From positions 134,218,715-134,282,714 of the forward strand of contig CM056742.1 in the NCBI GenBank assembly GCA_029851415.1: DNA of 64,000 nucleotides, written 5' to 3'. Shown in pieces: positions 1 through 64,000 of this stretch. Both the position numbers and the translations under genes were made by a program. Source of the DNA: Eretmocerus hayati. Taxonomy: Eukaryota; Arthropoda; Insecta; Hymenoptera; Aphelinidae. Every line of letters starts with the position of its first letter. The stretch's first letter is position 1. The notes beneath the pieces are model-generated. The model worked only from the letters and a program-made list of their open reading frames with translations, was not told the DNA's origin and searched no databases.

Positions 1-642
1 AAAAATGCTCTCAAGTTACATACATTAGCCATCCAAGTGGGCTTGGGATGCAGTTCTCAATTTAATCAATTAGAATTTTCTCCCGTAGTACCATTGAAAA
101 TTTTGGAACTAAATTTAGAAGATCAAATTGGACCGAATCTTACTTCCGCTATTTGTAGACTCGAGAATTTAACAAGCTTGAGCTTGAGAGGAACTGCTCT
201 GAACGACGCTCAATTAAATAAGATTGTGCTGGGTTGTGCAAAATTGGTTCGATTAAATCTTGGCAGAAATGATGACCTCACAGATATGATTTTTCAAAGT
301 ATAAATTCCCTATCAAAGCTAAAAGTTCTCAGCCTTACTGCGATGAATAATTTGACAGATGCAGAAATTCAAAAATTGTTCAATAATTTACGAAAGTTGG
401 ATGTTTCATTAACTAATTTCTCAGCAAGCGCGATTTTATCAGTCATAAAAAATTTGCAATGTCTAGAGCTCCTCATGGTTTGTTGTTGCAAACAGCTGAA
501 AACTTGTTTTGTTAAGAGTGCTATTGATATTGTAAAACAGAGAGACAATAAAATTCCATTAAAAATTGAAGCATTTGGCACATACATCGATGTGGGACAA
601 GTAGAGGATATGAGCTCATTGGTTAAAGCAATTTCACGCTAG
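1..642 (+). CDS. Leucine-rich-repeat protein (F-box/LRR-like), 5'-truncated by window edge
   Basis: The reading frame is open from base 1 to the TAG at 640-642, so the visible start at 37 (GTG) is not a start; the exon or gene begins outside the window. About 213 residues are visible. They carry at least four LRR units of the cysteine-containing/RNI type, seen as LNLEDQIG, LTSLSLRGTALND, LVRLNLGRNDDLTD, LKVLSLTAMNNLTDAEI and LRKLDVSLTNFSASAI, followed by a non-repeat C-terminal tail ending AISR. LRRs with an LTD/LND step between strands are typical of F-box/LRR substrate receptors of SCF ubiquitin ligases, but the F-box would lie upstream and is not seen. An AATAAA-type signal follows near 800. 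No membrane segment or signal is visible in this part. It is the only convincing host gene in the window. Confidence 0.8.
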   Translation, partial: KNALKLHTLAIQVGLGCSSQFNQLEFSPVVPLKILELNLEDQIGPNLTSAICRLENLTSLSLRGTALNDAQLNKIVLGCAKLVRLNLGRNDDLTDMIFQSINSLSKLKVLSLTAMNNLTDAEIQKLFNNLRKLDVSLTNFSASAILSVIKNLQCLELLMVCCCKQLKTCFVKSAIDIVKQRDNKIPLKIEAFGTYIDVGQVEDMSSLVKAISR

Positions 643-1346
643 AAATTTATTAAAAACGACCGTTAAAAACAATACATATTGATTTGTTTTGAGCATTTAA
701 AAATATCCTAAGTTGAACTCGCGATCGTGTCGCAACTTTTCCATGCAACGAGTACTATTAATATTATCAGGTCATTTAGAGAACTTGTGCTCGATATCAA
801 TAAATAAAACCTTGGATTCGACCGATGATTGGCTCATCAAAATTCATTTATCATCGCAGGAGAGCAAACGTGAAAAATCTTTCTTGAATAGGATCATAAG
901 ATCAAATAAATAGAAAAAAAAAAGAAGGAAGAGTGAGAGGAGTTTTACTGGTGTGTTCAAGCCATATGTGAGACTGGACCATTTATTAGTTTTGGTTCAA
1001 CTGTAAGGGCAAATCTGATTTTTTGAGTGACTTTCAGCTTTGTAAATATTCTGTAAATATTTATAAATTTGAGTTATGTTCTCTTGAATCATGTAGGAAA
1101 TATCAGAATCTATTGTATCTGTACAAAATTCTAAGAAACTATGTCAACTCAAACAAAGTTTTGGGCGAAGTTGGTAAACATACGTGTACCTAGTATGAGA
1201 TGGTGACTCCAGATTTCAGTCTTCATCGATCAAAGAAATTGTAATCATGCAACCCCACTGCGCAGAGTGTGTGATTTATCTAAAATATGTGTAATAACCT
1301 TGATTTTTTTCTCTACTCCCGTATGTATGGTCAAAGAAATAGTACA
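643..1346. other. 3' flank of LRR gene, no further gene seen
   Basis: AT-rich sequence with AATAAA-like hexamers near 800 and 905 that could serve as polyadenylation signals for the LRR gene. A short frame at 713-913 has no recognisable features and I do not call it. Confidence 0.5.
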
Positions 1347-1470
1347 TTTCGATACAAGGGTGTAAAAACTGTTTTTCGCGTCCGAGTGATGGGTTTCCGG
1401 CCCGAACCGCATGGGAGGGTCGGAATCATCACGAGGATGCAAAAAATAGGTGTTACTCTTGTGTATCGAA
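1347..1470. repeat. Small imperfect foldback element
   Basis: The left arm, starting TTTCGATACAAGGGTGTA, is imperfectly complementary to the right arm ending TGTATCGAA; matching continues inward through the GTGATG/CATCAC and CCGGCCC/GAGGGTCGG segments. Length and structure are those of a non-autonomous hairpin element. No target duplication was recognised. Confidence 0.55.
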
Positions 1471-1540
1471 TTATATACGTTTCGATAAAACTGTGAGTAA
1501 AAGTCGCCAAACTGTGCGCAAAGTACACTTTTACGCTCAC

Positions 1541-1851
1541 AAGGAGTAGTCCAACCTTGCGGGTCCTAGATTTGTCTCAAACTCTGGGAATCATCTCCTT
1601 TTGGTAAAAAATGAAGGTATCTTGAAGGATTTGATCCCATGGGACTCCTACCCTGAGATATGGCGATGGAGATTACAGCATTGGTAGTATATCTATGTGT
1701 ACGACTTCTCAACATGGGTCTATATGGCCCCATATCTCAGGTTAGGAGTCCCATAGGATTAAATCCCTTAGATACCTCCATTTTATAAAAAAATAAAATA
1801 ATTCCCGAAGTTTGGGACGAATCCATGACCCACAAGGTTGGACCTCTCCTT
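1541..1851. mobile_element. MITE-like foldback element, ~310 bp
   Basis: Two arms of roughly 115 bp face each other. The left arm begins AAGGAGTAGTCCAACCTTG and the right arm ends CAAGGTTGGACCTCTCCTT. Inner blocks also pair, such as TGGGACTCCTA with TAGGAGTCCCA and GAGATATGG with CCATATCTC. There is no coding capacity. A clear target duplication was not found, so the superfamily is unknown. Confidence 0.7.
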
Positions 1852-3027
1852 ATCAGTGTATCAAAATGTGCAAAAGAAAAGATTTGGTTTATGCTTGATA
1901 AACGCTGTTTTCTGTTCATCTCCTTATTTAAGCTCTATATTCACAAGCTAATTAATTATAGGAATTATGATTATTATCTTATTATACGTTGGTTTCAATA
2001 TGACCTGTTATTAACCTCATCACCAATATATCTATAATTGATTAGAACCCTGTAAAGGTCCTCAGAACTGTGCATTTCCAATAAGGAAAAAAGAAATTTC
2101 TATCGTTACAAAATATTCCCAGTAAAATTTTTCAAGTAGAAAATGTAAAATCAACGCAATAAAATGTTTGAAAGAAATTTCCATAAATTTTATTAACATT
2201 CCCGAGATACTACAGAAATGTTTGAGTTCCAGCAAAACGGGCAAATAAAACGTAAAAGTATCAGGTAGAAGAAGTGATCCAACTGAAAAACCTTTAAAAT
2301 CGATCCCTCCGGGAATATAATAGGAATAATAGGATCTCGCAAAGAATCTACTCGATACCAAACCAACTTGCAAACACGCTTGCACGACCATACGACTTCT
2401 GGTAAAATTAATATGAATCAAATCAACGTAATACGGCACATTTACGGCTCATTGTAATATTCAGAGAAAAGGCAATAATACTTGAAGAAATGCGAGCAAT
2501 AAGTACGTGAGCTATCATTTGTACATTTCTTCGACTCTTGTTTCATTTTTCGCCGCCTATGCAAATTTAATGAGGTAATGCTTTCTTATCTCAGTGATTC
2601 TGATACATTATACCGATTGCATGACGAATTCGAAGCAGGATATAGTGCCTTCATCTTATACTTATTCTCATATCGTTCAATTATACCGAGAAAAGGGTGG
2701 CTTTGGCTCATGTGACTTTTGCGAAGACTCAGATCTATACACGTGCTCTCGAATATACTGTGCTTTTTATGAAATCACATATCGTATCGAATACCCCGTG
2801 TGAAGGGTGCAATATTACATGTCTTGTAAACGATTTGTCTCGTCATTGATTTATTTAGACGCTGACCGCATGAAAGATATATATCTGCGACAAGAAATGA
2901 TGAATCGACACATACATGAGATAGATGAAATTTTATTAGCATTCAAACGCTTTTTGTAGTAGATATATAAGTATGAAATTGATTATGGAAATGGCAACTA
3001 CTGCTATCCCTATTGAAAAAAAAAACT
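1852..3027. other. No gene supported
   Basis: AT-rich non-coding sequence. A 125-codon frame on the minus strand (2062-2439) is hydrophobic and begins at GTG; its composition follows from AT-richness and I cannot tie it to a family. Confidence 0.4.
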
Positions 3028-3510
3028 TGTAATGGACAATTTACATCACGATGTCTGGTGTGATGAACATCACGATGAACATTGTAATGAATCCCAATAA
3101 CTTTGTAATGTTTTTTGTGATGCTCAGGTCATGACAAGAAACTTGTAATTTCAACTCAGCACTAATTTCTGCAATGACTTGCCAATGAATTTGCGATGTT
3201 TTCTTGTGATTCTCAGGTTATGACGAGAAATTTGTGATGTCAATCCAGTACTGTTTTCTATGATGACGTGAAAATAAATTTGCATTATGATGTTCGGGTC
3301 GTGACGGGAAACTTGTGATGCCAATTCAGCACTATTTTCTGTGAGAACGGGAACATCACAAAACAACTACATCACAAATTCATTGTCCAGTCATTACAGA
3401 AATAAAGTTTCTTGTCATGGCCTGAACAATAACAGAGTTATTGAAATTCATTACAATGCTCATAGTGATTTGATGTCCATCACACGAAACATCGTGTGTG
3501 CAATATGGTA
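3028..3510. mobile_element. Foldback element with three internal ~85-bp tandem repeats
   Basis: Outer arms are inverted: the left has GGACAATTTACATCACGATG and later GAACATTGTAATGAAT, while the right has ATTCATTACAATGCTC and CATCACACGAAACATCGTG. Between them lie three diverged direct repeats starting at about 3126, 3214 and 3296 (CAGGTCATGACAAGAAACTT and variants), each containing a CAGCACTA/CAGTACT-TTTCT block. Spacing is 88 and 82 bp. It is non-coding and likely a non-autonomous transposon with expanded subterminal repeats. Confidence 0.6.
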
Positions 3511-5699
3511 TTATGAGTGCTGAATGATGAACGTATCAATTATCCTAAATAGTTTTTCATCAGTGCTGAGTTAACGACCTTCTTCATGCCAGGCTATTAA
3601 TTATCTGATGAAATGGCCCTTTTCGAGGCGCGAAATATTTTGGTCTAACGCAATCCTTGAAAATGGGATTTTCAACAAACACGGCATTCTTTATGTCTTT
3701 TTCGTCTTAGTTCTTACAAAACTCTAGGCTTTTTATGAATTCCGCCGATGAGATCCTTGCATACGCCAAGTAGAATTTGAACTTGCAGTAGGACTCAAAC
3801 CCAAGCTTAAAGAATACAGATAACTTGGAAATGATGCCCCAAGCGTTGTTTCGCATCCCACCCAAGTCACGACTGATGTGTCACACATCGTGCGAGGCAT
3901 TTCGATGCAATACAATTTTCGATATCTCGTACCTTGCTTCACCAGTCAAATCGATTTTATTTCGGTTCTCCAACGACGATGTACATGTAACAAAAATTCT
4001 GGCGCGTGGCAAAAGACTAAAGAGAAAAATCTGCGGGCCCCAGGGTCCAACTCGAGGGTCCAGGTGCAGCTTTGCAAGCACGCACATATCATTGCCCGCA
4101 TTGATATACCCGGAGGCTGTGACGACATTGCAACGGTTTCTAACGCGAGTATGTTTTTTTCTCTTCCCAATTTATATACCTGCGAGCTGCTTCATACTTA
4201 TAATCCTCGTTATAGTCTCTATTACTGAGTGAGAAACGCAAGTTTGACAAGAGCAGTACCAAGTATAGCTAGCTTAGAGTTATACTTGCGCGCAGGCCAA
4301 TGCACATGACGCGTCTGATCGATTTTTGAGAGAGGGATTCCGCCGCAAGCAAAGGAAGGCCCTTTTCGCTCCTTTCATTGGCGAAATCAGCGTCGTTGGC
4401 CGCACTATAGTCTATCTAGAGAGTATATATGAGCAACGAGTATAAATGCGGCCGATGCGCGGCATTGTTCGCGCGCCCGAGATGTCTCGCATCGCGAGCG
4501 CTTTTGTGATGATGAGCACGACGAAAGCTGCTGATTCTAGACTGCCTCGAGCGTATCTAAGGGCAAAGTTTACGGGTTGACGTGGACTTATACAGAGTAT
4601 CAAAGTCTGCGATTCGTCCTCCCGATACGGATTCTCAATTTTAGCCTCGAAAGCCGACTTATTCGAGTTGGGGAAAATGATTACCGTCACAAAACGAGAG
4701 CTGAGCTTTGTAGCCCTGATGAGGGTAAAAACTGGTTACGCTGAGCTTGAGTCTATAGCCCGTTTATCATGAAATCTGTAAAGTAAATTTTCGTCATTCG
4801 AGAATGAAAATGATGATTTCAGAAGGTATTGGCAAGATTTTATCAGCCTTTCTGAGATTTTTAAAAAAATTCTCTGACAGATTGTTTCACATCTAACAGT
4901 ACGAGTGAAAACGCTGTATTCTTCGGCAAAATGTTATCAATTTTAATCCTTCTACTGTCAAAAATTGGCCATTTTACACTTATTTATTGCACGAGATGGA
5001 ACAGTACTTTTACTAGCAAATGTTGAGTCATAACTATCTCAAAATAAAACAATTAACAGTAATACTTCATCAATAAGAAGTGATACACTAGTGCGAAGAT
5101 TTACATTTGTATTACTATTGTAAGTTCGAAAAATCTCAGGAAAAATGGCAATGAACTCTGTGGATCAGTTTCACGATTTGATCACGAATTCCAAGAGAGT
5201 AAGATTGATGACTATTTCCGAAATAAGGGCTTCGTAGATCAAATGATTGATTGTGTTCGCTGAAAAGCCCATTTATCCTTTCCTATACAATTATCACGCC
5301 CTGAAGGTCTGCGATAATCCATCAGATCAGGGCTAGATAAAACTTGAAATTCCAAGTGCAAATCTTGCAATCTTGATCAGTAAAGGGGCGGAAGCAAGCC
5401 GAGGGTTAGCCACGAGGCGCAAACATTTAGCGAAGCTAATAGTCCACTGGCGCGTTGCTCACGCGCTCGCGATATCTTTCTTGAGATATATATATACGCG
5501 AGGCCAATTGAGTCGTATGTATGTGTGGCCGCAGCTCCCGCGGAGAAAATTGAAAAATGACAAAATTACAGAGCTTTTACCAAGTCAGATAAGAATCGTA
5601 AGAACTGCTATATAACACATAATACCGTAGAGGGAGAAACGGGGAAAAAAGGAAGGTGGCTCCGGCAAACGTATAAGTTTAACATGTACATACACGTAT
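3511..5699. other. No gene supported
   Basis: Several overlapping short frames on both strands (around 3733-4232 and 4412-4690) look like chance frames in a slightly GC-richer stretch. No domain, splice structure or repeat was recognised. The right edge is the target site of the DNA transposon (TAT at 5697-5699). Confidence 0.4.
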
Positions 5700-6464
5700 T
5701 AGTCTGGGCGCCCACCGAGGCTCCCGTGGCCAACTCAATTCCCCCGGAAAATCTTAACGTTATTTTATGTATTTCGATGCGCTGAATCGATTTTTCGAGG
5801 TCGCTTTCCCGAATTCCGAACACCTTTTTTGTTATTAACAATTTTGTGTGCAAAATTGCGGTTTTTTGCCGATATCTCGAGTTATATGCATTTCCCGGGA
5901 AAGCTTCATCGGATCAAAGTTGTAGATCGTGGACTTTCCCACAAAAAAGGTCCTCACAAGTTTCCTGGGAAATGAAAACTCCGCCCAGAAAGTGCGCGAA
6001 AAGCGCTCGGCGCGGTTAACATGCGTTTAAATGGGGCCGTCAACAGTGCGCTGTTGGATGCACCGCCGTTTCGACAGTTTTCATTTTCTGGCAAAGCGAC
6101 CAGGCTCATGTTATAGAGGAAGAATTCTTCTTTGATATGGTATAGATTAGATATAAAAGGAATCGAATACCTTCGAACTTTTCACAGGACGAAAAAAAAA
6201 TCGACCGTTGGCCTTGTAGACTTTCTAAAGCAAGTGCGCGTATACTGTGCGCGCGCGCGTGTGTGTGTGTGTGTGTGAGCGACAAGCTATAATCTCATTC
6301 TCTCGCATCTGAAACCGCTGTGTCGACTCTCAGCATGACTATATAGACTACACTCTGCATTTTCATCAATTAACAATTTTCATTTGTCATTAACAATTCT
6401 AATAACGAGTTACTTGGCTTTTTGGCATCATCAATCGTCACACGCGTTCAAGGATATCAAAACC
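5700..6464 (+). repeat. Left terminal inverted repeat of the Academ-like transposon
   Basis: Matches the reverse complement of 12650-13415 over its whole length. The few differences noticed include ATCTTAACG versus ATCTTTACG, GGACTTTCCC versus GGAATTTCCC, and a 2-bp indel in GCTATAATC versus GCTAATC. It contains a (TG)n/(GC)n microsatellite near 6243-6278. Confidence 0.9.
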
Positions 6465-6985
6465 GTATTCACAAATTAAGTGATTTGTCCTGCTGAAATC
6501 CCACCAAATTTTCCGTGGAAAATTGAAGTTATATGCAAAAATGTGTAGAAGATGCCATAATTTGGATGGCGCGGGCGGGATATTCGAAAAGATACATGGT
6601 CGTTATGCTTTTGTTACCCGGTTGATCTTGATAACTAATATATTTTCGGACATGTAAGACAATGCAACTCTGCGCATGATTTTGGTAAAAGTATCCAACT
6701 TTTAGCGTAGTTTAATCAAGAAGCCGAACAGACTGAAAGCGCAACTGCAATTTATCTACACCCATAGCGTCGGCTACGATTATACGGGTATTTTCGTTTG
6801 TCTGATTGACAGAACGTTGGAGTTCAATGAATTCGTGACTGTATTTCGTCTCACGTCAAAAAAAATTTGGCTACGCATCTATGAAAAGTGCAATGAATTG
6901 TGGACGAGTCAAGGTAATTAAAAAAATAGATTGTGAATCTCACCTAGGTGGTTGGTATTTTCTCCACATAATGTTCCAAAATGCA
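6465..6985. other. Non-coding interior of the DNA transposon, 3' of its gene
   Basis: AT-rich sequence between the left TIR and the transposase-like gene stop codon. It should hold the 3' UTR and polyadenylation region of the minus-strand gene; I cannot place the cleavage site. Confidence 0.5.
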
Positions 6986-9900
6986 TCACAAAATGTTCTT
7001 ACAAGAATCTAGTGATTTACATGAGCAGAAAGATATGCAAGGTAATCCTAACGATCTACAAGTACAAAGTTTAGTCGAACATTTTAAGCAAGTGCAATTT
7101 GGAGTGAGTTCATGAACTGGAGGAAATAACGACTTGACTTTTCTTGGGTAGAATTCACCATCGTCCCCTGCATAACCAAATTCGAGTGGGTTCAGACAAA
7201 TATGGTTCTCTCGAAGTATATTAATCTGTTCATAGGTAACAAAAAATGCTCTCAATATATGGTATCTTATGGATTCACTCGTTGGTGGAAGATCTTGAAT
7301 AGAGACCACATTTCCAAAGTGATAAAGATGATAACGAAGCTCATCGAAAGTTGAGCAAGGGCTATTTTTCTTGAGAACTCGGACCAGATATTCCTCTGCG
7401 TGCTGAAGAGAACTTGCAACCTCTGATTCTAATAATCCTATGGAAGTTCAAGAGAGTATTACAATGTAAAATACGGTTCCATCTCAACTCAATTCATGGC
7501 CCTTAAGCTGACTGCTTAGAATAAGTGAGGCATACCTTGGGCAAACGTTGCCAAATGAGCGTCAGGACTAGCTTCCAGAGCTCCACGTTTAGTTCCAACT
7601 TTGCTGGTGTAGTCTGCACCGGTCAAGTGGTGTAAGGGCACAAGTACTGAACAAAGTTTACGGCCACATTTTATGGCTAAATCATGAAGTGCCAGATACC
7701 TTTTCTTTGCACCAGCTCCAATTGTCATCCAAATCTCCTAAAATATAATATGATCGTGAGATGGCACATTTTCATTAGACCGAATTGAATCGATAGAAAC
7801 AATCACCTTCAAACCCTGCTCTTCGAATGTAGACCAATAATGTAGTAGTAAAACTACAATGTCAGTGTCGGACGATTTGACCAGAATTTTTTCAACACCC
7901 AACGAACATGCATGAAACACATGCAAGATCAGTCTTGAATCAGCCTCTTCGATACGATTATTCTGTAGAATCTTCAGATCAGAATCGTTCAAAGATTCAC
8001 TGGGCAAATCCATCGTGGCACTGCATATTACCTGTACTCCTGGCCAAATTTCTTCAGCTTTTGCCAAGCAGTAGTTGCGAAGAAAGGCTTGTAACTTCAT
8101 TTTATTGCCGCTTGACCCCCAGAAAAGGTCACCTTGTTTTGGACACGGTACCAACTCATCGATTATTTGAATATCTATAGCTCCTTTTTGATATCGATCT
8201 AATCTTTCTCCTGTTTTCAAGGACTTTTCGTTGTATGAATCAAATATGAGATCAATCCTTGTCACTCCTCTATTGGAAAAATGAGAGATCCTCTTACAAA
8301 AAGCCTCAGAAAAATCTTTGAATGTTCTCATCTCTTTCAATTTCAACTGTCGGCATTGTAACATTACATCGACCATGAGAGAGAATCCGTCCAAATTCGG
8401 ACATTCTTGAAAATTCTCTACTTTGAAATTTTTCTCTAATACTTTGATAAGATCACTCTTGGATTTATATTTCTTCATTGACCCATCTCGGTCGAACAGT
8501 AAGTCTTCGTGGGTTAATTTGAATGAAAATAGTCTGCGAAGATCATAGTTCCTCTCTTTGGCAATCTCCAGGATCTTGTGTGCTGCCTTAATTTCTTTCT
8601 CATTCTTCGATTTAGATTGAGGTCTTGAATTTCCTTTGGCAAGAGATGTTAGATTTGGAAGACCGAACCTGGATATCGGATCAGAGATGCTCATAGATTT
8701 GTCAATGAATCTCTTGTGGCAAAAATCTTCCCAATATTCACAGGCGTTGTTGAAAATATTCAAAAGTTGTTCTGTCGCTTTGGTGGTGGCTAACTCTTTA
8801 GTAGCGATGTTGATGAGGGGATGGGTGCCCTCTTTGAATGGATTGCTGTTATGGGAGTTGATATACACTATGATGTTCATGACCTCTCTTTCTGTGCGCT
8901 GTGAGACTGTTGGACTGGACTCATGATGGACTCGAAGCTCATCATTTTCAGTTTTTGTATTTGTGATGGTCCGATAATAGTTGTTAATAGCTTGAATTTC
9001 ATGGAAAATCAAATTCCAAGATGTCATATAATTTTTGTTTCTTGTGCAACCAATAGCACCTGCTTTGCCTTTTAGAGCCAGAATGTGAGAAGATTCCAAT
9101 CCATGGTCATAGCCAACAGATGTGAAGGGGGTGTTATTTCTTTTATTGACAAATTTGCCCGATTTGAACTCCTTATACACTTCTGGTGCATACTGTTGCA
9201 ACGTCGATATATCATGATAATAAAGAGGCAACCAACGTGAATAGTTCGTTCGATCGAAAATGAGGAAGATTGGAAGACATAGTTTAACACAGTGAGCATA
9301 CAAGTCCCAATTAGCCGAGCGATCAGCGCGAGTCAAGTTTTTTAGCAACCTATGCAGCCTCAAGAAGTTATCCCAGTACTTGAATGCTGGTGACTGCTCT
9401 CGTCGGATTGAAATAAATTTCTGGAAATCTTGCAACAAGCCACCAGCATTATTGACGAAAATTTCATGTAAGGACTTACATTCAGACGTATTTCCCTCAG
9501 TGAATGCATCTTGAAGAGCTTGGATTGTAGAGAGCTCATCTTCATATTTACTTGGATCATTATCCTTGAAAAAAGCTTCTATTTGAAGTCGCGTTAAAGC
9601 TTCTGCAAGCAAATCAAAACCTTTCATTGCCCGTGCATAGTCCGATCCGCCCAAAACATGTTCTACTGCGTTCACTCCAAACGATTCAGTCTCTACTAAG
9701 ATGTGATTTGCTCCACTCTCAGAAAGGTATTTCCCAATGCAAGATTGCAACACTTTTGCCATGTGCAAGCTTCCAAGGATGAAGATCAATCTGCCGAACT
9801 TTTCTGGCATTTGTAACTGAATGTGACGAGCGATACGATAAACACCTTCATCGCAAGTAATGGGTAAATGCTGTTGATCCAATTGATGCAAGATGTCCAC

Positions 9901-11829
9901 GAAATTACACATAGCTGTGTACACTGTTGAATATTCAGTAACCGGATGTGGCAATATTGGCAGAAACGCGGTTGTTTGAAGTTTCTGATTATCATCGTAA
10001 ACCACAGAGAAGTATGCCGACCAAGATGGCACCGTCTGAAGTCGCTCAGATTCGGAATTTTCCCCATCACGTTGGCTTACGACAAGTGCACCATCATCGA
10101 CCGACATACGACTTAGATTCCAAGTGAAATCATCACTATTCAGCTGATCAAACATTTCTGGAGTAATAAGAACATCTATCTGGAAATCAGGTGGGAGAGT
10201 TATTTTCCCAGGAGGCTTATGGAACGTTTTCAACTCCTGGCAAGATAGGTTCACATCGAATGATCTCGATCGCTGGTTCACTGAAGTTTCGGAAATACGT
10301 GGTTTGCGTTGAATGTCATTTGAGCGTTCTTGGAATCCCACTGAGACTGTATCGTGTGTTGAATACATTCCCGATGTGATCCATTCATTCCAATCGAAAT
10401 TATCGAAAGCTAGTACAGTGAATATAAATCTTTTCAAGTGGTTAGGTAATGGGATGCCTCGTGCATTCAATTCAAGTGTGTAAAGAGCCAAACCATTCCT
10501 AATCCTTAAAATTTCGTCATAAGATATACTCAATCCTAAGTGGTTTAGACTATCGATAAGGGTCTTACTTTTGCACGTAGCATGCAAAGCGATTCCATTC
10601 ATGACTTGTAAAGGAGTTTTCTCCCGACCATTCTTCAGAATGAAAAACATTGTTTGAAATAATGATTTGATTTTCAACTTTTTGCGATCAAGCGCTTCTT
10701 GACTAGTTCCGTGAGGTACAATCTCATCATCACATAGCTTATTCTCAGGTATATTGAACATTCCACTGAAAAGAGCAACCATCCCATCTGGGATTGAGGT
10801 GTTCTCGTAGGAATGTTGAAGATCCGCAACGTCGTTAAATCGGTCTTCCAGACCAAAATCAACTTCTCGCATCAATTCTCTGACTAGAATTCCACTTTCC
10901 TTCAATATATTTTTTGGATGTAGACGCTCTACCACCTTGTCAAGTGAAACTTCAGAGCTATAGAAGAGAGCACTTTTATTCTTATTCGAAGGAGTAGAAT
11001 ACTCAATACTCTCCCCGAATGTATTGATTAAATATTGCTTTATGTCCCTGTTTCGCACGACTTTTCCAGACGAAAGAAGTTGATTCACCTGATCTCGAAT
11101 TCCGGATAATGTGGAAACTTTACCCTTATCCAGCATTGATACAATACCGTTGACAATAAAAGCGATCGCTTCTGTAGACGTGAGAGCAGGGCTTCTCACA
11201 TCATTAGTATCCATAGCTATATCAATCTGTGCGTTCGCTGCATCATTTGCAACTTTTTCATGAGTCTCACTTTGGTACTCATAATCACGCATGCAGTATT
11301 TGTGGTAATATATATCAGCTGCAAACACACCTGGCACATCCAGCACATGTGAAGTCCGAACAAAAACATTATCTTGTCTTCGCCTGGTCAAATCAAAAAA
11401 ACGTTGGGCCCGTTTTTGTTCACTGATACGAAAGAGTTTTCGATCTTTGGAATGATATGGTGACCCACAAAACACACACTTTTTTCTATTTTCAACCACA
11501 CTAGGTACACTAACTTTCGAGCGCGTTACTTTTTCAGTAGCGCAAGCTCTCTTCGAGTTTTGATTCGTTGAATTACTATCCTCAACAACTGGACACACTG
11601 GAGTTTTTTGTTTATGCTGCACTTGAAGCACTTTACTTGCATGAGTGTATTGCTTGTAACAATCACTCGACAAGTGATATGAAAAAAGTTCATCTGATTT
11701 CAACAGTTTAAGCTTCTCTAGGATCGAATCTCTACGGATATTTGCAGCCCATCGTACTTTGGCGCAACCAGATACCGTTTTCGTTAATTTTTTACCTCTT
11801 TCGCAGAAAATACAAGTAGATTCGAACAT
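6986..11829 (-). CDS. Three-exon transposon protein with Cys-rich modules, PIN/XPG-like nuclease motif and CXC-type C-terminus
   Basis: Exons on the minus strand: 11829-7807, 7737-7536, 7437-6986; introns 7806-7738 (AAG|GTGATT to TTTTAG|GAG, 69 nt) and 7535-7438 (CAAG|GTATGC to CCATAG|GAT, 98 nt). Splicing keeps one frame and gives 1558 aa from ATG 11829. The open frame extends upstream, but only TTG is available there. The N-terminus has two similar Cys/His modules (CIFC to H-x4-C, about residues 6-57; CVFC to YHKYC, about 118-179). Near the end are IFDSY (D about 1197), EEADSR (about 1294) and SSDTD (about 1319), spaced as in PIN/XPG-like nucleases. Exon 2 has a LTGADYTS motif matching the common LTGCDTTS of this transposon-borne family. 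Exon 3 ends in a Cys cluster (CTCLKC, CTCRSLGLPC, CSC) resembling tesmin/TSO1 CXC domains. It probably acts in nuclear transposition. No frameshift or unexplained stop was seen. Confidence 0.8.
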
Positions 11830-12649
11830 GATGAGAGCTGGTTCACTCAAGAATCGCGATTTTGTCGTAGGTGCTCCGACGAAATTTTGTACAAGACTGC
11901 CGCATATTACGTGGCTTTCTGCTCTCCGAAGGCAAGAGCTGTTGAGGGTGGAGGGATCAAGAACATATTTTCTAACAATATCATGCTCTCATTGGTTGAT
12001 CGAAAGGGAAATGTTCGAGAACAGTGGCCTGTAGAAAGAGTTTTTTGAGATCATAAACTACGAGGCTTGTCCCGCGAGAGCGCCGCAAACGCACCGATTC
12101 TGCTCATAAACTCGAGCAAAAAAAATTCTCGTCAGGCTCGTAAACGCCTTGCTTTGGCGACACACATTTCATGAATGGAAAAATCCCATTGATTCGTCGA
12201 GCTACTCATTCGCTTCACTAAAAATGCTGGAAGAGAGAACTTGTTGGATTTTTAGTTATTTCAAAAATTGTCGTCATTGTACGCGTGTGAATCTAGGGAA
12301 GACCAAGATGGGTCACAGCTCATGGCATTGCTGTTGCTCAATCATATCAGCAGACTTCTTATAGAAAATGGGACTGAATGGAGAAGATTGCAGAAGATTT
12401 TTGAACACCGATTCAGAACTGAAATATTTTGAGAAGGCCCAAGGAGGGAACATTGATTGTTATAAAAATGATCTACGACTTCTCTTTAACGGCTGGAAAA
12501 CCGAGTAACTTGAGATCAGAACCTCTTTGCGTACCGAGGTTACGATTATTAATCGAAAAAGCTCACTTCCGAAACCATGAAAGTAATTCTAGATTCTCAT
12601 GAACATGATGATCAACCATAAATAATGTATTCGGTGGAAAGAGCAAAGA
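11830..12649. other. 5' non-coding interior of the DNA transposon
   Basis: Lies upstream of the minus-strand transposon gene and before the right TIR, so it is the expected promoter and 5' UTR. No TATA box or other element could be assigned with confidence. Confidence 0.45.
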
Positions 12650-13415
12650 TGGTTTTGATATACTTAAACGCGTGTGACGATTGATGATGCCAAAAAGCCA
12701 AGTAACTCGTTATTAGAATTGTTAATGACAAATGAAAATTGTTAATTGATGAAAATGCAGAGTGTAGTCTATATAGTCATGCTGAGAGTCGACACAGCGG
12801 TTTCAGATGCGAGAGAATGAGATTAGCTTGTCGCTCACACACACACACACACACACGCGCGCGCGCACAGTATACGCGCACTTGCTTTAGAAAGTCTACA
12901 AGGCCAACGGTCGATTTTTTTTTCGTCCTGTGAAAAGTTCGAAGGTATTCGATTCCTTTTATATCTAATCTATACCATATCAAAGAAGAATTCTTCCTCT
13001 ATAACATGAGCCTGGTCGCTTTGCCAGAAAATGAAAACTGTCGAAACGGCGGTGCATCCAACAGCGCACTGTTGACGGCCCCATTTAAACGCATGTTAAC
13101 CGCGCCGAGCGCTTTTCGCGCACTTTCTGGGCGGAGTTTTCATTTCCCAGGAAACTTGTGAGGACCTTTTTTGTGGGAAATTCCACGATCTACAACTTTG
13201 ATCCGATGAAGCTTTCCCGGGAAATGCATATAACTCGAGATATCGGCAAAAAACCGCAATTTTGCACACAAAATTGTTAATAACAAAAAAGGTGTTCGGA
13301 ATTCGGGAAAGCGACCTCGAAAAATCGATTCAGCGCATCGAAATACATAAAATAACGTAAAGATTTTCCGGGGGAATTGAGTTGGCCACGGGAGCCTCGG
13401 TGGGCGCCCAGACTA
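12650..13415 (-). repeat. Right terminal inverted repeat of the Academ-like transposon
   Basis: Reverse complement of the left TIR with only a handful of differences. Its (CA)n/(CG)n tract near 12836-12866 mirrors the TG tract on the left. The outer end GGCGCCCAGACTA is followed by the TAT duplication. Confidence 0.9.
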
Positions 13416-16400
13416 TATGGATGCTAGTATGTATGAGTTTGTACTGTATTCCATTCTTTTCTCATTCTTCTCTTTCTGTGGGTTGCGTCTGAGCTTCTCA
13501 ATTCGCAGTTTGTGCGAATGAAGAGGCAGGAGAGCGAAGGGAGCTGATGTTCTTTTGTGAAACAAGTTTGGAGTTGCAAGAGATGCGGTGTATTTGTGCC
13601 ATAGAGATATATTTGTGCACACGATTGTGCCAGAGATGCCCGAAAAGAAAGATCTTTGGACTTTAGAGTATATTGAGATCCAGCATCAGCGAGCGCGGAA
13701 GCGAGGTAAAGTGGACTAGGTCGCAAATTGGCAGGACTTTGTCGTTTACTTTTTTTGCGTACCCTCAACCTCACTGACAGACTCACAAATGTAGGCTTTC
13801 AACCGCACGCCTTGGCGGATCTTTGTAAAATAAATCTTTGTAAATGGCAGATTGAATTTCGTGAAATATATCGTACCAGAACTATCAAGTTTTTATAGAC
13901 AGGGAGATTCTAAGATTGATGAATTTCTAACAATTTTAGAGTAGTTTTCCCATCGGAATTTTCAATATATGTACGAATATTTTTAACCGAGCTCACCCAA
14001 TTAGTTATTTCGCTGAAAAAATTGAATGAATTTATTTGAGAATAATTGAAGAAATCCAATTATTCTGAAGATTTTTTTACAGACTGTAATAAGGGTTTTG
14101 CTCATTTGTTGTGCAAAGGATTCACGAGTAGGTGAGTGGTTGAATGATACGAGTTGAGGGTGAATCGCCCTCAACGAAAGTAGGTAGGTGACCTGAACCG
14201 GCTGAACCTCCTTAGAACGTACGAAAGTTTCCCTTGCGTACTCAATGAATAGACAATAAAATCGACATGGATGAAAGCGAGTTATCGCGGTGTATAATTA
14301 CGTAAAATGCTAAATAAACTTTTTGGCATGGTGCAATTCGTATCTTCTGAGAATGTATCGTTATTCAAAGCCAGGGGCGTCACAGCCCTTCAAGCCGGTG
14401 TATGGTGCATGTTCAAAGCTATGGCAATAGAATATTGATCGATCAAATGTTGAAGTTAATTGGTAAGACAGTGTTCAAAAAACGTCGCCTGACCATTCCC
14501 AGGTCGATGAAATCCGAACTAAAGTCTAAGATGAGCTCGCAAGTCAAAATCGTGGGCTAAATATTTCATTTGGTTTCGAATAAATAATAACCCGGAATTT
14601 TATAATTTTCTATTGAATCACGTGTATCTCACACTCCTCGAAGAGCTCTACATTGACAAAACTGAAGATGGTTGTTGAAACTATCTCCCGATTAAGCGAT
14701 TAGAGCATCAGAAGGTATAGACGAGATAATGGGTAAGAAAGAAGAAAAGCGATGATTTCACGACCGTTTGGCCCTCTCGATCAGCTTATTGTTCACTTAT
14801 ACGTCTGCAGAACATCGCAGATAAGCACAAACGCATTTATGGACACAATGCACCAAGAATCAGAGAGAGTTCAAGGGGATCGATAGGGTATGTCACCCAA
14901 AGAGAGAGTCTGATGCTTGGAAAGCACTTGATGGCTCGTTCGGCTCCATCACGAGTATGTGCTCCTCCATATGGACTCTATTGCAGAGTGCGATACACAA
15001 AGACTTTTTACGTCTGCACGATCAATAATGCCTCTGTGTACTCACGTGCCTGAGATACGTTATATAGGTAGGTGTGGACCAAGCCAGTTCACCGTGGTGT
15101 GCATGCATCAGTACGAGGACGCAATATTGGTTTCTTTGTTGTGACAATGTGCTACTTGCTTCTTTCATTGCTCACGTGCCGTTGCTGATATACTATTGCT
15201 CCACGGATGTCTTGGCTTCGCTCCCATCAGTTCACTCATCCATTGGCAAAAATTTTTCTGAGGTCAACTTTCTTTGCTGTGACGATATCTCAAATTGGAC
15301 GTGCTTTGCCTTAGCCTTCAGCCTTTTCAATTTACCGACACGAGTTCATTCGTGAAGAAAGTATTCCTGAAGATTTGAAATTCCCATTTGCGCTCACACT
15401 TGTTACTTCATCAATATTTCCCCAGAATTTCAAATTTTCCAGGAATGTTGAGACGTGATAAAGTTCTCTAACGAATGGAAATTCCTATCATTTCTTTTGT
15501 TGAAAAACACATCACAAATACAGGATATTGTTCGATGGACTTGCTGCATAAAACGTGTAAATAACACAAAATCAAAATAGAGGAGGTAAAACTAGCCCTG
15601 GAAACATACCGCTATCCCATATCACGAGGAAACTTTGCACAAATTTCAATCGGATGGATAGACACCACCTGCTCATCGCAACGCTGATCCTCAAAAGCGG
15701 GTTAGTAGTAAATCGTCAATTTTATGTCACAAATGATTATCAGTTGGCGCATTAATTTGCAGCCGTCGCCAATTAAATGAGGCATTATGGCCCGTATGCA
15801 TCCGATACCTGTGGCTTCACTCAAAACTTATGTAGAGAAATTGTCAACTCCTGAAAATGACAATATTAAGGAAAAATGAGTTATAAAGGGGAAAAAATAA
15901 AACATTCACATTAGGATCGAGTCGGCGCTCTGAGCTCGACCCCAAACTGAGCGCAATTAAAGGACAAAGAGAAGAAAGAATATACAATGAGCCTTTACGA
16001 ATTTTTGAAAGGTTCTCTTTGGGTTAACGATGCTTTCGTTTCTGATGCGAGAAACCGGTGAGAACCGCAAATTTTAAAAGCGTGAGGAGATCTGTCTTTC
16101 TTTTTTTTCGTCGGGCTTTTCTCGCCCATGAGAATTCGAATTGCATAAGCTCACACAACGAGTTCGTTTCAAATGCAAATATCGAGCTTATGAAAATTCA
16201 CGAGAGGCGCTCGTTGAGTGCTGCAAGTGGGTATATTATATAGTAAATCTGAAGAGAGACATCGACGCGACGAAACGTTCGGTAGACAGACTTTTTTCAA
16301 TGGCTTATCGACAACTGTGATCCTGAGGCCACTAATCAGAAGAGGCGCTCGCCGCTACTCTTTTTATTTCCTATTCCCTAGAAATACGGTTTTTGTGATG

Positions 16401-17100
16401 AGTTTGAACCCGAAACCGAAAGTTTCGACTATTTTGGACGACCAGAGGCTATCAAGATGGTGAATTTAGCCTCGCATAACTTACTAGGTGGTATCGAATG
16501 TCTTGTTGGACTGATATCCTTGAAATTCCTCAATAGTGAGTTGATTTTTCTAGATAACTCATGTCAAACTCTTGTAATTGGACCATAAAATTCCTCATTA
16601 TAATATGATCCACTTTCGAGCCAATGAGTGATGTTTAACTTTTCAGATTCTCGACATGGGGATGCGTAATGAAACACAACCCTGCAGCAATTTTATACGT
16701 GTAGCGTATGCTGAATCGGACATTTTCTGTGACTATCAATTTGTTAGCAAGAGTAAGTAGTTTGACAAATATGATTCAGAAAATACATCATTCAATCAGG
16801 TTGATATGATTATTTCGATGAAAAATCATTTTTCATTTATTTGTATGAAATTCCACAAGGGGTTTAGATTGTGAGAATAATGATTATTTTTCTCGATTTT
16901 TGCGGATAATTTCTAAATTCCAAAGTTTGTGACGAGCTCCTGCATGGCTGTATCACTCTTACCTCAGATCTTGCACATGCTGTAAAAGAATGTCAACATA
17001 ATCGCTAATATCAGCGGAGGTAATGCAAGCGACCACCGTTAAGCGGAGTGAATTTACTACTCCAGTGTAAATTCGCCAACCTCGGGTTAGCGCTTTTATG
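13416..17100. other. Long gene-free stretch
   Basis: No supported gene. Short frames (13424-13786, 14959-15355, 16058-16463) lack domains and overlap in several frames. A small hairpin (GTTGAGGG...CCCTCAAC) sits at about 14152-14178 and a short one (GAATTTAC...GTAAATTC) near 17060-17085. Confidence 0.4.
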
Positions 17101-17584
17101 CTGCCAAGGGTGCACCAGCAAGGAGGGTTGGGGCACGTGGTGCCTCATCACTGGAGTCTGACGAGCTCCCGGTCCCAGTCAGTAGCGCCCGCCGGAGCGT
17201 GGAGACCGCACATCTCCATCCGGCACCACGGGACTGGGTGAGTCTAGGAACTCGCATTGGAATCGTCCCCGGGCGATAACAATGTGAGCCTGGAAGACTT
17301 ATCCATCATCCCGCCGGACTCCCTGGGCTCTCAGAAAGACTAGACGAGCCCCCCCCCCCCCCACGAGAGGTGGGCATCGGCCTTGTGCTGGGGGCCGAGC
17401 CCGGAATTCGGTAGTTGAGGAGGAGGATCGAGTCATTGCTGAACCACTTGTGGTTCGGCGGTGGCTGTCCTCCAAACCAACGCGCTGGCAGGACGTATCC
17501 CTGCCCCACGCACATCGGCGCAACCGAGGTGAAGGCGAAAGCCGGGTACCCGGGATATAAAAGTTAAATCCCTGCCAAGGGTGC
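17101..17584. mobile_element. GC-rich insertion bracketed by 13-bp direct repeats
   Basis: The 13-mer CTGCCAAGGGTGC occurs at 17101-17113 and again at 17572-17584. The sequence between them is much more GC-rich than its surroundings and includes a C14 run near 17350. A long target duplication around a compositionally foreign block is typical of target-primed (LINE/SINE) insertion. No reverse transcriptase or tRNA head is visible, so the family is unknown. Confidence 0.4.
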
Positions 17585-18033
17585 GATCCAAGATTTTTGA
17601 TAGATTGATACTGACATTTTGACACTTCGCATTGGCTATCGATATCCTGGTTGAATTGTCATTGTAACGTGAATTTTTCTGTAAATTCTCTTATCGCTCT
17701 CGCCGTATAGAAATACATGGCCTTGGTATACCGATTCAAGGTGTCAACCCTGACTACAGCGCCACAATACCACGAGAGAACGCGCTAGGTGGTCAAATAT
17801 TGAACTGTCGCGGACCTTAATCCTATCCCAGTCTCCAGCTCCAGCACAAATTAATAGTGAGCATTTGAGTCATATATGCCATTATTTTCAAACAGGCCAT
17901 TCGAGTCACATTTCAAATTTTTTTCCATTTCGTTCGCATTCTGTACAAATGAGTCCTAATAAAGTAGCACACAATTTGGGCCGAATCAGGACTCTCGCTT
18001 CATCGCAAACTCCTTCGTATCTTTCCCCTACAT
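17585..18033. other. Sequence with a second, partial MITE terminus
   Basis: Around 17733-17770 the motif GGTGTCAACCCTGACTACAGC plus CGCCAC resembles the terminus of the element starting at 18034, suggesting an older or broken relative. No gene is seen. Confidence 0.4.
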
Positions 18034-18413
18034 ATTCGAGGCGTCAGCCCTGACTTTGGTGCCACCACCGGATATTTCGCGAACTGTCCGACTGCCAACA
18101 TTTGTCTTTAAAACTTCGACGCGCTACTGAAACGTACAGTTTCAGTAGCGCGTCGAAGACATTTTGCCGACTTTGTTAACATAGGTACACTATGTTAACA
18201 AAGTCGGCAAAATGTCTCATTTCAAGTATCTGACAATAGAAATAACTTTTGCTGTCCATTTCCTATAACGGGTACTTGAAATAATACATTTTGCCGACTT
18301 TGCTCATACAGTTTGAGTAGCGCGCCGAAATTTGAACGTCAGATGTTGGCAGTCGGGCAGTTCGCGAAATACCCGGTGGTGGCGCCACAGTCAGGCCTGA
18401 CACCCCGAATATT
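18034..18413. mobile_element. MITE with ~70-bp TIRs
   Basis: The left arm (ATTCGAGGCGTCAGCCCTGAC, continuing through CACCACCGG, TTTCGCGAACTG and GACTGCCAACAT) is complementary to the right arm (ATGTTGGCAGTC to GTCAGGCCTGACACC and CGAAT). The interior carries two extra perfect hairpins described separately. There is no coding capacity. Confidence 0.75.
18114..18216. repeat. Twin perfect hairpins with identical GTACA loops
   Basis: Hairpin 1 has perfect 20-bp arms at 18114-18133 and 18139-18158 with loop GTACA. Hairpin 2 has perfect 27-bp arms at 18158-18184 and 18190-18216, also with loop GTACA. The right half of the host MITE has single copies of both arm sequences near 18286-18330, so the duplication happened in the left half only. 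Confidence 0.9.
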
Positions 18414-18588
18414 CGACTCTCTATTTTATTCTTTCTTCCTTACTATGGGACTATAACCTCCGGATTGGTGTCCTCCGGAAAGGGGCTGTAGTCGGTGGGT
18501 GCCCAAGTCTCCTCGGGTCGAACTCTACCCACAGTCTCTACCGGCTTGAATGAACGAAAGATAAGAATAAATTAATAAAAAAACGGCT

Positions 18589-18939
18589 CGAGGGCGCTCT
18601 CTAGTCTCAAAACAGCGATCGTGGTGCCATCTTGCGATCAAACTGTTTCATTGTAAACGTGAAATAAACTCAACAACGGAGAACGGAGTGCGATATTTAC
18701 CCATGCGTGGAGAATTTTCCGACACATTTAAAAAAAAGTTTCATCGATATCGCTGCAAAATTGAGCTACTAGAGTTATGGTGAAATTCTTTCAAATAATG
18801 AAATACTTTGCCACAACTTCATGAGCTCAAATTTGCACCTTTTATGAAACTTTTTGTATGGTTGCTCTTACATTTACAATAACCAATTTGGCCGTGAGAT
18901 GGCACCACGATCGCGGTTTTCAGGCCGAGGAGGGCCTCG
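18589..18939. mobile_element. MITE-like foldback element, ~350 bp
   Basis: The left arm starts CGAGGGCGCTCTCTAG and contains GCGATCGTGGTGCCATCTT. The right arm contains GATGGCACCACGATCGCGG and ends GAGGAGGGCCTCG. Inner parts (TTCATTGTAAACGT with TTTACAATAA; GTTTCATC with GAAAC) also pair weakly. Non-coding. Confidence 0.7.
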
Positions 18940-19494
18940 TGTGACATGAATCAGTTTTAGGCATCTTAGTATCACTGCTCATGTTTCGATTCTGCAATGA
19001 AATATTCAAAATTCCATCTCAATCTTTTATTATGTCACTCACTTGAGTCTTGCTAATTGGAAACTTTTCTGCTGCTTTTCAAAATCTCAACTTTTCTCGT
19101 TCAACATATTCGATAATTTTAACTTTTTCGCCAAGGGTCAACCAGTTTGAGCTTATTTGTAGCATCCGTGCGACCTTGCCGTTAAATAAGTTCAGGAGTC
19201 TCGTACGCTCTTTATCGACCGTGCGCTTAACTCTGATTTTTAATTTCATGAGATACCAGATGGCTCGGTTCCTTGAGATCGTCAGGGAAGTGTTACAAAT
19301 ACTGATTCCCTCGGCATATTTCAACAGAAAAAAGTGTTCGTGATCGCCCGTTACAGGTCGATTTTGAGTGTCCGCGTCTGTGAAGGAGAGGGTCTTCTAA
19401 TGAGAGGTTTTATGTCAATAAGAAACAATGCAATTATTCGGTTCGGCGTGTGATCGTTTGTTAACTAAAGATGTACTCTATGTAGAGGTGTCCG

Positions 19495-19845
19495 CACGAT
19501 CATAAAGACAGGTCTGGTCACTCCATGGGGCGCGCGCGTTGCTCGGGTGATGCCACCGCAGTCGACTTTCGCCAATATGGCCGCCTCGAAGGAGGCGATC
19601 TGATTGGCTGAAAAAAACAACAAATTGGAGCAGACATTTGCTCCAGGTTGATGGTTGTCCGGCGGTTGAAGATTCATAACACATCGCTGTGCTGTTGTTA
19701 ATATTGAAGTTTATAAATCGCTAGCTGCTGTTTTTTTCAGCCAATCAGATCACTTCCCCCGAGGCGGCCTTTATTGGGACAAGACGACTATCACCTGAGC
19801 AACTCGTGCGCCTTGCGGAGTGGCCAGACCTTTCTTTATGATCGT
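19495..19845. mobile_element. MITE with ~125-bp TIRs and 9-bp target duplication
   Basis: The left arm, beginning ACGATCATAAAGACAGGTC at 19496, is complementary to the right arm ending GACCTTTCTTTATGATCGT; similarity continues through GGCCGCCTCG and ATCTGATTGGCTGAAAAAAA. The element is flanked by direct repeats AGGTGTCCG at 19486-19494 and 19846-19854. A 9-bp duplication points to a Mutator-like superfamily. Confidence 0.75.
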
Positions 19846-19887
19846 AGGTGTCCGTTATCACGAGCTCTACTGTATTTTAAAGGTCCC

Positions 19888-20056
19888 TAAGGGCCTCGAC
19901 AGAAAGTGCGCATTTGCTCTTTTCTCCACTTTTTCTCCCGTGTATAAGCATGGGCGCTGTAGTTGCAGTCGCCGCCACGAGCGCGCAATGGCGCTACTTC
20001 CACGGGGAAAAAAGGGGGAAAAAGAGCAAATGCGCACTTTCTGTCGAGGGCCTAAA
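19888..20056. mobile_element. Short MITE-like palindrome
   Basis: Arms of about 60 bp: the left contains GGCCTCGACAGAAAGTGCGC and the right contains GCGCACTTTCTGTCGAGGGCC, with CATTTGCTCTTTT/AAAGAGCAAATG also pairing. Only a short loop containing GCGCTGTAGTTGC separates them. Confidence 0.75.
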
Positions 20057-20113
20057 AGGAGGCCGAGATAAGTACGGTGGTTTCAATCCGCTAGATTTTG
20101 TGCAAAAGCCGAG

Positions 20114-20163
20114 TATTTACTACACCTATATTTATGACTCCGCCGATATAGGCGTAGTAAATA
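20114..20163. repeat. 17-bp-arm hairpin
   Basis: TATTTACTACACCTATA at 20114-20130 faces TATAGGCGTAGTAAATA at 20147-20163, with one mismatch and a 16-nt loop. Its right edge coincides with the start of the candidate solo LTR. Confidence 0.7.
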
Positions 20164-20640
20164 TGTTACGACCCTGTGGTCTGAGCTGTGGTCAGTTAGA
20201 TGGCGTTATTGTGCCAATTTGGCGGTAGGTTCGAATCCAGGAACTTGTAGTCGGTGAGTAAATATAACTGGAGATTTATTAATCCTTTGATATAATAGTT
20301 GAAATATGGGTCTCGTCACACTTGAAGAATTTACACGAGTTGAGGTAGTACAATGAGATAGTACTAAATAATATTGGATACTTGTATTGAGAGATGCCGT
20401 GATACGATGTGGACGTGAGCACATAAGGTATAGAAGTGCGCGCCAATGGGCTGCGAGTAGTCGTATTTATAGGCATTGCCTCTATGAAGCTCTAATGGTT
20501 ATTTGAGCGTTAGATAAATTGTGTACATCTAAGATATTCGAGGGTGAGCTATTTCATGGTGCATACAAGTTTCCACATATGGAATACGCAGGATGAGGGG
20601 TTCCCTCCACTGATTTGCGACATGATTTGGCCAATGATCA
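20164..20640 (-). mobile_element. Candidate solo LTR (477 bp)
   Basis: Starts TGTTACGACC and ends in CA, with AATA on both sides (20160-20163 and 20641-20644). On the minus strand there is a TATAAATA box around 20465-20472 and an AATAAA near 20273-20278, in the order expected for U3-R. A GGTTCGAATCC box near 20227 resembles a tRNA B box. A 4-bp match plus CA can arise by chance, so this is a candidate only. Confidence 0.4.
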
Positions 20641-20644
20641 AATA

Positions 20645-23600
20645 AGGTCAGATGTGAATATTAGTTTAGAGCAATGAATAAATATTTTGCAACCGTGGTA
20701 TTTGAAGGTAAGCCTGCCTATTGATCATGCCAGCTCCCATTACTGAAATCTGTGAAGTGAGGGTCTTCATTCGTGTAGACTTTTGCCATAATCTGACTCC
20801 TAGTTGAACAAGGTCAAAGGTAAATTCGAGTCTGAAAGGATAAATTAATCATACATAAATCTGACTCCGTTTGATCAACTTATTGAGTTGATATCAAAGC
20901 TTGCCATATCGTGCCTGCTTAGCAGAGAGGTCTCATCTATGTTATAAACACTGAAAACGCAAAATCATTGACCTAGATAATGAGTGAGACTGCACTATCA
21001 GTTGTTTAGGCTCGTGCTGGGCTTCCGCGATGTTCAGCAACCATTTGCTATTGTTATTTTCCACATATTACCGAAAGGATGAGCTTCATACGAGTTTCCT
21101 ATCTCAAGTTATACATAAAACAGATATATTACTAGTGAATGCACGGTAAACGGTTTGTCTGCGCGATGATCGTGCGCGCCATGGCTTGAGACTCACACAC
21201 GTCCAGGCTATGCACACGTACACGAGTCTTGTGTACGTCACAAATATAACAAGATTCTGGGAAAAGTTTGGCGGACCATGTCTCGACCCACTTCTAGGGG
21301 CCCTATTATTCGCTCCGAGACGCGCGCTTTTGAAATTCAAAACGGGCGATTGTGCGCGACCCGTGGCCACCGCATTCACTGCAACTGGCGTACTGTGCAG
21401 CAGACGGCGAATTTTCGTAAGGGTCAAACTCGAAAACCATCGCTCAAATGTGGCAACAATAAGCGAGAAAGTTGTAGGACTTGTAAAAACGAAGAGTTTG
21501 AGTGGTCGTGAGCCTAAATCCGAGCAAATTTGAGCTAGTTGAGGCGATTTCGAGATTTGGCGTGCTTTTAGCATGGGCGTCGCAGTCGGCCCTCAAACCG
21601 CGGGCTCGCATCCATTCTTTCGAGCTCCGTGAATCTTTCAATATTGCTCTGATTGATATCCAGAACAGCTCAAAATCTTCGTAATTAAATTTCCAACAAC
21701 TTTGTCGCTTAGTGTTAGCAGGTTCAAGCTACGGTTTTCTCCTAAATTCACGAAAACCCTGTCTGCGCCTATGCTGTGCCTCGCTGTGCACGCTCAATAT
21801 TGTCATTGGCATGGCGCAGCATGGCGTCACCCTAGCAGTACGCCAGTTGTACTTCCAAAGTCAGCCACTACGTGGCGCTCCGCTGAATCTCGGAGCGAAT
21901 ATTGGGACGCGTGAATCGTTCCCACGATGGAGATTAGCACACGAGTTTGCCAGCCCATGATGGATCCTTTTTTCGTGGTTTTGGTCCTTTTTATCACAGT
22001 TGGTTGGTTATCCCCTATGAGTTGAACTCTTTGCATTGGGGCTGAAATGGTTGGTTAGGGGATTTTAAGGTTCGGCCATCACCCGTTCAGTTAATCAAAA
22101 AATTAGTTCGAATCACCAATGGCTCCTTTAGTCAGTTCTAGTTCCTTGGATCGTACCTACATTTACGTTCATATTTCCGACATAATTATCTTTGAACCCT
22201 GACACTCGACTGGAAGATAATCTTTGATAACTCTCAACCTGGTCAAATTAGTCGAATTATCCATAATTTCATCATAGAATTTCTGTATCTTACAAGTTAA
22301 GAAGCAGGTGTACCCCACAACCAATTAGCAGTTAGATACTTACAACTAATTATGTCTAGATTTCAGAACCATGCTCGCTTTTGCACGCAACTTCGCACGC
22401 AAGTCCCCAAATTTCGTTTTACAAAGTCGCCGCAGAAAATGATCGAGAAAACACGGATCCACGCGTCGATATAGCAAAATCTCGATAAAGAATCGCGAGC
22501 GAAGCCTCGAGAAATACATTTATCACCCTCGACAATCGCGAACTCGCGAAGTATATAAGTAAGTGTGTGTGCAAGCAATCGAGTATGAAATTAAGGATCG
22601 CGTGCATCGCAGTTCTCGGCCCGCTCGCGGATGCGAAGTCACTTAGCTCGCGATAAGGGAAATCCCATGCATACGGCCCCAAAGTAACGATCCAATGGGA
22701 CAGGTCGATATAGCTGATAATAGCGTTCAAGTCTGAGGAGATGCCACGTGTGAATTAGGGCCTATACAGGCCAGGTTGTAATGACAGCCGAGATTTTGGA
22801 GTGCCTGGTGATAATCTGTGATATTATGCGCCTCCGATTTTTTGCATGCCCACTAACATACTTATCCGTACAATTGACTCGTCGTTCAAGTTGTTCGCTT
22901 TGATTTGTATATTAGTAGTGTATCCTTCAATGACCAGTTGCAAGGTCTGCATACAACCCAGACTCTGTTAGACTTTTGAATTTTTGAGTATAGTTTTTAA
23001 AAATAATGGAATAGCGCCGCCATTACCGAGAAGGCGTTAGGAGAGTATGTATTATAGCCGCGGTATTAGGTGGTCGTCGTCGCCCAGGAGCGCTATTATT
23101 TCACCTGTTTTACGAGCGGCACACTCCCCTCATATACGGATTTGACAGGATGATCTCTGTGAAGTCGGCAAAATAGGCCTGTGCAAAGTAATAGCTGTCG
23201 AAACATCATAGAATTGCATAGAAAGAAGGGTAAGTATATCTTTACGGATGTCCATTACAATTCTCGGTTTTCACGCTCTAATTTTTACGGGGTATGGAAT
23301 ATGGGGTATAACAACGGGGTGGTGCCGCGTTGCTGCCAAATTGAAAAGAAGCGCGTCTAAATAGGCCCAGATGCACTCTGACTATTACCTATGGATATAA
23401 TGGTTTTCTAGGAGGTACGGGTATATTGTAAAGCTCTTTAGTATGATTGTGGGAATCGTTGCAACTTTCCCTATAATAGATGGATATTTATTGAACTTTC
23501 GGAAGATAGATTTTGGCCTGTGAGGTTTTCATCATCACAGAATGTGTACATATCATGTCAAATATGTATGGGTATGCCTATAGTACTTTGTATTGTTAGT

Positions 23601-24550
23601 ATGTACATCATATGTGGGCTAAAGGGGGTCTCTTTTTGGTGGGAAATCTCACAATATTCACTGGCGATACCTACCCTCATATGCGTGGAAACAGAACTTG
23701 AAGGCAGCGGGACAGGGCTCAAATATATTCACGGTAGATATAGATATTCCTAACTTCCGTCATCGGCTTAAGTCCATCGCAGGGCTTCCGGATGCACATA
23801 GTATATGAATTTATAAGTGGCTCTTTTTTCGTTATACTCTCGCTAGTTTTAATATTTTGATTAAAGCCAAACACAACTCGAAGGTGGTCGACACATAATA
23901 GACACACAAAATCAGTTCATGTTCTCCATTGCGTCTCTACCTATTCTCAGTTTGTAATACACGGTGACGATGAGGAACATCGCAAGAGATGTTTATTTTG
24001 ATTATATATAGTCCGAACTTTGAATTGAGCCCTTTATCATCGTTGGAGGTCAGGAAATGTCACGTGTCAGCCCTATATAAACCGATAGTCCCTTCGTTGT
24101 ATACTTAATTTTTACTGTTGACCCATGCACGTCGCGCGTCGTCGTCGCCACGCCACGCCGCGCCGGTTGTTGCGATTCCGAACGTCGGAACTTTTCCATA
24201 ACTCTATGGCATGTTTGACAATGAAACCGAGACCGTGTAAAAGGGCGCATATATGAACTGACATATATTCAAAATATGTACATGGATACGCTTCGTGCGA
24301 TCGTTGACCAAGAAGCAAGAGTAGACACCTTGACCAAAGTTATAGTATAGCTGACTGACCGTGTATTATGGTGAAAATCTCGGAAATTCATTGTTGTCGA
24401 TGAAATCGTGAAATTGGTATGACAAGGCACAAATTATATGCCGTTACAAACATAGAAGAGCGAGTGAATCGGGTATATATACACAAAATTTTGAACGACA
24501 TAACCAGTTAGTCGAGTTAGTACACCTTCCATCATCATCACTAAATGTAT
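20645..24550. other. Gene-free stretch, nothing firm
   Basis: No supported gene. The frames at 21104-21574 on opposite strands overlap completely and show no family features. Scattered ATAT-rich tracts occur. Confidence 0.35.
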
Positions 24551-27388
24551 TATATATAGTTTGCAATCAATATGGGATCAAACTTTCTTCTTACCACAGC
24601 GTACCCCTTTTTTAAAGAGCGTAGGCGATAAAAAAAAACGTAGAGGGCCAGATTTCGGATGCAATAAGAAACTCGAGACGGCCCAAGCCTTTTGGCGTAC
24701 ATACGTTAAACAACCAAACCACCTCCTCCTCCTCCTTCATTATTCTTCAATCTCGTTCTTCATTCTCGTCATAATGAATTCTCAAACCCGAATACTTACC
24801 TATAGTTTCAAACTTGGCCCAACAAAAAAAAAAAAAAAAACAAGAGCGGTCATTGAACGCGAAATTCACGTGCAGATGGTACCTATAATCAATACATTGA
24901 TGAATATTACCAATTCAATAGTGATGTGTTGCAACAAACGAAGGTAAAAGAGAGAAGAAAAAAAAACGAGTTCTCCAAAACACTTATATAATATAATGTG
25001 CACAACTGCATTTTTCTCGCGAAGGGCCAAGATGCATCTCCCTCTCGTTTCTATATATGATACCGATGTGAGTCTCGCAAAATATTTACGCGCCAAACGT
25101 GAGTAAGTATATAACTAGTCTGGGCCATGTTGACACTTTCTCGCCTCTGTGCATGTTGTGCGCGCGAATTTTTGGTACAACGCTTATATATTATACTTTG
25201 CAGTTGAGGTATATAGTAGGAGCAAACTTATACACTCAACTACGATGCAGAAACAACGACTATATAATACTTTTGCAGGAGCTAATTTTTTTTTTCAATG
25301 GATCCTTTTGCCCCTTATATATACGCCACCTTTATTTTTTCGCCCTGCACCTTTTGGCGTACCATACTCACACTATGATTCACACACACATACTTACATA
25401 GACTTCTTTCATTCGAGCGTTGAGATTCCATCCGCGGGTTATTCCGGCTCACTCATTTTTTTACGCGCGTATCCTTTATCCATTGGTTCCTTATTCTTAT
25501 AGCTATATAGATTCTGCGATCTAGAAGAGCAAGAGAGAGAGAGAGAGAGAGAGATGGGGCATGTATAGCCATATATGTATGTATGAGGGGGCAAACGTGC
25601 GTGGCTTTTGGGGCATAATATGCTGCGCCTCCTCCCGAACTGGTTTTCAACGAAAGTCTCATCTCCCTCCGCGCCTATATGCATGGTCCATATATTCCTA
25701 TATCAAGCTCTTACTTTCTCTTTCGGAAATTCTCTCCTCCCTATATATCTATCTTCCTCTCTTTCTCATCTTACTATATACATCTTCGAGAGCAGAGGCA
25801 TCTTCGGAAGCATCAGACCCCCTTGTACATATCACCCTATATACCGTCCCACCTCATCGAGTTCGCGTCGCGCGCGATGTCGTTGTCATCGTCGTTGTCG
25901 TGTTGTATGGTTGCATGCGCGGCGGGTCTTGCGGTGTATACACACACCATATACAGTCTGTGTAATGCTGCACATACATATATGCTCGTGTGCTTTGCAG
26001 AAAATAAACGCGAGTCGCGCGACGCAACCGCGTGATGGTGACAAATTTTTTGGGGCACTGAATGTGTTATACTCCAGAGATCGCCCAGTGCATTCACCTC
26101 TTATTCTCCATCACCAAAACGCCATCGTGGATGAATATTGTCTTGTAATCCAGTTTCACTTTCAAAGTGATATTTTTATTTTCGATTTATGTCGTTCTGG
26201 ATAAGAGTGGAATCCAACTCCGTTTGGATCTGTCTACATGTGAAACTGTTCATTTCGATAATTAATCATTATGTGCAGTTTACAGCCTTGAATCAGCACA
26301 AGTCGGGACTTGTGATCCTATGATTAAAACATGATAATTTGGAAAAATTGTGGATTTTTAGCCTTTTTTTTTCCGAATTCTTTGCGAATGATGTAAAAGC
26401 CATTTGAACAGGGATGTAACGTTATTGGGTCCCCCAGAGGATTCATCGCGTTTTCCAAATTAAACAGAATTCCCATGCATGCTGATGCTGCTTAGCACAT
26501 GCTACAGATCTGTTGAAACGCCCACAAACCCATAACAGAGACTCGGTCAACCTTTCACAACATGTTTTGGCAATTTTGTTGATAACGTTCCCAAACAAGT
26601 AGCACTCCTTTAAAAACACCAAGTTTCCATAGCTAGTACTGTTCACATCTCAGTATCTCATTGATTTCAGGATTGATACTGCGCCAACGCGTCAGTATTC
26701 ACTGGGAACCTAGTCTAACTTGCCTTGCAATGATTTGCATTTACACCGTGCTTTAATTTGCTCAAATATTCCGTGAATGTTCTCTGCTCCTGTTGACTAT
26801 AAGAGTGCACTGATCAAAATATATTTTGGGTGAAAAAGATTGTGAAGAACTATCCATGAAATGATGATGATTCTGAACTTGTCAAGACAGCATTGAAAAG
26901 GCTATACACGAACTGGCTGGGATGACTCACGGTCTGTTTGGTTATGATTTGGTCAGCCACAAGCCATTATAGAGGAACGTGATCAAGACTGATCCAAGAT
27001 TCGGCGTAGTAATATGGTCAAGATTCTCAACCATTTGAATCATGGACCCAGATTCTGAAATGAGTAAGAGCCAGGGAGGGGGGGGGGGGGGTATCATCAT
27101 TGTCTCTATCAAATTCGAATTCAATTTCCAAGCATTATGAAAAAAGCTGATGTGTAGCATGTCCAGCACCTTCTATCAGAATTCCACGGTAAAAGTCACC
27201 GATAACCAGAAATTCCTACCAGAATCTTTGGAAATGCTCTAGAATCAATTGAAAATAGATTGAACAAGTTTCGATGAAGTAAGTAAAGAACCCAAACTCC
27301 AACAGATTAACCAACCATAACAAGTCATACCGTGCATACAAGCGTTCAAGTTAACACATCTCGCTCTGAAAGCTATGTCATTGTCAGG
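24551..27388. other. Simple-sequence-rich, gene-free stretch
   Basis: Contains an A-run near 24823-24840, a (GA)n microsatellite at about 25533-25553, strongly pyrimidine-rich sequence with repeated TATATA words from 25300 to 26000, and a G-run near 27079-27090. Long overlapping frames such as 25608-26204 follow this composition and have no domain. Confidence 0.4.
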
Positions 27389-27739
27389 TCACAATTTTTT
27401 CATACACTCTCTTGGGCCATCGTCAGATGAGTGCCCAACAAGTATTCTTGTACTATGTATATCAATTCTTTCATAAGAGCAAAGAATAATTAATTTTGCG
27501 CCGTCAAACACAGATGTCAACGACAATGTTGTCACATGACATCTTGCTGTGGCATTACTTTCAACGTGCAATGTCTCGCGCAGCGTGTGTATCATATATG
27601 AAGATGAAGGCTGATGAGAGGGTCCGGTCCCAGAAGCCTGAGGTCCATTTGAACCTGATGATGATGATGATGATGCTATGGAGGGAGGATCAGATCTTCT
27701 TCTCTCCCTTATTCCGCCTCTTCCACTCTTCCGCTGCAT
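27389..27739 (-). CDS. Possible coding exon, unknown protein
   Basis: A 116-codon frame beginning with a genuine ATG. The N-terminal third is Arg/Ser/Gly-rich (RKSGRGGIRERRRSDPP, then a serine run encoded by a GAT/ATC microsatellite at about 27656-27676), and the remainder is of ordinary composition. It could be a first exon of a host gene or a chance frame. No homologue is recognised, and no splice partner was found. Confidence 0.2.
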   Translation of the reverse strand: MQRKSGRGGIRERRRSDPPSIASSSSSSGSNGPQASGTGPSHQPSSSYMIHTLRETLHVESNATARCHVTTLSLTSVFDGAKLIILCSYERIDIHSTRILVGHSSDDGPRECMKKL

Positions 27740-28964
27740 GGTAATATATAATAAAAGAGTCTAGACTGGCACCTGTTCCCGAGAGCAACCGGCTGTTATG
27801 TTGCTGCAGCGTTGCGTTGCTTTGAATCGCGTCACTTCTTTTTTCGCACCATGCATGCATGCAGCATCAGCAGTCGACCGCTGGACCCAAGTGACGCTAT
27901 ACCAGAGTATATATACTCTCTTCCTCTCGCCCTTCCTCTTCAAGTAAGATTTCTCCTCGCTTGCTCTTCTTTCATTCATTTTTCCTTCCGACTTGGCTCG
28001 TTGTCTCCCTTTATACTATTCTTTCACATACGAGTATCCTTTCTCTCGATTCATCCCATGAGTAATAATATATACCAGGTACTATCTAACTATCTAACGC
28101 TTTTGCAAACACGTACTCGCACACAATTACCTTCTATTTCTCTTTTTTTCTTTCTTGTTCTTTTAGAAGCATCACGCGGTTCTTTGATTCTTTTCTTTCG
28201 CGACCAAGCTATGCTCTTGTTATCTAATCGCTTCATAACGTACTTTTCTTTTTTTAAGAGCCTTCAGTGCGGGACCAAAATGAGCTATTTTCGCGTTTTA
28301 ATATGTATATACATAGTCTTTGCAGCCTCCTCTTTGTATAATACTTGCTAAGCAGCGAGCATCTGAATTGACTGTTTCAAGAATATCTTCTTCTGGAATG
28401 AACAGGCGCAGTGAGCTCGTTCTCTGCAAGTTCTCAACTACTTGGCACCTCAATGGAATACCACTCACAATGATTATACAGATCCCTCTTGTCTGTGTTT
28501 TAATCTTACTTACACACCTTTTACGTTCCATAATACGCCTTACAAATTGAGTCCCATTGTGCATTTGAAACATTTGTATACTTGGGGGTGTCTTGGCATA
28601 TTATATAGAAGTGCATTTGGTCAGCTTCTTTCATTGTCTCGAAGCTGCTCGTTCTTTGGATTGTGCGAGTCCATCTTCACCGATATCCAACAGCACTCTA
28701 ATTATAAAGTGGGACTCTAGTAGGGTGAAAGTTTATTTAAATTCTTAGATGCAGATGAACTACGAAAATGATTGAATTTAATCATGGACATGGGATACAA
28801 ATGAAAATCAGTGGAATGCAAAATCCACCGGACCGAAGTCTCCGGAAATAAAGTTAGATTGGAATGGAAAATAGTTATCATCGATATTGATCGAACTAGA
28901 ATTTATGCTCAACTTTCAAAACCCGAGTAAGTAGTAGGTATACATGCTGTGATCAATTTGATTT
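27740..28964. other. No gene supported
   Basis: T/C-rich sequence with short overlapping frames on both strands (27812-28351, 28298-28573). None has a domain, and none shows convincing splice structure. Confidence 0.35.
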
Positions 28965-29275
28965 CGATATTTCAACCTAACCTTAACTAAGCAAACAAGT
29001 GAGTGAGGATCAATTGTCTTGCGCATAGCTGTACCGATATATCGACCAAACCTCAACTCAGCACTCAAGATTGCGTATTTTGAGTCAATAGATATCTCGA
29101 TCTGACCTCAACCGAGCTCAACACTACAATCGAGTCAGTGATGGTTAGATATTCCCACTTGCTGTGGAATTGGATATTATTTCAACTTAATCTTAATTCA
29201 CCACAAGTGGGCGAATTTTAGATATTTGGCCCATGTTATGGAGTTGGATATTTCGGCCTAACCTCAAGACATACT
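28965..29275. repeat. Degenerate ~70-bp tandem repeat, about five units
   Basis: The motif GATATTTCGACCTAACCTCAA recurs in diverged form near 28965, 29036, 29092, 29171 and 29247 (for example GATATATCGACCAAACCTC and GATATCTCGATCTGACCTC). Spacing is 55-80 bp. Each unit holds a CCTAACC-like core. Confidence 0.55.
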
Positions 29276-29539
29276 AAACTGAGTGTCGATCATGAATTCC
29301 AGCCCAAACCACGGAACAGTACTTTCGTTTAAAAATCTAGCAGATCGTCACACACGGAATCCAAGTGATTTCTATCCACTCATCATCACATTTCTGACTA
29401 ATTAAAAATGGATTTGACCAAGTTTTCAAATACTGGATGATACACTTAGAGTAATTAAACGCCCAGCCAAAATGTGTACGTCCGGATCTCGCGTATCGGA
29501 TTTCCTACGTGGAAAGATTGAAGTATGGTGGGTGGCCAT

Positions 29540-29625
29540 ATGAGACATAGATGGGTCGATGCATGGATGGATTGGTGAGTGGGCGCGGATAGATGGATGA
29601 ATGGATGGTTGGATGATCTGGTGTG
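29540..29625. repeat. (GATG)n-like simple repeat
   Basis: GATGGATGGAT and related GATG/GGTT words run across this interval, just before the 10-bp array. Confidence 0.6.
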
Positions 29626-29629
29626 GTTT

Positions 29630-30510
29630 AATCTAGTTTAGTTGAATACGGTCTAATACTTTAGTCTAATACGGTACTAATACGGTTCTAGTACGTACTA
29701 GTCCCGTGATAAAACCGTACGAAGGACCGTACTAAATCATCGAGCTAGTACCGTATGAGAATCATTGTACTAATCACGTACTAGAATGATCGTACTGTTA
29801 CCGTACGAGAATCGTCTTACTGTTATTAAAGTAGTATAATCATCGTACACTTACCGTACAAAAATCGTGTTACTACTTTCTTTCGCGGTCTAATTCGGTC
29901 TATTTCGGTGTAATTTGGTATAGTTCGGTGTAATTAGGTCTAACTCGGGCTAATTAGGTCTAGTTCGGTTTAGTTCGGCCTGTCTTAGCCTAATTCAGTG
30001 TAATTCAGTCTAATACGGCACTGATACAGTTCTAGTACGTACTAATACTGTACTAAAACCGTACTAAGAACCGTTCGAGAACTGTACTAGTACGGTAATA
30101 GAATCATAGTACTAGTACTGTGTAGAATTACCGTACTAGTACCGTACGAAATTCATCATACTATTCTCTAATTCGGTCCAATCCGGTCTAGTTCGGCCTA
30201 GTTCGGTCTAATTCCGTGTGATCAGGTCTAACTTTGTCTCATTGGGTCTAGTTTGGTTTGATTCAGTCTAATTCGGTCTAGTTTGATCTAATTTAGACTT
30301 GTTCGGCCTAGTTCAGAGTACTCCGGTCTATTTAGGTGTGATTGTGTCTACTTTGGTCTACTTCGGTGTAAAGAAGCCTATTTTGATTTAGTTCGGTTCA
30401 ATTTGATCTGCTTCGGTCTAGTCCGGTCTAGTTTGGTCTGATGCAGGGCAGCTCAGTTTAGTACGGTCTCGTTTAGTCAAGTTTGGTCTAGTTTGATCAA
30501 GTCCGCTCTG
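29630..30510. repeat. Degenerate ~10-bp minisatellite with two alternating block types
   Basis: One block type (about 29640-29880 and 30005-30175) is built from GTACTAGTACGGT-like, partly palindromic words such as CCGTACTAGTACCGTAC. The other (about 29886-30005 and 30178-30505) is built from TTCGGTCTAG/TTCGGTCTAA decamers. The blocks alternate twice, suggesting a higher-order duplication. Non-coding. Confidence 0.75.
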
Positions 30511-31320
30511 ATCTGGTTGAAAGATATTCCGTGTCCGTGTATGCTATGGACGTGATTCACTGATTAATTGACTGACTGCACAATTCACTAATCGGCCAAC
30601 TAATCGATCGTGTGTCATTCGTTTCGCGCCGCTTGTTGTGTGGTTTTGAATGCGCTGTGACGTGTGTCAAGTTAGTTTTATCATTGAACATTCCTCCAAC
30701 ATACTGACTACTCATCAAAAAAATATCTAAATATTTCGGCACTTTGATATACTCAACTGAGAATTTTGGAAAATTTAGAGCAGTCAATCTAAATCTTCAA
30801 AAATGATGTATCTATCTGCAAGCATAATTGAACATAATATGATCTCTGCGCACCTCATAAGAAACTTCTTCCTGGATACCTTGAATAGATCATCATTATT
30901 ATTTTACAACCATCATCATTGGACTATAACAGCATTTCAGGGGCCTATGATTTGGCTAGAATATTTACGAGTCAAATTTTCGGGAGCAAATGAGGCAACA
31001 ATGCTAGTTTTAATGAAGATAAAATCGACCCCTCAAATGTTTGTAGATGTACTTATGAACTGTGATGTATTCTTCCAGAGAATCGATAACTTTATCAAAC
31101 CCTCGCTTGAACATTAAAATTCAATTATTGATTTCTACTTTGGCCTTCACTGAAAAAAAGAACCCTAAAGAAAGATATGTAGTCCGAGAAATACAGTAAT
31201 TTTGTGGTATCGCCATCGGAAAACACAACCGCGAGCAGAGTATACGTGGAGGGGTAGGTATTTCAATTTTGTATACAACATCGCGAGCTGCGGCTTTTGT
31301 ATGCTACATACGCTGATATG
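30511..31320. other. Flank of the LTR element, one orphan frame
   Basis: Contains a 104-codon ATG frame at 30803-31117 (plus strand) with no recognisable domain; it could be a small unknown gene, but nothing supports it beyond length. ACAT at 31321-31324 is the target duplication of the retrotransposon. Confidence 0.3.
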
Positions 31321-31627
31321 ACATTGTTACGTTAAAAGTGTGGTCTATGTTTCGAGCCAGAGTAAATACTCTAGGGCTCGGGAATCTCTTTAGAGAGAAA
31401 TCGTCGCGGTAGCGAAAAGAGTAATATTAGATGCGTTCGAACGTTTGCGGCATGGCATCCGGCGTAACAACGGCAGTTCCGAGCCGGCTGAGAATGATTG
31501 AGCGTTAAATTTCCATATAAACGACGAAATCAAGAAGAAAAATATAAAAATTCTGTGAAGGACGAATCTAAATTTAGTACACTGTTGAGGCAAAATTGGT
31601 AAAGAAAAACGGTATAACGCAAGAAAC

Positions 31628-32246
31628 GGTTCCTGGATAAGAAACTATAGCATAAGAATCTGTACCTAACAGAAGAAAGTTGGTTCCTGTATACGGAATA
31701 ATGGTATAAAGATATGTACAATTTAGAGCGAAAAACGAACAAAAACTTCGGTTGCTGTATAAAGAACAATGGCATGTAGAATTTTTTTTTTTTTTTTTTT
31801 TTTTTGTAGAGCGAAAAACTGGTTCCTGTTTGAGGAACAAACAAAGATGAAATTTAATTCCTATACAAGGAATGAACGAAATGGACTTTGGTTTCTATAT
31901 AAGGAATAATGGTGTGAGGAATTCGGTTCCTGTATTAGGAACGAGAAATGAAATTAGGTTCCTGTATAAGGAACAATGGTATAAACAGTTGTGTACTGTA
32001 GAGAAAATTTGACTCTTGTAAAAATGAAGTTCGGTTCCTGTATAAGGAACAAGAATGAAATTTGGTTCCTGTATAAGGAACAATGTTATAAAGAGTTGTG
32101 TACTATAGATCAAATATTGATTCCTGTATGAGGAAAAATTGGAATTCGGTTCCTGTATAAGGAACAAAAAAAAATTGGTGAATATCTTCGCTGTTGTGTA
32201 AGGAGCGAATAAATCAGAAACAAACGGCTCCTGTATAAGGAGCTAA
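31628..32246 (-). repeat. Array of ~14 short palindromes in the left LTR
   Basis: The unit GGTTCCTGTATAAGGAAC, a 6-bp-arm inverted repeat, recurs with variation at about 31628, 31681, 31748, 31814, 31858, 31889, 31924, 31955, 32031, 32061, 32120, 32144, 32190 and 32226, separated by 10-50 bp of AT-rich spacer. Several copies have compensating changes, such as GGCTCCTGTATAAGGAGC, that keep the arms paired. Confidence 0.85.
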
Positions 32247-32750
32247 AGAAAATTTTGGAAGAAATGAGGATATAAATGAAGAAGTCTCACTTTTAAATTT
32301 CTGCTCCAGCGAAGAAAGGCCGCTCTTGGGAGGCTCGGTAACCCAAAAGAAGTTGCGCCGGTCGATGATGTTCTTTGGATGCGGGTCCGATGCGGGTCCT
32401 CCTCGGTTCTGCTCTCGCTGCTCCGAACGGACTGCCCGGAAAGCTCCTTCGGTCTCTCTTGCTGCGCTGAACGGGCTGCCGAAGACCTCCTTCGGTCCTG
32501 CCTTCGTCTTCCGCAGGTTGTTAGATGATCCTCTATGGCTCCTTGTTCGTCTTTCAAAATGTTGCCAGTTGGTTCCTTTCGGCTGGATACTCGGCGATTT
32601 CCTTAGCGGCTCTCCGTCAGCTGTGACTCCTCTCAGGGCGTTAGCTCCATTTAGCACAGGGCAGGAAAAGGCACTGACATCAGCCAGAGAAACTTTTTCC
32701 AAAAATCCTTGCCAGGAGCAGACGATACTTCTACTGAGGCGAATAATCGT

Positions 32751-32856
32751 GGGAATAGGCGCACACTGAAGTACTAATCAACCACGACTATATCGCAAAA
32801 ATTCAAAATGGAGTATCCAAAACGGGAATAGGCGCACACTGAAGTACTAATCAACC
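32751..32856. repeat. 33-bp direct repeat in the left LTR
   Basis: GGGAATAGGCGCACACTG plus the following 15 bases occurs identically at 32751-32783 and 32824-32856, separated by 40 bp. The same pair is present in the right LTR at 46510-46542 and 46583-46615. Confidence 0.9.
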
Positions 32857-35547
32857 GCTAAGGATCGCGTTCGAATCTCCAAAGAATTCTCAGCGAGAAG
32901 TTGCTGCGCGAGTAATAAGAATATTACTCGCAGCGGGATCGTATGGCCAACGGGAGCGTTCAAAATGGCCTATACTGGCAGACTGGAACTGCCTAGCTGG
33001 AGAGGGATAGTCTTCCACGGATGACTTCCCTGCACCCACTGACTAATTGATCTGGAGTGGCCACGTATAATGAGGGAGCGCGGACGTCGGAGAGAGACCG
33101 GGAGGAAATTTTCTCTTGCTTGACTGGTTTTGTGTTTCTCTTCGTTCTTCTTTTTGTTGTAACTTCTTTATGGGTTGATGTAATCGAGCCATCCCGTGAG
33201 CGTTCCTTTCCTTGCTGTATCTTTATTGATTAGGTATATTGGTATTTGGGTATTGTTAGTTATTCTAGTGTAAGTCTCCTTCACAATGTTGGCTTATGGC
33301 TAAACGGTATGCAGGTTATAGGTTCAATTTAATGCTATTTCTTCTATGTTAAACTTTTCATCTCACTAATTTTTAATGAAATAAAGACAATACATGATTC
33401 TTATCCATAGATTCTTAGGTTAACTTACTTTAAAGAGGTAAACAATTCAAAAATTTGTTGAATCTTGTGGGGCTGAGGGCCGTGGCGTACCATCACTCCT
33501 CCAAACATGGTTGACATGATGGGCAAGTTGGTGTCTGACTTAGTTTTCTGCTTGTACGAGGTGATACAAACAAAACCTTGAAGTGGTCGAGTTACAAATT
33601 TAATACGGATGAGGTAGGTTTACTATCTGCGTACGCCGATTCGCTTCATCTGTGCATCAAGATGGGACATGAAAATAGTAAGCTGCCTTGAATATTACTA
33701 TGCGTTGGTCTGAATACTTTCCTTATTTTGCATATGCTTCTATCTTTTCTTATTTCAACATCTACCTACTAATGTATCTTTATATGATAAACAACCATTT
33801 TCTTTAAGTGAAATTAGTATTGATTTTGCCACGCATCCTTTTATAATGCCGTATTAATGTGTATTCCACTGTTAATTTAGGATCAGTCGTTATTCGTGGC
33901 TTATGGATGGCACGAAATGTGATTTTTCTCATCTATTTCCAAAAGTGATCGTTAAAATTATTTCAATGATGCTGCACTGATGAGTGTTACAGAATCTCTG
34001 GCCAGTCGGCGGTATCTGGTGCGCGGACGTGGGAGAGAGAGCGGGTTTCGCACCCTGTATACATCCATTTTCACTTATTTTGGCTCGATATTACTCCCTT
34101 TACCTTTTTTTATTAAAAATTTCTATTACACTAATCTCTCCGTGCATGTAATTGCTTCCTGTGCATTCAGATCTTTGTTCTCTCTAGTAAACTCTATACA
34201 CTGAGAAAATTTTCTTGGTCGTACGGCCATGCGATTCGCCGCGCGACCAAAAAGTGGTATAGCCAGGAGAACCACACCGATATTTTTAATACATCGAACC
34301 ATCGGGGATGATTTGGCATCTGATGTTTCTGCTAAAATAAATAACCATAATCCATATTATTCAAATACCCCGATACTAGATAGAATCACAGTCGCATTAC
34401 GACCATTTTGCCACGAGAGACATTACATTTTTGCATGAAATAATACTGGTGAACGAGCATTATAATCCAAAGATTCTTTGAGGTTATTTAAGTGCAATGA
34501 CAAATCATAATCCAGTATTGGTCTGACAGCAATACAACTTTATAATAAAGTCGTATCGTTTGGATGGCGAAATACTACTCTCAGTGTAATGGGGATGGTG
34601 GGAACTATTTTTAGTCCAAGCGTGATATGATAAAACCCTATGGTTGCATGAACCCTTCAAGGTCAATGCGAATGGACTCATATAAAATAATGGGTCAAAA
34701 TATGATGTGAAAAATGGTTTAACGTAATCGCTTGCTATAATGGATAACTGATGATGTTCACTAAACTCATGGACATTTCCCTTACTTTTGCTACAACTAG
34801 TCCGACGCGTCAATACCCGTGAACCTTAGGTTTAGATAACTTCTAACACATCTTTTCCGCGTCTTCAACCTTAATAGGCCATAACCATGTGTTTTTCATC
34901 CAGCTATCCCTGGCGATAGAAGCTATGCAACCTGATTGTACTACGGCATCATATATTCCTAACAATTGTCTGATGATCATAAAGCTAAAAAGTGTCTCGA
35001 TGTGGCTTGATGCCTCAGATTATCTTCTATTTTGGCCATTGAACATTACTATAAAAATAAATATTTAGCAAAAATTTTCGCCACTTTGAACCAAACGGTA
35101 TTAAGCGCCGCAGTGGCAACTTCAGGAGATGAACAGTTACGCCAAACGCAGGCTCATTTTCATGTGCATCAGACGGCGATAATCGCATAAATGAGTGGTA
35201 GAAAAATTCAGAAATTTGGGCCTATGGACTATATGCGCGAACGCGGACGTCGGCGACTCGGTGAGTGGGGAGCCTCTCGTCGACTCATCTACGATGTGCA
35301 CTGCGCGACGGTCTGCGCACAAATGAACTCTAGTAGACCTTGAAAACTTTTAGGCCAATTGACTATATTAGCGAGCGCGGACGTCGGTGACGCTGAAGAA
35401 AATGTTGGAATATTTCTCCACTCTTATTTTAAGAGTTTGATTGCTAATACTTATGGAATAAATTTTCTCTTAGTGGCTACATACAAATAAGGGTATATTA
35501 CTACTAATCAAAGAAGGATTATTTCTAAAAATAGAGGCGACGTTACA

Positions 35548-35556
35548 CCCCCCCCC
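35548..35556 (-). promoter_or_regulatory. Polypurine tract (G9)
   Basis: On the minus strand AAC-GGGGGGGGG lies directly against the LTR end TGTAACG, the position required for plus-strand priming during reverse transcription. Its location beside the left LTR fixes the element's orientation. Confidence 0.85.
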
Positions 35557-35635
35557 GTTAAACGATTGCCGGAGGTTATGAAATAGAATCAGGCGATCGT
35601 GAATAGTTCGTTCCAGTGAAGCTGACTAAGTCTCG

Positions 35636-38600
35636 TCAGGATGGAGTCGCCTCCTGTATCTCTTCATTCAGGTTTCCAGTCAAGTGAGAAATTCTCAATC
35701 GGTTCGCGTGTACGATTTTTGGCCTATTTTTGATTTCGATCTTGACGTTGCTTCTACCAAGCACTTCAAGCACCCTGTGAGGGCCCGTGTAGTGGTCTCC
35801 AAATTTCCCGGGTTTTGGGCCTTTCAGCAAGAACACGTAGTCCCCTGTTTTGAGGCTAATTGGATTTATTCGCCTGTCAAAATATCTTTTGGCCCGAACT
35901 TTGGAGCTCGACAAATAGTCATAAGCCATTTTGCGGATCCCGACCAGCCGTGTTACTAGGTTCTGCATGTATCCTTGGTATGTTGGTAGGAGGTCTTGCT
36001 CACGTAGTGCCGCTGCCGAAGGTAGGCGCGCCAGCCTGCCGTGGACAATCTCGAAAGGAGTATGCCTTATGCTCTCGTGAATACACGTGTTGTAGTTGAG
36101 ACAGGCGATTTCAACCCAAGAGTCCCAGTCATTCACTTTATTGGCGTACTGTTTCAAGAATTCAGCCAGTACGTGGTGTGAACGTTCTAAACTACCATTA
36201 CTCTCTGCGTGGAATGCTGTCGATTTTATTTGACGTATACGGAATCTTTTGGCTATTCTCTGCATCAATTTACTTAAAAAGTTCCTACCTTGATCCGTTA
36301 ACACCACACGTGGCGCACCGTACACACAGATACATCTTTTCACAAATGCGTCTGCGATCGTAGCGGCAGTAGCGTCCGGGAGAGGTACAGCAATACAGTA
36401 TTTGGATAATTGATCCTGCATAGTTGATATAAATTGGTTCCCATTCTCAGTTTTTTCGAGGGGCCCTACAATATCCAGGGCCATTTTCTCGAAGATCGTG
36501 CCTGGAGTATCAGTTATTATCATTGGTTGTTTAGTTTTCACTCGCACTAATTTTTTTAGTTGGCACTCTAAACATTGTTGAATCCGCCGTTGAATGTCAT
36601 GTTTCATATTTTCCCAGTGGTAAGCTTGGCGTATCCTGTAATAGGTTTTGGATACGCCACGATGGCCTCCTACTGGGGATGCATGTAGTTCATAGAACAC
36701 ATTGTCTCTTTCTTTTTCTGGAACATATTTCAAGATGCCCTTGCAAATTATTATTTTAACGGTTGTTCCCCGAAAAACAGTGTCTATTAAATAAATAACA
36801 TCAATCCAACTTATTCCTAATATTTCCTTATTTCTTGCTATGCTTATTTCTGATAATTTTTCTTCCAAGAGTATTTCTCTTAGTTGAAGCAATGCTCTAT
36901 ATATATAATTCTTAACTATAGCCAGTGATTCTTCTTCTTTTCCTTTTACGCACAAGGCAAAATAAAATTTCCCGGATGATCGTTTTATTTTTGTGACGTC
37001 TCGCAGCCGGTAGTTGATGTCTCTAGGAATTTTACCGAGCTCGTCTAACTTGACGGCTCCCTCGTCACATGGGTTTCCACATTCATCAACAAAGAACGCT
37101 ACATTATCCTCTCTGTAAGATAATAGTTCCTTAGTTTCTACCCGATTGGTCTCGCCTTCGTTGTCTGATACATCAGCCATCAAGCTAAGGTCACTACCTG
37201 CTTCGGAGTTATTTTCATCTAGCTCATTTTCATCACAAGAGTTGTTTGAAGACGGCTGAGGAATAGATTCAACCTGGTCAATCTCTTCCGGGAGAGACTT
37301 TGGGGCGTTCAGATCCCGAGGTCGTTGTGCAATTTTGTCGGTCGGCGTCGTTGCGATGATTTTCGCTTGTTTTCTCGTTATAGCGTTGACAATCTCCGTT
37401 GACGAGTGTTCTTGAGAAGGTATTGGATTACGGGAGAGAGCGTCTGCGTGGGTATTACTTTTAGCTGGAGAATATTTTACGTCGAATGTATATTCCATAA
37501 GCTTCAATCTCCATTTCAGCACTCGCGTGTTTATATCTGCGTTTTTCATCCATAGTAGGGGTTGATGATCCGTGAAGACGGTGAAATGTTTGCAAAAAAG
37601 GTAGGGGCGGAAAATTTTAACTGAATATACCACAGCTAGCATTTCTCGCTCATATGTACTGTACTTCAGCTCGGGGCCTCTGAGTACCCGAGAGGTGTAT
37701 GCTATCGGTCTATCTTTGCCTGATTCATCGTCTATTTGTGACAGGATCCCCGCAATGCAGAATCCCGAAGCATCAGTGGTTATCCTATAACCTTGGTCTA
37801 GTTTAGGAAAAGCTAAGCACGGAGCTGTACAGAGCTTAGTTTTTAGAGTTTCGAAAGCTTCCTCTGTTTTTTCGGACCAGACAAAATCTTGGTCTTTTTG
37901 TAAAAGTTTTGTTAGCGGTTTTGAGGTTTTTGCAAAATCTTGGATGAACCGCCTGTAATAACCGGCCAAACCCAAAAATTGCCTAACATTTTTAGCGTTT
38001 ATTGGGCGAGGAAATTTGCTGACTGCTTCTACCTTACTTGGGTCCGGTTTTAAACCTTCTTGGCTAATAATGTGGCCGAGGTAGGCTACTTCGCGTTTCA
38101 AAAGTTCGCACTTATCAGGTTCCAATACTAATTTGGCCGTGCGTAACCTTGTCATCACTGCTCTGAACAAGTCATTGTGGCCTTCCAGCGTATCCGAAAA
38201 TAGTACAATGTCGTCCATAAAAGCGAAAACGCCGTTGTTAATTAAATCAGAGAGGGTAATTGAAATTGCTCGCTGCCATTCGACGCCAGAGTTACGTAAG
38301 CCAAAAGGCATTTTCAAATATTCGTAATGCCCAGTAGATGTACTAAAAGCAGTCAGGTGTCTAGAGTCTTCTGCTAGCCTTACTTGGAAGAATGAGTTTT
38401 TACAGTCGATTACCGTAAAATATACAGCCTTACCAAGCTGATCGAATATGTCTTGAATATTCGGGATGGGGTATGACATGGGGACAGTGATTTCGTTCAA
38501 CGGACGGAAATCTACAACTACCCGCCAGCGTGGTTTACCTGAGGAATCTGGTTTCTTTGGGACGCATAGCAAACTAGAGTTGTAACTACTCCTGGATTTC

Positions 38601-39961
38601 CTTATGATCCCTTGCCGTTCCATTTCTAAAACTTGTCTTTCTACCTCATCCTTCAGGGCATGAGGTAATCTATATTGCTTCACGTTAATGGGTCGATCGT
38701 GTATTATGTGTATTTTGTGTTCCACGATATCCGTTACTGGTAGTTCGTCTCCTTCCAAATAAAATCTGTCGTGGTTTTCTGCAATCAATTTCTCCGCGTG
38801 AAATCTCTCATCACCGTCGAGGTGATTCAAACGGATGATTTTCAAAAGTTTGTTTATTCGGTCTTCAACACATATTTCCTTTACCGCTTCTTGAGGTCCA
38901 TTACCTTCGTATTTTATCTCACCAGTTGACCTACAACATCCGGTACTCGTTTTTGTAGGCTCTTCTTCCGGTTCAATTGAACTAACCGAGTGAGGGGACA
39001 TAACCGTGTAAGTATTTACAGTTTGTAGATTATAGTTACACAGGCGTGCAACAGATCTTTCCGTCAGAGCTATGTTAGTCCCATCTACATTCAAGAACTT
39101 TCTACCAAAATCAATGATGGCTTTATTTTTAGACAGAAAACTAGCTCCTATTATTCCTTCAGCGGGTATTAGAAAATCATCGGGCACGACTTGGAATTCA
39201 ATTAAATTATTCATTACATATACCGAGGCTGTACCCAAGGTATTCATTGGAACGCCACCAACCCCTGTTAGTTGAATAGCTTTAGACGTGTTAATTAAAA
39301 CAGCATCTTGTAGCATTTTGTGCTTAATGATATTTCCTTCGGCACCCGTATCAATCAAAAATTGACCATACTTGTTGAGTCCCTTGTTAATGAAATCAAA
39401 ATATAGGAGAGGGTTCTGTCTGGATGTCCATGATGCGTTGTATATATCAGTAGTATGCCTGGAGCCTTGGATAAATTTGAATACTTCTGACCCGAACGAT
39501 AGAGTGTTATTTTCGAAATTCAATATCCCTCTCGCGCCAGTGAGAAATCTCATTCCTATTATCCCATCGTGGGGCATGAGAATAGAGTCATCTAATACAT
39601 GAAATTTTACTGCAAAATTTGAAAATTTTATTCTGGTGGTACCCACTGTAGGGATTTTGTCTTTATTGATACCTTGGATATTTACCGTCTCGCTGAGGTC
39701 GATTTCAGTATCAATTGGTAGAGCAGAAATTTTTATAAGGTTCCCTTGACTACCAGAATCAATCATCAAACTCACAATTTTACTATCGTATTTAAACCGA
39801 AGAGCCGGAATGTGAGCTGCGCAATCGTTTAGTCCATCGGAATCAGTTCTTTCAGAAGCTCGTCCATCGCGGTCGTGTTCGTTGAGCGCGTCGGTTGTAT
39901 CGGTGCCTCCCTCGCTGCGCTCAAGCCCGAGGCACCCTGTCCATTTCCCGACCTCCAGTTC
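35636..39961 (-). CDS. pol: Pol polyprotein: tandem protease, RT, RNase H, integrase
   Basis: Expressed by -1 frameshifting from gag; the pol frame opens at 39961 and overlaps gag by about 130 nt. Numbering below starts at the GTG at 39775, which is not a real start. Two aspartic protease domains come first: DSG at 6-8 with GIIG at 71-74, then DTG at 142-144 with GIIG at 207-210. The RT (about 350-530) has D457 and an FMDD box at 519-522 instead of the usual YxDD. RNase H (about 660-785) shows D668, E709, D736 and D778. The integrase has an HHCC zinc module (H1031, H1038, C1068, C1071), catalytic D1101, D1161 and E1197 with the last two 35 residues apart, and a GPY/F-like tail (YTGPHRVL, then VHANRLRISHL). 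An acidic linker separates RNase H from integrase. No internal stop was seen; the frame appears fully functional. Confidence 0.95.
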   Translation of the reverse strand, partial: ELEVGKWTGCLGLERSEGGTDTTDALNEHDRDGRASERTDSDGLNDCAAHIPALRFKYDSKIVSLMIDSGSQGNLIKISALPIDTEIDLSETVNIQGINKDKIPTVGTTRIKFSNFAVKFHVLDDSILMPHDGIIGMRFLTGARGILNFENNTLSFGSEVFKFIQGSRHTTDIYNASWTSRQNPLLYFDFINKGLNKYGQFLIDTGAEGNIIKHKMLQDAVLINTSKAIQLTGVGGVPMNTLGTASVYVMNNLIEFQVVPDDFLIPAEGIIGASFLSKNKAIIDFGRKFLNVDGTNIALTERSVARLCNYNLQTVNTYTVMSPHSVSSIEPEEEPTKTSTGCCRSTGEIKYEGNGPQEAVKEICVEDRINKLLKIIRLNHLDGDERFHAEKLIAENHDRFYLEGDELPVTDIVEHKIHIIHDRPINVKQYRLPHALKDEVERQVLEMERQGIIRKSRSSYNSSLLCVPKKPDSSGKPRWRVVVDFRPLNEITVPMSYPIPNIQDIFDQLGKAVYFTVIDCKNSFFQVRLAEDSRHLTAFSTSTGHYEYLKMPFGLRNSGVEWQRAISITLSDLINNGVFAFMDDIVLFSDTLEGHNDLFRAVMTRLRTAKLVLEPDKCELLKREVAYLGHIISQEGLKPDPSKVEAVSKFPRPINAKNVRQFLGLAGYYRRFIQDFAKTSKPLTKLLQKDQDFVWSEKTEEAFETLKTKLCTAPCLAFPKLDQGYRITTDASGFCIAGILSQIDDESGKDRPIAYTSRVLRGPELKYSTYEREMLAVVYSVKIFRPYLFCKHFTVFTDHQPLLWMKNADINTRVLKWRLKLMEYTFDVKYSPAKSNTHADALSRNPIPSQEHSSTEIVNAITRKQAKIIATTPTDKIAQRPRDLNAPKSLPEEIDQVESIPQPSSNNSCDENELDENNSEAGSDLSLMADVSDNEGETNRVETKELLSYREDNVAFFVDECGNPCDEGAVKLDELGKIPRDINYRLRDVTKIKRSSGKFYFALCVKGKEEESLAIVKNYIYRALLQLREILLEEKLSEISIARNKEILGISWIDVIYLIDTVFRGTTVKIIICKGILKYVPEKERDNVFYELHASPVGGHRGVSKTYYRIRQAYHWENMKHDIQRRIQQCLECQLKKLVRVKTKQPMIITDTPGTIFEKMALDIVGPLEKTENGNQFISTMQDQLSKYCIAVPLPDATAATIADAFVKRCICVYGAPRVVLTDQGRNFLSKLMQRIAKRFRIRQIKSTAFHAESNGSLERSHHVLAEFLKQYANKVNDWDSWVEIACLNYNTCIHESIRHTPFEIVHGRLARLPSAAALREQDLLPTYQGYMQNLVTRLVGIRKMAYDYLSSSKVRAKRYFDRRINPISLKTGDYVFLLKGPKPGKFGDHYTGPHRVLEVLGRSNVKIEIKNRPKIVHANRLRISHLTGNLNEEIQEATPS

Positions 39962-41313
39962 TCATTCATTTGCCTTTTTCGACACTCGTCTATCGTGTGT
40001 CCTTTGTTCTTACAGTACCGGCATTCCGGTAACCTAGTCGCATTGTTGCGCGAGCAAACTGCCGTTGTGTGTCCAAACTGACCGCACGCTTGGCACGCGT
40101 CATCCGTTTTCTTTGCTGGGTCCCTGCTGCGAAGTTTTGGGCAGTTTTTCGCTCCATGACCTGCTTGGTTGCATAGTTGGCAAGAGGAAATAGATGTCTG
40201 TGCCATTTGGTTTTGAAGCTTAAAACAGGTTTCAGCCGAGTGACCTCGTCGATCGCAAAATTGACAAACTGGGGACTCGTTTCCTTGTAGCTGGAAACAG
40301 GTGTCGGCCTTGTGACCCGGCCTATTACAAATTTGGCAGTTTAGCTGGGATCGCTGCCTAGCAGAGCAATCTGTTATAACGTGACCGGGACGCTTACAAT
40401 AGCTGCAATAGCCGTCTGTTTGACGTCTTGCGCTGCACCTCGTCGCGTCATGGTCGTTGGATTGGCAAATCTGACAGGCGTACACTAGTTTCCTAGCATC
40501 ACGATTTCTTGTCACATTTTCAGAACGTCCTTCCGACTGTTCACGCAAAGACTTTTTCGCTTCAAGTTTACGCTCTATACTAATAGCATTTTGAATAATG
40601 CTAGAGATGTCGTCGTCTTGCTCTAATTTAGCATCAATCTCGGGCTTGAGCCCGTTACGAAAACACTCAACAGTGTTTCTATTTACGTCAGTTCTAAACT
40701 CATCATCGACTCTCCCGGCACTTACGCGTTTAGCCTCTATGATTCGACGGGCAATATCTCGGACACGGTTTGCAAAAGCAATGACAGTCTCATTGTCTCT
40801 TTGATATTCATGGCCCATTTCACCTAACAGTTGGTGGACCGTTTTTGCTGGAGCGTATATGGTTTTAATATAGTCTTTCAATGCTTCTACCGTGGTAAAG
40901 GATTGCCCTTGAATTGCCGTCCGTGCTTCACCAATCAATTTGCTTCGTAGTAAACGAGTAAGGTTACCTTCGTGTGTTGGGCCTACCATCTCTTTGGCTT
41001 CATCACATCCCTCGAAAAATACGCTAAGGGGCGGTCTTTTCCCGTCAAACTCTGGCACGACTTTTAAAGCGTCCTTCAAGGTTACTTGAGCCATTTCTAC
41101 TTGGTGAACTTCGGGAATTTCTAGAGGAATTTCTACTTGTATTGCTAAATCAGCCGCCGCAGGTGCTTCCCTGATCGTTATATCACTTTCGTCTTCTTCT
41201 GAGGTTTCTTCTTCAGGTAATGGTGCGGGTGGAAAAGGGTAAAATGCGTCCACCTCTTCGTTGGCGCTATTACTATTCCTCGCTAAATTTCTTGTAATTC
41301 TTCGCCCGTTCAT
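39829..41313 (-). CDS. gag: Gag with seven CCHC zinc knuckles
   Basis: Starts at ATG 41313; an upstream in-frame GTG at 41322 is less likely. It overlaps the end of the 235-aa ORF by about 40 nt. The N-terminus is acidic and Pro-rich. The middle (about residues 75-260) has the retrotransposon Gag core feel (VPEFDGKRPPLSVFFEGC, then FANRVRDIARR). The C-terminal third has seven CX2CX4HX4C knuckles at 40476-39982: CQIC, CSYC, CQIC, CQFC, CQLC, CQAC and CRYC units. Retroviral and gypsy Gags usually have one to three. The knuckles should bind the genomic RNA during particle assembly. The C-terminus contains the frameshift site that leads into pol. Confidence 0.93.
   Translation of the reverse strand: MNGRRITRNLARNSNSANEEVDAFYPFPPAPLPEEETSEEDESDITIREAPAAADLAIQVEIPLEIPEVHQVEMAQVTLKDALKVVPEFDGKRPPLSVFFEGCDEAKEMVGPTHEGNLTRLLRSKLIGEARTAIQGQSFTTVEALKDYIKTIYAPAKTVHQLLGEMGHEYQRDNETVIAFANRVRDIARRIIEAKRVSAGRVDDEFRTDVNRNTVECFRNGLKPEIDAKLEQDDDISSIIQNAISIERKLEAKKSLREQSEGRSENVTRNRDARKLVYACQICQSNDHDATRCSARRQTDGYCSYCKRPGHVITDCSARQRSQLNCQICNRPGHKADTCFQLQGNESPVCQFCDRRGHSAETCFKLQNQMAQTSISSCQLCNQAGHGAKNCPKLRSRDPAKKTDDACQACGQFGHTTAVCSRNNATRLPECRYCKNKGHTIDECRKRQMNENWRSGNGQGASGLSAAREAPIQPTRSTNTTAMDELLKELIPMD
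39902..39949 (-). promoter_or_regulatory. -1 programmed ribosomal frameshift signal (gag to pol)
   Basis: In the gag frame the minus strand reads G GGA AAT (39949-39943), a canonical X XXY YYZ slippery heptamer. A 6-nt spacer (GGACAG) follows, then a perfect 8-bp stem: GGTGCCTC (39936-39929) pairing with GAGGCACC (39909-39902) around a 19-nt loop. The pol frame is open across the site, from 39961, and gag terminates downstream at 39829. Geometry fits known retroviral -1 sites. Confidence 0.9.
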
Positions 41314-41980
41314 TAATGACACTTATATTATAGTAATTCCAGTATAATTGGGATATAAAAAGTTCTACTCGTGGTCCTTGGCACAAGGTTTTCGAGTGTA
41401 CCACTAGTTTTGCCCACTGGAATATCTTGTTCGCCGGTACAACAATGTGGTCTGCCTGATAGCTCTCTTTGTTGCGCACACAATCTAATAGCTTACTGAT
41501 TAGTCTATTTAATTTTAATATTCTTCTTACTTTACCGATCTTACAATTTCCTGGTAACAGGGAAGAATCTATATGGAGCCCGTAATCTAAATCGACAAGG
41601 ACGTGACGATCTAGGTAAAATCCTTGGTCGTCTTGTTTCAAAGAGAGTCCTAAATGCTGGCTACTCAGTAATCTAATAGCGGCTAACTTCAAACCATAGT
41701 AAGTGATTCTATGTAGACCGAAGAAAGTGGCTGGGCTTATTTTTCCGTCATTCGTCTGTAAATAATTGACCTTACCTAACTCGCTTTCATAAACCTTAAT
41801 TTCTCCGGAGTGTAGACTATCATGATAAAAATATACCTTAATTTTACAATATTTATCTGGCTTAGATTCTAATACATCTAAAATTTTATAGGCCTTGAAA
41901 AAATGGTCGTCGAAAGCTCGTTCTTCGGCTAACTCTTTCAAAGAAGGGATGAACTTACTCTTGGTTTCGACCGCTTGCAT
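41273..41980 (-). CDS. Pre-gag ORF, 235 aa, unknown family (copy B)
   Basis: Starts with a true ATG at 41980 that lies inside the end of the previous ORF, and its 3' end overlaps gag, so the genes are chained by short overlaps. No known domain is recognised. It shares collinear landmarks with the 193-aa ORF: DDHF (24-27), YHDSLHSGE (52-60), SPATFFG (82-88), LLSS (104-107), HIDSSLL (136-142) and NKIF (184-187), each at nearly the same spacing. Soluble, mixed alpha/beta composition, no signal or membrane segment. Its role in the element is unknown; conservation of an intact frame in a young copy suggests it is used. It could be a capsid-accessory, RNA-binding or host-interaction protein. Confidence 0.75.
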   Translation of the reverse strand: MQAVETKSKFIPSLKELAEERAFDDHFFKAYKILDVLESKPDKYCKIKVYFYHDSLHSGEIKVYESELGKVNYLQTNDGKISPATFFGLHRITYYGLKLAAIRLLSSQHLGLSLKQDDQGFYLDRHVLVDLDYGLHIDSSLLPGNCKIGKVRRILKLNRLISKLLDCVRNKESYQADHIVVPANKIFQWAKLVVHSKTLCQGPRVELFISQLYWNYYNISVINERAKNYKKFSEE

Positions 41981-42269
41981 TGATGTTTAGATTATGAAAC
42001 TTATCTTCTAACCTTTGCAATGACCTATGATGATTGTACAGGTGATTTTCAGTCGCAATAACTGAAGCAGCTAAATCCGATTCATCTTCTTCTAAGGTTT
42101 TAGCTTTCCTAAATATTTCAGCAATTTTCTTTTCAGCTTCTTCTACTCTAATACGTAAAATTCTAGTTAAAACTAATAATTGTTCGTTCTGTATCTGGAC
42201 TTGCCGCCAATCTTGTTCAAGTTTGCTTACAAGTTTTTGACAGGCACAGCAACGCCGCTCGCTGTTCAT
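41955..42269 (-). CDS. Pre-gag coiled-coil ORF 2, about 104 aa
   Basis: The first ATG is at 42269, four bases after the stop of the preceding ORF (TAG at 42276-42274); the frame also extends to a GTG at 42293. An N-terminal cysteine cluster (RRCCACQK) is followed by a long charged helix with heptad-like spacing (IRVEEAEKKIAEI, then ENHLYNHHRSLQRLEDK). It overlaps the start of the 235-aa ORF by about 26 nt. The segment RVEEAEKKIAEI resembles RIKKAEVKIDEL in the upstream ORF, hinting at a duplicated pair. Function unknown; oligomerisation is likely. Confidence 0.6.
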   Translation of the reverse strand: MNSERRCCACQKLVSKLEQDWRQVQIQNEQLLVLTRILRIRVEEAEKKIAEIFRKAKTLEEDESDLAASVIATENHLYNHHRSLQRLEDKFHNLNINASGRNQE

Positions 42270-42273
42270 CTGC

Positions 42274-42528
42274 CTAGAGGTTTCCGGCTGCACGCTGCTG
42301 CAACGCTCTTAACCTATTTTCGAATTCCGGAACGGATTGCTGAGCCGGCCTGATACCTTCTTTCATCCACTCTCTACTATGTTCTAATTCGTCTATCTTA
42401 ACTTCGGCTTTTTTTATTCTAAATTCTACCTTCTCTAAGAACTTCAAAGAGGAACGTATTGATTTATGTAACCTATTGGACTCACTCTTGGCTATATAAA
42501 TGAATTCTTTTAGTTCGAAATCGTTCAT
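42274..42528 (-). CDS. Pre-gag coiled-coil ORF 1, about 84 aa
   Basis: Begins at ATG 42528 and ends at TAG 42274-42276. Almost the whole product is a charged amphipathic helix (SNRLHKSIRSSLKFLEK, FRIKKAEVKIDELEHSREW), consistent with a coiled coil. It is followed after four bases by the ATG of the next ORF, an arrangement compatible with termination-reinitiation. No family is recognised. Confidence 0.6.
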   Translation of the reverse strand: MNDFELKEFIYIAKSESNRLHKSIRSSLKFLEKVEFRIKKAEVKIDELEHSREWMKEGIRPAQQSVPEFENRLRALQQRAAGNL

Positions 42529-42534
42529 GAGCAC

Positions 42535-42753
42535 ATTCTATCTTGCAAAAATTTTTCAAAATTTGGATATTAGGTGAGAACTAGTAATTGAATAGTTAAG
42601 TTGGCAAAGCTGGATTGGCTAATGAATCTTTGATCATATAGTGAGTTTCTTACTTGAAACAAAAGGTTCTTGATGACGTTTTTGGGAATGGAAAGGATGA
42701 ATCTAGAATCTCGTCTTCTCCCTATATTATAGATAATCAAATTACATTACAGA
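42535..42753. other. Spacer between pre-gag ORFs
   Basis: AT-rich, about 220 bp. On the minus strand, a run of T followed by GCAAG and ATAG just before the 84-aa ORF could act as a splice acceptor. Nothing firmer can be said. Confidence 0.4.
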
Positions 42754-44259
42754 TTAAAATTCTGGGTATCTTAATTTGAAACAATAAGGACAAAAATGAG
42801 GTGTCTCTTTCACTTGGCACTCTTCACACTTAATAACTCTAGTAGGCACTATTTTCTTCGGAGGGTCAAACGTCACTCCCTCGAAAATGTCAGTTTCACT
42901 TATGATTTTTGGACGAGACCCTCTTCTACGCACTTGCACTACAAGGCCTGGCTCCTTGATGGCCTCGTGATGGGCTGGCTTCGTCCTTCTGATTTGATCG
43001 GCAGGTTTTTGCTTGCTTGCGGCTGGCCGGAGTGCTGGTGCTGCCTTTCGAAGTGCTGCCACGGGCTTCACTTCCTTAATCAGCTCCGTTGGAGTTGGTA
43101 TTGGGCCACGTTTCGGGATTCGAACCTCGGGTAAAAGTGGCTGCACTGCGTATTTGGAAACGCAGGTGGAGGCTTTCTCCGCCTTGGGTTGTGATCGCCT
43201 TGGTTTCCCCAAAGCCTGCTCGCATTGCCTGCGGAGCTTTGCTAATTTAGAGTTCTTTGCGTCGACAGCCTTCTTGGTGGACTGGCCCTTGGACGACGAC
43301 TTCCTTCTCCTTGCGGTTGGTTCACCTCTCGTCGTTGAGGTCGGTGGGAGGTCTCCAGGCGATGGAAGAGTTACTGCCTCGTCCCCAGTAACGACGGTTC
43401 GATCTGTAGGAGATGGTCCTGGCTTGTGGGGCTGATCCGACCCTGGCTCGTAGTTTTCTTGGGCGGGGTATGGGACGGACTCGGAATTTCGGCCTGTTGC
43501 CCCTCCTGCTGCTTGTTGAGATGTACCTATACCGTTGGGTAGCTCGGGTGTAGGTGTCAGAAGGGCCTGAACTGGAGCTTGTGGTGATATCCGAGACTTG
43601 TCTGAGCCTTGCTCCGGTTCGTCGCTGGATCCTATCGGACTGATTAGTCGCTCGTATTGTTGACCTCTCGACACGAGGTCTTCCCAGAAACCTTCTTGGT
43701 AAAGGGGGTCTCCAGATGATTCCTCTGGTGTCAGAGAAACTGTATCTTGGTGCGGCGGCGACTGGTCTGGGTAAGCCTGCTGCGGCGGCGTCGAGCAGAG
43801 CTTGCCAGGCTGCGCGTCCTTGGATGCCTCGTTGTTGGTTGGTGATGTATGCTGCGTAAGTACGGCCGGAGTCGGCGGTCCTTCTTCTGGCGCTTTGCCG
43901 AAGCCTTCTTCGTTGGCTTTCGGGTGTGGACGGCAGAGAGCCTGGTGTTGCGTCTGGGTCGGATCCCACAGAGGGGGAACCGGACGCTGCTCCTGAGTCA
44001 GACGACGTGGTGGAAGTGGTTCTGTATATATATATACAGGAATGTACTCGCCTCTGAGTTTGGCAAGCTGCTCAGAAAACACTTGGAATTCTGTTTTCCT
44101 ATAACAGTCCCGTAGAGTGAGTGAGATGTTTGTCCTGTATATGGCGTTGAACTTCGCTTGGAGGGCTCGTACGTAGGGCTTCGCTCTTCTTCGCTGAATT
44201 TGGCTCGGTGTGTTCTTGTATTGGAACACCGGGAACAAGGTCACTAACGAGAAAAACAC
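42754..44259 (-). CDS. Pre-gag ORF, ~500 aa, Pro/Ser-rich with basic and zinc-finger-like C-terminus, no AUG
   Basis: The frame runs 501 codons from a GTG and contains no methionine codon at all, so it must be entered by splicing or non-AUG initiation. TTTTTCTCGTTAG at its 5' end looks like a splice acceptor, giving an exon start TG-ACC. Layout: short ordered N-terminus (QRRRAKPYVRALQAKFNAIY), a long Pro/Ser/Gln-rich middle (about 80-300), a Lys/Arg-rich part (about 310-460) and a terminal CEEC...HFCPYC cluster resembling a small zinc ribbon. A second, Arg-rich 215-codon frame (43322-43969) overlaps it in another frame. Function unknown; nucleic-acid binding is plausible from the basic and Cys features. 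Confidence 0.6.
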   Translation of the reverse strand: MFFSLVTLFPVFQYKNTPSQIQRRRAKPYVRALQAKFNAIYRTNISLTLRDCYRKTEFQVFSEQLAKLRGEYIPVYIYTEPLPPRRLTQEQRPVPPLWDPTQTQHQALCRPHPKANEEGFGKAPEEGPPTPAVLTQHTSPTNNEASKDAQPGKLCSTPPQQAYPDQSPPHQDTVSLTPEESSGDPLYQEGFWEDLVSRGQQYERLISPIGSSDEPEQGSDKSRISPQAPVQALLTPTPELPNGIGTSQQAAGGATGRNSESVPYPAQENYEPGSDQPHKPGPSPTDRTVVTGDEAVTLPSPGDLPPTSTTRGEPTARRRKSSSKGQSTKKAVDAKNSKLAKLRRQCEQALGKPRRSQPKAEKASTCVSKYAVQPLLPEVRIPKRGPIPTPTELIKEVKPVAALRKAAPALRPAASKQKPADQIRRTKPAHHEAIKEPGLVVQVRRRGSRPKIISETDIFEGVTFDPPKKIVPTRVIKCEECQVKETPHFCPYCFKLRYPEF

Positions 44260-44337
44260 AAGATTCTAGAGAAGGATCTTTGGGATTATGGGTTACAGTT
44301 GTGGAAATGCCGGAGTGTTTTTGAAAAGAGTCATTAC

Positions 44338-44919
44338 CTAATCATTATTATTGTGGTCAATCCTATTTCTGTTAGCTAAAACTTCAAGCCTTCTCAACCA
44401 TGCGTAAAATTCTGATCTGTAAATTCTATTCCCTTTAAAAGTGAATGTCCTACGATAGCGTTTATTATGGAAATGCTTTTGGATTTCAATTACTTTATCA
44501 ATTACTTGAAATAAGAAATCAAAATTTCTGAATCCTGGGACCTTGGAAAGAAAAAGTGGACAATCTATGAAAACTGGAGGCTCTAAAGTTTCTTGGGAGA
44601 TGTAAATATCACCCTCCTCGTCATATTTGAAAAAGGCTTTCCAAGTTTCAGACGCTAACAATAGTTGGATATATTTCCAAGTTTCTTGCAGGACCTTGAG
44701 TTTGGCTCCCAAGTAAACCGCTGAACTGGATTTATGGTTGGAAACCAGAAGGAATGGATGTTTGCGGGAGCCTGCTACAGCTACAAGTTTTCCCGTGGAT
44801 ATATGGTCATGCCATATGTACACCCTCTGAGTGGCTTCTCCTGTTTCTATGAAAGTTCTGAGAAGCTTTCTACATATACAAAAATGCACGTCGAAAATGC
44901 CTTTTATCGTGTGGGCCAC
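44338..44919 (-). CDS. Pre-gag ORF, ~193 aa, unknown family (copy A), no AUG
   Basis: First ORF after the PBS. It has no methionine codon; the apparent start is a GTG whose G is the last base of a strong acceptor-like sequence (TTTTTTATTTTTCCATTCTAG). It shares collinear landmarks with the 235-aa ORF: DVHF (10-13), WHDHISTGK (36-44), SSAVYLG (65-71), LLAS (87-90), FIDCPLF (117-123) and NRIY (164-167). It ends with an Asn/Asp tail and a TAG followed directly by a GTAATG donor-like motif. No known domain, signal or membrane segment. It probably belongs to the same unknown accessory family as the 235-aa product. Confidence 0.6.
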   Translation of the reverse strand: MAHTIKGIFDVHFCICRKLLRTFIETGEATQRVYIWHDHISTGKLVAVAGSRKHPFLLVSNHKSSSAVYLGAKLKVLQETWKYIQLLLASETWKAFFKYDEEGDIYISQETLEPPVFIDCPLFLSKVPGFRNFDFLFQVIDKVIEIQKHFHNKRYRRTFTFKGNRIYRSEFYAWLRRLEVLANRNRIDHNNND

Positions 44920-45059
44920 TAGAATGGAAAAATAAAAAATTTTACTGGACTATTTTCGAAAATTTCGGAAAAATAACCTTTCTTTCCAAGAATTTTTGAA
45001 AATTTCGAAAAAATTTTTTATTCACTTTGACATTTCACGACTTCGTTTCTTCTCTCTAA

Positions 45060-45080
45060 AATCCCCCCGGGGCCTCCATT
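45060..45080 (-). promoter_or_regulatory. Primer-binding site candidate
   Basis: Five bases inside the LTR, the minus strand reads TGGAGGCCCCGGGGGGAT, starting with the TGG that pairs with a tRNA CCA end. It predicts a primer tRNA ending CGGGGCCT-CCA. A tRNA-Thr isoacceptor is plausible, but I could not confirm the identity. Confidence 0.7.
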
Positions 45081-45083
45081 TTC

Positions 45084-48000
45084 TGTTACGTTAAAAGTGT
45101 GGTCTATGTTTCGAGCCAGAGTAAATACTCTAGGGCTCGGGAATCTCTTTAGAGAGAAATCGTCGCGGTAGCGAAAAGAGTAATATTAGATGCGTTCGAA
45201 CGTTTGCGGCATGGCATCCGGCGTAACAACGGCAGTTCCGAGCCGGCTGAGAATGATTGAGCGTTAAATTTCCATATAAACGACGAAATCAAGAAGAAAA
45301 ATATAAAAATTCTGTGAAGGACGAATCTAAATTTAGTACACTGTTGAGGCAAAATTGGTAAAGAAAAACGGTATAACGCAAGAAACGGTTCCTGGATAAG
45401 AAACTATAGCATAAGAATCTGTACCTAACAGAAGAAAGTTGGTTCCTGTATACGGAATAATGGTATAAAGATATGTACAATTTAGAGCGAAAAACGAACA
45501 AAAACTTCGGTTGCTGTATAAAGAACAATGGCATGTAGAATTTTTTTTTTTTTTTTTTTTTTTTGTAGAGCGAAAAACTGGTTCCTGTTTGAGGAACAAA
45601 CAAAGATGAAATTTAATTCCTATACAAGGAATGAACGAAATGGACTTTGGTTTCTATATAAGGAATAATGGTGTGAGGAATTCGGTTCCTGTATTAGGAA
45701 CGAGAAATGAAATTAGGTTCCTGTATAAGGAACAATGGTATAAACAGTTGTGTACTGTAGAGAAAATTTGACTCTTGTAAAAATGAAGTTCGGTTCCTGT
45801 ATAAGGAACAAGAATGAAATTTGGTTCCTGTATAAGGAACAATGTTATAAAGAGTTGTGTACTATAGATCAAATATTGATTCCTGTATGAGGAAAAATTG
45901 GAATTCGGTTCCTGTATAAGGAACAAAAAAAAATTGGTGAATATCTTCGCTGTTGTGTAAGGAGCGAATAAATCAGAAACAAACGGCTCCTGTATAAGGA
46001 GCTAAAGAAAATTTTGGAAGAAATGAGGATATAAATGAAGAAGTCTCACTTTTAAATTTCTGCTCCAGCGAAGAAAGGCCGCTCTTGGGAGGCTCGGTAA
46101 CCCAAAAGAAGTTGCGCCGGTCGATGATGTTCTTTGGATGCGGGTCCGATGCGGGTCCTCCTCGGTTCTGCTCTCGCTGCTCCGAACGGACTGCCCGGAA
46201 AGCTCCTTCGGTCTCTCTTGCTGCGCTGAACGGGCTGCCGAAGACCTCCTTCGGTCCTGCCTTCGTCTTCCGCAGGTTGTTAGATGATCCTCTATGGCTC
46301 CTTGTTCGTCTTTCAAAATGTTGCCAGTTGGTTCCTTTCGGCTGGATACTCGGCGATTTCCTTAGCGGCTCTCCGTCAGCTGTGACTCCTCTCAGGGCGT
46401 TAGCTCCATTTAGCACAGGGCAGGAAAAGGCACTGACATCAGCCAGAGAAACTTTTTCCAAAAATCCTTGCCAGGAGCAGACGATACTTCTACTGAGGCG
46501 AATAATCGTGGGAATAGGCGCACACTGAAGTACTAATCAACCACGACTATATCGCAAAAATTCAAAATGGAGTATCCAAAACGGGAATAGGCGCACACTG
46601 AAGTACTAATCAACCGCTAAGGATCGCGTTCGAATCTCCAAAGAATTCTCAGCGAGAAGTTGCTGCGCGAGTAATAAGAATATTACTCGCAGCGGGATCG
46701 TATGGCCAACGGGAGCGTTCAAAATGGCCTATACTGGCAGACTGGAACTGCCTAGCTGGAGAGGGATAGTCTTCCACGGATGACTTCCCTGCACCCACTG
46801 ACTAATTGATCTGGAGTGGCCACGTATAATGAGGGAGCGCGGACGTCGGAGAGAGACCGGGAGGAAATTTTCTCTTGCTTGACTGGTTTTGTGTTTCTCT
46901 TCGTTCTTCTTTTTGTTGTAACTTCTTTATGGGTTGATGTAATCGAGCCATCCCGTGAGCGTTCCTTTCCTTACTGTATCTTTATTGATTAGGTATATTG
47001 GTATTTGGGTATTGTTAGTTATTCTAGTGTAAGTCTCCTTCACAATGTTGGCTTATGGCTAAACGGTATGCAGGTTATAGGTTCAATTTAATGCTATTTC
47101 TTCTATGTTAAACTTTTCATCTCACTAATTTTTAATGAAATAAAGACAATACATGATTCTTATCCATAGATTCTTAGGTTAACTTACTTTAAAGAGGTAA
47201 ACAATTCAAAAATTTGTTGAATCTTGTGGGGCTGAGGGCCGTGGCGTACCATCACTCCTCCAAACATGGTTGACATGATGGGCAAGTTGGTGTCTGACTT
47301 AGTTTTCTGCTTGTACGAGGTGATACAAACAAAACCTTGAAGTGGTCGAGTTACAAATTTAATACGGATGAGGTAGGTTTACTATCTGCGTACGCCGATT
47401 CGCTTCATCTGTGCATCAAGATGGGACATGAAAATAGTAAGCTGCCTTGAATATTACTATGCGTTGGTCTGAATACTTTCCTTATTTTGCATATGCTTCT
47501 ATCTTTTCTTATTTCAACATCTACCTACTAATGTATCTTTATATGATAAACAACCATTTTCTTTAAGTGAAATTAGTATTGATTTTGCCACGCATCCTTT
47601 TATAATGCCGTATTAATGTGTATTCCACTGTTAATTTAGGATCAGTCGTTATTCGTGGCTTATGGATGGCACGAAATGTGATTTTTCTCATCTATTTCCA
47701 AAAGTGATCGTTAAAATTATTTCAATGATGCTGCACTGATGAGTGTTACAGAATCTCTGGCCAGTCGGCGGTATCTGGTGCGCGGACGTGGGAGAGAGAG
47801 CGGGTTTCGCACCCTGTATACATCCATTTTCACTTATTTTGGCTCGATATTACTCCCTTTACCTTTTTTTATTAAAAATTTCTATTACACTAATCTCTCC
47901 GTGCATGTAATTGCTTCCTGTGCATTCAGATCTTTGTTCTCTCTAGTAAACTCTATACACTGAGAAAATTTTCTTGGTCGTACGGCCATGCGATTCGCCG

Positions 48001-49306
48001 CGCGACCAAAAAGTGGTATAGCCAGGAGAACCACACCGATATTTTTAATACATCGAACCATCGGGGATGATTTGGCATCTGATGTTTCTGCTAAAATAAA
48101 TAACCATAATCCATATTATTCAAATACCCCGATACTAGATAGAATCACAGTCGCATTACGACCATTTTGCCACGAGAGACATTACATTTTTGCATGAAAT
48201 AATACTGGTGAACGAGCATTATAATCCAAAGATTCTTTGAGGTTATTTAAGTGCAATGACAAATCATAATCCAGTATTGGTCTGACAGCAATACAACTTT
48301 ATAATAAAGTCGTATCGTTTGGATGGCGAAATACTACTCTCAGTGTAATGGGGATGGTGGGAACTATTTTTAGTCCAAGCGTGATATGATAAAACCCTAT
48401 GGTTGCATGAACCCTTCAAGGTCAATGCGAATGGACTCATATAAAATAATGGGTCAAAATATGATGTGAAAAATGGTTTAACGTAATCGCTTGCTATAAT
48501 GGATAACTGATGATGTTCACTAAACTCATGGACATTTCCCTTACTTTTGCTACAACTAGTCCGACGCGTCAATACCCGTGAACCTTAGGTTTAGATAACT
48601 TCTAACACATCTTTTCCGCGTCTTCAACCTTAATAGGCCATAACCATGTGTTTTTCATCCAGCTATCCCTGGCGATAGAAGCTATGCAACCTGATTGTAC
48701 TACGGCATCATATATTCCTAACAATTGTCTGATGATCATAAAGCTAAAAAGTGTCTCGATGTGGCTTGATGCCTCAGATTATCTTCTATTTTGGCCATTG
48801 AACATTACTATAAAAATAAATATTTAGCAAAAATTTTCGCCACTTTGAACCAAACGGTATTAAGCGCCGCAGTGGCAACTTCAGGAGATGAACAGTTACG
48901 CCAAACGCAGGCTCATTTTCATGTGCATCAGACGGCGATAATCGCATAAATGAGTGGTAGAAAAATTCAGAAATTTGGGCCTATGGACTATATGCGCGAA
49001 CGCGGACGTCGGCGACTCGGTGAGTGGGGAGCCTCTCGTCGACTCATCTACGATGTGCACTGCGCGACGGTCTGCGCACAAATGAACTCTAGTAGACCTT
49101 GAAAACTTTTAGGCCAATTGACTATATTAGCGAGCGCGGACGTCGGTGACGCTGAAGAAAATGTTGGAATATTTCTCCACTCTTATTTTAAGAGTTTGAT
49201 TGCTAATACTTATGGAATAAATTTTCTCTTAGTGGCTACATACAAATAAGGGTATATTACTACTAATCAAAGAAGGATTATTTCTAAAAATAGAGGCGAC
49301 GTTACA
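45084..49306 (-). repeat. Right LTR (5' LTR of the element), 4,223 bp
   Basis: Copy of 31325-35547 with the same length and boundaries; it should contain the promoter for the minus-strand transcript. Repeated GCGGACGTCGG motifs (equivalents of 33078, 34022, 35243 and 35376 in the left LTR) contain an ACGT core and could be transcription-factor sites. ACAT follows at 49307-49310. Confidence 0.97.
45387..46005 (-). repeat. Array of ~14 short palindromes in the right LTR
   Basis: Same array as in the left LTR, offset by 13,759. In this copy it lies near the end of the 5' LTR, so it may be part of the transcribed leader. Confidence 0.85.
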
Positions 49307-49310
49307 ACAT

Positions 49311-50059
49311 TATCGCGTTACGCATTCAGGCAGCTAAATTGAATAAAAACTTTACGGTGAGCCAGCATGGGTATTATACATATAATGCGGAGCTGTAACG
49401 AGATGAAGGGTTTTCGATTCTCAATAATCCGATGTCCGCCACCGAGTTGCGCACCCTCTTGCGTCTATATAAACTGCAATATGCATATACGTACACGCCG
49501 TGCACGAGAATGCACTTCGCGATCGATCGTCTGGCCCTCGAAAAGCTCGCAGATCTGAATTACTTACAATCCAAGCTGTAACAATGAGTGCTATTTATCG
49601 GGTAGGCAACCGTTGGACTGGTAGTACTTATAGCTCATGTCCGTTTGGCGCAGCTCTAATATAATAGGCATGGTGTATATACGAAGCGGTCACATCAATG
49701 AGACACCTGCAGTGAGCGAAATCGCTAAGGGAATCGCAGCTTGAGACTTGGCTTTTATATACCTTATCACGTGCGGCGCTTCGCCAGTGGCCCAATTAAT
49801 CGGGGAGCCATGGCAATTAGCCTTATAAAGCTGGGTGGGCGCGTGTTTACTCGCGTCTTATCAGTCACGGGTCGTTGCTCTCCTAAAAGTTTTGCGCGCG
49901 ACGTAAGTGCGTGAGTCTAGTTGCACGAATAAGTATAGGATCGCAATGAATATAAGAATCTAATGCAGACAAAAGAAAGATTTTCAAATTATAGTGATGG
50001 TAAGGTAGAAGATTTCAAAGTCTTATAGATTGAAGAATATACACGATGTTTCAAGAGTA
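49311..50059. other. No gene supported
   Basis: Unique-looking sequence between the retrotransposon target duplication and the satellite array. A 63-codon frame at 49367-49558 has no recognisable features. Confidence 0.4.
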
Positions 50060-51340
50060 CCGTCAACTGGGGTAACTTTGGGACAACCCATGAAAGAGTC
50101 CTTATCACTCCTACCGTGTCAGTCTTGAATGGGTATTGCTGTGTGAGTACTGTTGTGTTTCCAATGTTGTCTCGGAGGAGTGATGCGGATCTGCCATCTT
50201 GAATTGGTGATGCTGCCGTGTACTAACAAGGTACCGTTTTAGTCCCGGGGAAGTCTCGCGGATCATCTGCTTCGGTCTTGATCGGCTACCACTGCAGTAC
50301 TATTGTGGTACCAGTCAAGTGCGGGAGGAGTATCGCTCAGCAGCCGTATCAAACTCGAATCGGTCCAGCAGCGGAAGAACTATTGTGATACCATTCGAGT
50401 CCCAGAGAAGTGGAAACGTCTTGACATATCAGTCTTGCATTGGTATTGCTACGCAAGCAATGTTGTAGTAACGATGGACTAGTAACACAAAAGTGTTACG
50501 GACATACCACCACTCCAGTCTAGAACTGATGCTGTTACGCAAGTACCGTTCTGGTACCATTCAAGTACTGGAGGAGTAGCACGGTCCTACCTTGGTCAGT
50601 CAGAACTGGGTTCCACCGCGCAAGTATTGTTGTGGTACCATTCGACTTCTTGAGAAGGGTCGCGGATCTGCCAAATGAGTATCGAGCTGGTATTGATACG
50701 TGAGTGCTGTCGTGGCCCAGACAAAGTCCTGAAAGAGTACCACCAACCAGCAATGTCAGTCTTGAGGTGACATTGCTGCGCTAGTACTGTTGTGGTACTT
50801 TAAAAGTACTGGGAGAGTGTCACAGCCCTACCATTTTAGTCTTGAAGTGGTACTGCTGCGCGAGAACTGTTATGGTTCGAATTTCCGAGGACTATCACGA
50901 GCCAGCCGTGTCAGTGTCAAACTTGTATTATTGCACTAGCACTATTGTGGTACCATCCAAGTTCCGAAAAAGTGTCACGAAGCTCCCGTATCAGTCTCAA
51001 ACTGGTACTGCTGCGCTAGTTTTTATTGCGGTGCCACTCGAATCCTGTGGAACTGTCGCGGACTGCCGGATGAGTCTCGAATTGGTACTGCTGCGCTAGT
51101 ACTGCTGCGGTACCATTCAAGTTCCGAAAAAATGTTGCAAAGCTTTCGTATCAGTCTCGAACTGGTACTGCCGCACTAGTCCTGTTGTGGTAACATCCAA
51201 GTTCTGAAAAAGTGTCGTGAAACTCCGCATCAGTCTCGAACTGGTACTGCTGCGCTAGTAATGCTGGGGTACCGCTCAAATCCTGTGGAAATGTCGCGGA
51301 ACTGCCGCATGAGTCTTGGGCTAGTACTGGATTAGTACTA
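50060..51340. repeat. Satellite-like tandem array, ~80-bp unit, about 16 copies
   Basis: A diverged unit containing CAGTCTCGAACTGGTACTGC, then TGCGCTAGTACTGTTGTGGT and ACCATTCAAGTTCCGAAAAAG, recurs at about 50120, 50195, 50273, 50351, 50430, 50518, 50597, 50676, 50756, 50839, 50919, 50993, 51073, 51151, 51230 and 51310. Units near the right end are the most alike. Non-coding. Confidence 0.85.
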
Positions 51341-51353
51341 GCCTAAGACTCAT
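51309..51353. repeat. Palindrome closing the satellite array
   Basis: ATGAGTCTTGGGCTAGTACT is followed after a 3-base loop (GGA) by a near-perfect inverted copy, with one mismatch. The last satellite unit appears to be copied back on itself. Confidence 0.8.
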
Positions 51354-51355
51354 AC

Positions 51356-54300
51356 TTGATCGGGTTTTGGAAAAAATACTCTTGTTCAAAGAATTCTTAT
51401 CTCAACAAGATCTATTCGTCATTGAGAAGAAGAAGAAAAAGAAAGGAAAAAAAATCATTCGACCTGAACTCCGAAGTACCTTTACTTCGTGTAGTGAAAT
51501 GCCTTACTTTTGGAATACCCTGTATATACTTGATCACTTGTACTTCTTCATATCGATACAATTCATTCATCACGTCCAAGGTCATTCGCACTGGCTCTTT
51601 CAAAATTTTCTAGTTTTTGAAGAAGATGAAAAAATCTTCTTTCTTCGGTCTAATAATGGTTGACTCACAGCCAATTCTACTCCTGGATGTTAGAGCATGT
51701 TCTTCATCTTAGTTCGCTCTGGAGCTTAGTTCGGAAAATCATTCTGATGTCAAAGTCTGTGCTCTTTCAAAAAACGGGGCCAAACATTCGTTCATCGTTT
51801 CAAGGCCTATTTTTTTGCATTTCAAAGTCCATTTTCCAGGCAATTAAAATTTATTTTCTTCCTGCGCATGTACAGGAATTGCGATCTCTGAAACTAAATC
51901 CGTTCAAAAGCCGAAAAGATTTCTTTCATAAAGATCTCGAAAAAAACGTAAACCTGAAAACCATTTGATGCATTTCAACCAGATTATGAACGTTTCAAAG
52001 TTGAAGCCTTACTTTGTATACATAAGATAGACAGAGCCATCTTGCGTAAATTTTTCATACTTTTGTCGCCGGTGCCTTTGACTCCCCCCTTCCCCTCCTC
52101 CCCCGCAAGCTGTTATCGGAATTCATTGATCTTGAACGTTGTACTATTGCTCTGGACCAAATGTATGAAATTAACTTTGTAGAGGACTTATTTCGAAGGC
52201 AATTTCCTTAGCTTCCCAACAAATTAGATGCCCGTGTCCTCAATTTCCGCGCACGCGCAGAAAGCAGACTATCTTTAGTCACTTTTCAGATAAATTTCAT
52301 AAAAAAAAAGCGAAAATATCTCGAAGAATAGGCTTTACAACACAGAGAAGTACTCGGAGATATCATTGCTTAAATACCACGAAATTTCACATTGGTGTTT
52401 CACAAAATGCTAAAAAGAAACGAACTATTTTATTGAGAAATCAATTCATGTGTTTCTTTACTGCATGTCTTGTCTCACAAGATCGATTCCGATAGGTTTT
52501 TGCAAGAGTTTTCGGGTGACCTAAGACGCATCTTCGTATCTCTAATTAGGTCCAAAATATAAGCGTTTTATGGTGAAAAAAAATCGATTTCGTATTGATT
52601 CGTTAAAGATAATTCAAGCAGATGAAGTCAAATGAGCTTCAGATACCTTGGAAAGTAATGGTGAATTCATATCCTGTGCTATAGAAGCGATTGAAAGTGC
52701 TCAGGAAAAAAAGTGAGACCTAATTGTTAGTCGATCCTTTAAAGATGTTTTGTGCGAAATTTCTCAATAAATCAATGCCAAATAAAATGAATTTTCGATT
52801 ATCTGGCACAAAATCAACGAAGTAGTGCATCCAATTTCGCTAATCGATTCATTCTGAGCCTCGCGATGAGCATTACATACTGAACAACGTGAAAGATTAA
52901 AACACGCATTGAAATACGTCAGTGCAATGTGATCTAATAAGAGCAATGACTAGAGTCAGCACATCGATCTCAGTGCATATCGCACGGGCTAATCATGACT
53001 CGGGCCCATTCGCACCAAGATTCGCACGCACCGGAAGTCGCGATTAGCCGATTCACAGTCACGTTATACGGGCTTGCTGATGAGCTTCCGAGCGACTTGC
53101 TCACATATATATATATGAGTATACCCACGACTATTCATTTTTATGCATCCGCAAGATCTGATACTTATCACTAGATATATGTATAGAACATACCACATCC
53201 GACGTATGGTTAAAATAATCGAGGAGTGGCTCGCATGGCCTCATGGGAATGGACGTTGTCGAGAATGACGAACCACGACGATGACATTTTCGGCCTATAA
53301 TGTCCGCAAGCTGAACACCGCACCAGTGACAGCTAGCTTATCGTTTCATAGGAAAGGACGGATGCGAAGCTCAAATGTGACAATCAATCGTCAACGATTT
53401 TTTTATCGGTGATCGGCGCTGCGTCTATCAGTGTCCCTTTGGAGTGAGAAAATTTAGTTCTGACTATGTGGGTACCCAATTTTTGAAATTTCCATTGCCT
53501 CGTTAAAGTACTTGAAGTAACTAATGAGCAAAAATCCTTTCGAACAAGTAGAATCACGTAAATTTTTAGAGATTAGAAATTTATGAACATTGCTGCTACT
53601 CCTGGATTTTATCCTGACCTACTTTCTGAATGGTAAATATCATTTCTGTCTCAGTATTACAGTCCACGATAAGCAGATTCATCAAAAGATTAAAGATTTT
53701 TAAAAGTCACCACCATCTTACAGTTTACGCGAGCTTGATTATACCCCGAAAACAATAAAATGAAAAAAAAAGGAGAGTGAATCAACCTCCAATTCTCACT
53801 TTTTGACATTTTTCACCCGTGCCGTATGAGTAGGCTTAATGATACGCGAGCTAAAAATCGAGCTCGTCTTATATGGCGCATAAGCAACAGCTCTAATTAA
53901 AGCGAGAAGATTCGAGGTGAGCACCAACTCTTTTCCAAGAAAAAGCGAAAAAAGTATGAGGAAAGCAAATCGTCCTCGTCGCTCCGCGAATGAAAAAAAT
54001 AGAATCTCGAAGAGCAAACACATATCATCGCTCGCCGAGAGATATTCGAGCGCAAAATGTTCCGAGAAAGCATGCCTGCGCAAAGTTTACCTGTGGTTAC
54101 AAGTAATTTGATGCTACCAAATGAATTATTCATTCCACGACGTTAACTTGTATTCCACGCCAATAAAACGCCTATAACGGGCCGTAAAACGATCACCATC
54201 ATCGGAACAACGCGCGTCTAGACTCGAAACTCGCGACCGGCTTAGCACATACCTATCACAACGCTCGAATCATTCTCAAAAGCTCGGCCCTCATTCCACG

Positions 54301-56400
54301 GACGACAATTTCGATTTGTTTATAAAAATTCCAACGATTGTCTTCCTCAGCATATCCGAAGCCCATATCCCAAGCCCGCGTGTCTCTTTCTCTAGGGAGG
54401 CCAGTCCTCGTCAAGGATCGAGCTGCCCATTGCCAATTCTAAATTCCCCTTGGAGATCGTCCGAACTGGTGCCACATGGTCCGATCGGTTCGATTTCTCG
54501 GGATTGCAAAAGGCTTTGGGGCCTTCAAGTGCGGCTACCTCTCTCTGCTCTGTCTGTCTCTCCTAGGAAGTGTTTTTTAACGAGGCTAGAGAAACAATTC
54601 CACGCGCGTTTCTCTTTCTGCACATTCACGCGGGGCCAACGGATCGAGAAAGAACATCAGTACGAGATTTATGGGCTGACCAACGCGGACCCCATGACAA
54701 AGGAAGCCGCCACCGTCCGCCAGCTCATCCGATCTATATGCCAACATTGCCCATATAGATTTTTTTAAACTTCGATCCGTCGAGATTCGGTTATTAACTC
54801 TTGGAGAGAGTAGATGGACCTCGGACACGGCTGATTGCTTTGCCATTCCTCCAGTATAGGTGTTCGTTCGGTGAATTTTGCCGGGTTCGGAGTGCGTATC
54901 CTGCACGCAGGTACGTGATCGTAAATAACAGTTTGGCCCTGCTAATGTGTAAGTTCGAGTGTAAGTTGGGATTGGTGTTCTCGACCCTCGAATTCGGTTG
55001 AGTTGATTTGCCGCGTTCGTTGATCTTTCGCAGATTTTCGAAATTACTCGGTGATCAGGGGTTCTGAGGAAGACCTTATAGGATAAGGCCCGAGATCAAT
55101 CCGTACGTTTCCCCAATTTCTGAAAGGACCTACGTTGATCGGTTGTCTTAAATGAAATTGGGCAGAAAATGTCTTAAATTTCTCCTTTGCACTTGCGAGA
55201 TTGAGTAAGTGACCATTTTTGTGTGATAACTCGACAATTATCGTTGAAAATATGAATATGAGTGAGATGCATCATCAGATGCGCATCCCTGGTAGATGAT
55301 GCGCATTTTTTGGACAATAACTGGCCAAATCGCATTGTTGCTGACTATAGAAGGTCAGAAAAAATGGTCACAGTTCTGCCATTAGGAATATTTTCTTCTC
55401 TCCGCGTCAAAACCACAGCTCTAAGTCACCACGTCTCAATTATTTTAACAAGTGCATACTCGTCGGCTTCAGTCGTTTGGAACCCTACAGCTAGCTCGTA
55501 AAATTATCCCGAGAGCAAGTTGGCAATACGGTAATAGAATAGAAAAATTACAACCTTTTTGGTCGGGCCAGAAATTGATGCATTGCTGCCAGGAAAAACC
55601 CAATCGATTCAAAATCACGATCTAATTATCCAATGAAACGTTGATGAATATGATATAACTGTCGATAACATCACCCGAGGTCTGTACTCAGCAGTGAATG
55701 ATAATACAATTTCAGAAAAATTCAATTCTATAAGAGATCAAGATGCACATACTGATACTGCTAAAAAGCCCCCTCCTCGAATCAGGTAATAGAAGAACCT
55801 GTAAAGTAAAATTCCATGCATGATTACTCGAGCTTTTGGTCCGTGAAATAAAATTTGCGAGGTCGTAGTTTAATTAATTCAAATTGATTATCGACTATTT
55901 TTTGGCAATTTTCGAAGAACTTGTGACCTGTCATCAGCTCTGGCTATCGGAGAAGGTGAGATAATCAAAAATTCATCCAAACTCTTGCAATTAGTTTCAG
56001 GATCCCTCATGAATTCATAAATCTTCTCAATGTATTAGATATATGGTCATCGATCAATGATAAAAAACGAGACCGGGCTGAACTCCATCCTCGTAAATTC
56101 TTGCGCGATTAGTTATAAATTTACTTCATGGAGTTATAATGCCCATAGGGTGCAGAAATAGTTTAGGTGAAGCTTTCACCCTCATCGACACGCAGGTGTG
56201 CAATGGGGTGAAAAAAGTCGCTTAAACATAAATTTTGCAAAATTGATGCGGCAGCGGGTGAAAAGGAGCATTGCAAAATTTTACCCGATTCTCGCAGCCA
56301 TTGCAGTTCTTTCACACATCGCATGCGACTTGCTTGACTCACCCGCAGCTTGAGGTTACTTAATTCCACTTCTTCAATTATATCAGCTTAATCAGTCCCT
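51356..56400. other. Long gene-free stretch
   Basis: No supported gene. Frames at 51356-51663 (Lys-rich, from an AAG-rich tract), 53796-54133 and 54316-54906 overlap on both strands and lack domains. A small hairpin (ATCTATATG...CATATAGAT) lies near 54732-54760. Composition shifts to GC-richer sequence around 54200-54760. Confidence 0.35.
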
Positions 56401-59400
56401 TCGTTTCGTAGCGCCCGCATCGTCGGCAAATGTGCACTAATACTGTTGCAGCCGTCTAGACTCTTTTTTTTCTTCTTAATTTGACTCGATTCGAAGACGA
56501 AGATCTTAATCGCGGACACGCGGGCATCGATTGAAAATTTAAATTATTCGAAAGAAATTCAACTTTGGATATTTATTCCAGCTGAAGCAATTGCTTGGTC
56601 TGGACACAACTCTAACGTAAGTTTGCCTTTGCTTGCTCTTTCTTTCATGGCGCCTGCATCGTTTTTTAGTGTAAAACCTCAGCCAGGCTGACTACCTATT
56701 GACGACAGAGTGATTACCGATATCACGAGATATGCATTTACTGCGATCCCAACATTTGATTTCGTCTTGACCTCTGGGCAGTAACTTAAAGTTCAAATGG
56801 AACGAAGGGCATGATTGATCATGTCCTGTCAAATCAAACTAACCAAACCCTCGATAAATCCTCTCAACTGCATATCAACGACTTGTATTGACCTTCTGAA
56901 ATTTTCAAGCTCGTTTTCAAGTAATCGATAATATTCCGACTGTTCAGATTCTTTGAATTTAGAAGAAACTTGTGGAGTATGGGAAATCGAATTAGTATAT
57001 AGATTTTGAAATATTATCAAATCGTATAAGAAGAGCATTGGTTTTAAGAATGTGGCTCATCTTTTAAGGATTTATTCTATGAATAGCTAATTCATAAACT
57101 AAAACAGCGTGAAATGTATGGAAAAGCAGTTCGTGGATGGGTCTTTTATTCAGCTACAAGAATGTAATTTTTCAGATATCATCACTGCGGGAAGCACAAC
57201 ATTGCGGGAAGTTTTACATGCACTGGATGCTTATAAACTGTTGCAGACTCAGGTTTTTTAAGGCATCGGGATAAGGAATACTTACTGATTTTCAAAGACA
57301 CTGCCGTCTTACTCGTACTTACTTATGAGACTACCTACAATAAAAAAGCACATGCTCGTCTACTTTTTTCACTTCAATAAAGCTGTGTCCAAGGCTATGA
57401 CATCAGAAATCTTCGCAAAAACCATCTCGAAAGCCATTTTCATAAGTTCTATGAATTTTAAAAACTACAGGCTCTGAAGATCGAGCTCATGAAAGTCGTT
57501 ATTCTCTCAAGAAAGTGACTTCCTGCTTCCTATGCTTGAAGGCCCTGCCCATCCATATGATACTAATTATCGATGGCATAAGACTTTTACCACGGTAGCA
57601 CCAGGCCAACCAAATATTTTAAGACCCAGAAGTCCTCAAGGACCCTAGTTTACACACATGTGTCACACATCACTTCATTCCACAGGCACGAAAATCTTCT
57701 GCGACGTATATGTATATTCCTCACATACAACTTTTGACGTTTCTACACGGCGAATGTACTCGCTACTTGATATAACACATTCTGATGTCCAAGCATCGAG
57801 GTCTTAGCATCCCTCGGGGGGTCTTTATAGGCAACTGCATGAGCTTCAGGTAAGTGGCAACTGCAAGATGTCGAATAGAATTTCGATAGCACCTCATTGT
57901 CCCATCGAAGTTTATGTTTCGAGTTGATGCCTGGCAGCATATAACAGATATTCTCGTATATTCCATCTTTTTCTCTATAATAATACACAGTCGTGACAAT
58001 TGGCCTCCGGATGCCAAGACTGATCTCGGTTTGACGTCCTATGCAGAACACGCATAGCCGCACACTTTTCAGGCTTTGCATTGAATGTGCCCCTATACTA
58101 TATAGTTATTTATGAGCTATGGATTGCAGGGCGTTAGGATCATATACCACGTTGCATCCATACACAATGTTCAAAACCGTGAAAAAACTGCGGGGATGAA
58201 GATCAGCTGTTTCGAGCCTCCCTCACAGTTTGTGCACACTATATATCTGTGTGACATCAGGGGACATCTCTATACGAGAGTCAAGAGGCTGCAATATATA
58301 TTATTACCAGGTATTAGGCCCCCCGAATTTTGCCGATGCAGTATTGTAAGGTATATAGGGGAGGAAAAAATTCTGATGAAATTTTTGGGGACTCTGCTGT
58401 TGCAAGGCTGAGTGGGATTGGCACCATAGTGTCGAATATGGGGCCAATTAACTTTTACCAAGCACGAGCCACCAGAGACGACGGAATTGGCATCACCAGA
58501 GATAAGTTAATCGAATGCTCGCTATGTGTGGCTTGAATCGTTTTCGGGTGTAGTATTTTGCGACCTGGTATAAAACCCGAGTCGAAATCTATCCTTGGTA
58601 GATAGTTGGATGCCTCTGCAAATATTCGGATGAGACAGAATCTATTGCATTTCATGCTCGTTGCAAAATTACAGTATTGAGATACATGCACGTGGTTGAT
58701 TATTTGATATAATCATTCATATTGGAACGATGGCGCCAGTCTCAAGCCTGAGTAAAGGAAATTCGAAACGAGTGCGAGCGTGAGCTTCTGACTCGGAGAA
58801 GTTATTATGATAAGAAAACAGCTGATCAATCATCAGACTGAGATCCTGATTTATCCCGTGAGCGATGACAAGTGAGATCCTGTGTTCAAAATTGTTCACG
58901 ATCTTCGAGGGGGTTATTGATACCGCAATTCGCTCGAGATAATGAGTTTCAAAATCATTCACGTGAGTGAAATTCGTTAACATATGATGAAATGAAGTAC
59001 TCTCGTGTGTTTTGGGGTATGTATGATTCGAAGATCTGAAATTGAAATCTACTATTGAAAGATCTGAATCTGAATCTGAATCTGAAATATTATCTGTGAT
59101 TCTATTTTGTCAACTGGTAGAAGTGGGATCATTTTTTTGGCCAACCGTGGCCAGTAGCAATGCGACTTGGCCAATTATTGTCCAAAAACTGTTCACCATT
59201 ACTACCAGGGAAGTTTTCTCTATTAATCGATATATTTGTGAAGAAGAACTTACAAGTTCTTAGTTATACCCACAGTGATCCAAAAAAATTGCCTAATCAC
59301 CTCTTGGAGAATTTTTTTCCTGGTGAGTAATTTTGGACCCGATGTTGTCACATTAGATTTTGGGAGTCGGAGATTTGGAGATTCCAAAAAAATGTACAAG

Positions 59401-61412
59401 GCAAAATTTACAAAATTCATTTCCTGAAATACGCAAAACCGGTAAGGACAACTGTGTGTGTGTGTGCGCGCGCGCGCGCGTGCGTGTGTGATCTGAAAGT
59501 AGGCTAGCGCATTATTACTGCATTTCATTATTGTTTGAGGCAGATACATTTATTTATCCGGGTGATAATTTCATAAGCGGCTCCAACAAGTTTCAGATTT
59601 TCAAAGATCGTGATAGTATTCTGAAGACGATTTTTATTTTAATTAATGACGTTGGGATTGTTCCGAAACATACCACCGATAAAAACAGCTTTAGAAACGC
59701 CTAGTCATTTTTAAGAATCTGAAATTGAACTGAACCGTTTTGGGTCGGAGTCGTTCACATATGCTCTCTATCTATCAATTTTTCATCTTTCAAATCCATA
59801 TCACGCCCGTGATGCTACTGTATAGAGTGTTGGTTGCACTTGGGTTTTGGCTTTTCTTCTCCTAAATCATCTATCAATGAAGTAAATAAAATACCGGCGT
59901 TGTCGATCCTTCATCTTCACGATATGTATAAGTCTTTACCATGGGAGAATGTCTCAGCGCATGCAACCGTTAGTACAAAAGTACTTAGAAGCTGAAGCCA
60001 TCAGTCGTTATGCGGGTTTCCCACCCATATTCGCATCCATAGCTAGAAATGTCATATGTTTCAAAGTCAAAATCTATAGATGGTCAGCTTTTCTCGGGGC
60101 AGTAATCATATATTTCATGTACTTTTTCCTCACTACTTTCCACACTTTCTCAAATTTCTTACTCTCACACGCTTGGTACAGTAATGCACCAATGCAGCCC
60201 CAAAAATATTGTCCGATTTTCATCTTTCACATTTGAACTGCCCTCGTATGTTTCTTCCGAAGTTTAATCCCTAACTCCCACGCTGAGTTCATTCAGCTAT
60301 CGAATGTATGGTGGTCTCATTGGATAGCTCTTGAGGTCCAAGAATACAATACTCCCTCATCGCCATGCCACCGTAGCACCCGTACAAAATCAAATTCATA
60401 ATGTATAAATGCACCATTGACTGTATGCAGTTAATATTTGAGTCAAAAGAAAATGGAAAGAAATGAAGCGGAGCCGAGAGTGGGGTATAATAGCCGACTA
60501 TTCATGATACTTATTTGAAAAGTGGCGGGGGCTCTTCAAAAATTGTCGCTACGATGTACAACAGTAATGTGCGGCTTCAACGATCGTTTCACGAAACTTT
60601 GTTGAACCGCATCTCGATTTACGGCTCGATAGGATTATGACGATTCTCTGCGATTTTTACTGCACACCCGGGACGCGGTGGTTTTGTTCACCACAGATTT
60701 ACGGCGTGCCTCCAGGGTTTAAAGGGCTTTGAGGATCCTCTGGATGGCCGCTTAAATAATAGAAGATGAGCTGCAACTTGCTCGCGGTCACCGTACACGA
60801 TATTGTGCACCCTTTTACAACCCATTGCACATTTTCGAGTCTCGCCCGCTCTTTCGAGGGTCTCTCTCGATGCGGATTCGTCATCTTTTTCAATTGCCCT
60901 GACAATGAAGCTCTGGGTCATCTCTTTGAAAAAATGAATCTATGAGTCAGAAATTTTTCAGCTTAAGTTTATGACAAAATTGTTACTATGACAATGCATA
61001 TCATAGAACTTAAAATGTTAAAAATAATCGATTATATTGACGAAATAGCCGAAGACTCGATCTTGGCCCAAACAACTCAAAACCAAGCACTCGACCGAGC
61101 AAATATAACAACAGTTCGATTTTACGGATGAGTACTTTGTTGAACACTTTCCCAATCACGCTATTTTAAGGCGCTTTAAGATTTTCATTCATTAGTGATA
61201 TTCTCTACCTGTGACAGAGCCTGCAACCAATGGTTTTTACCTTTACCACTCATCCGAACCGAGTAAAAATTCCATCAATGGTTTCGTATCGATGACTCTA
61301 AGCGCATAAGGCCCATATATTTAGATTGAGCAATCCAGTTGCCCTCTAAATAGGTATGTGCTGGATCGTTAGTGATCAAGAAGTTGAAAAAAAATTTTGA
61401 TAAAATTAAAGA
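56401..61412. other. Long gene-free stretch with a microsatellite
   Basis: No supported gene. A (GT)n(GC)n(GT)n tract lies at about 59454-59489. Short frames (57743-58081, 58112-58411, 59949-60236, 60688-60921) are unconvincing. Confidence 0.35.
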
Positions 61413-61488
61413 GGTCGCGGTGGCAGCGAGATTAGAGCTCTCGCCTTTCAATCGAAAGGTCGTGGGTTCGGTCCCCGGCGCCGGCACC
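61413..61488 (+). repeat. tRNA-derived SINE head (degenerate tRNA-like sequence)
   Basis: A box-like TGGCAGCGAGATTAGAGC at about 61421-61438 and B box GGTTCGGTCCC at 61465-61475 are correctly spaced. An anticodon-arm-like CCTTTCAATCGAAAGG sits between them. The T-arm does not pair fully and no acceptor stem closes, so this is a tRNA relic such as the 5' head of a SINE and not a working tRNA. An AATAAAAAAG tail lies near 61598. Confidence 0.6.
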
Positions 61489-62646
61489 TCTGAAAATTTT
61501 TTCAAGTGCCTCTATCGTGGTTTCGGTGGTTCGGAATCCACGTCAAACTGTAGGTATAGTGGAGATGTGAAATTTACTTTCCGTACACTTCGCCTCAATA
61601 AAAAAGAAGTGACGGAGATGGATTTCCTCGTGGATTTCTCGTCTCCGCGGGAACCAGCCTGCGCGCATTAGCACCTTGTGCAGAGTACCTAGTGTATTGC
61701 CACCGAGACTGACTAGACTGCCACGACGCCTACAGGCCAGCCGCAGCACCTCAGTGCAGCCGGCTTGTGAAGCGATCGCGCGGACTCGTCCGGTTGCCTT
61801 AGCACACGGTAGTGTGTAAATATTCATAATACTATCATGCTTGATCAATTGTGTCGTCGAAACTTGTGAAAATCGAAACTAGAAGTGGTCCCGCATGCAT
61901 TGTGTAGGCCGTTGGTTGTCGTCGGCAGAGTGATTTTGTGCTTTACTGATAAATGTTGTGACATTCGCCGATTCCGCACAGGTTAGCAGAAGACGCGAGC
62001 AGCGACCGGACAGTCAGCAGCGAGCGCGTTTTTGTGTGTAGAAAACCTCATTGTATCTCAATTCCTAATCCTTAGATCGAGTTCATGATTGAGATGGTCA
62101 TTGTCTAGTCAATGCTCTTGCAGATGCATCTTGCACAACCTCCTGGCATCGCTTCGATAAATTGAGAAAAATTGTTGAAAAATACGTGTTTACGCTCTCG
62201 CGCGCCGTGACTTTCTATCGAAAAAAGTAAGCGACAAAGTGTCTAGGAAAGATTTTCTCTGCACATGATCCGATTCAGAAACGTGTGAGCTTCCACCACC
62301 TCAAATTTGATAGCAATCTGACAATCAGAGGGAGACCAAGAGGAACATTTCTAGATCTTCTCATGTTAGCTTATACAAGAGAGTCCGCGTGATTTTGCGC
62401 AGGTAGTACGCGCGGCGCTCACCATGCGAGCGTCGGTAGAGTCGGCTATCCCCTCCAAGTCAAGTCTCGGTGGCAATTACACACCATGCACAAGCTGATG
62501 TAAAAATTGACCTGGTATGAAAAAAAGAAAAAAAAATGAAAAATGAAAATGAAATTGTCATTTCGTAAAAGTATGACTTTGAGCAGACGCCGCCATCAGA
62601 TTGTCCCGATAGCCCCTGTGCGTAATTCAATCAATCTTAGAGAACG
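61489..62646. other. Probable SINE body, then no gene seen
   Basis: The first ~120 bases may be the body of the SINE ending in CAATAAAAAAG near 61608. The remainder has no supported gene or repeat. Confidence 0.35.
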
Positions 62647-63378
62647 TACTCTCTAAACCCGTTGAAGTGAAATTTCACTCTGGAGTAAAATTTGACTCGA
62701 AGCTATGAGTCAGTTTCGTTCGCACCAAACTGGATTGATTCGTCACTCCAAGCTGGAGTCAAATTTCACTCAAACGTGAGTCAATTATCACTACTAGGAT
62801 TGAGTCAAATAATTCAAAACCAAACTTTTTAACATTCTAGATATTGCAATAAAAAATTAATTCACGGCGTTCACACACATTTCAATTGATTTCCTGGTCA
62901 TTCTAATTATTAATATTCTATGAAAAACGTACTTAACGAGAATTTTGGCAGTTGTGTTCGAATCGATGGGGATTTGAACCCGCACCCTCTTGATTACTAG
63001 GCAAGTGTCTTAACCAGCCTACGTACGGTTGTGAACTGTCGATACGAGTTTTTAAATATATCCGAGAAGTGTTTCGAAGGGAAACTCGGAATAAAGCAGC
63101 ATCATTCAATACTTCAAAAGTCCTCTACTTTCTTCATAAAAGTCCGGCAAATCGTTTCGAGATTATACCCTAACCTATAAAAATGTATTTCACTCAATGT
63201 CCGTCAATTTTTACTCATCTTGGAGTGAAAATTGCTTCAAGCTTAGTGAGAATGTAATATTTCTGTAGTTCCACTCCCTATGAGTCAAATTTTCACTCTT
63301 GTATGAGTCATTCTCGGTCGTTCTGAGAGTCACTCCAAGCTTCGAGTCAAAATTTTATTCCAACAGTTTTAGAGAGTA
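62647..63378. mobile_element. ~730-bp TIR element rich in GAGTCA/TGACTC motifs
   Basis: The left end TACTCTCTAAACCCGTTG is complementary to the right end CAACAGTTTTAGAGAGTA, and similarity continues inward (AAATTTGACTCGAAGC with GCTTCGAGTCAAAATTTT). Both arms are packed with GAGTCA, TGACTC and CACTCC words. A tRNA-like unit is nested inside. There is no coding capacity, and no clear target duplication. Confidence 0.65.
62962..63025 (-). repeat. tRNA-derived SINE-like unit nested in the TIR element
   Basis: On the minus strand an A-box-like GCTGGTTAAGACACTTGCC and a perfect B box GGTTCAAATCC flank CTAGTAATCAAGAG, which resembles an anticodon arm. No closed acceptor stem is visible, so a SINE head or tRNA relic is more likely than a functional tRNA. 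Confidence 0.55.
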
Positions 63379-64000
63379 GAACAACCTCCAAAATAAGTGC
63401 TCCGTCATTTTTCATCTAAATATAAATACATCTAAATAAAAATATCATTCGATCCTGAAAGCAGATCATATTCACAAGTTGAACAAAACTTGAGAAATCG
63501 GTGAAAAATTGGCATCCTATTATTCGTTATAGATTTAAATAAGTTCAAATTTCATAAATTTTTTTCGAAAAATTGTAGCTTTGTCAGAAAAGCTACAGTC
63601 CCCAAAAGCCACGAAGTGCAGCAGTATCCCTTAATTCAACACGTTAGGTCTCATTCAAAAGTACTTCCATCTCAATTTCAACATCCATCAGATTTTCCTG
63701 CCCTTAAAGACGTCAAAAATCCCACCGCAAGATATCCAGACGACCAAGCACGGAGAAAAGAAAAACTCTATAAGACGTCTCGTCTGACGCTCTTCACTCA
63801 CACTCAATGCATCTCATCGCTCAGCATCAATTGAATTTGGGTTCTACTGATCATCAGAGGTAAAGGTACCTATGAACGGAACAATCGGTCCGAAAAAAAA
63901 TCGCTTCCAAGGCCGATTTTGTTCCTACCTCTACAAGCCTACCCCAGTGTAAACAAGAGTGCTCGAACTACGATTTTCTAGTTACGATAAAAATTTCCGT
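63379..64000. other. No gene supported
   Basis: AT-rich sequence to the window edge. A 72-codon frame at 63616-63834 is of ordinary composition but has no recognisable family and may be chance. Confidence 0.35.

Follow-up and report, generated by a model that had tools for sequence, protein, structure and literature searches.

Results

Within the window (the whole stretch of Eretmocerus hayati DNA that was analysed, 64,000 nucleotides long), the minus strand of C2 carries an 18-kb Ty3/gypsy element which has gag and an unbroken pol, is devoid of env and contains five open reading frames ahead of gag. These pre-gag frames are real genes. We consider it fairly probable that the element belongs to a gypsy clade with a genome of the complex-retrovirus type, in which an accessory region lies between the primer binding site (PBS) and gag, some start codons are created by splicing and other genes are reached by coupled stop and restart of translation.

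Structure of the element

Coordinates are window positions, and all features lie on the minus strand. The long terminal repeats (LTRs) are 4223 bp each (5´ LTR 45084..49306, 3´ LTR 31325..35547) and differ at 1 site, 4222 of 4223 positions being identical. The target site duplication reads ACAT on the plus strand and ATGT on the strand of the element. The PBS, TGGAGGCCCCGGGGGGAT (45061..45078), differs at one position from the sequence complementary to a tRNA-Thr(AGT) gene, and the polypurine tract consists of 9 G (35548..35556). Young and apparently intact, the element belongs to a gypsy (Metaviridae) clade. The sequence-only reading of the window, which had described an 18-kb element with 4.2-kb LTRs and five frames before gag, was correct in these respects.

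Gag (497 aa, ATG at 41313, stop at 39829) contains CCHC knuckles. Pol (1379 aa, 35636..39775) is free of stop codons and has the order PR1-PR2-RT-RH-INT, the retropepsin domain being duplicated at its N terminus. Pfam matches in the element comprise retropepsin, RVT_1, RNase H, integrase H2C2 and core, and zinc knuckles. Among solved reverse transcriptases, Ty3-G (7q5b) is the top match of the element's RT (E=9e-68), followed by an entry named "Enzymatic polyprotein" (8r0s, 1.5e-48) and by retroviral Gag-Pol and RT entries at 4e-31 and weaker. The order protease-RT-RNase H-integrase, an RT closer to Ty3 than to retroviral RT, and LTRs accompanied by a short target duplication, PBS and polypurine tract all place the element in Ty3/gypsy (Metaviridae). 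The env gene that follows pol in Errantivirus has no place here, only 88 nt separating the pol stop from the 3´ LTR, and viral contigs searched with pol gave no match. The AlphaFold2 model of the protease pair was unusable (pLDDT 32.7). A candidate -1 slippery site, G GGA AAT, near the end of gag was dropped; judged by eye, it is apparently not common to the relative L053.

The five pre-gag frames are densely arranged. ORF1 was first listed as an open frame of 193 aa (44919-44338); its putative exon spans 44338..44918, follows an acceptor-like sequence ...ttccattctAG (AG at 44920-44919) and would likewise encode 193 aa, including a methionine made by splicing. ORF2, first listed as 501 aa (44259-42754), has a putative exon of about 496 aa (42754..44243) behind ...ttctcgttAG, ending at 44244. 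Its protein has a basic N-terminal domain followed by a Pro/Ser-rich part, and a CxxC...CxxC motif at the C-terminus. ORF3 (84 aa, 42274..42528) and the coiled-coil-like ORF4 (104 aa, 41955..42269) each have their own ATG, that of ORF4 lying 4 nt past the ORF3 stop. The ATG of ORF5 (235 aa, 41273..41980) overlaps ORF4 by 26 nt, and the first 41 nt of gag, counted from its ATG, coincide with the 3´ end of ORF5. From ORF3 to gag, neighbouring genes therefore abut or overlap stop to start; such boundaries recur among copies of the element, often as ATGANTRA. No membrane segment and no myristoylation motif were found in the pre-gag proteins of the window.

Conservation and selection of pre-gag genes

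A search with ORF5 yielded 82 matches of 100-25% identity, the window's own included; three copies are almost identical. Among 30 loci examined by phmmer (including the window copy), ORF5 and gag were recognised in all 30, ORF4 in 29 and ORF3 in 18, and the order ORF3-ORF4-ORF5-gag is still kept in copies whose ORF5 identity has fallen to about 36%. When copies were scored from pol, ORF5 was found 1.5-3.0 kb upstream in 25 of 34; the remaining 9 show no pairwise ORF5 match, which we count against our preferred explanation. ORF1 and ORF5 are paralogues (held-out HMM, E=5e-11). Sister lineages carry tandem genes of the ORF5 family, or other genes, in the pre-gag region, and one copy from a family further removed showed no recognisable pre-gag gene.

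Of 19 dN/dS comparisons of pre-gag genes, 5 were saturated; the 14 scorable ones range from 0.03 to 0.47, all below 0.5. The values are 0.20 for ORF1, 0.08-0.21 for ORF3, 0.03-0.30 for ORF4 and 0.08-0.17 for ORF5, while ORF2, at 0.47, is weakly constrained. Evidently, the five frames did not arise by chance, since diverged copies contain them as well, and their dN/dS is low. The earlier proposal, that an animal gypsy lineage has acquired several accessory genes between LTR and gag, stood up on the two counts that it had itself named as possible refutations: judged by ORF5 alone, the frames are present in most scored copies of the pol lineage, and none of the scorable comparisons approaches the ratio near 1 that neutral decay would leave. 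The same proposal envisaged particle assembly, RNA export or host interaction as possible roles of the module.

ORF5, ORF1 and profile A1 retrieved two annotated relatives only from the protein database, both from E. hayati; the ORF5 family had no match in the PDB, and in Pfam a weak one was limited to 1 of 19 members. That ORF5 might be a piece of gag or pol was rejected, no profile match being obtained, and its AlphaFold2 model was unusable (pLDDT 35.9). This scarcity of relatives, together with the three almost identical copies, would fit frames that are decaying or accidental, namely captured host or viral sequence carried by a burst of young copies. The selection test refutes such an origin for ORF1 and ORF3-ORF5 and is weakest for ORF2, and with conservation reaching down to about 36% identity we regard it as extremely improbable.

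Start codons of ORF1 and ORF2

The sequence-only reading had overlooked that ORF1 and ORF2 of the window contain no ATG, hence no methionine codon at all. At the start of all recognised ORF1s (n=4) and ORF2s (n=12) an in-frame YAG|TG is present, in 13 of 16 cases with a pyrimidine tract (at least 10 of 15 pyrimidines); the background of such sites is 0.025 per 100 codons, the sites themselves having been picked by looking for in-frame YAGTG close to the conserved start. Against a splice-made start speak the weak tracts of L043, L044 (ORF2) and L084 and a second candidate acceptor in L083 and L086. In a distant lineage, three of five ORFs without or nearly without ATG have such a site, only one of them with a strong tract.

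A candidate donor, TTAAAA/GTGAGAC, lies in the 5´ LTR (46048..46050, last exon base A at 46050, GT at 46049-46048). Joining an AAAA donor to an AG/TG acceptor would create AAAATG. The same donor motif occurs in L039, L042, L044 and the near-identical copies L089 and L090. In the six families with more than 1 kb available, to which the donor test was limited, AAAAGTRAG was found within 1.5 kb of the PBS in four, the chance expectation being 1-3% each; L040 and L085 have none in this interval, and the LTR of the window has a second AAAAGTRAG at 48544, both of which we count against our preferred explanation. L043 and L052 offered 233 and 665 nt to the scan, and in L083, L084, L086, L041 and L045 no PBS was seen. 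A shared donor from which subgenomic messages would be spliced, as in complex retroviruses, is a candidate feature suggested by signals at the level of motifs. As far as these signals go, ORF1 and ORF2 seem to gain their start codon only through RNA splicing.

Annotated gene models bear on this in two ways. P0002, in the relative L040, uses the acceptors of both ORF1 and ORF2, but its first exon, 2.7 kb upstream, ends in G and so gives GTG (Val) instead of A/TG. P0002 joins this ATG-bearing exon, ORF1 and ORF2 in exactly the phase (phase 1) expected if the two were functional exons in the interior of a longer frame that begins with a coding exon further upstream, the TG mirroring phase and no start codon being made by splicing. 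We consider this unlikely: none of the other loci examined contained the peptide tag of the distant first exon, phase 1 alone does not account for TG at 16 of 16 recognised junctions, and an A-ending donor in four of six families would be left without explanation. P0001 joins ORF4 to ORF5 by splicing, contrary to the stop/restart model.

Alternatively, no splicing may be involved, ORF1 and ORF2 being translated by GTG initiation or reinitiation on unspliced RNA and all five ORFs and gag forming one polycistronic message. GTG is indeed the in-frame codon at each junction, the boundaries from ORF3 to gag already look polycistronic, and the small ORFs (sORFs) of the MDG1 group are likewise described on unspliced RNA in the part of the source consulted (PMC11952523). 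GTG initiation, however, requires neither YAG-ending pyrimidine tracts nor a recurrent GTRAG donor, and we judge it quite unlikely.

Hairpin array in the LTR

About 50 nt 3´ of the putative donor starts an array of 13 hairpins, GTTCCT-TATAC-AGGAAC (45389..46001), with no counterparts in the internal part of the element or in the flanks of the window. L039, an 86% copy, has 9 hairpins after the donor, L089 has 11 and L090 13. The array folds with a z of -4.4 against 20 shuffles; 94% of pair cells are paired, and 6 one-sided changes keep a pair. On the negative side, its covariation measures were reached by 16-47 of 500 shuffles, structures slid by +2 and +3 show equally many double changes, and the array is restricted to the window's own family.

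Comparison with known elements

A literature search found no description of this element family, which does not prove that none exists. The nearest precedents are the MDG1-group sORFs, Ogre and Burro. According to the parts of the source seen, the MDG1 group of Drosophila gypsy elements (412, Stalker2, mdg1) shares with our element an insect host, absence of env and accessory ORFs upstream of gag, sORF1 and sORF2, with low non-synonymous rates (PMC11952523). In that group, however, the ORFs number two, are short (about 110 and 70 aa) and lie on unspliced RNA, sORF2 being a FAST-like membrane protein, whereas the hayati element has five ORFs of 84-496 aa, splice-like starts and paralogous gene families. 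Scanned for a FAST-like membrane protein, the pre-gag region of the window and 24 of 25 stretches from relatives contained no ORF of 40-150 aa that begins with ATG and reaches a KD19 of 1.6; the exception is a 44-aa match in L040 without the myristoylation motif.

Plant Ogre, with which the element was initially compared, is a parallel in giant size and a pre-gag ORF, but the MDG1 group is closer. As far as the sources were seen, Ogre has LTRs of several kb and, ahead of gag, either a single ORF of about 550 codons or else 1-2 extra ORFs (PMC6431247, PMC1142308); according to the 2005 paper, introns in front of gag were then not known (PMC1142308). The hayati element differs in its several pre-gag genes, insect host and uninterrupted pol. 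Ogre possesses an intron between protease and RT; here one frame runs through both. Independence from Ogre, as originally suggested, fits this and the restriction of detected pre-gag protein relatives to E. hayati. Planarian Burro is likewise a giant animal gypsy element with extra coding capacity, but most of its extra domains are described, in the part consulted, as belonging to a single polyprotein of some 5000 aa, with env homology (PMC6431247). Pfam detected neither env nor apoptosis-type domains in our element, whose gag and pol are separate frames.

Discussion

In complex retroviruses and foamy viruses, a major splice donor 5´ of the packaging region serves spliced messages for small regulatory proteins. 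The hayati arrangement resembles these more than ordinary insect retrotransposons, although env is lacking and accessory genes precede gag instead of following pol. In the mechanism that we favour, transcription would start in the long LTR, and unspliced full-length RNA, retaining the hairpin array and PBS, would be both genome and gag-pol message. Splicing from the LTR donor (exon end AAAA) to the AG/TG acceptors ahead of ORF1 and ORF2 would delete hairpins and PBS and at the same time make the start codon A/TG. Such messages would give rise to ORF2, a basic, disordered, regulator-like protein, and ORF1, a protein of the ORF5 family. ORF3, ORF4, ORF5 and gag may be translated from one message by coupled stop and restart at their boundaries. 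The hairpin array, which would then be confined to genomic RNA, might be a packaging or export signal, with ORF2 as its candidate RNA-binding or transactivating partner.

It is quite possible, if tentative, that an env-less insect gypsy clade independently evolved the whole organisation of complex retroviruses: LTR donor, AUG-making acceptors, genomic-RNA-only hairpin array, small genes coupled by stop and restart, a protease fused into a single chain, and rapid turnover at an accessory locus in which duplication of one gene family has produced tandem arrays, as in host-conflict genes. If so, LTR retrotransposons outside vertebrates have built retrovirus-style accessory genomes, before gag, and an element that makes the start codons of several of its genes by splicing would keep accessory proteins off genomic RNA. 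The E. hayati gypsy family carries a changing set of extra genes ahead of the usual two, gag and pol. Its tandem gene families hint at an arms race between the elements and the wasp that hosts them, and the coexistence of several lineages in this genome makes it possible to follow how accessory genes of retroelements are gained, duplicated and lost.

Anatomy of the element

The window occupies 134218715-134282714 of contig C2 in an assembly of 692,130,109 bases and 17 contigs, from Eretmocerus hayati, a wasp that parasitises whiteflies (PMC10482854). In another study, gypsy elements are reported as the drivers of a recent LTR burst in the species (PMC13116730); the accessible text of that study does not include the window's element family among its descriptions. 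The element spans 31325-49306 on the minus strand. Its LTRs (4223 bp) differ from each other at 1 position, with ATGT at either flank. Five bases after the 5' LTR stands the primer site TGGAGGCCCCGGGGGGAT; with up to 4 mismatches permitted, the primer site was found in eight of eleven leader stretches, TGGAGGCCCCGGAGGGAT being exact in four and carrying 1 to 4 differences in four more. TGGAGGCCCCGGAGGGAT is complementary to the 3' end of a tRNA-Thr(AGT) gene in the E. hayati genome. The pol domains follow gypsy order (retropepsin, RT, RNase H, integrase), Ty3 is the top match of the RT among solved RTs and, as the pol stop lies just 88 nt from the 3' LTR, the element lacks env.

Within about the first 225 residues of pol lie two retropepsin-like domains (38963-39775, minus strand). 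They share 33% identity across 84 residues (E=4e-16), and a D-S/T-G can be read in each. Both were matched in 27 of 34 pol copies, and in the remaining seven the second domain was matched separately two or more times. This duplication suggests a natural single-chain protease dimer; an AlphaFold model of the pair was too poor in quality to judge it. At 39949 on the minus strand, where the gag/pol overlap begins, G GGA AAT in the gag frame is a possible -1 slippery site.

Two further features were noted. By eye, a C(C)GAGC...GGCTCG inverted repeat of varying loop is seen shortly before the 3' end of the LTR (about 45100-45160) and at the same place in four related copies (L039, L040, L042 and L043), possibly a conserved U5 hairpin. 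Outside the element, an unassigned 1370-aa open frame (7738-11850, minus strand) perhaps derives from another repeat.

Recurrence and selection of the pre-gag ORFs

A genome search with ORF5 returned 82 matches, the window's own included, at 100% to 25% identity; the only protein relative that ORF5 found is likewise from E. hayati. Across 30 of these loci, one of them the window copy, phmmer recovered ORF5 and gag in every one, ORF4 in 29 and ORF3 in 18, with the order conserved. Starting from pol instead (34 copies scored out of 6806 first-look candidates), an ORF5 match was found 1.5-3.0 kb upstream in 25. Six of the nine copies devoid of such a match were inspected, ORF2-ORF4 being assigned by eye: L052 retains ORF2, ORF3 and ORF4 with no recognisable ORF5, L053, apparently deleted internally, retains an ORF2-like frame, L054 and L055 carry different genes before gag, and L058 and L059 bear an ORF5-like domain inside an ORF of 546-575 aa.

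Between the window copy and a copy of 86% identity, Nei-Gojobori dN/dS was 0.20 for ORF1, 0.47 for part of ORF2, 0.08 for ORF3, 0.30 for ORF4, 0.13 for ORF5 and 0.05 for gag; other pairs gave 0.08-0.17 for ORF5, 0.03-0.08 for ORF4, 0.18-0.21 for ORF3 and 0.06-0.13 for gag. All these values are rough, since six of 23 comparisons (five of 19 pre-gag) were dropped for saturated dS and dS exceeds 1 in several others. The accessory module proposed in the sequence-only reading is thus not decaying neutrally between copies, dN/dS being 0.03-0.47 in the scorable pairs, rough as these values are. Judged by their sequences, the pre-gag ORFs are real genes. For the window's ORF3-ORF5 against L012, dS measured against the 86% copy differs strongly among adjacent ORFs (ORF4 0.26, ORF3 1.7), a hint that copies may have recombined or that the RNA is under an overlapping constraint.

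Candidate expression strategy

Methionine is absent throughout the window's ORF1 and ORF2. In the 4 ORF1s and 12 ORF2s recognised, the conserved protein starts at or beside an in-frame GTG, the first G of which closes a splice-acceptor-like YAG, so that the predicted exon starts with TG. As these sites were selected by inspection for the in-frame YAGTG, the fair comparison is the background: counting every frame of the loci, in-frame YAGTG with at least 10 pyrimidines in 15 turns up 0.025 times per 100 codons, and 13 of the 16 sites reach that standard (below it fall L043, L044 (ORF2) and L084). An AAAA/GTRAG donor motif lies 728-975 bases before the primer binding site in the window, L039, L042 and L044, that is in four of six families having more than 1 kb of upstream sequence, the window and L039 not being independent; its chance is 1-3% per family in Markov shuffles. 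Both near-identical copies of the element also contain it. Joining an AAAA exon end to TG would create AAAATG, a good start context in insects.

Several observations count against such splice-made starts. No AAAAGTRAG occurs within the searched range near the primer binding site in L040 and L085 (L085 has one 2.6 kb away), a second copy of the motif stands far upstream in the window's LTR, and P0002, an annotated gene model in L040, uses both acceptors with a different first exon ending in G.

In most copies a separate ATG opens each of ORF3, ORF4, ORF5 and gag, and neighbours abut or overlap. At the ORF3/ORF4 junction the spacing runs between a gap of 4 nt and an overlap of 20 nt. ORF4 and ORF5 overlap by 0 to 26 nt, in many cases by 8 nt (ATGANTRA), and ORF5 and gag mostly by 41-47 nt, L031 and L037 having a short gap instead. 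These junctions fit termination-reinitiation, which occurs in some RNA viruses and LINEs; at odds with it, the gene model P0001 joins ORF4 to ORF5 by splicing. Taken together, spliced start codons for ORF1 and ORF2 and coupled reinitiation from ORF3 to gag form the explanation we consider moderately probable, every RNA and protein step being predicted; the hand-picked acceptors and the weak tracts in three of 16 slightly lower confidence in it and slightly raise that in its two rivals on splicing.

Directly after the donor (LTR position 3257), positions 3306-3918 contain 13 copies of GTTCCT-TATAC-AGGAAC with at most 3 differences, a motif found neither in the internal part of the element nor in the window flanks. 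The 86% copy (L039) has nine, again after its donor, and the near-identical copies 11 and 13; a search of L040, L042, L044, L052 and L085 found none, and L043 gave one weak match. Compared with 20 shuffles, the segment folds better (z -4.4), and among 20 repeats, from the 22 that the window and L039 contain, 94% of pair cells are paired. Stems show three double changes and six one-sided pair-keeping changes (five to U-G, one to G-U); these covariation measures were equalled in 16-47 of 500 shuffles, and two slid structures match the hairpin in number of double changes. The data favour an RNA hairpin over a DNA palindrome but do not prove it. Lying 3' of the donor, the array would be present in unspliced RNA only; retroviral packaging signals are likewise confined to unspliced RNA.

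Relation to known elements and the accessory locus

Insect elements of the MDG1 group have pre-gag accessory ORFs, two small ORFs on unspliced RNA, one encoding a FAST-like membrane protein (PMC11952523), whereas no membrane segment was found in the window's pre-gag proteins. Ogre shares an ORF before gag, and a 2005 paper called introns upstream of gag unreported for any LTR retroelement (PMC1142308). Burro places its extras mostly within a polyprotein (PMC6431247), in contrast to the separate pre-gag ORFs here. Since pre-gag ORFs or extras occur in these elements, this kind of arrangement is already known and the window's element is a variant.

An ORF5 profile of 16 rows, with no ORF1 included, found the window's ORF1 at E=5e-11; by this similarity ORF1 is a paralogue of ORF5. 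The full ORF5 profile revealed a second family gene in tandem in L051 (1e-16) and in L049 (3e-13), L049 having also a third (6e-4), while matches in L047 and L048 were weak (0.0015-0.004), one of those in L047 reaching 5.6e-5 by hhalign; in the reversed-sequence control, run for this profile only, the best match was 0.25. L054 holds another tandem gene pair (62% identity over 48 residues), also present in L055, and its zinc-finger-like ORF has a relative in L058 (E=1e-14). L054 and L055 show a second family of pre-gag paralogues, by profile unrelated to ORF5, with zinc-finger-like ORFs in sister lineages.

A FastTree of 23 RTs separates 20 copies of the window's group from three of the L002 family, which sits on a long branch (RT 37% identical); in L057, the one copy of that family inspected upstream, neither an ORF5-profile match nor, by eye, a pre-gag gene was recognised. 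Pre-gag genes being tandem, differing or missing among lineages, the region before gag is an accessory locus of the window's group in which genes have been gained, duplicated in tandem and lost.
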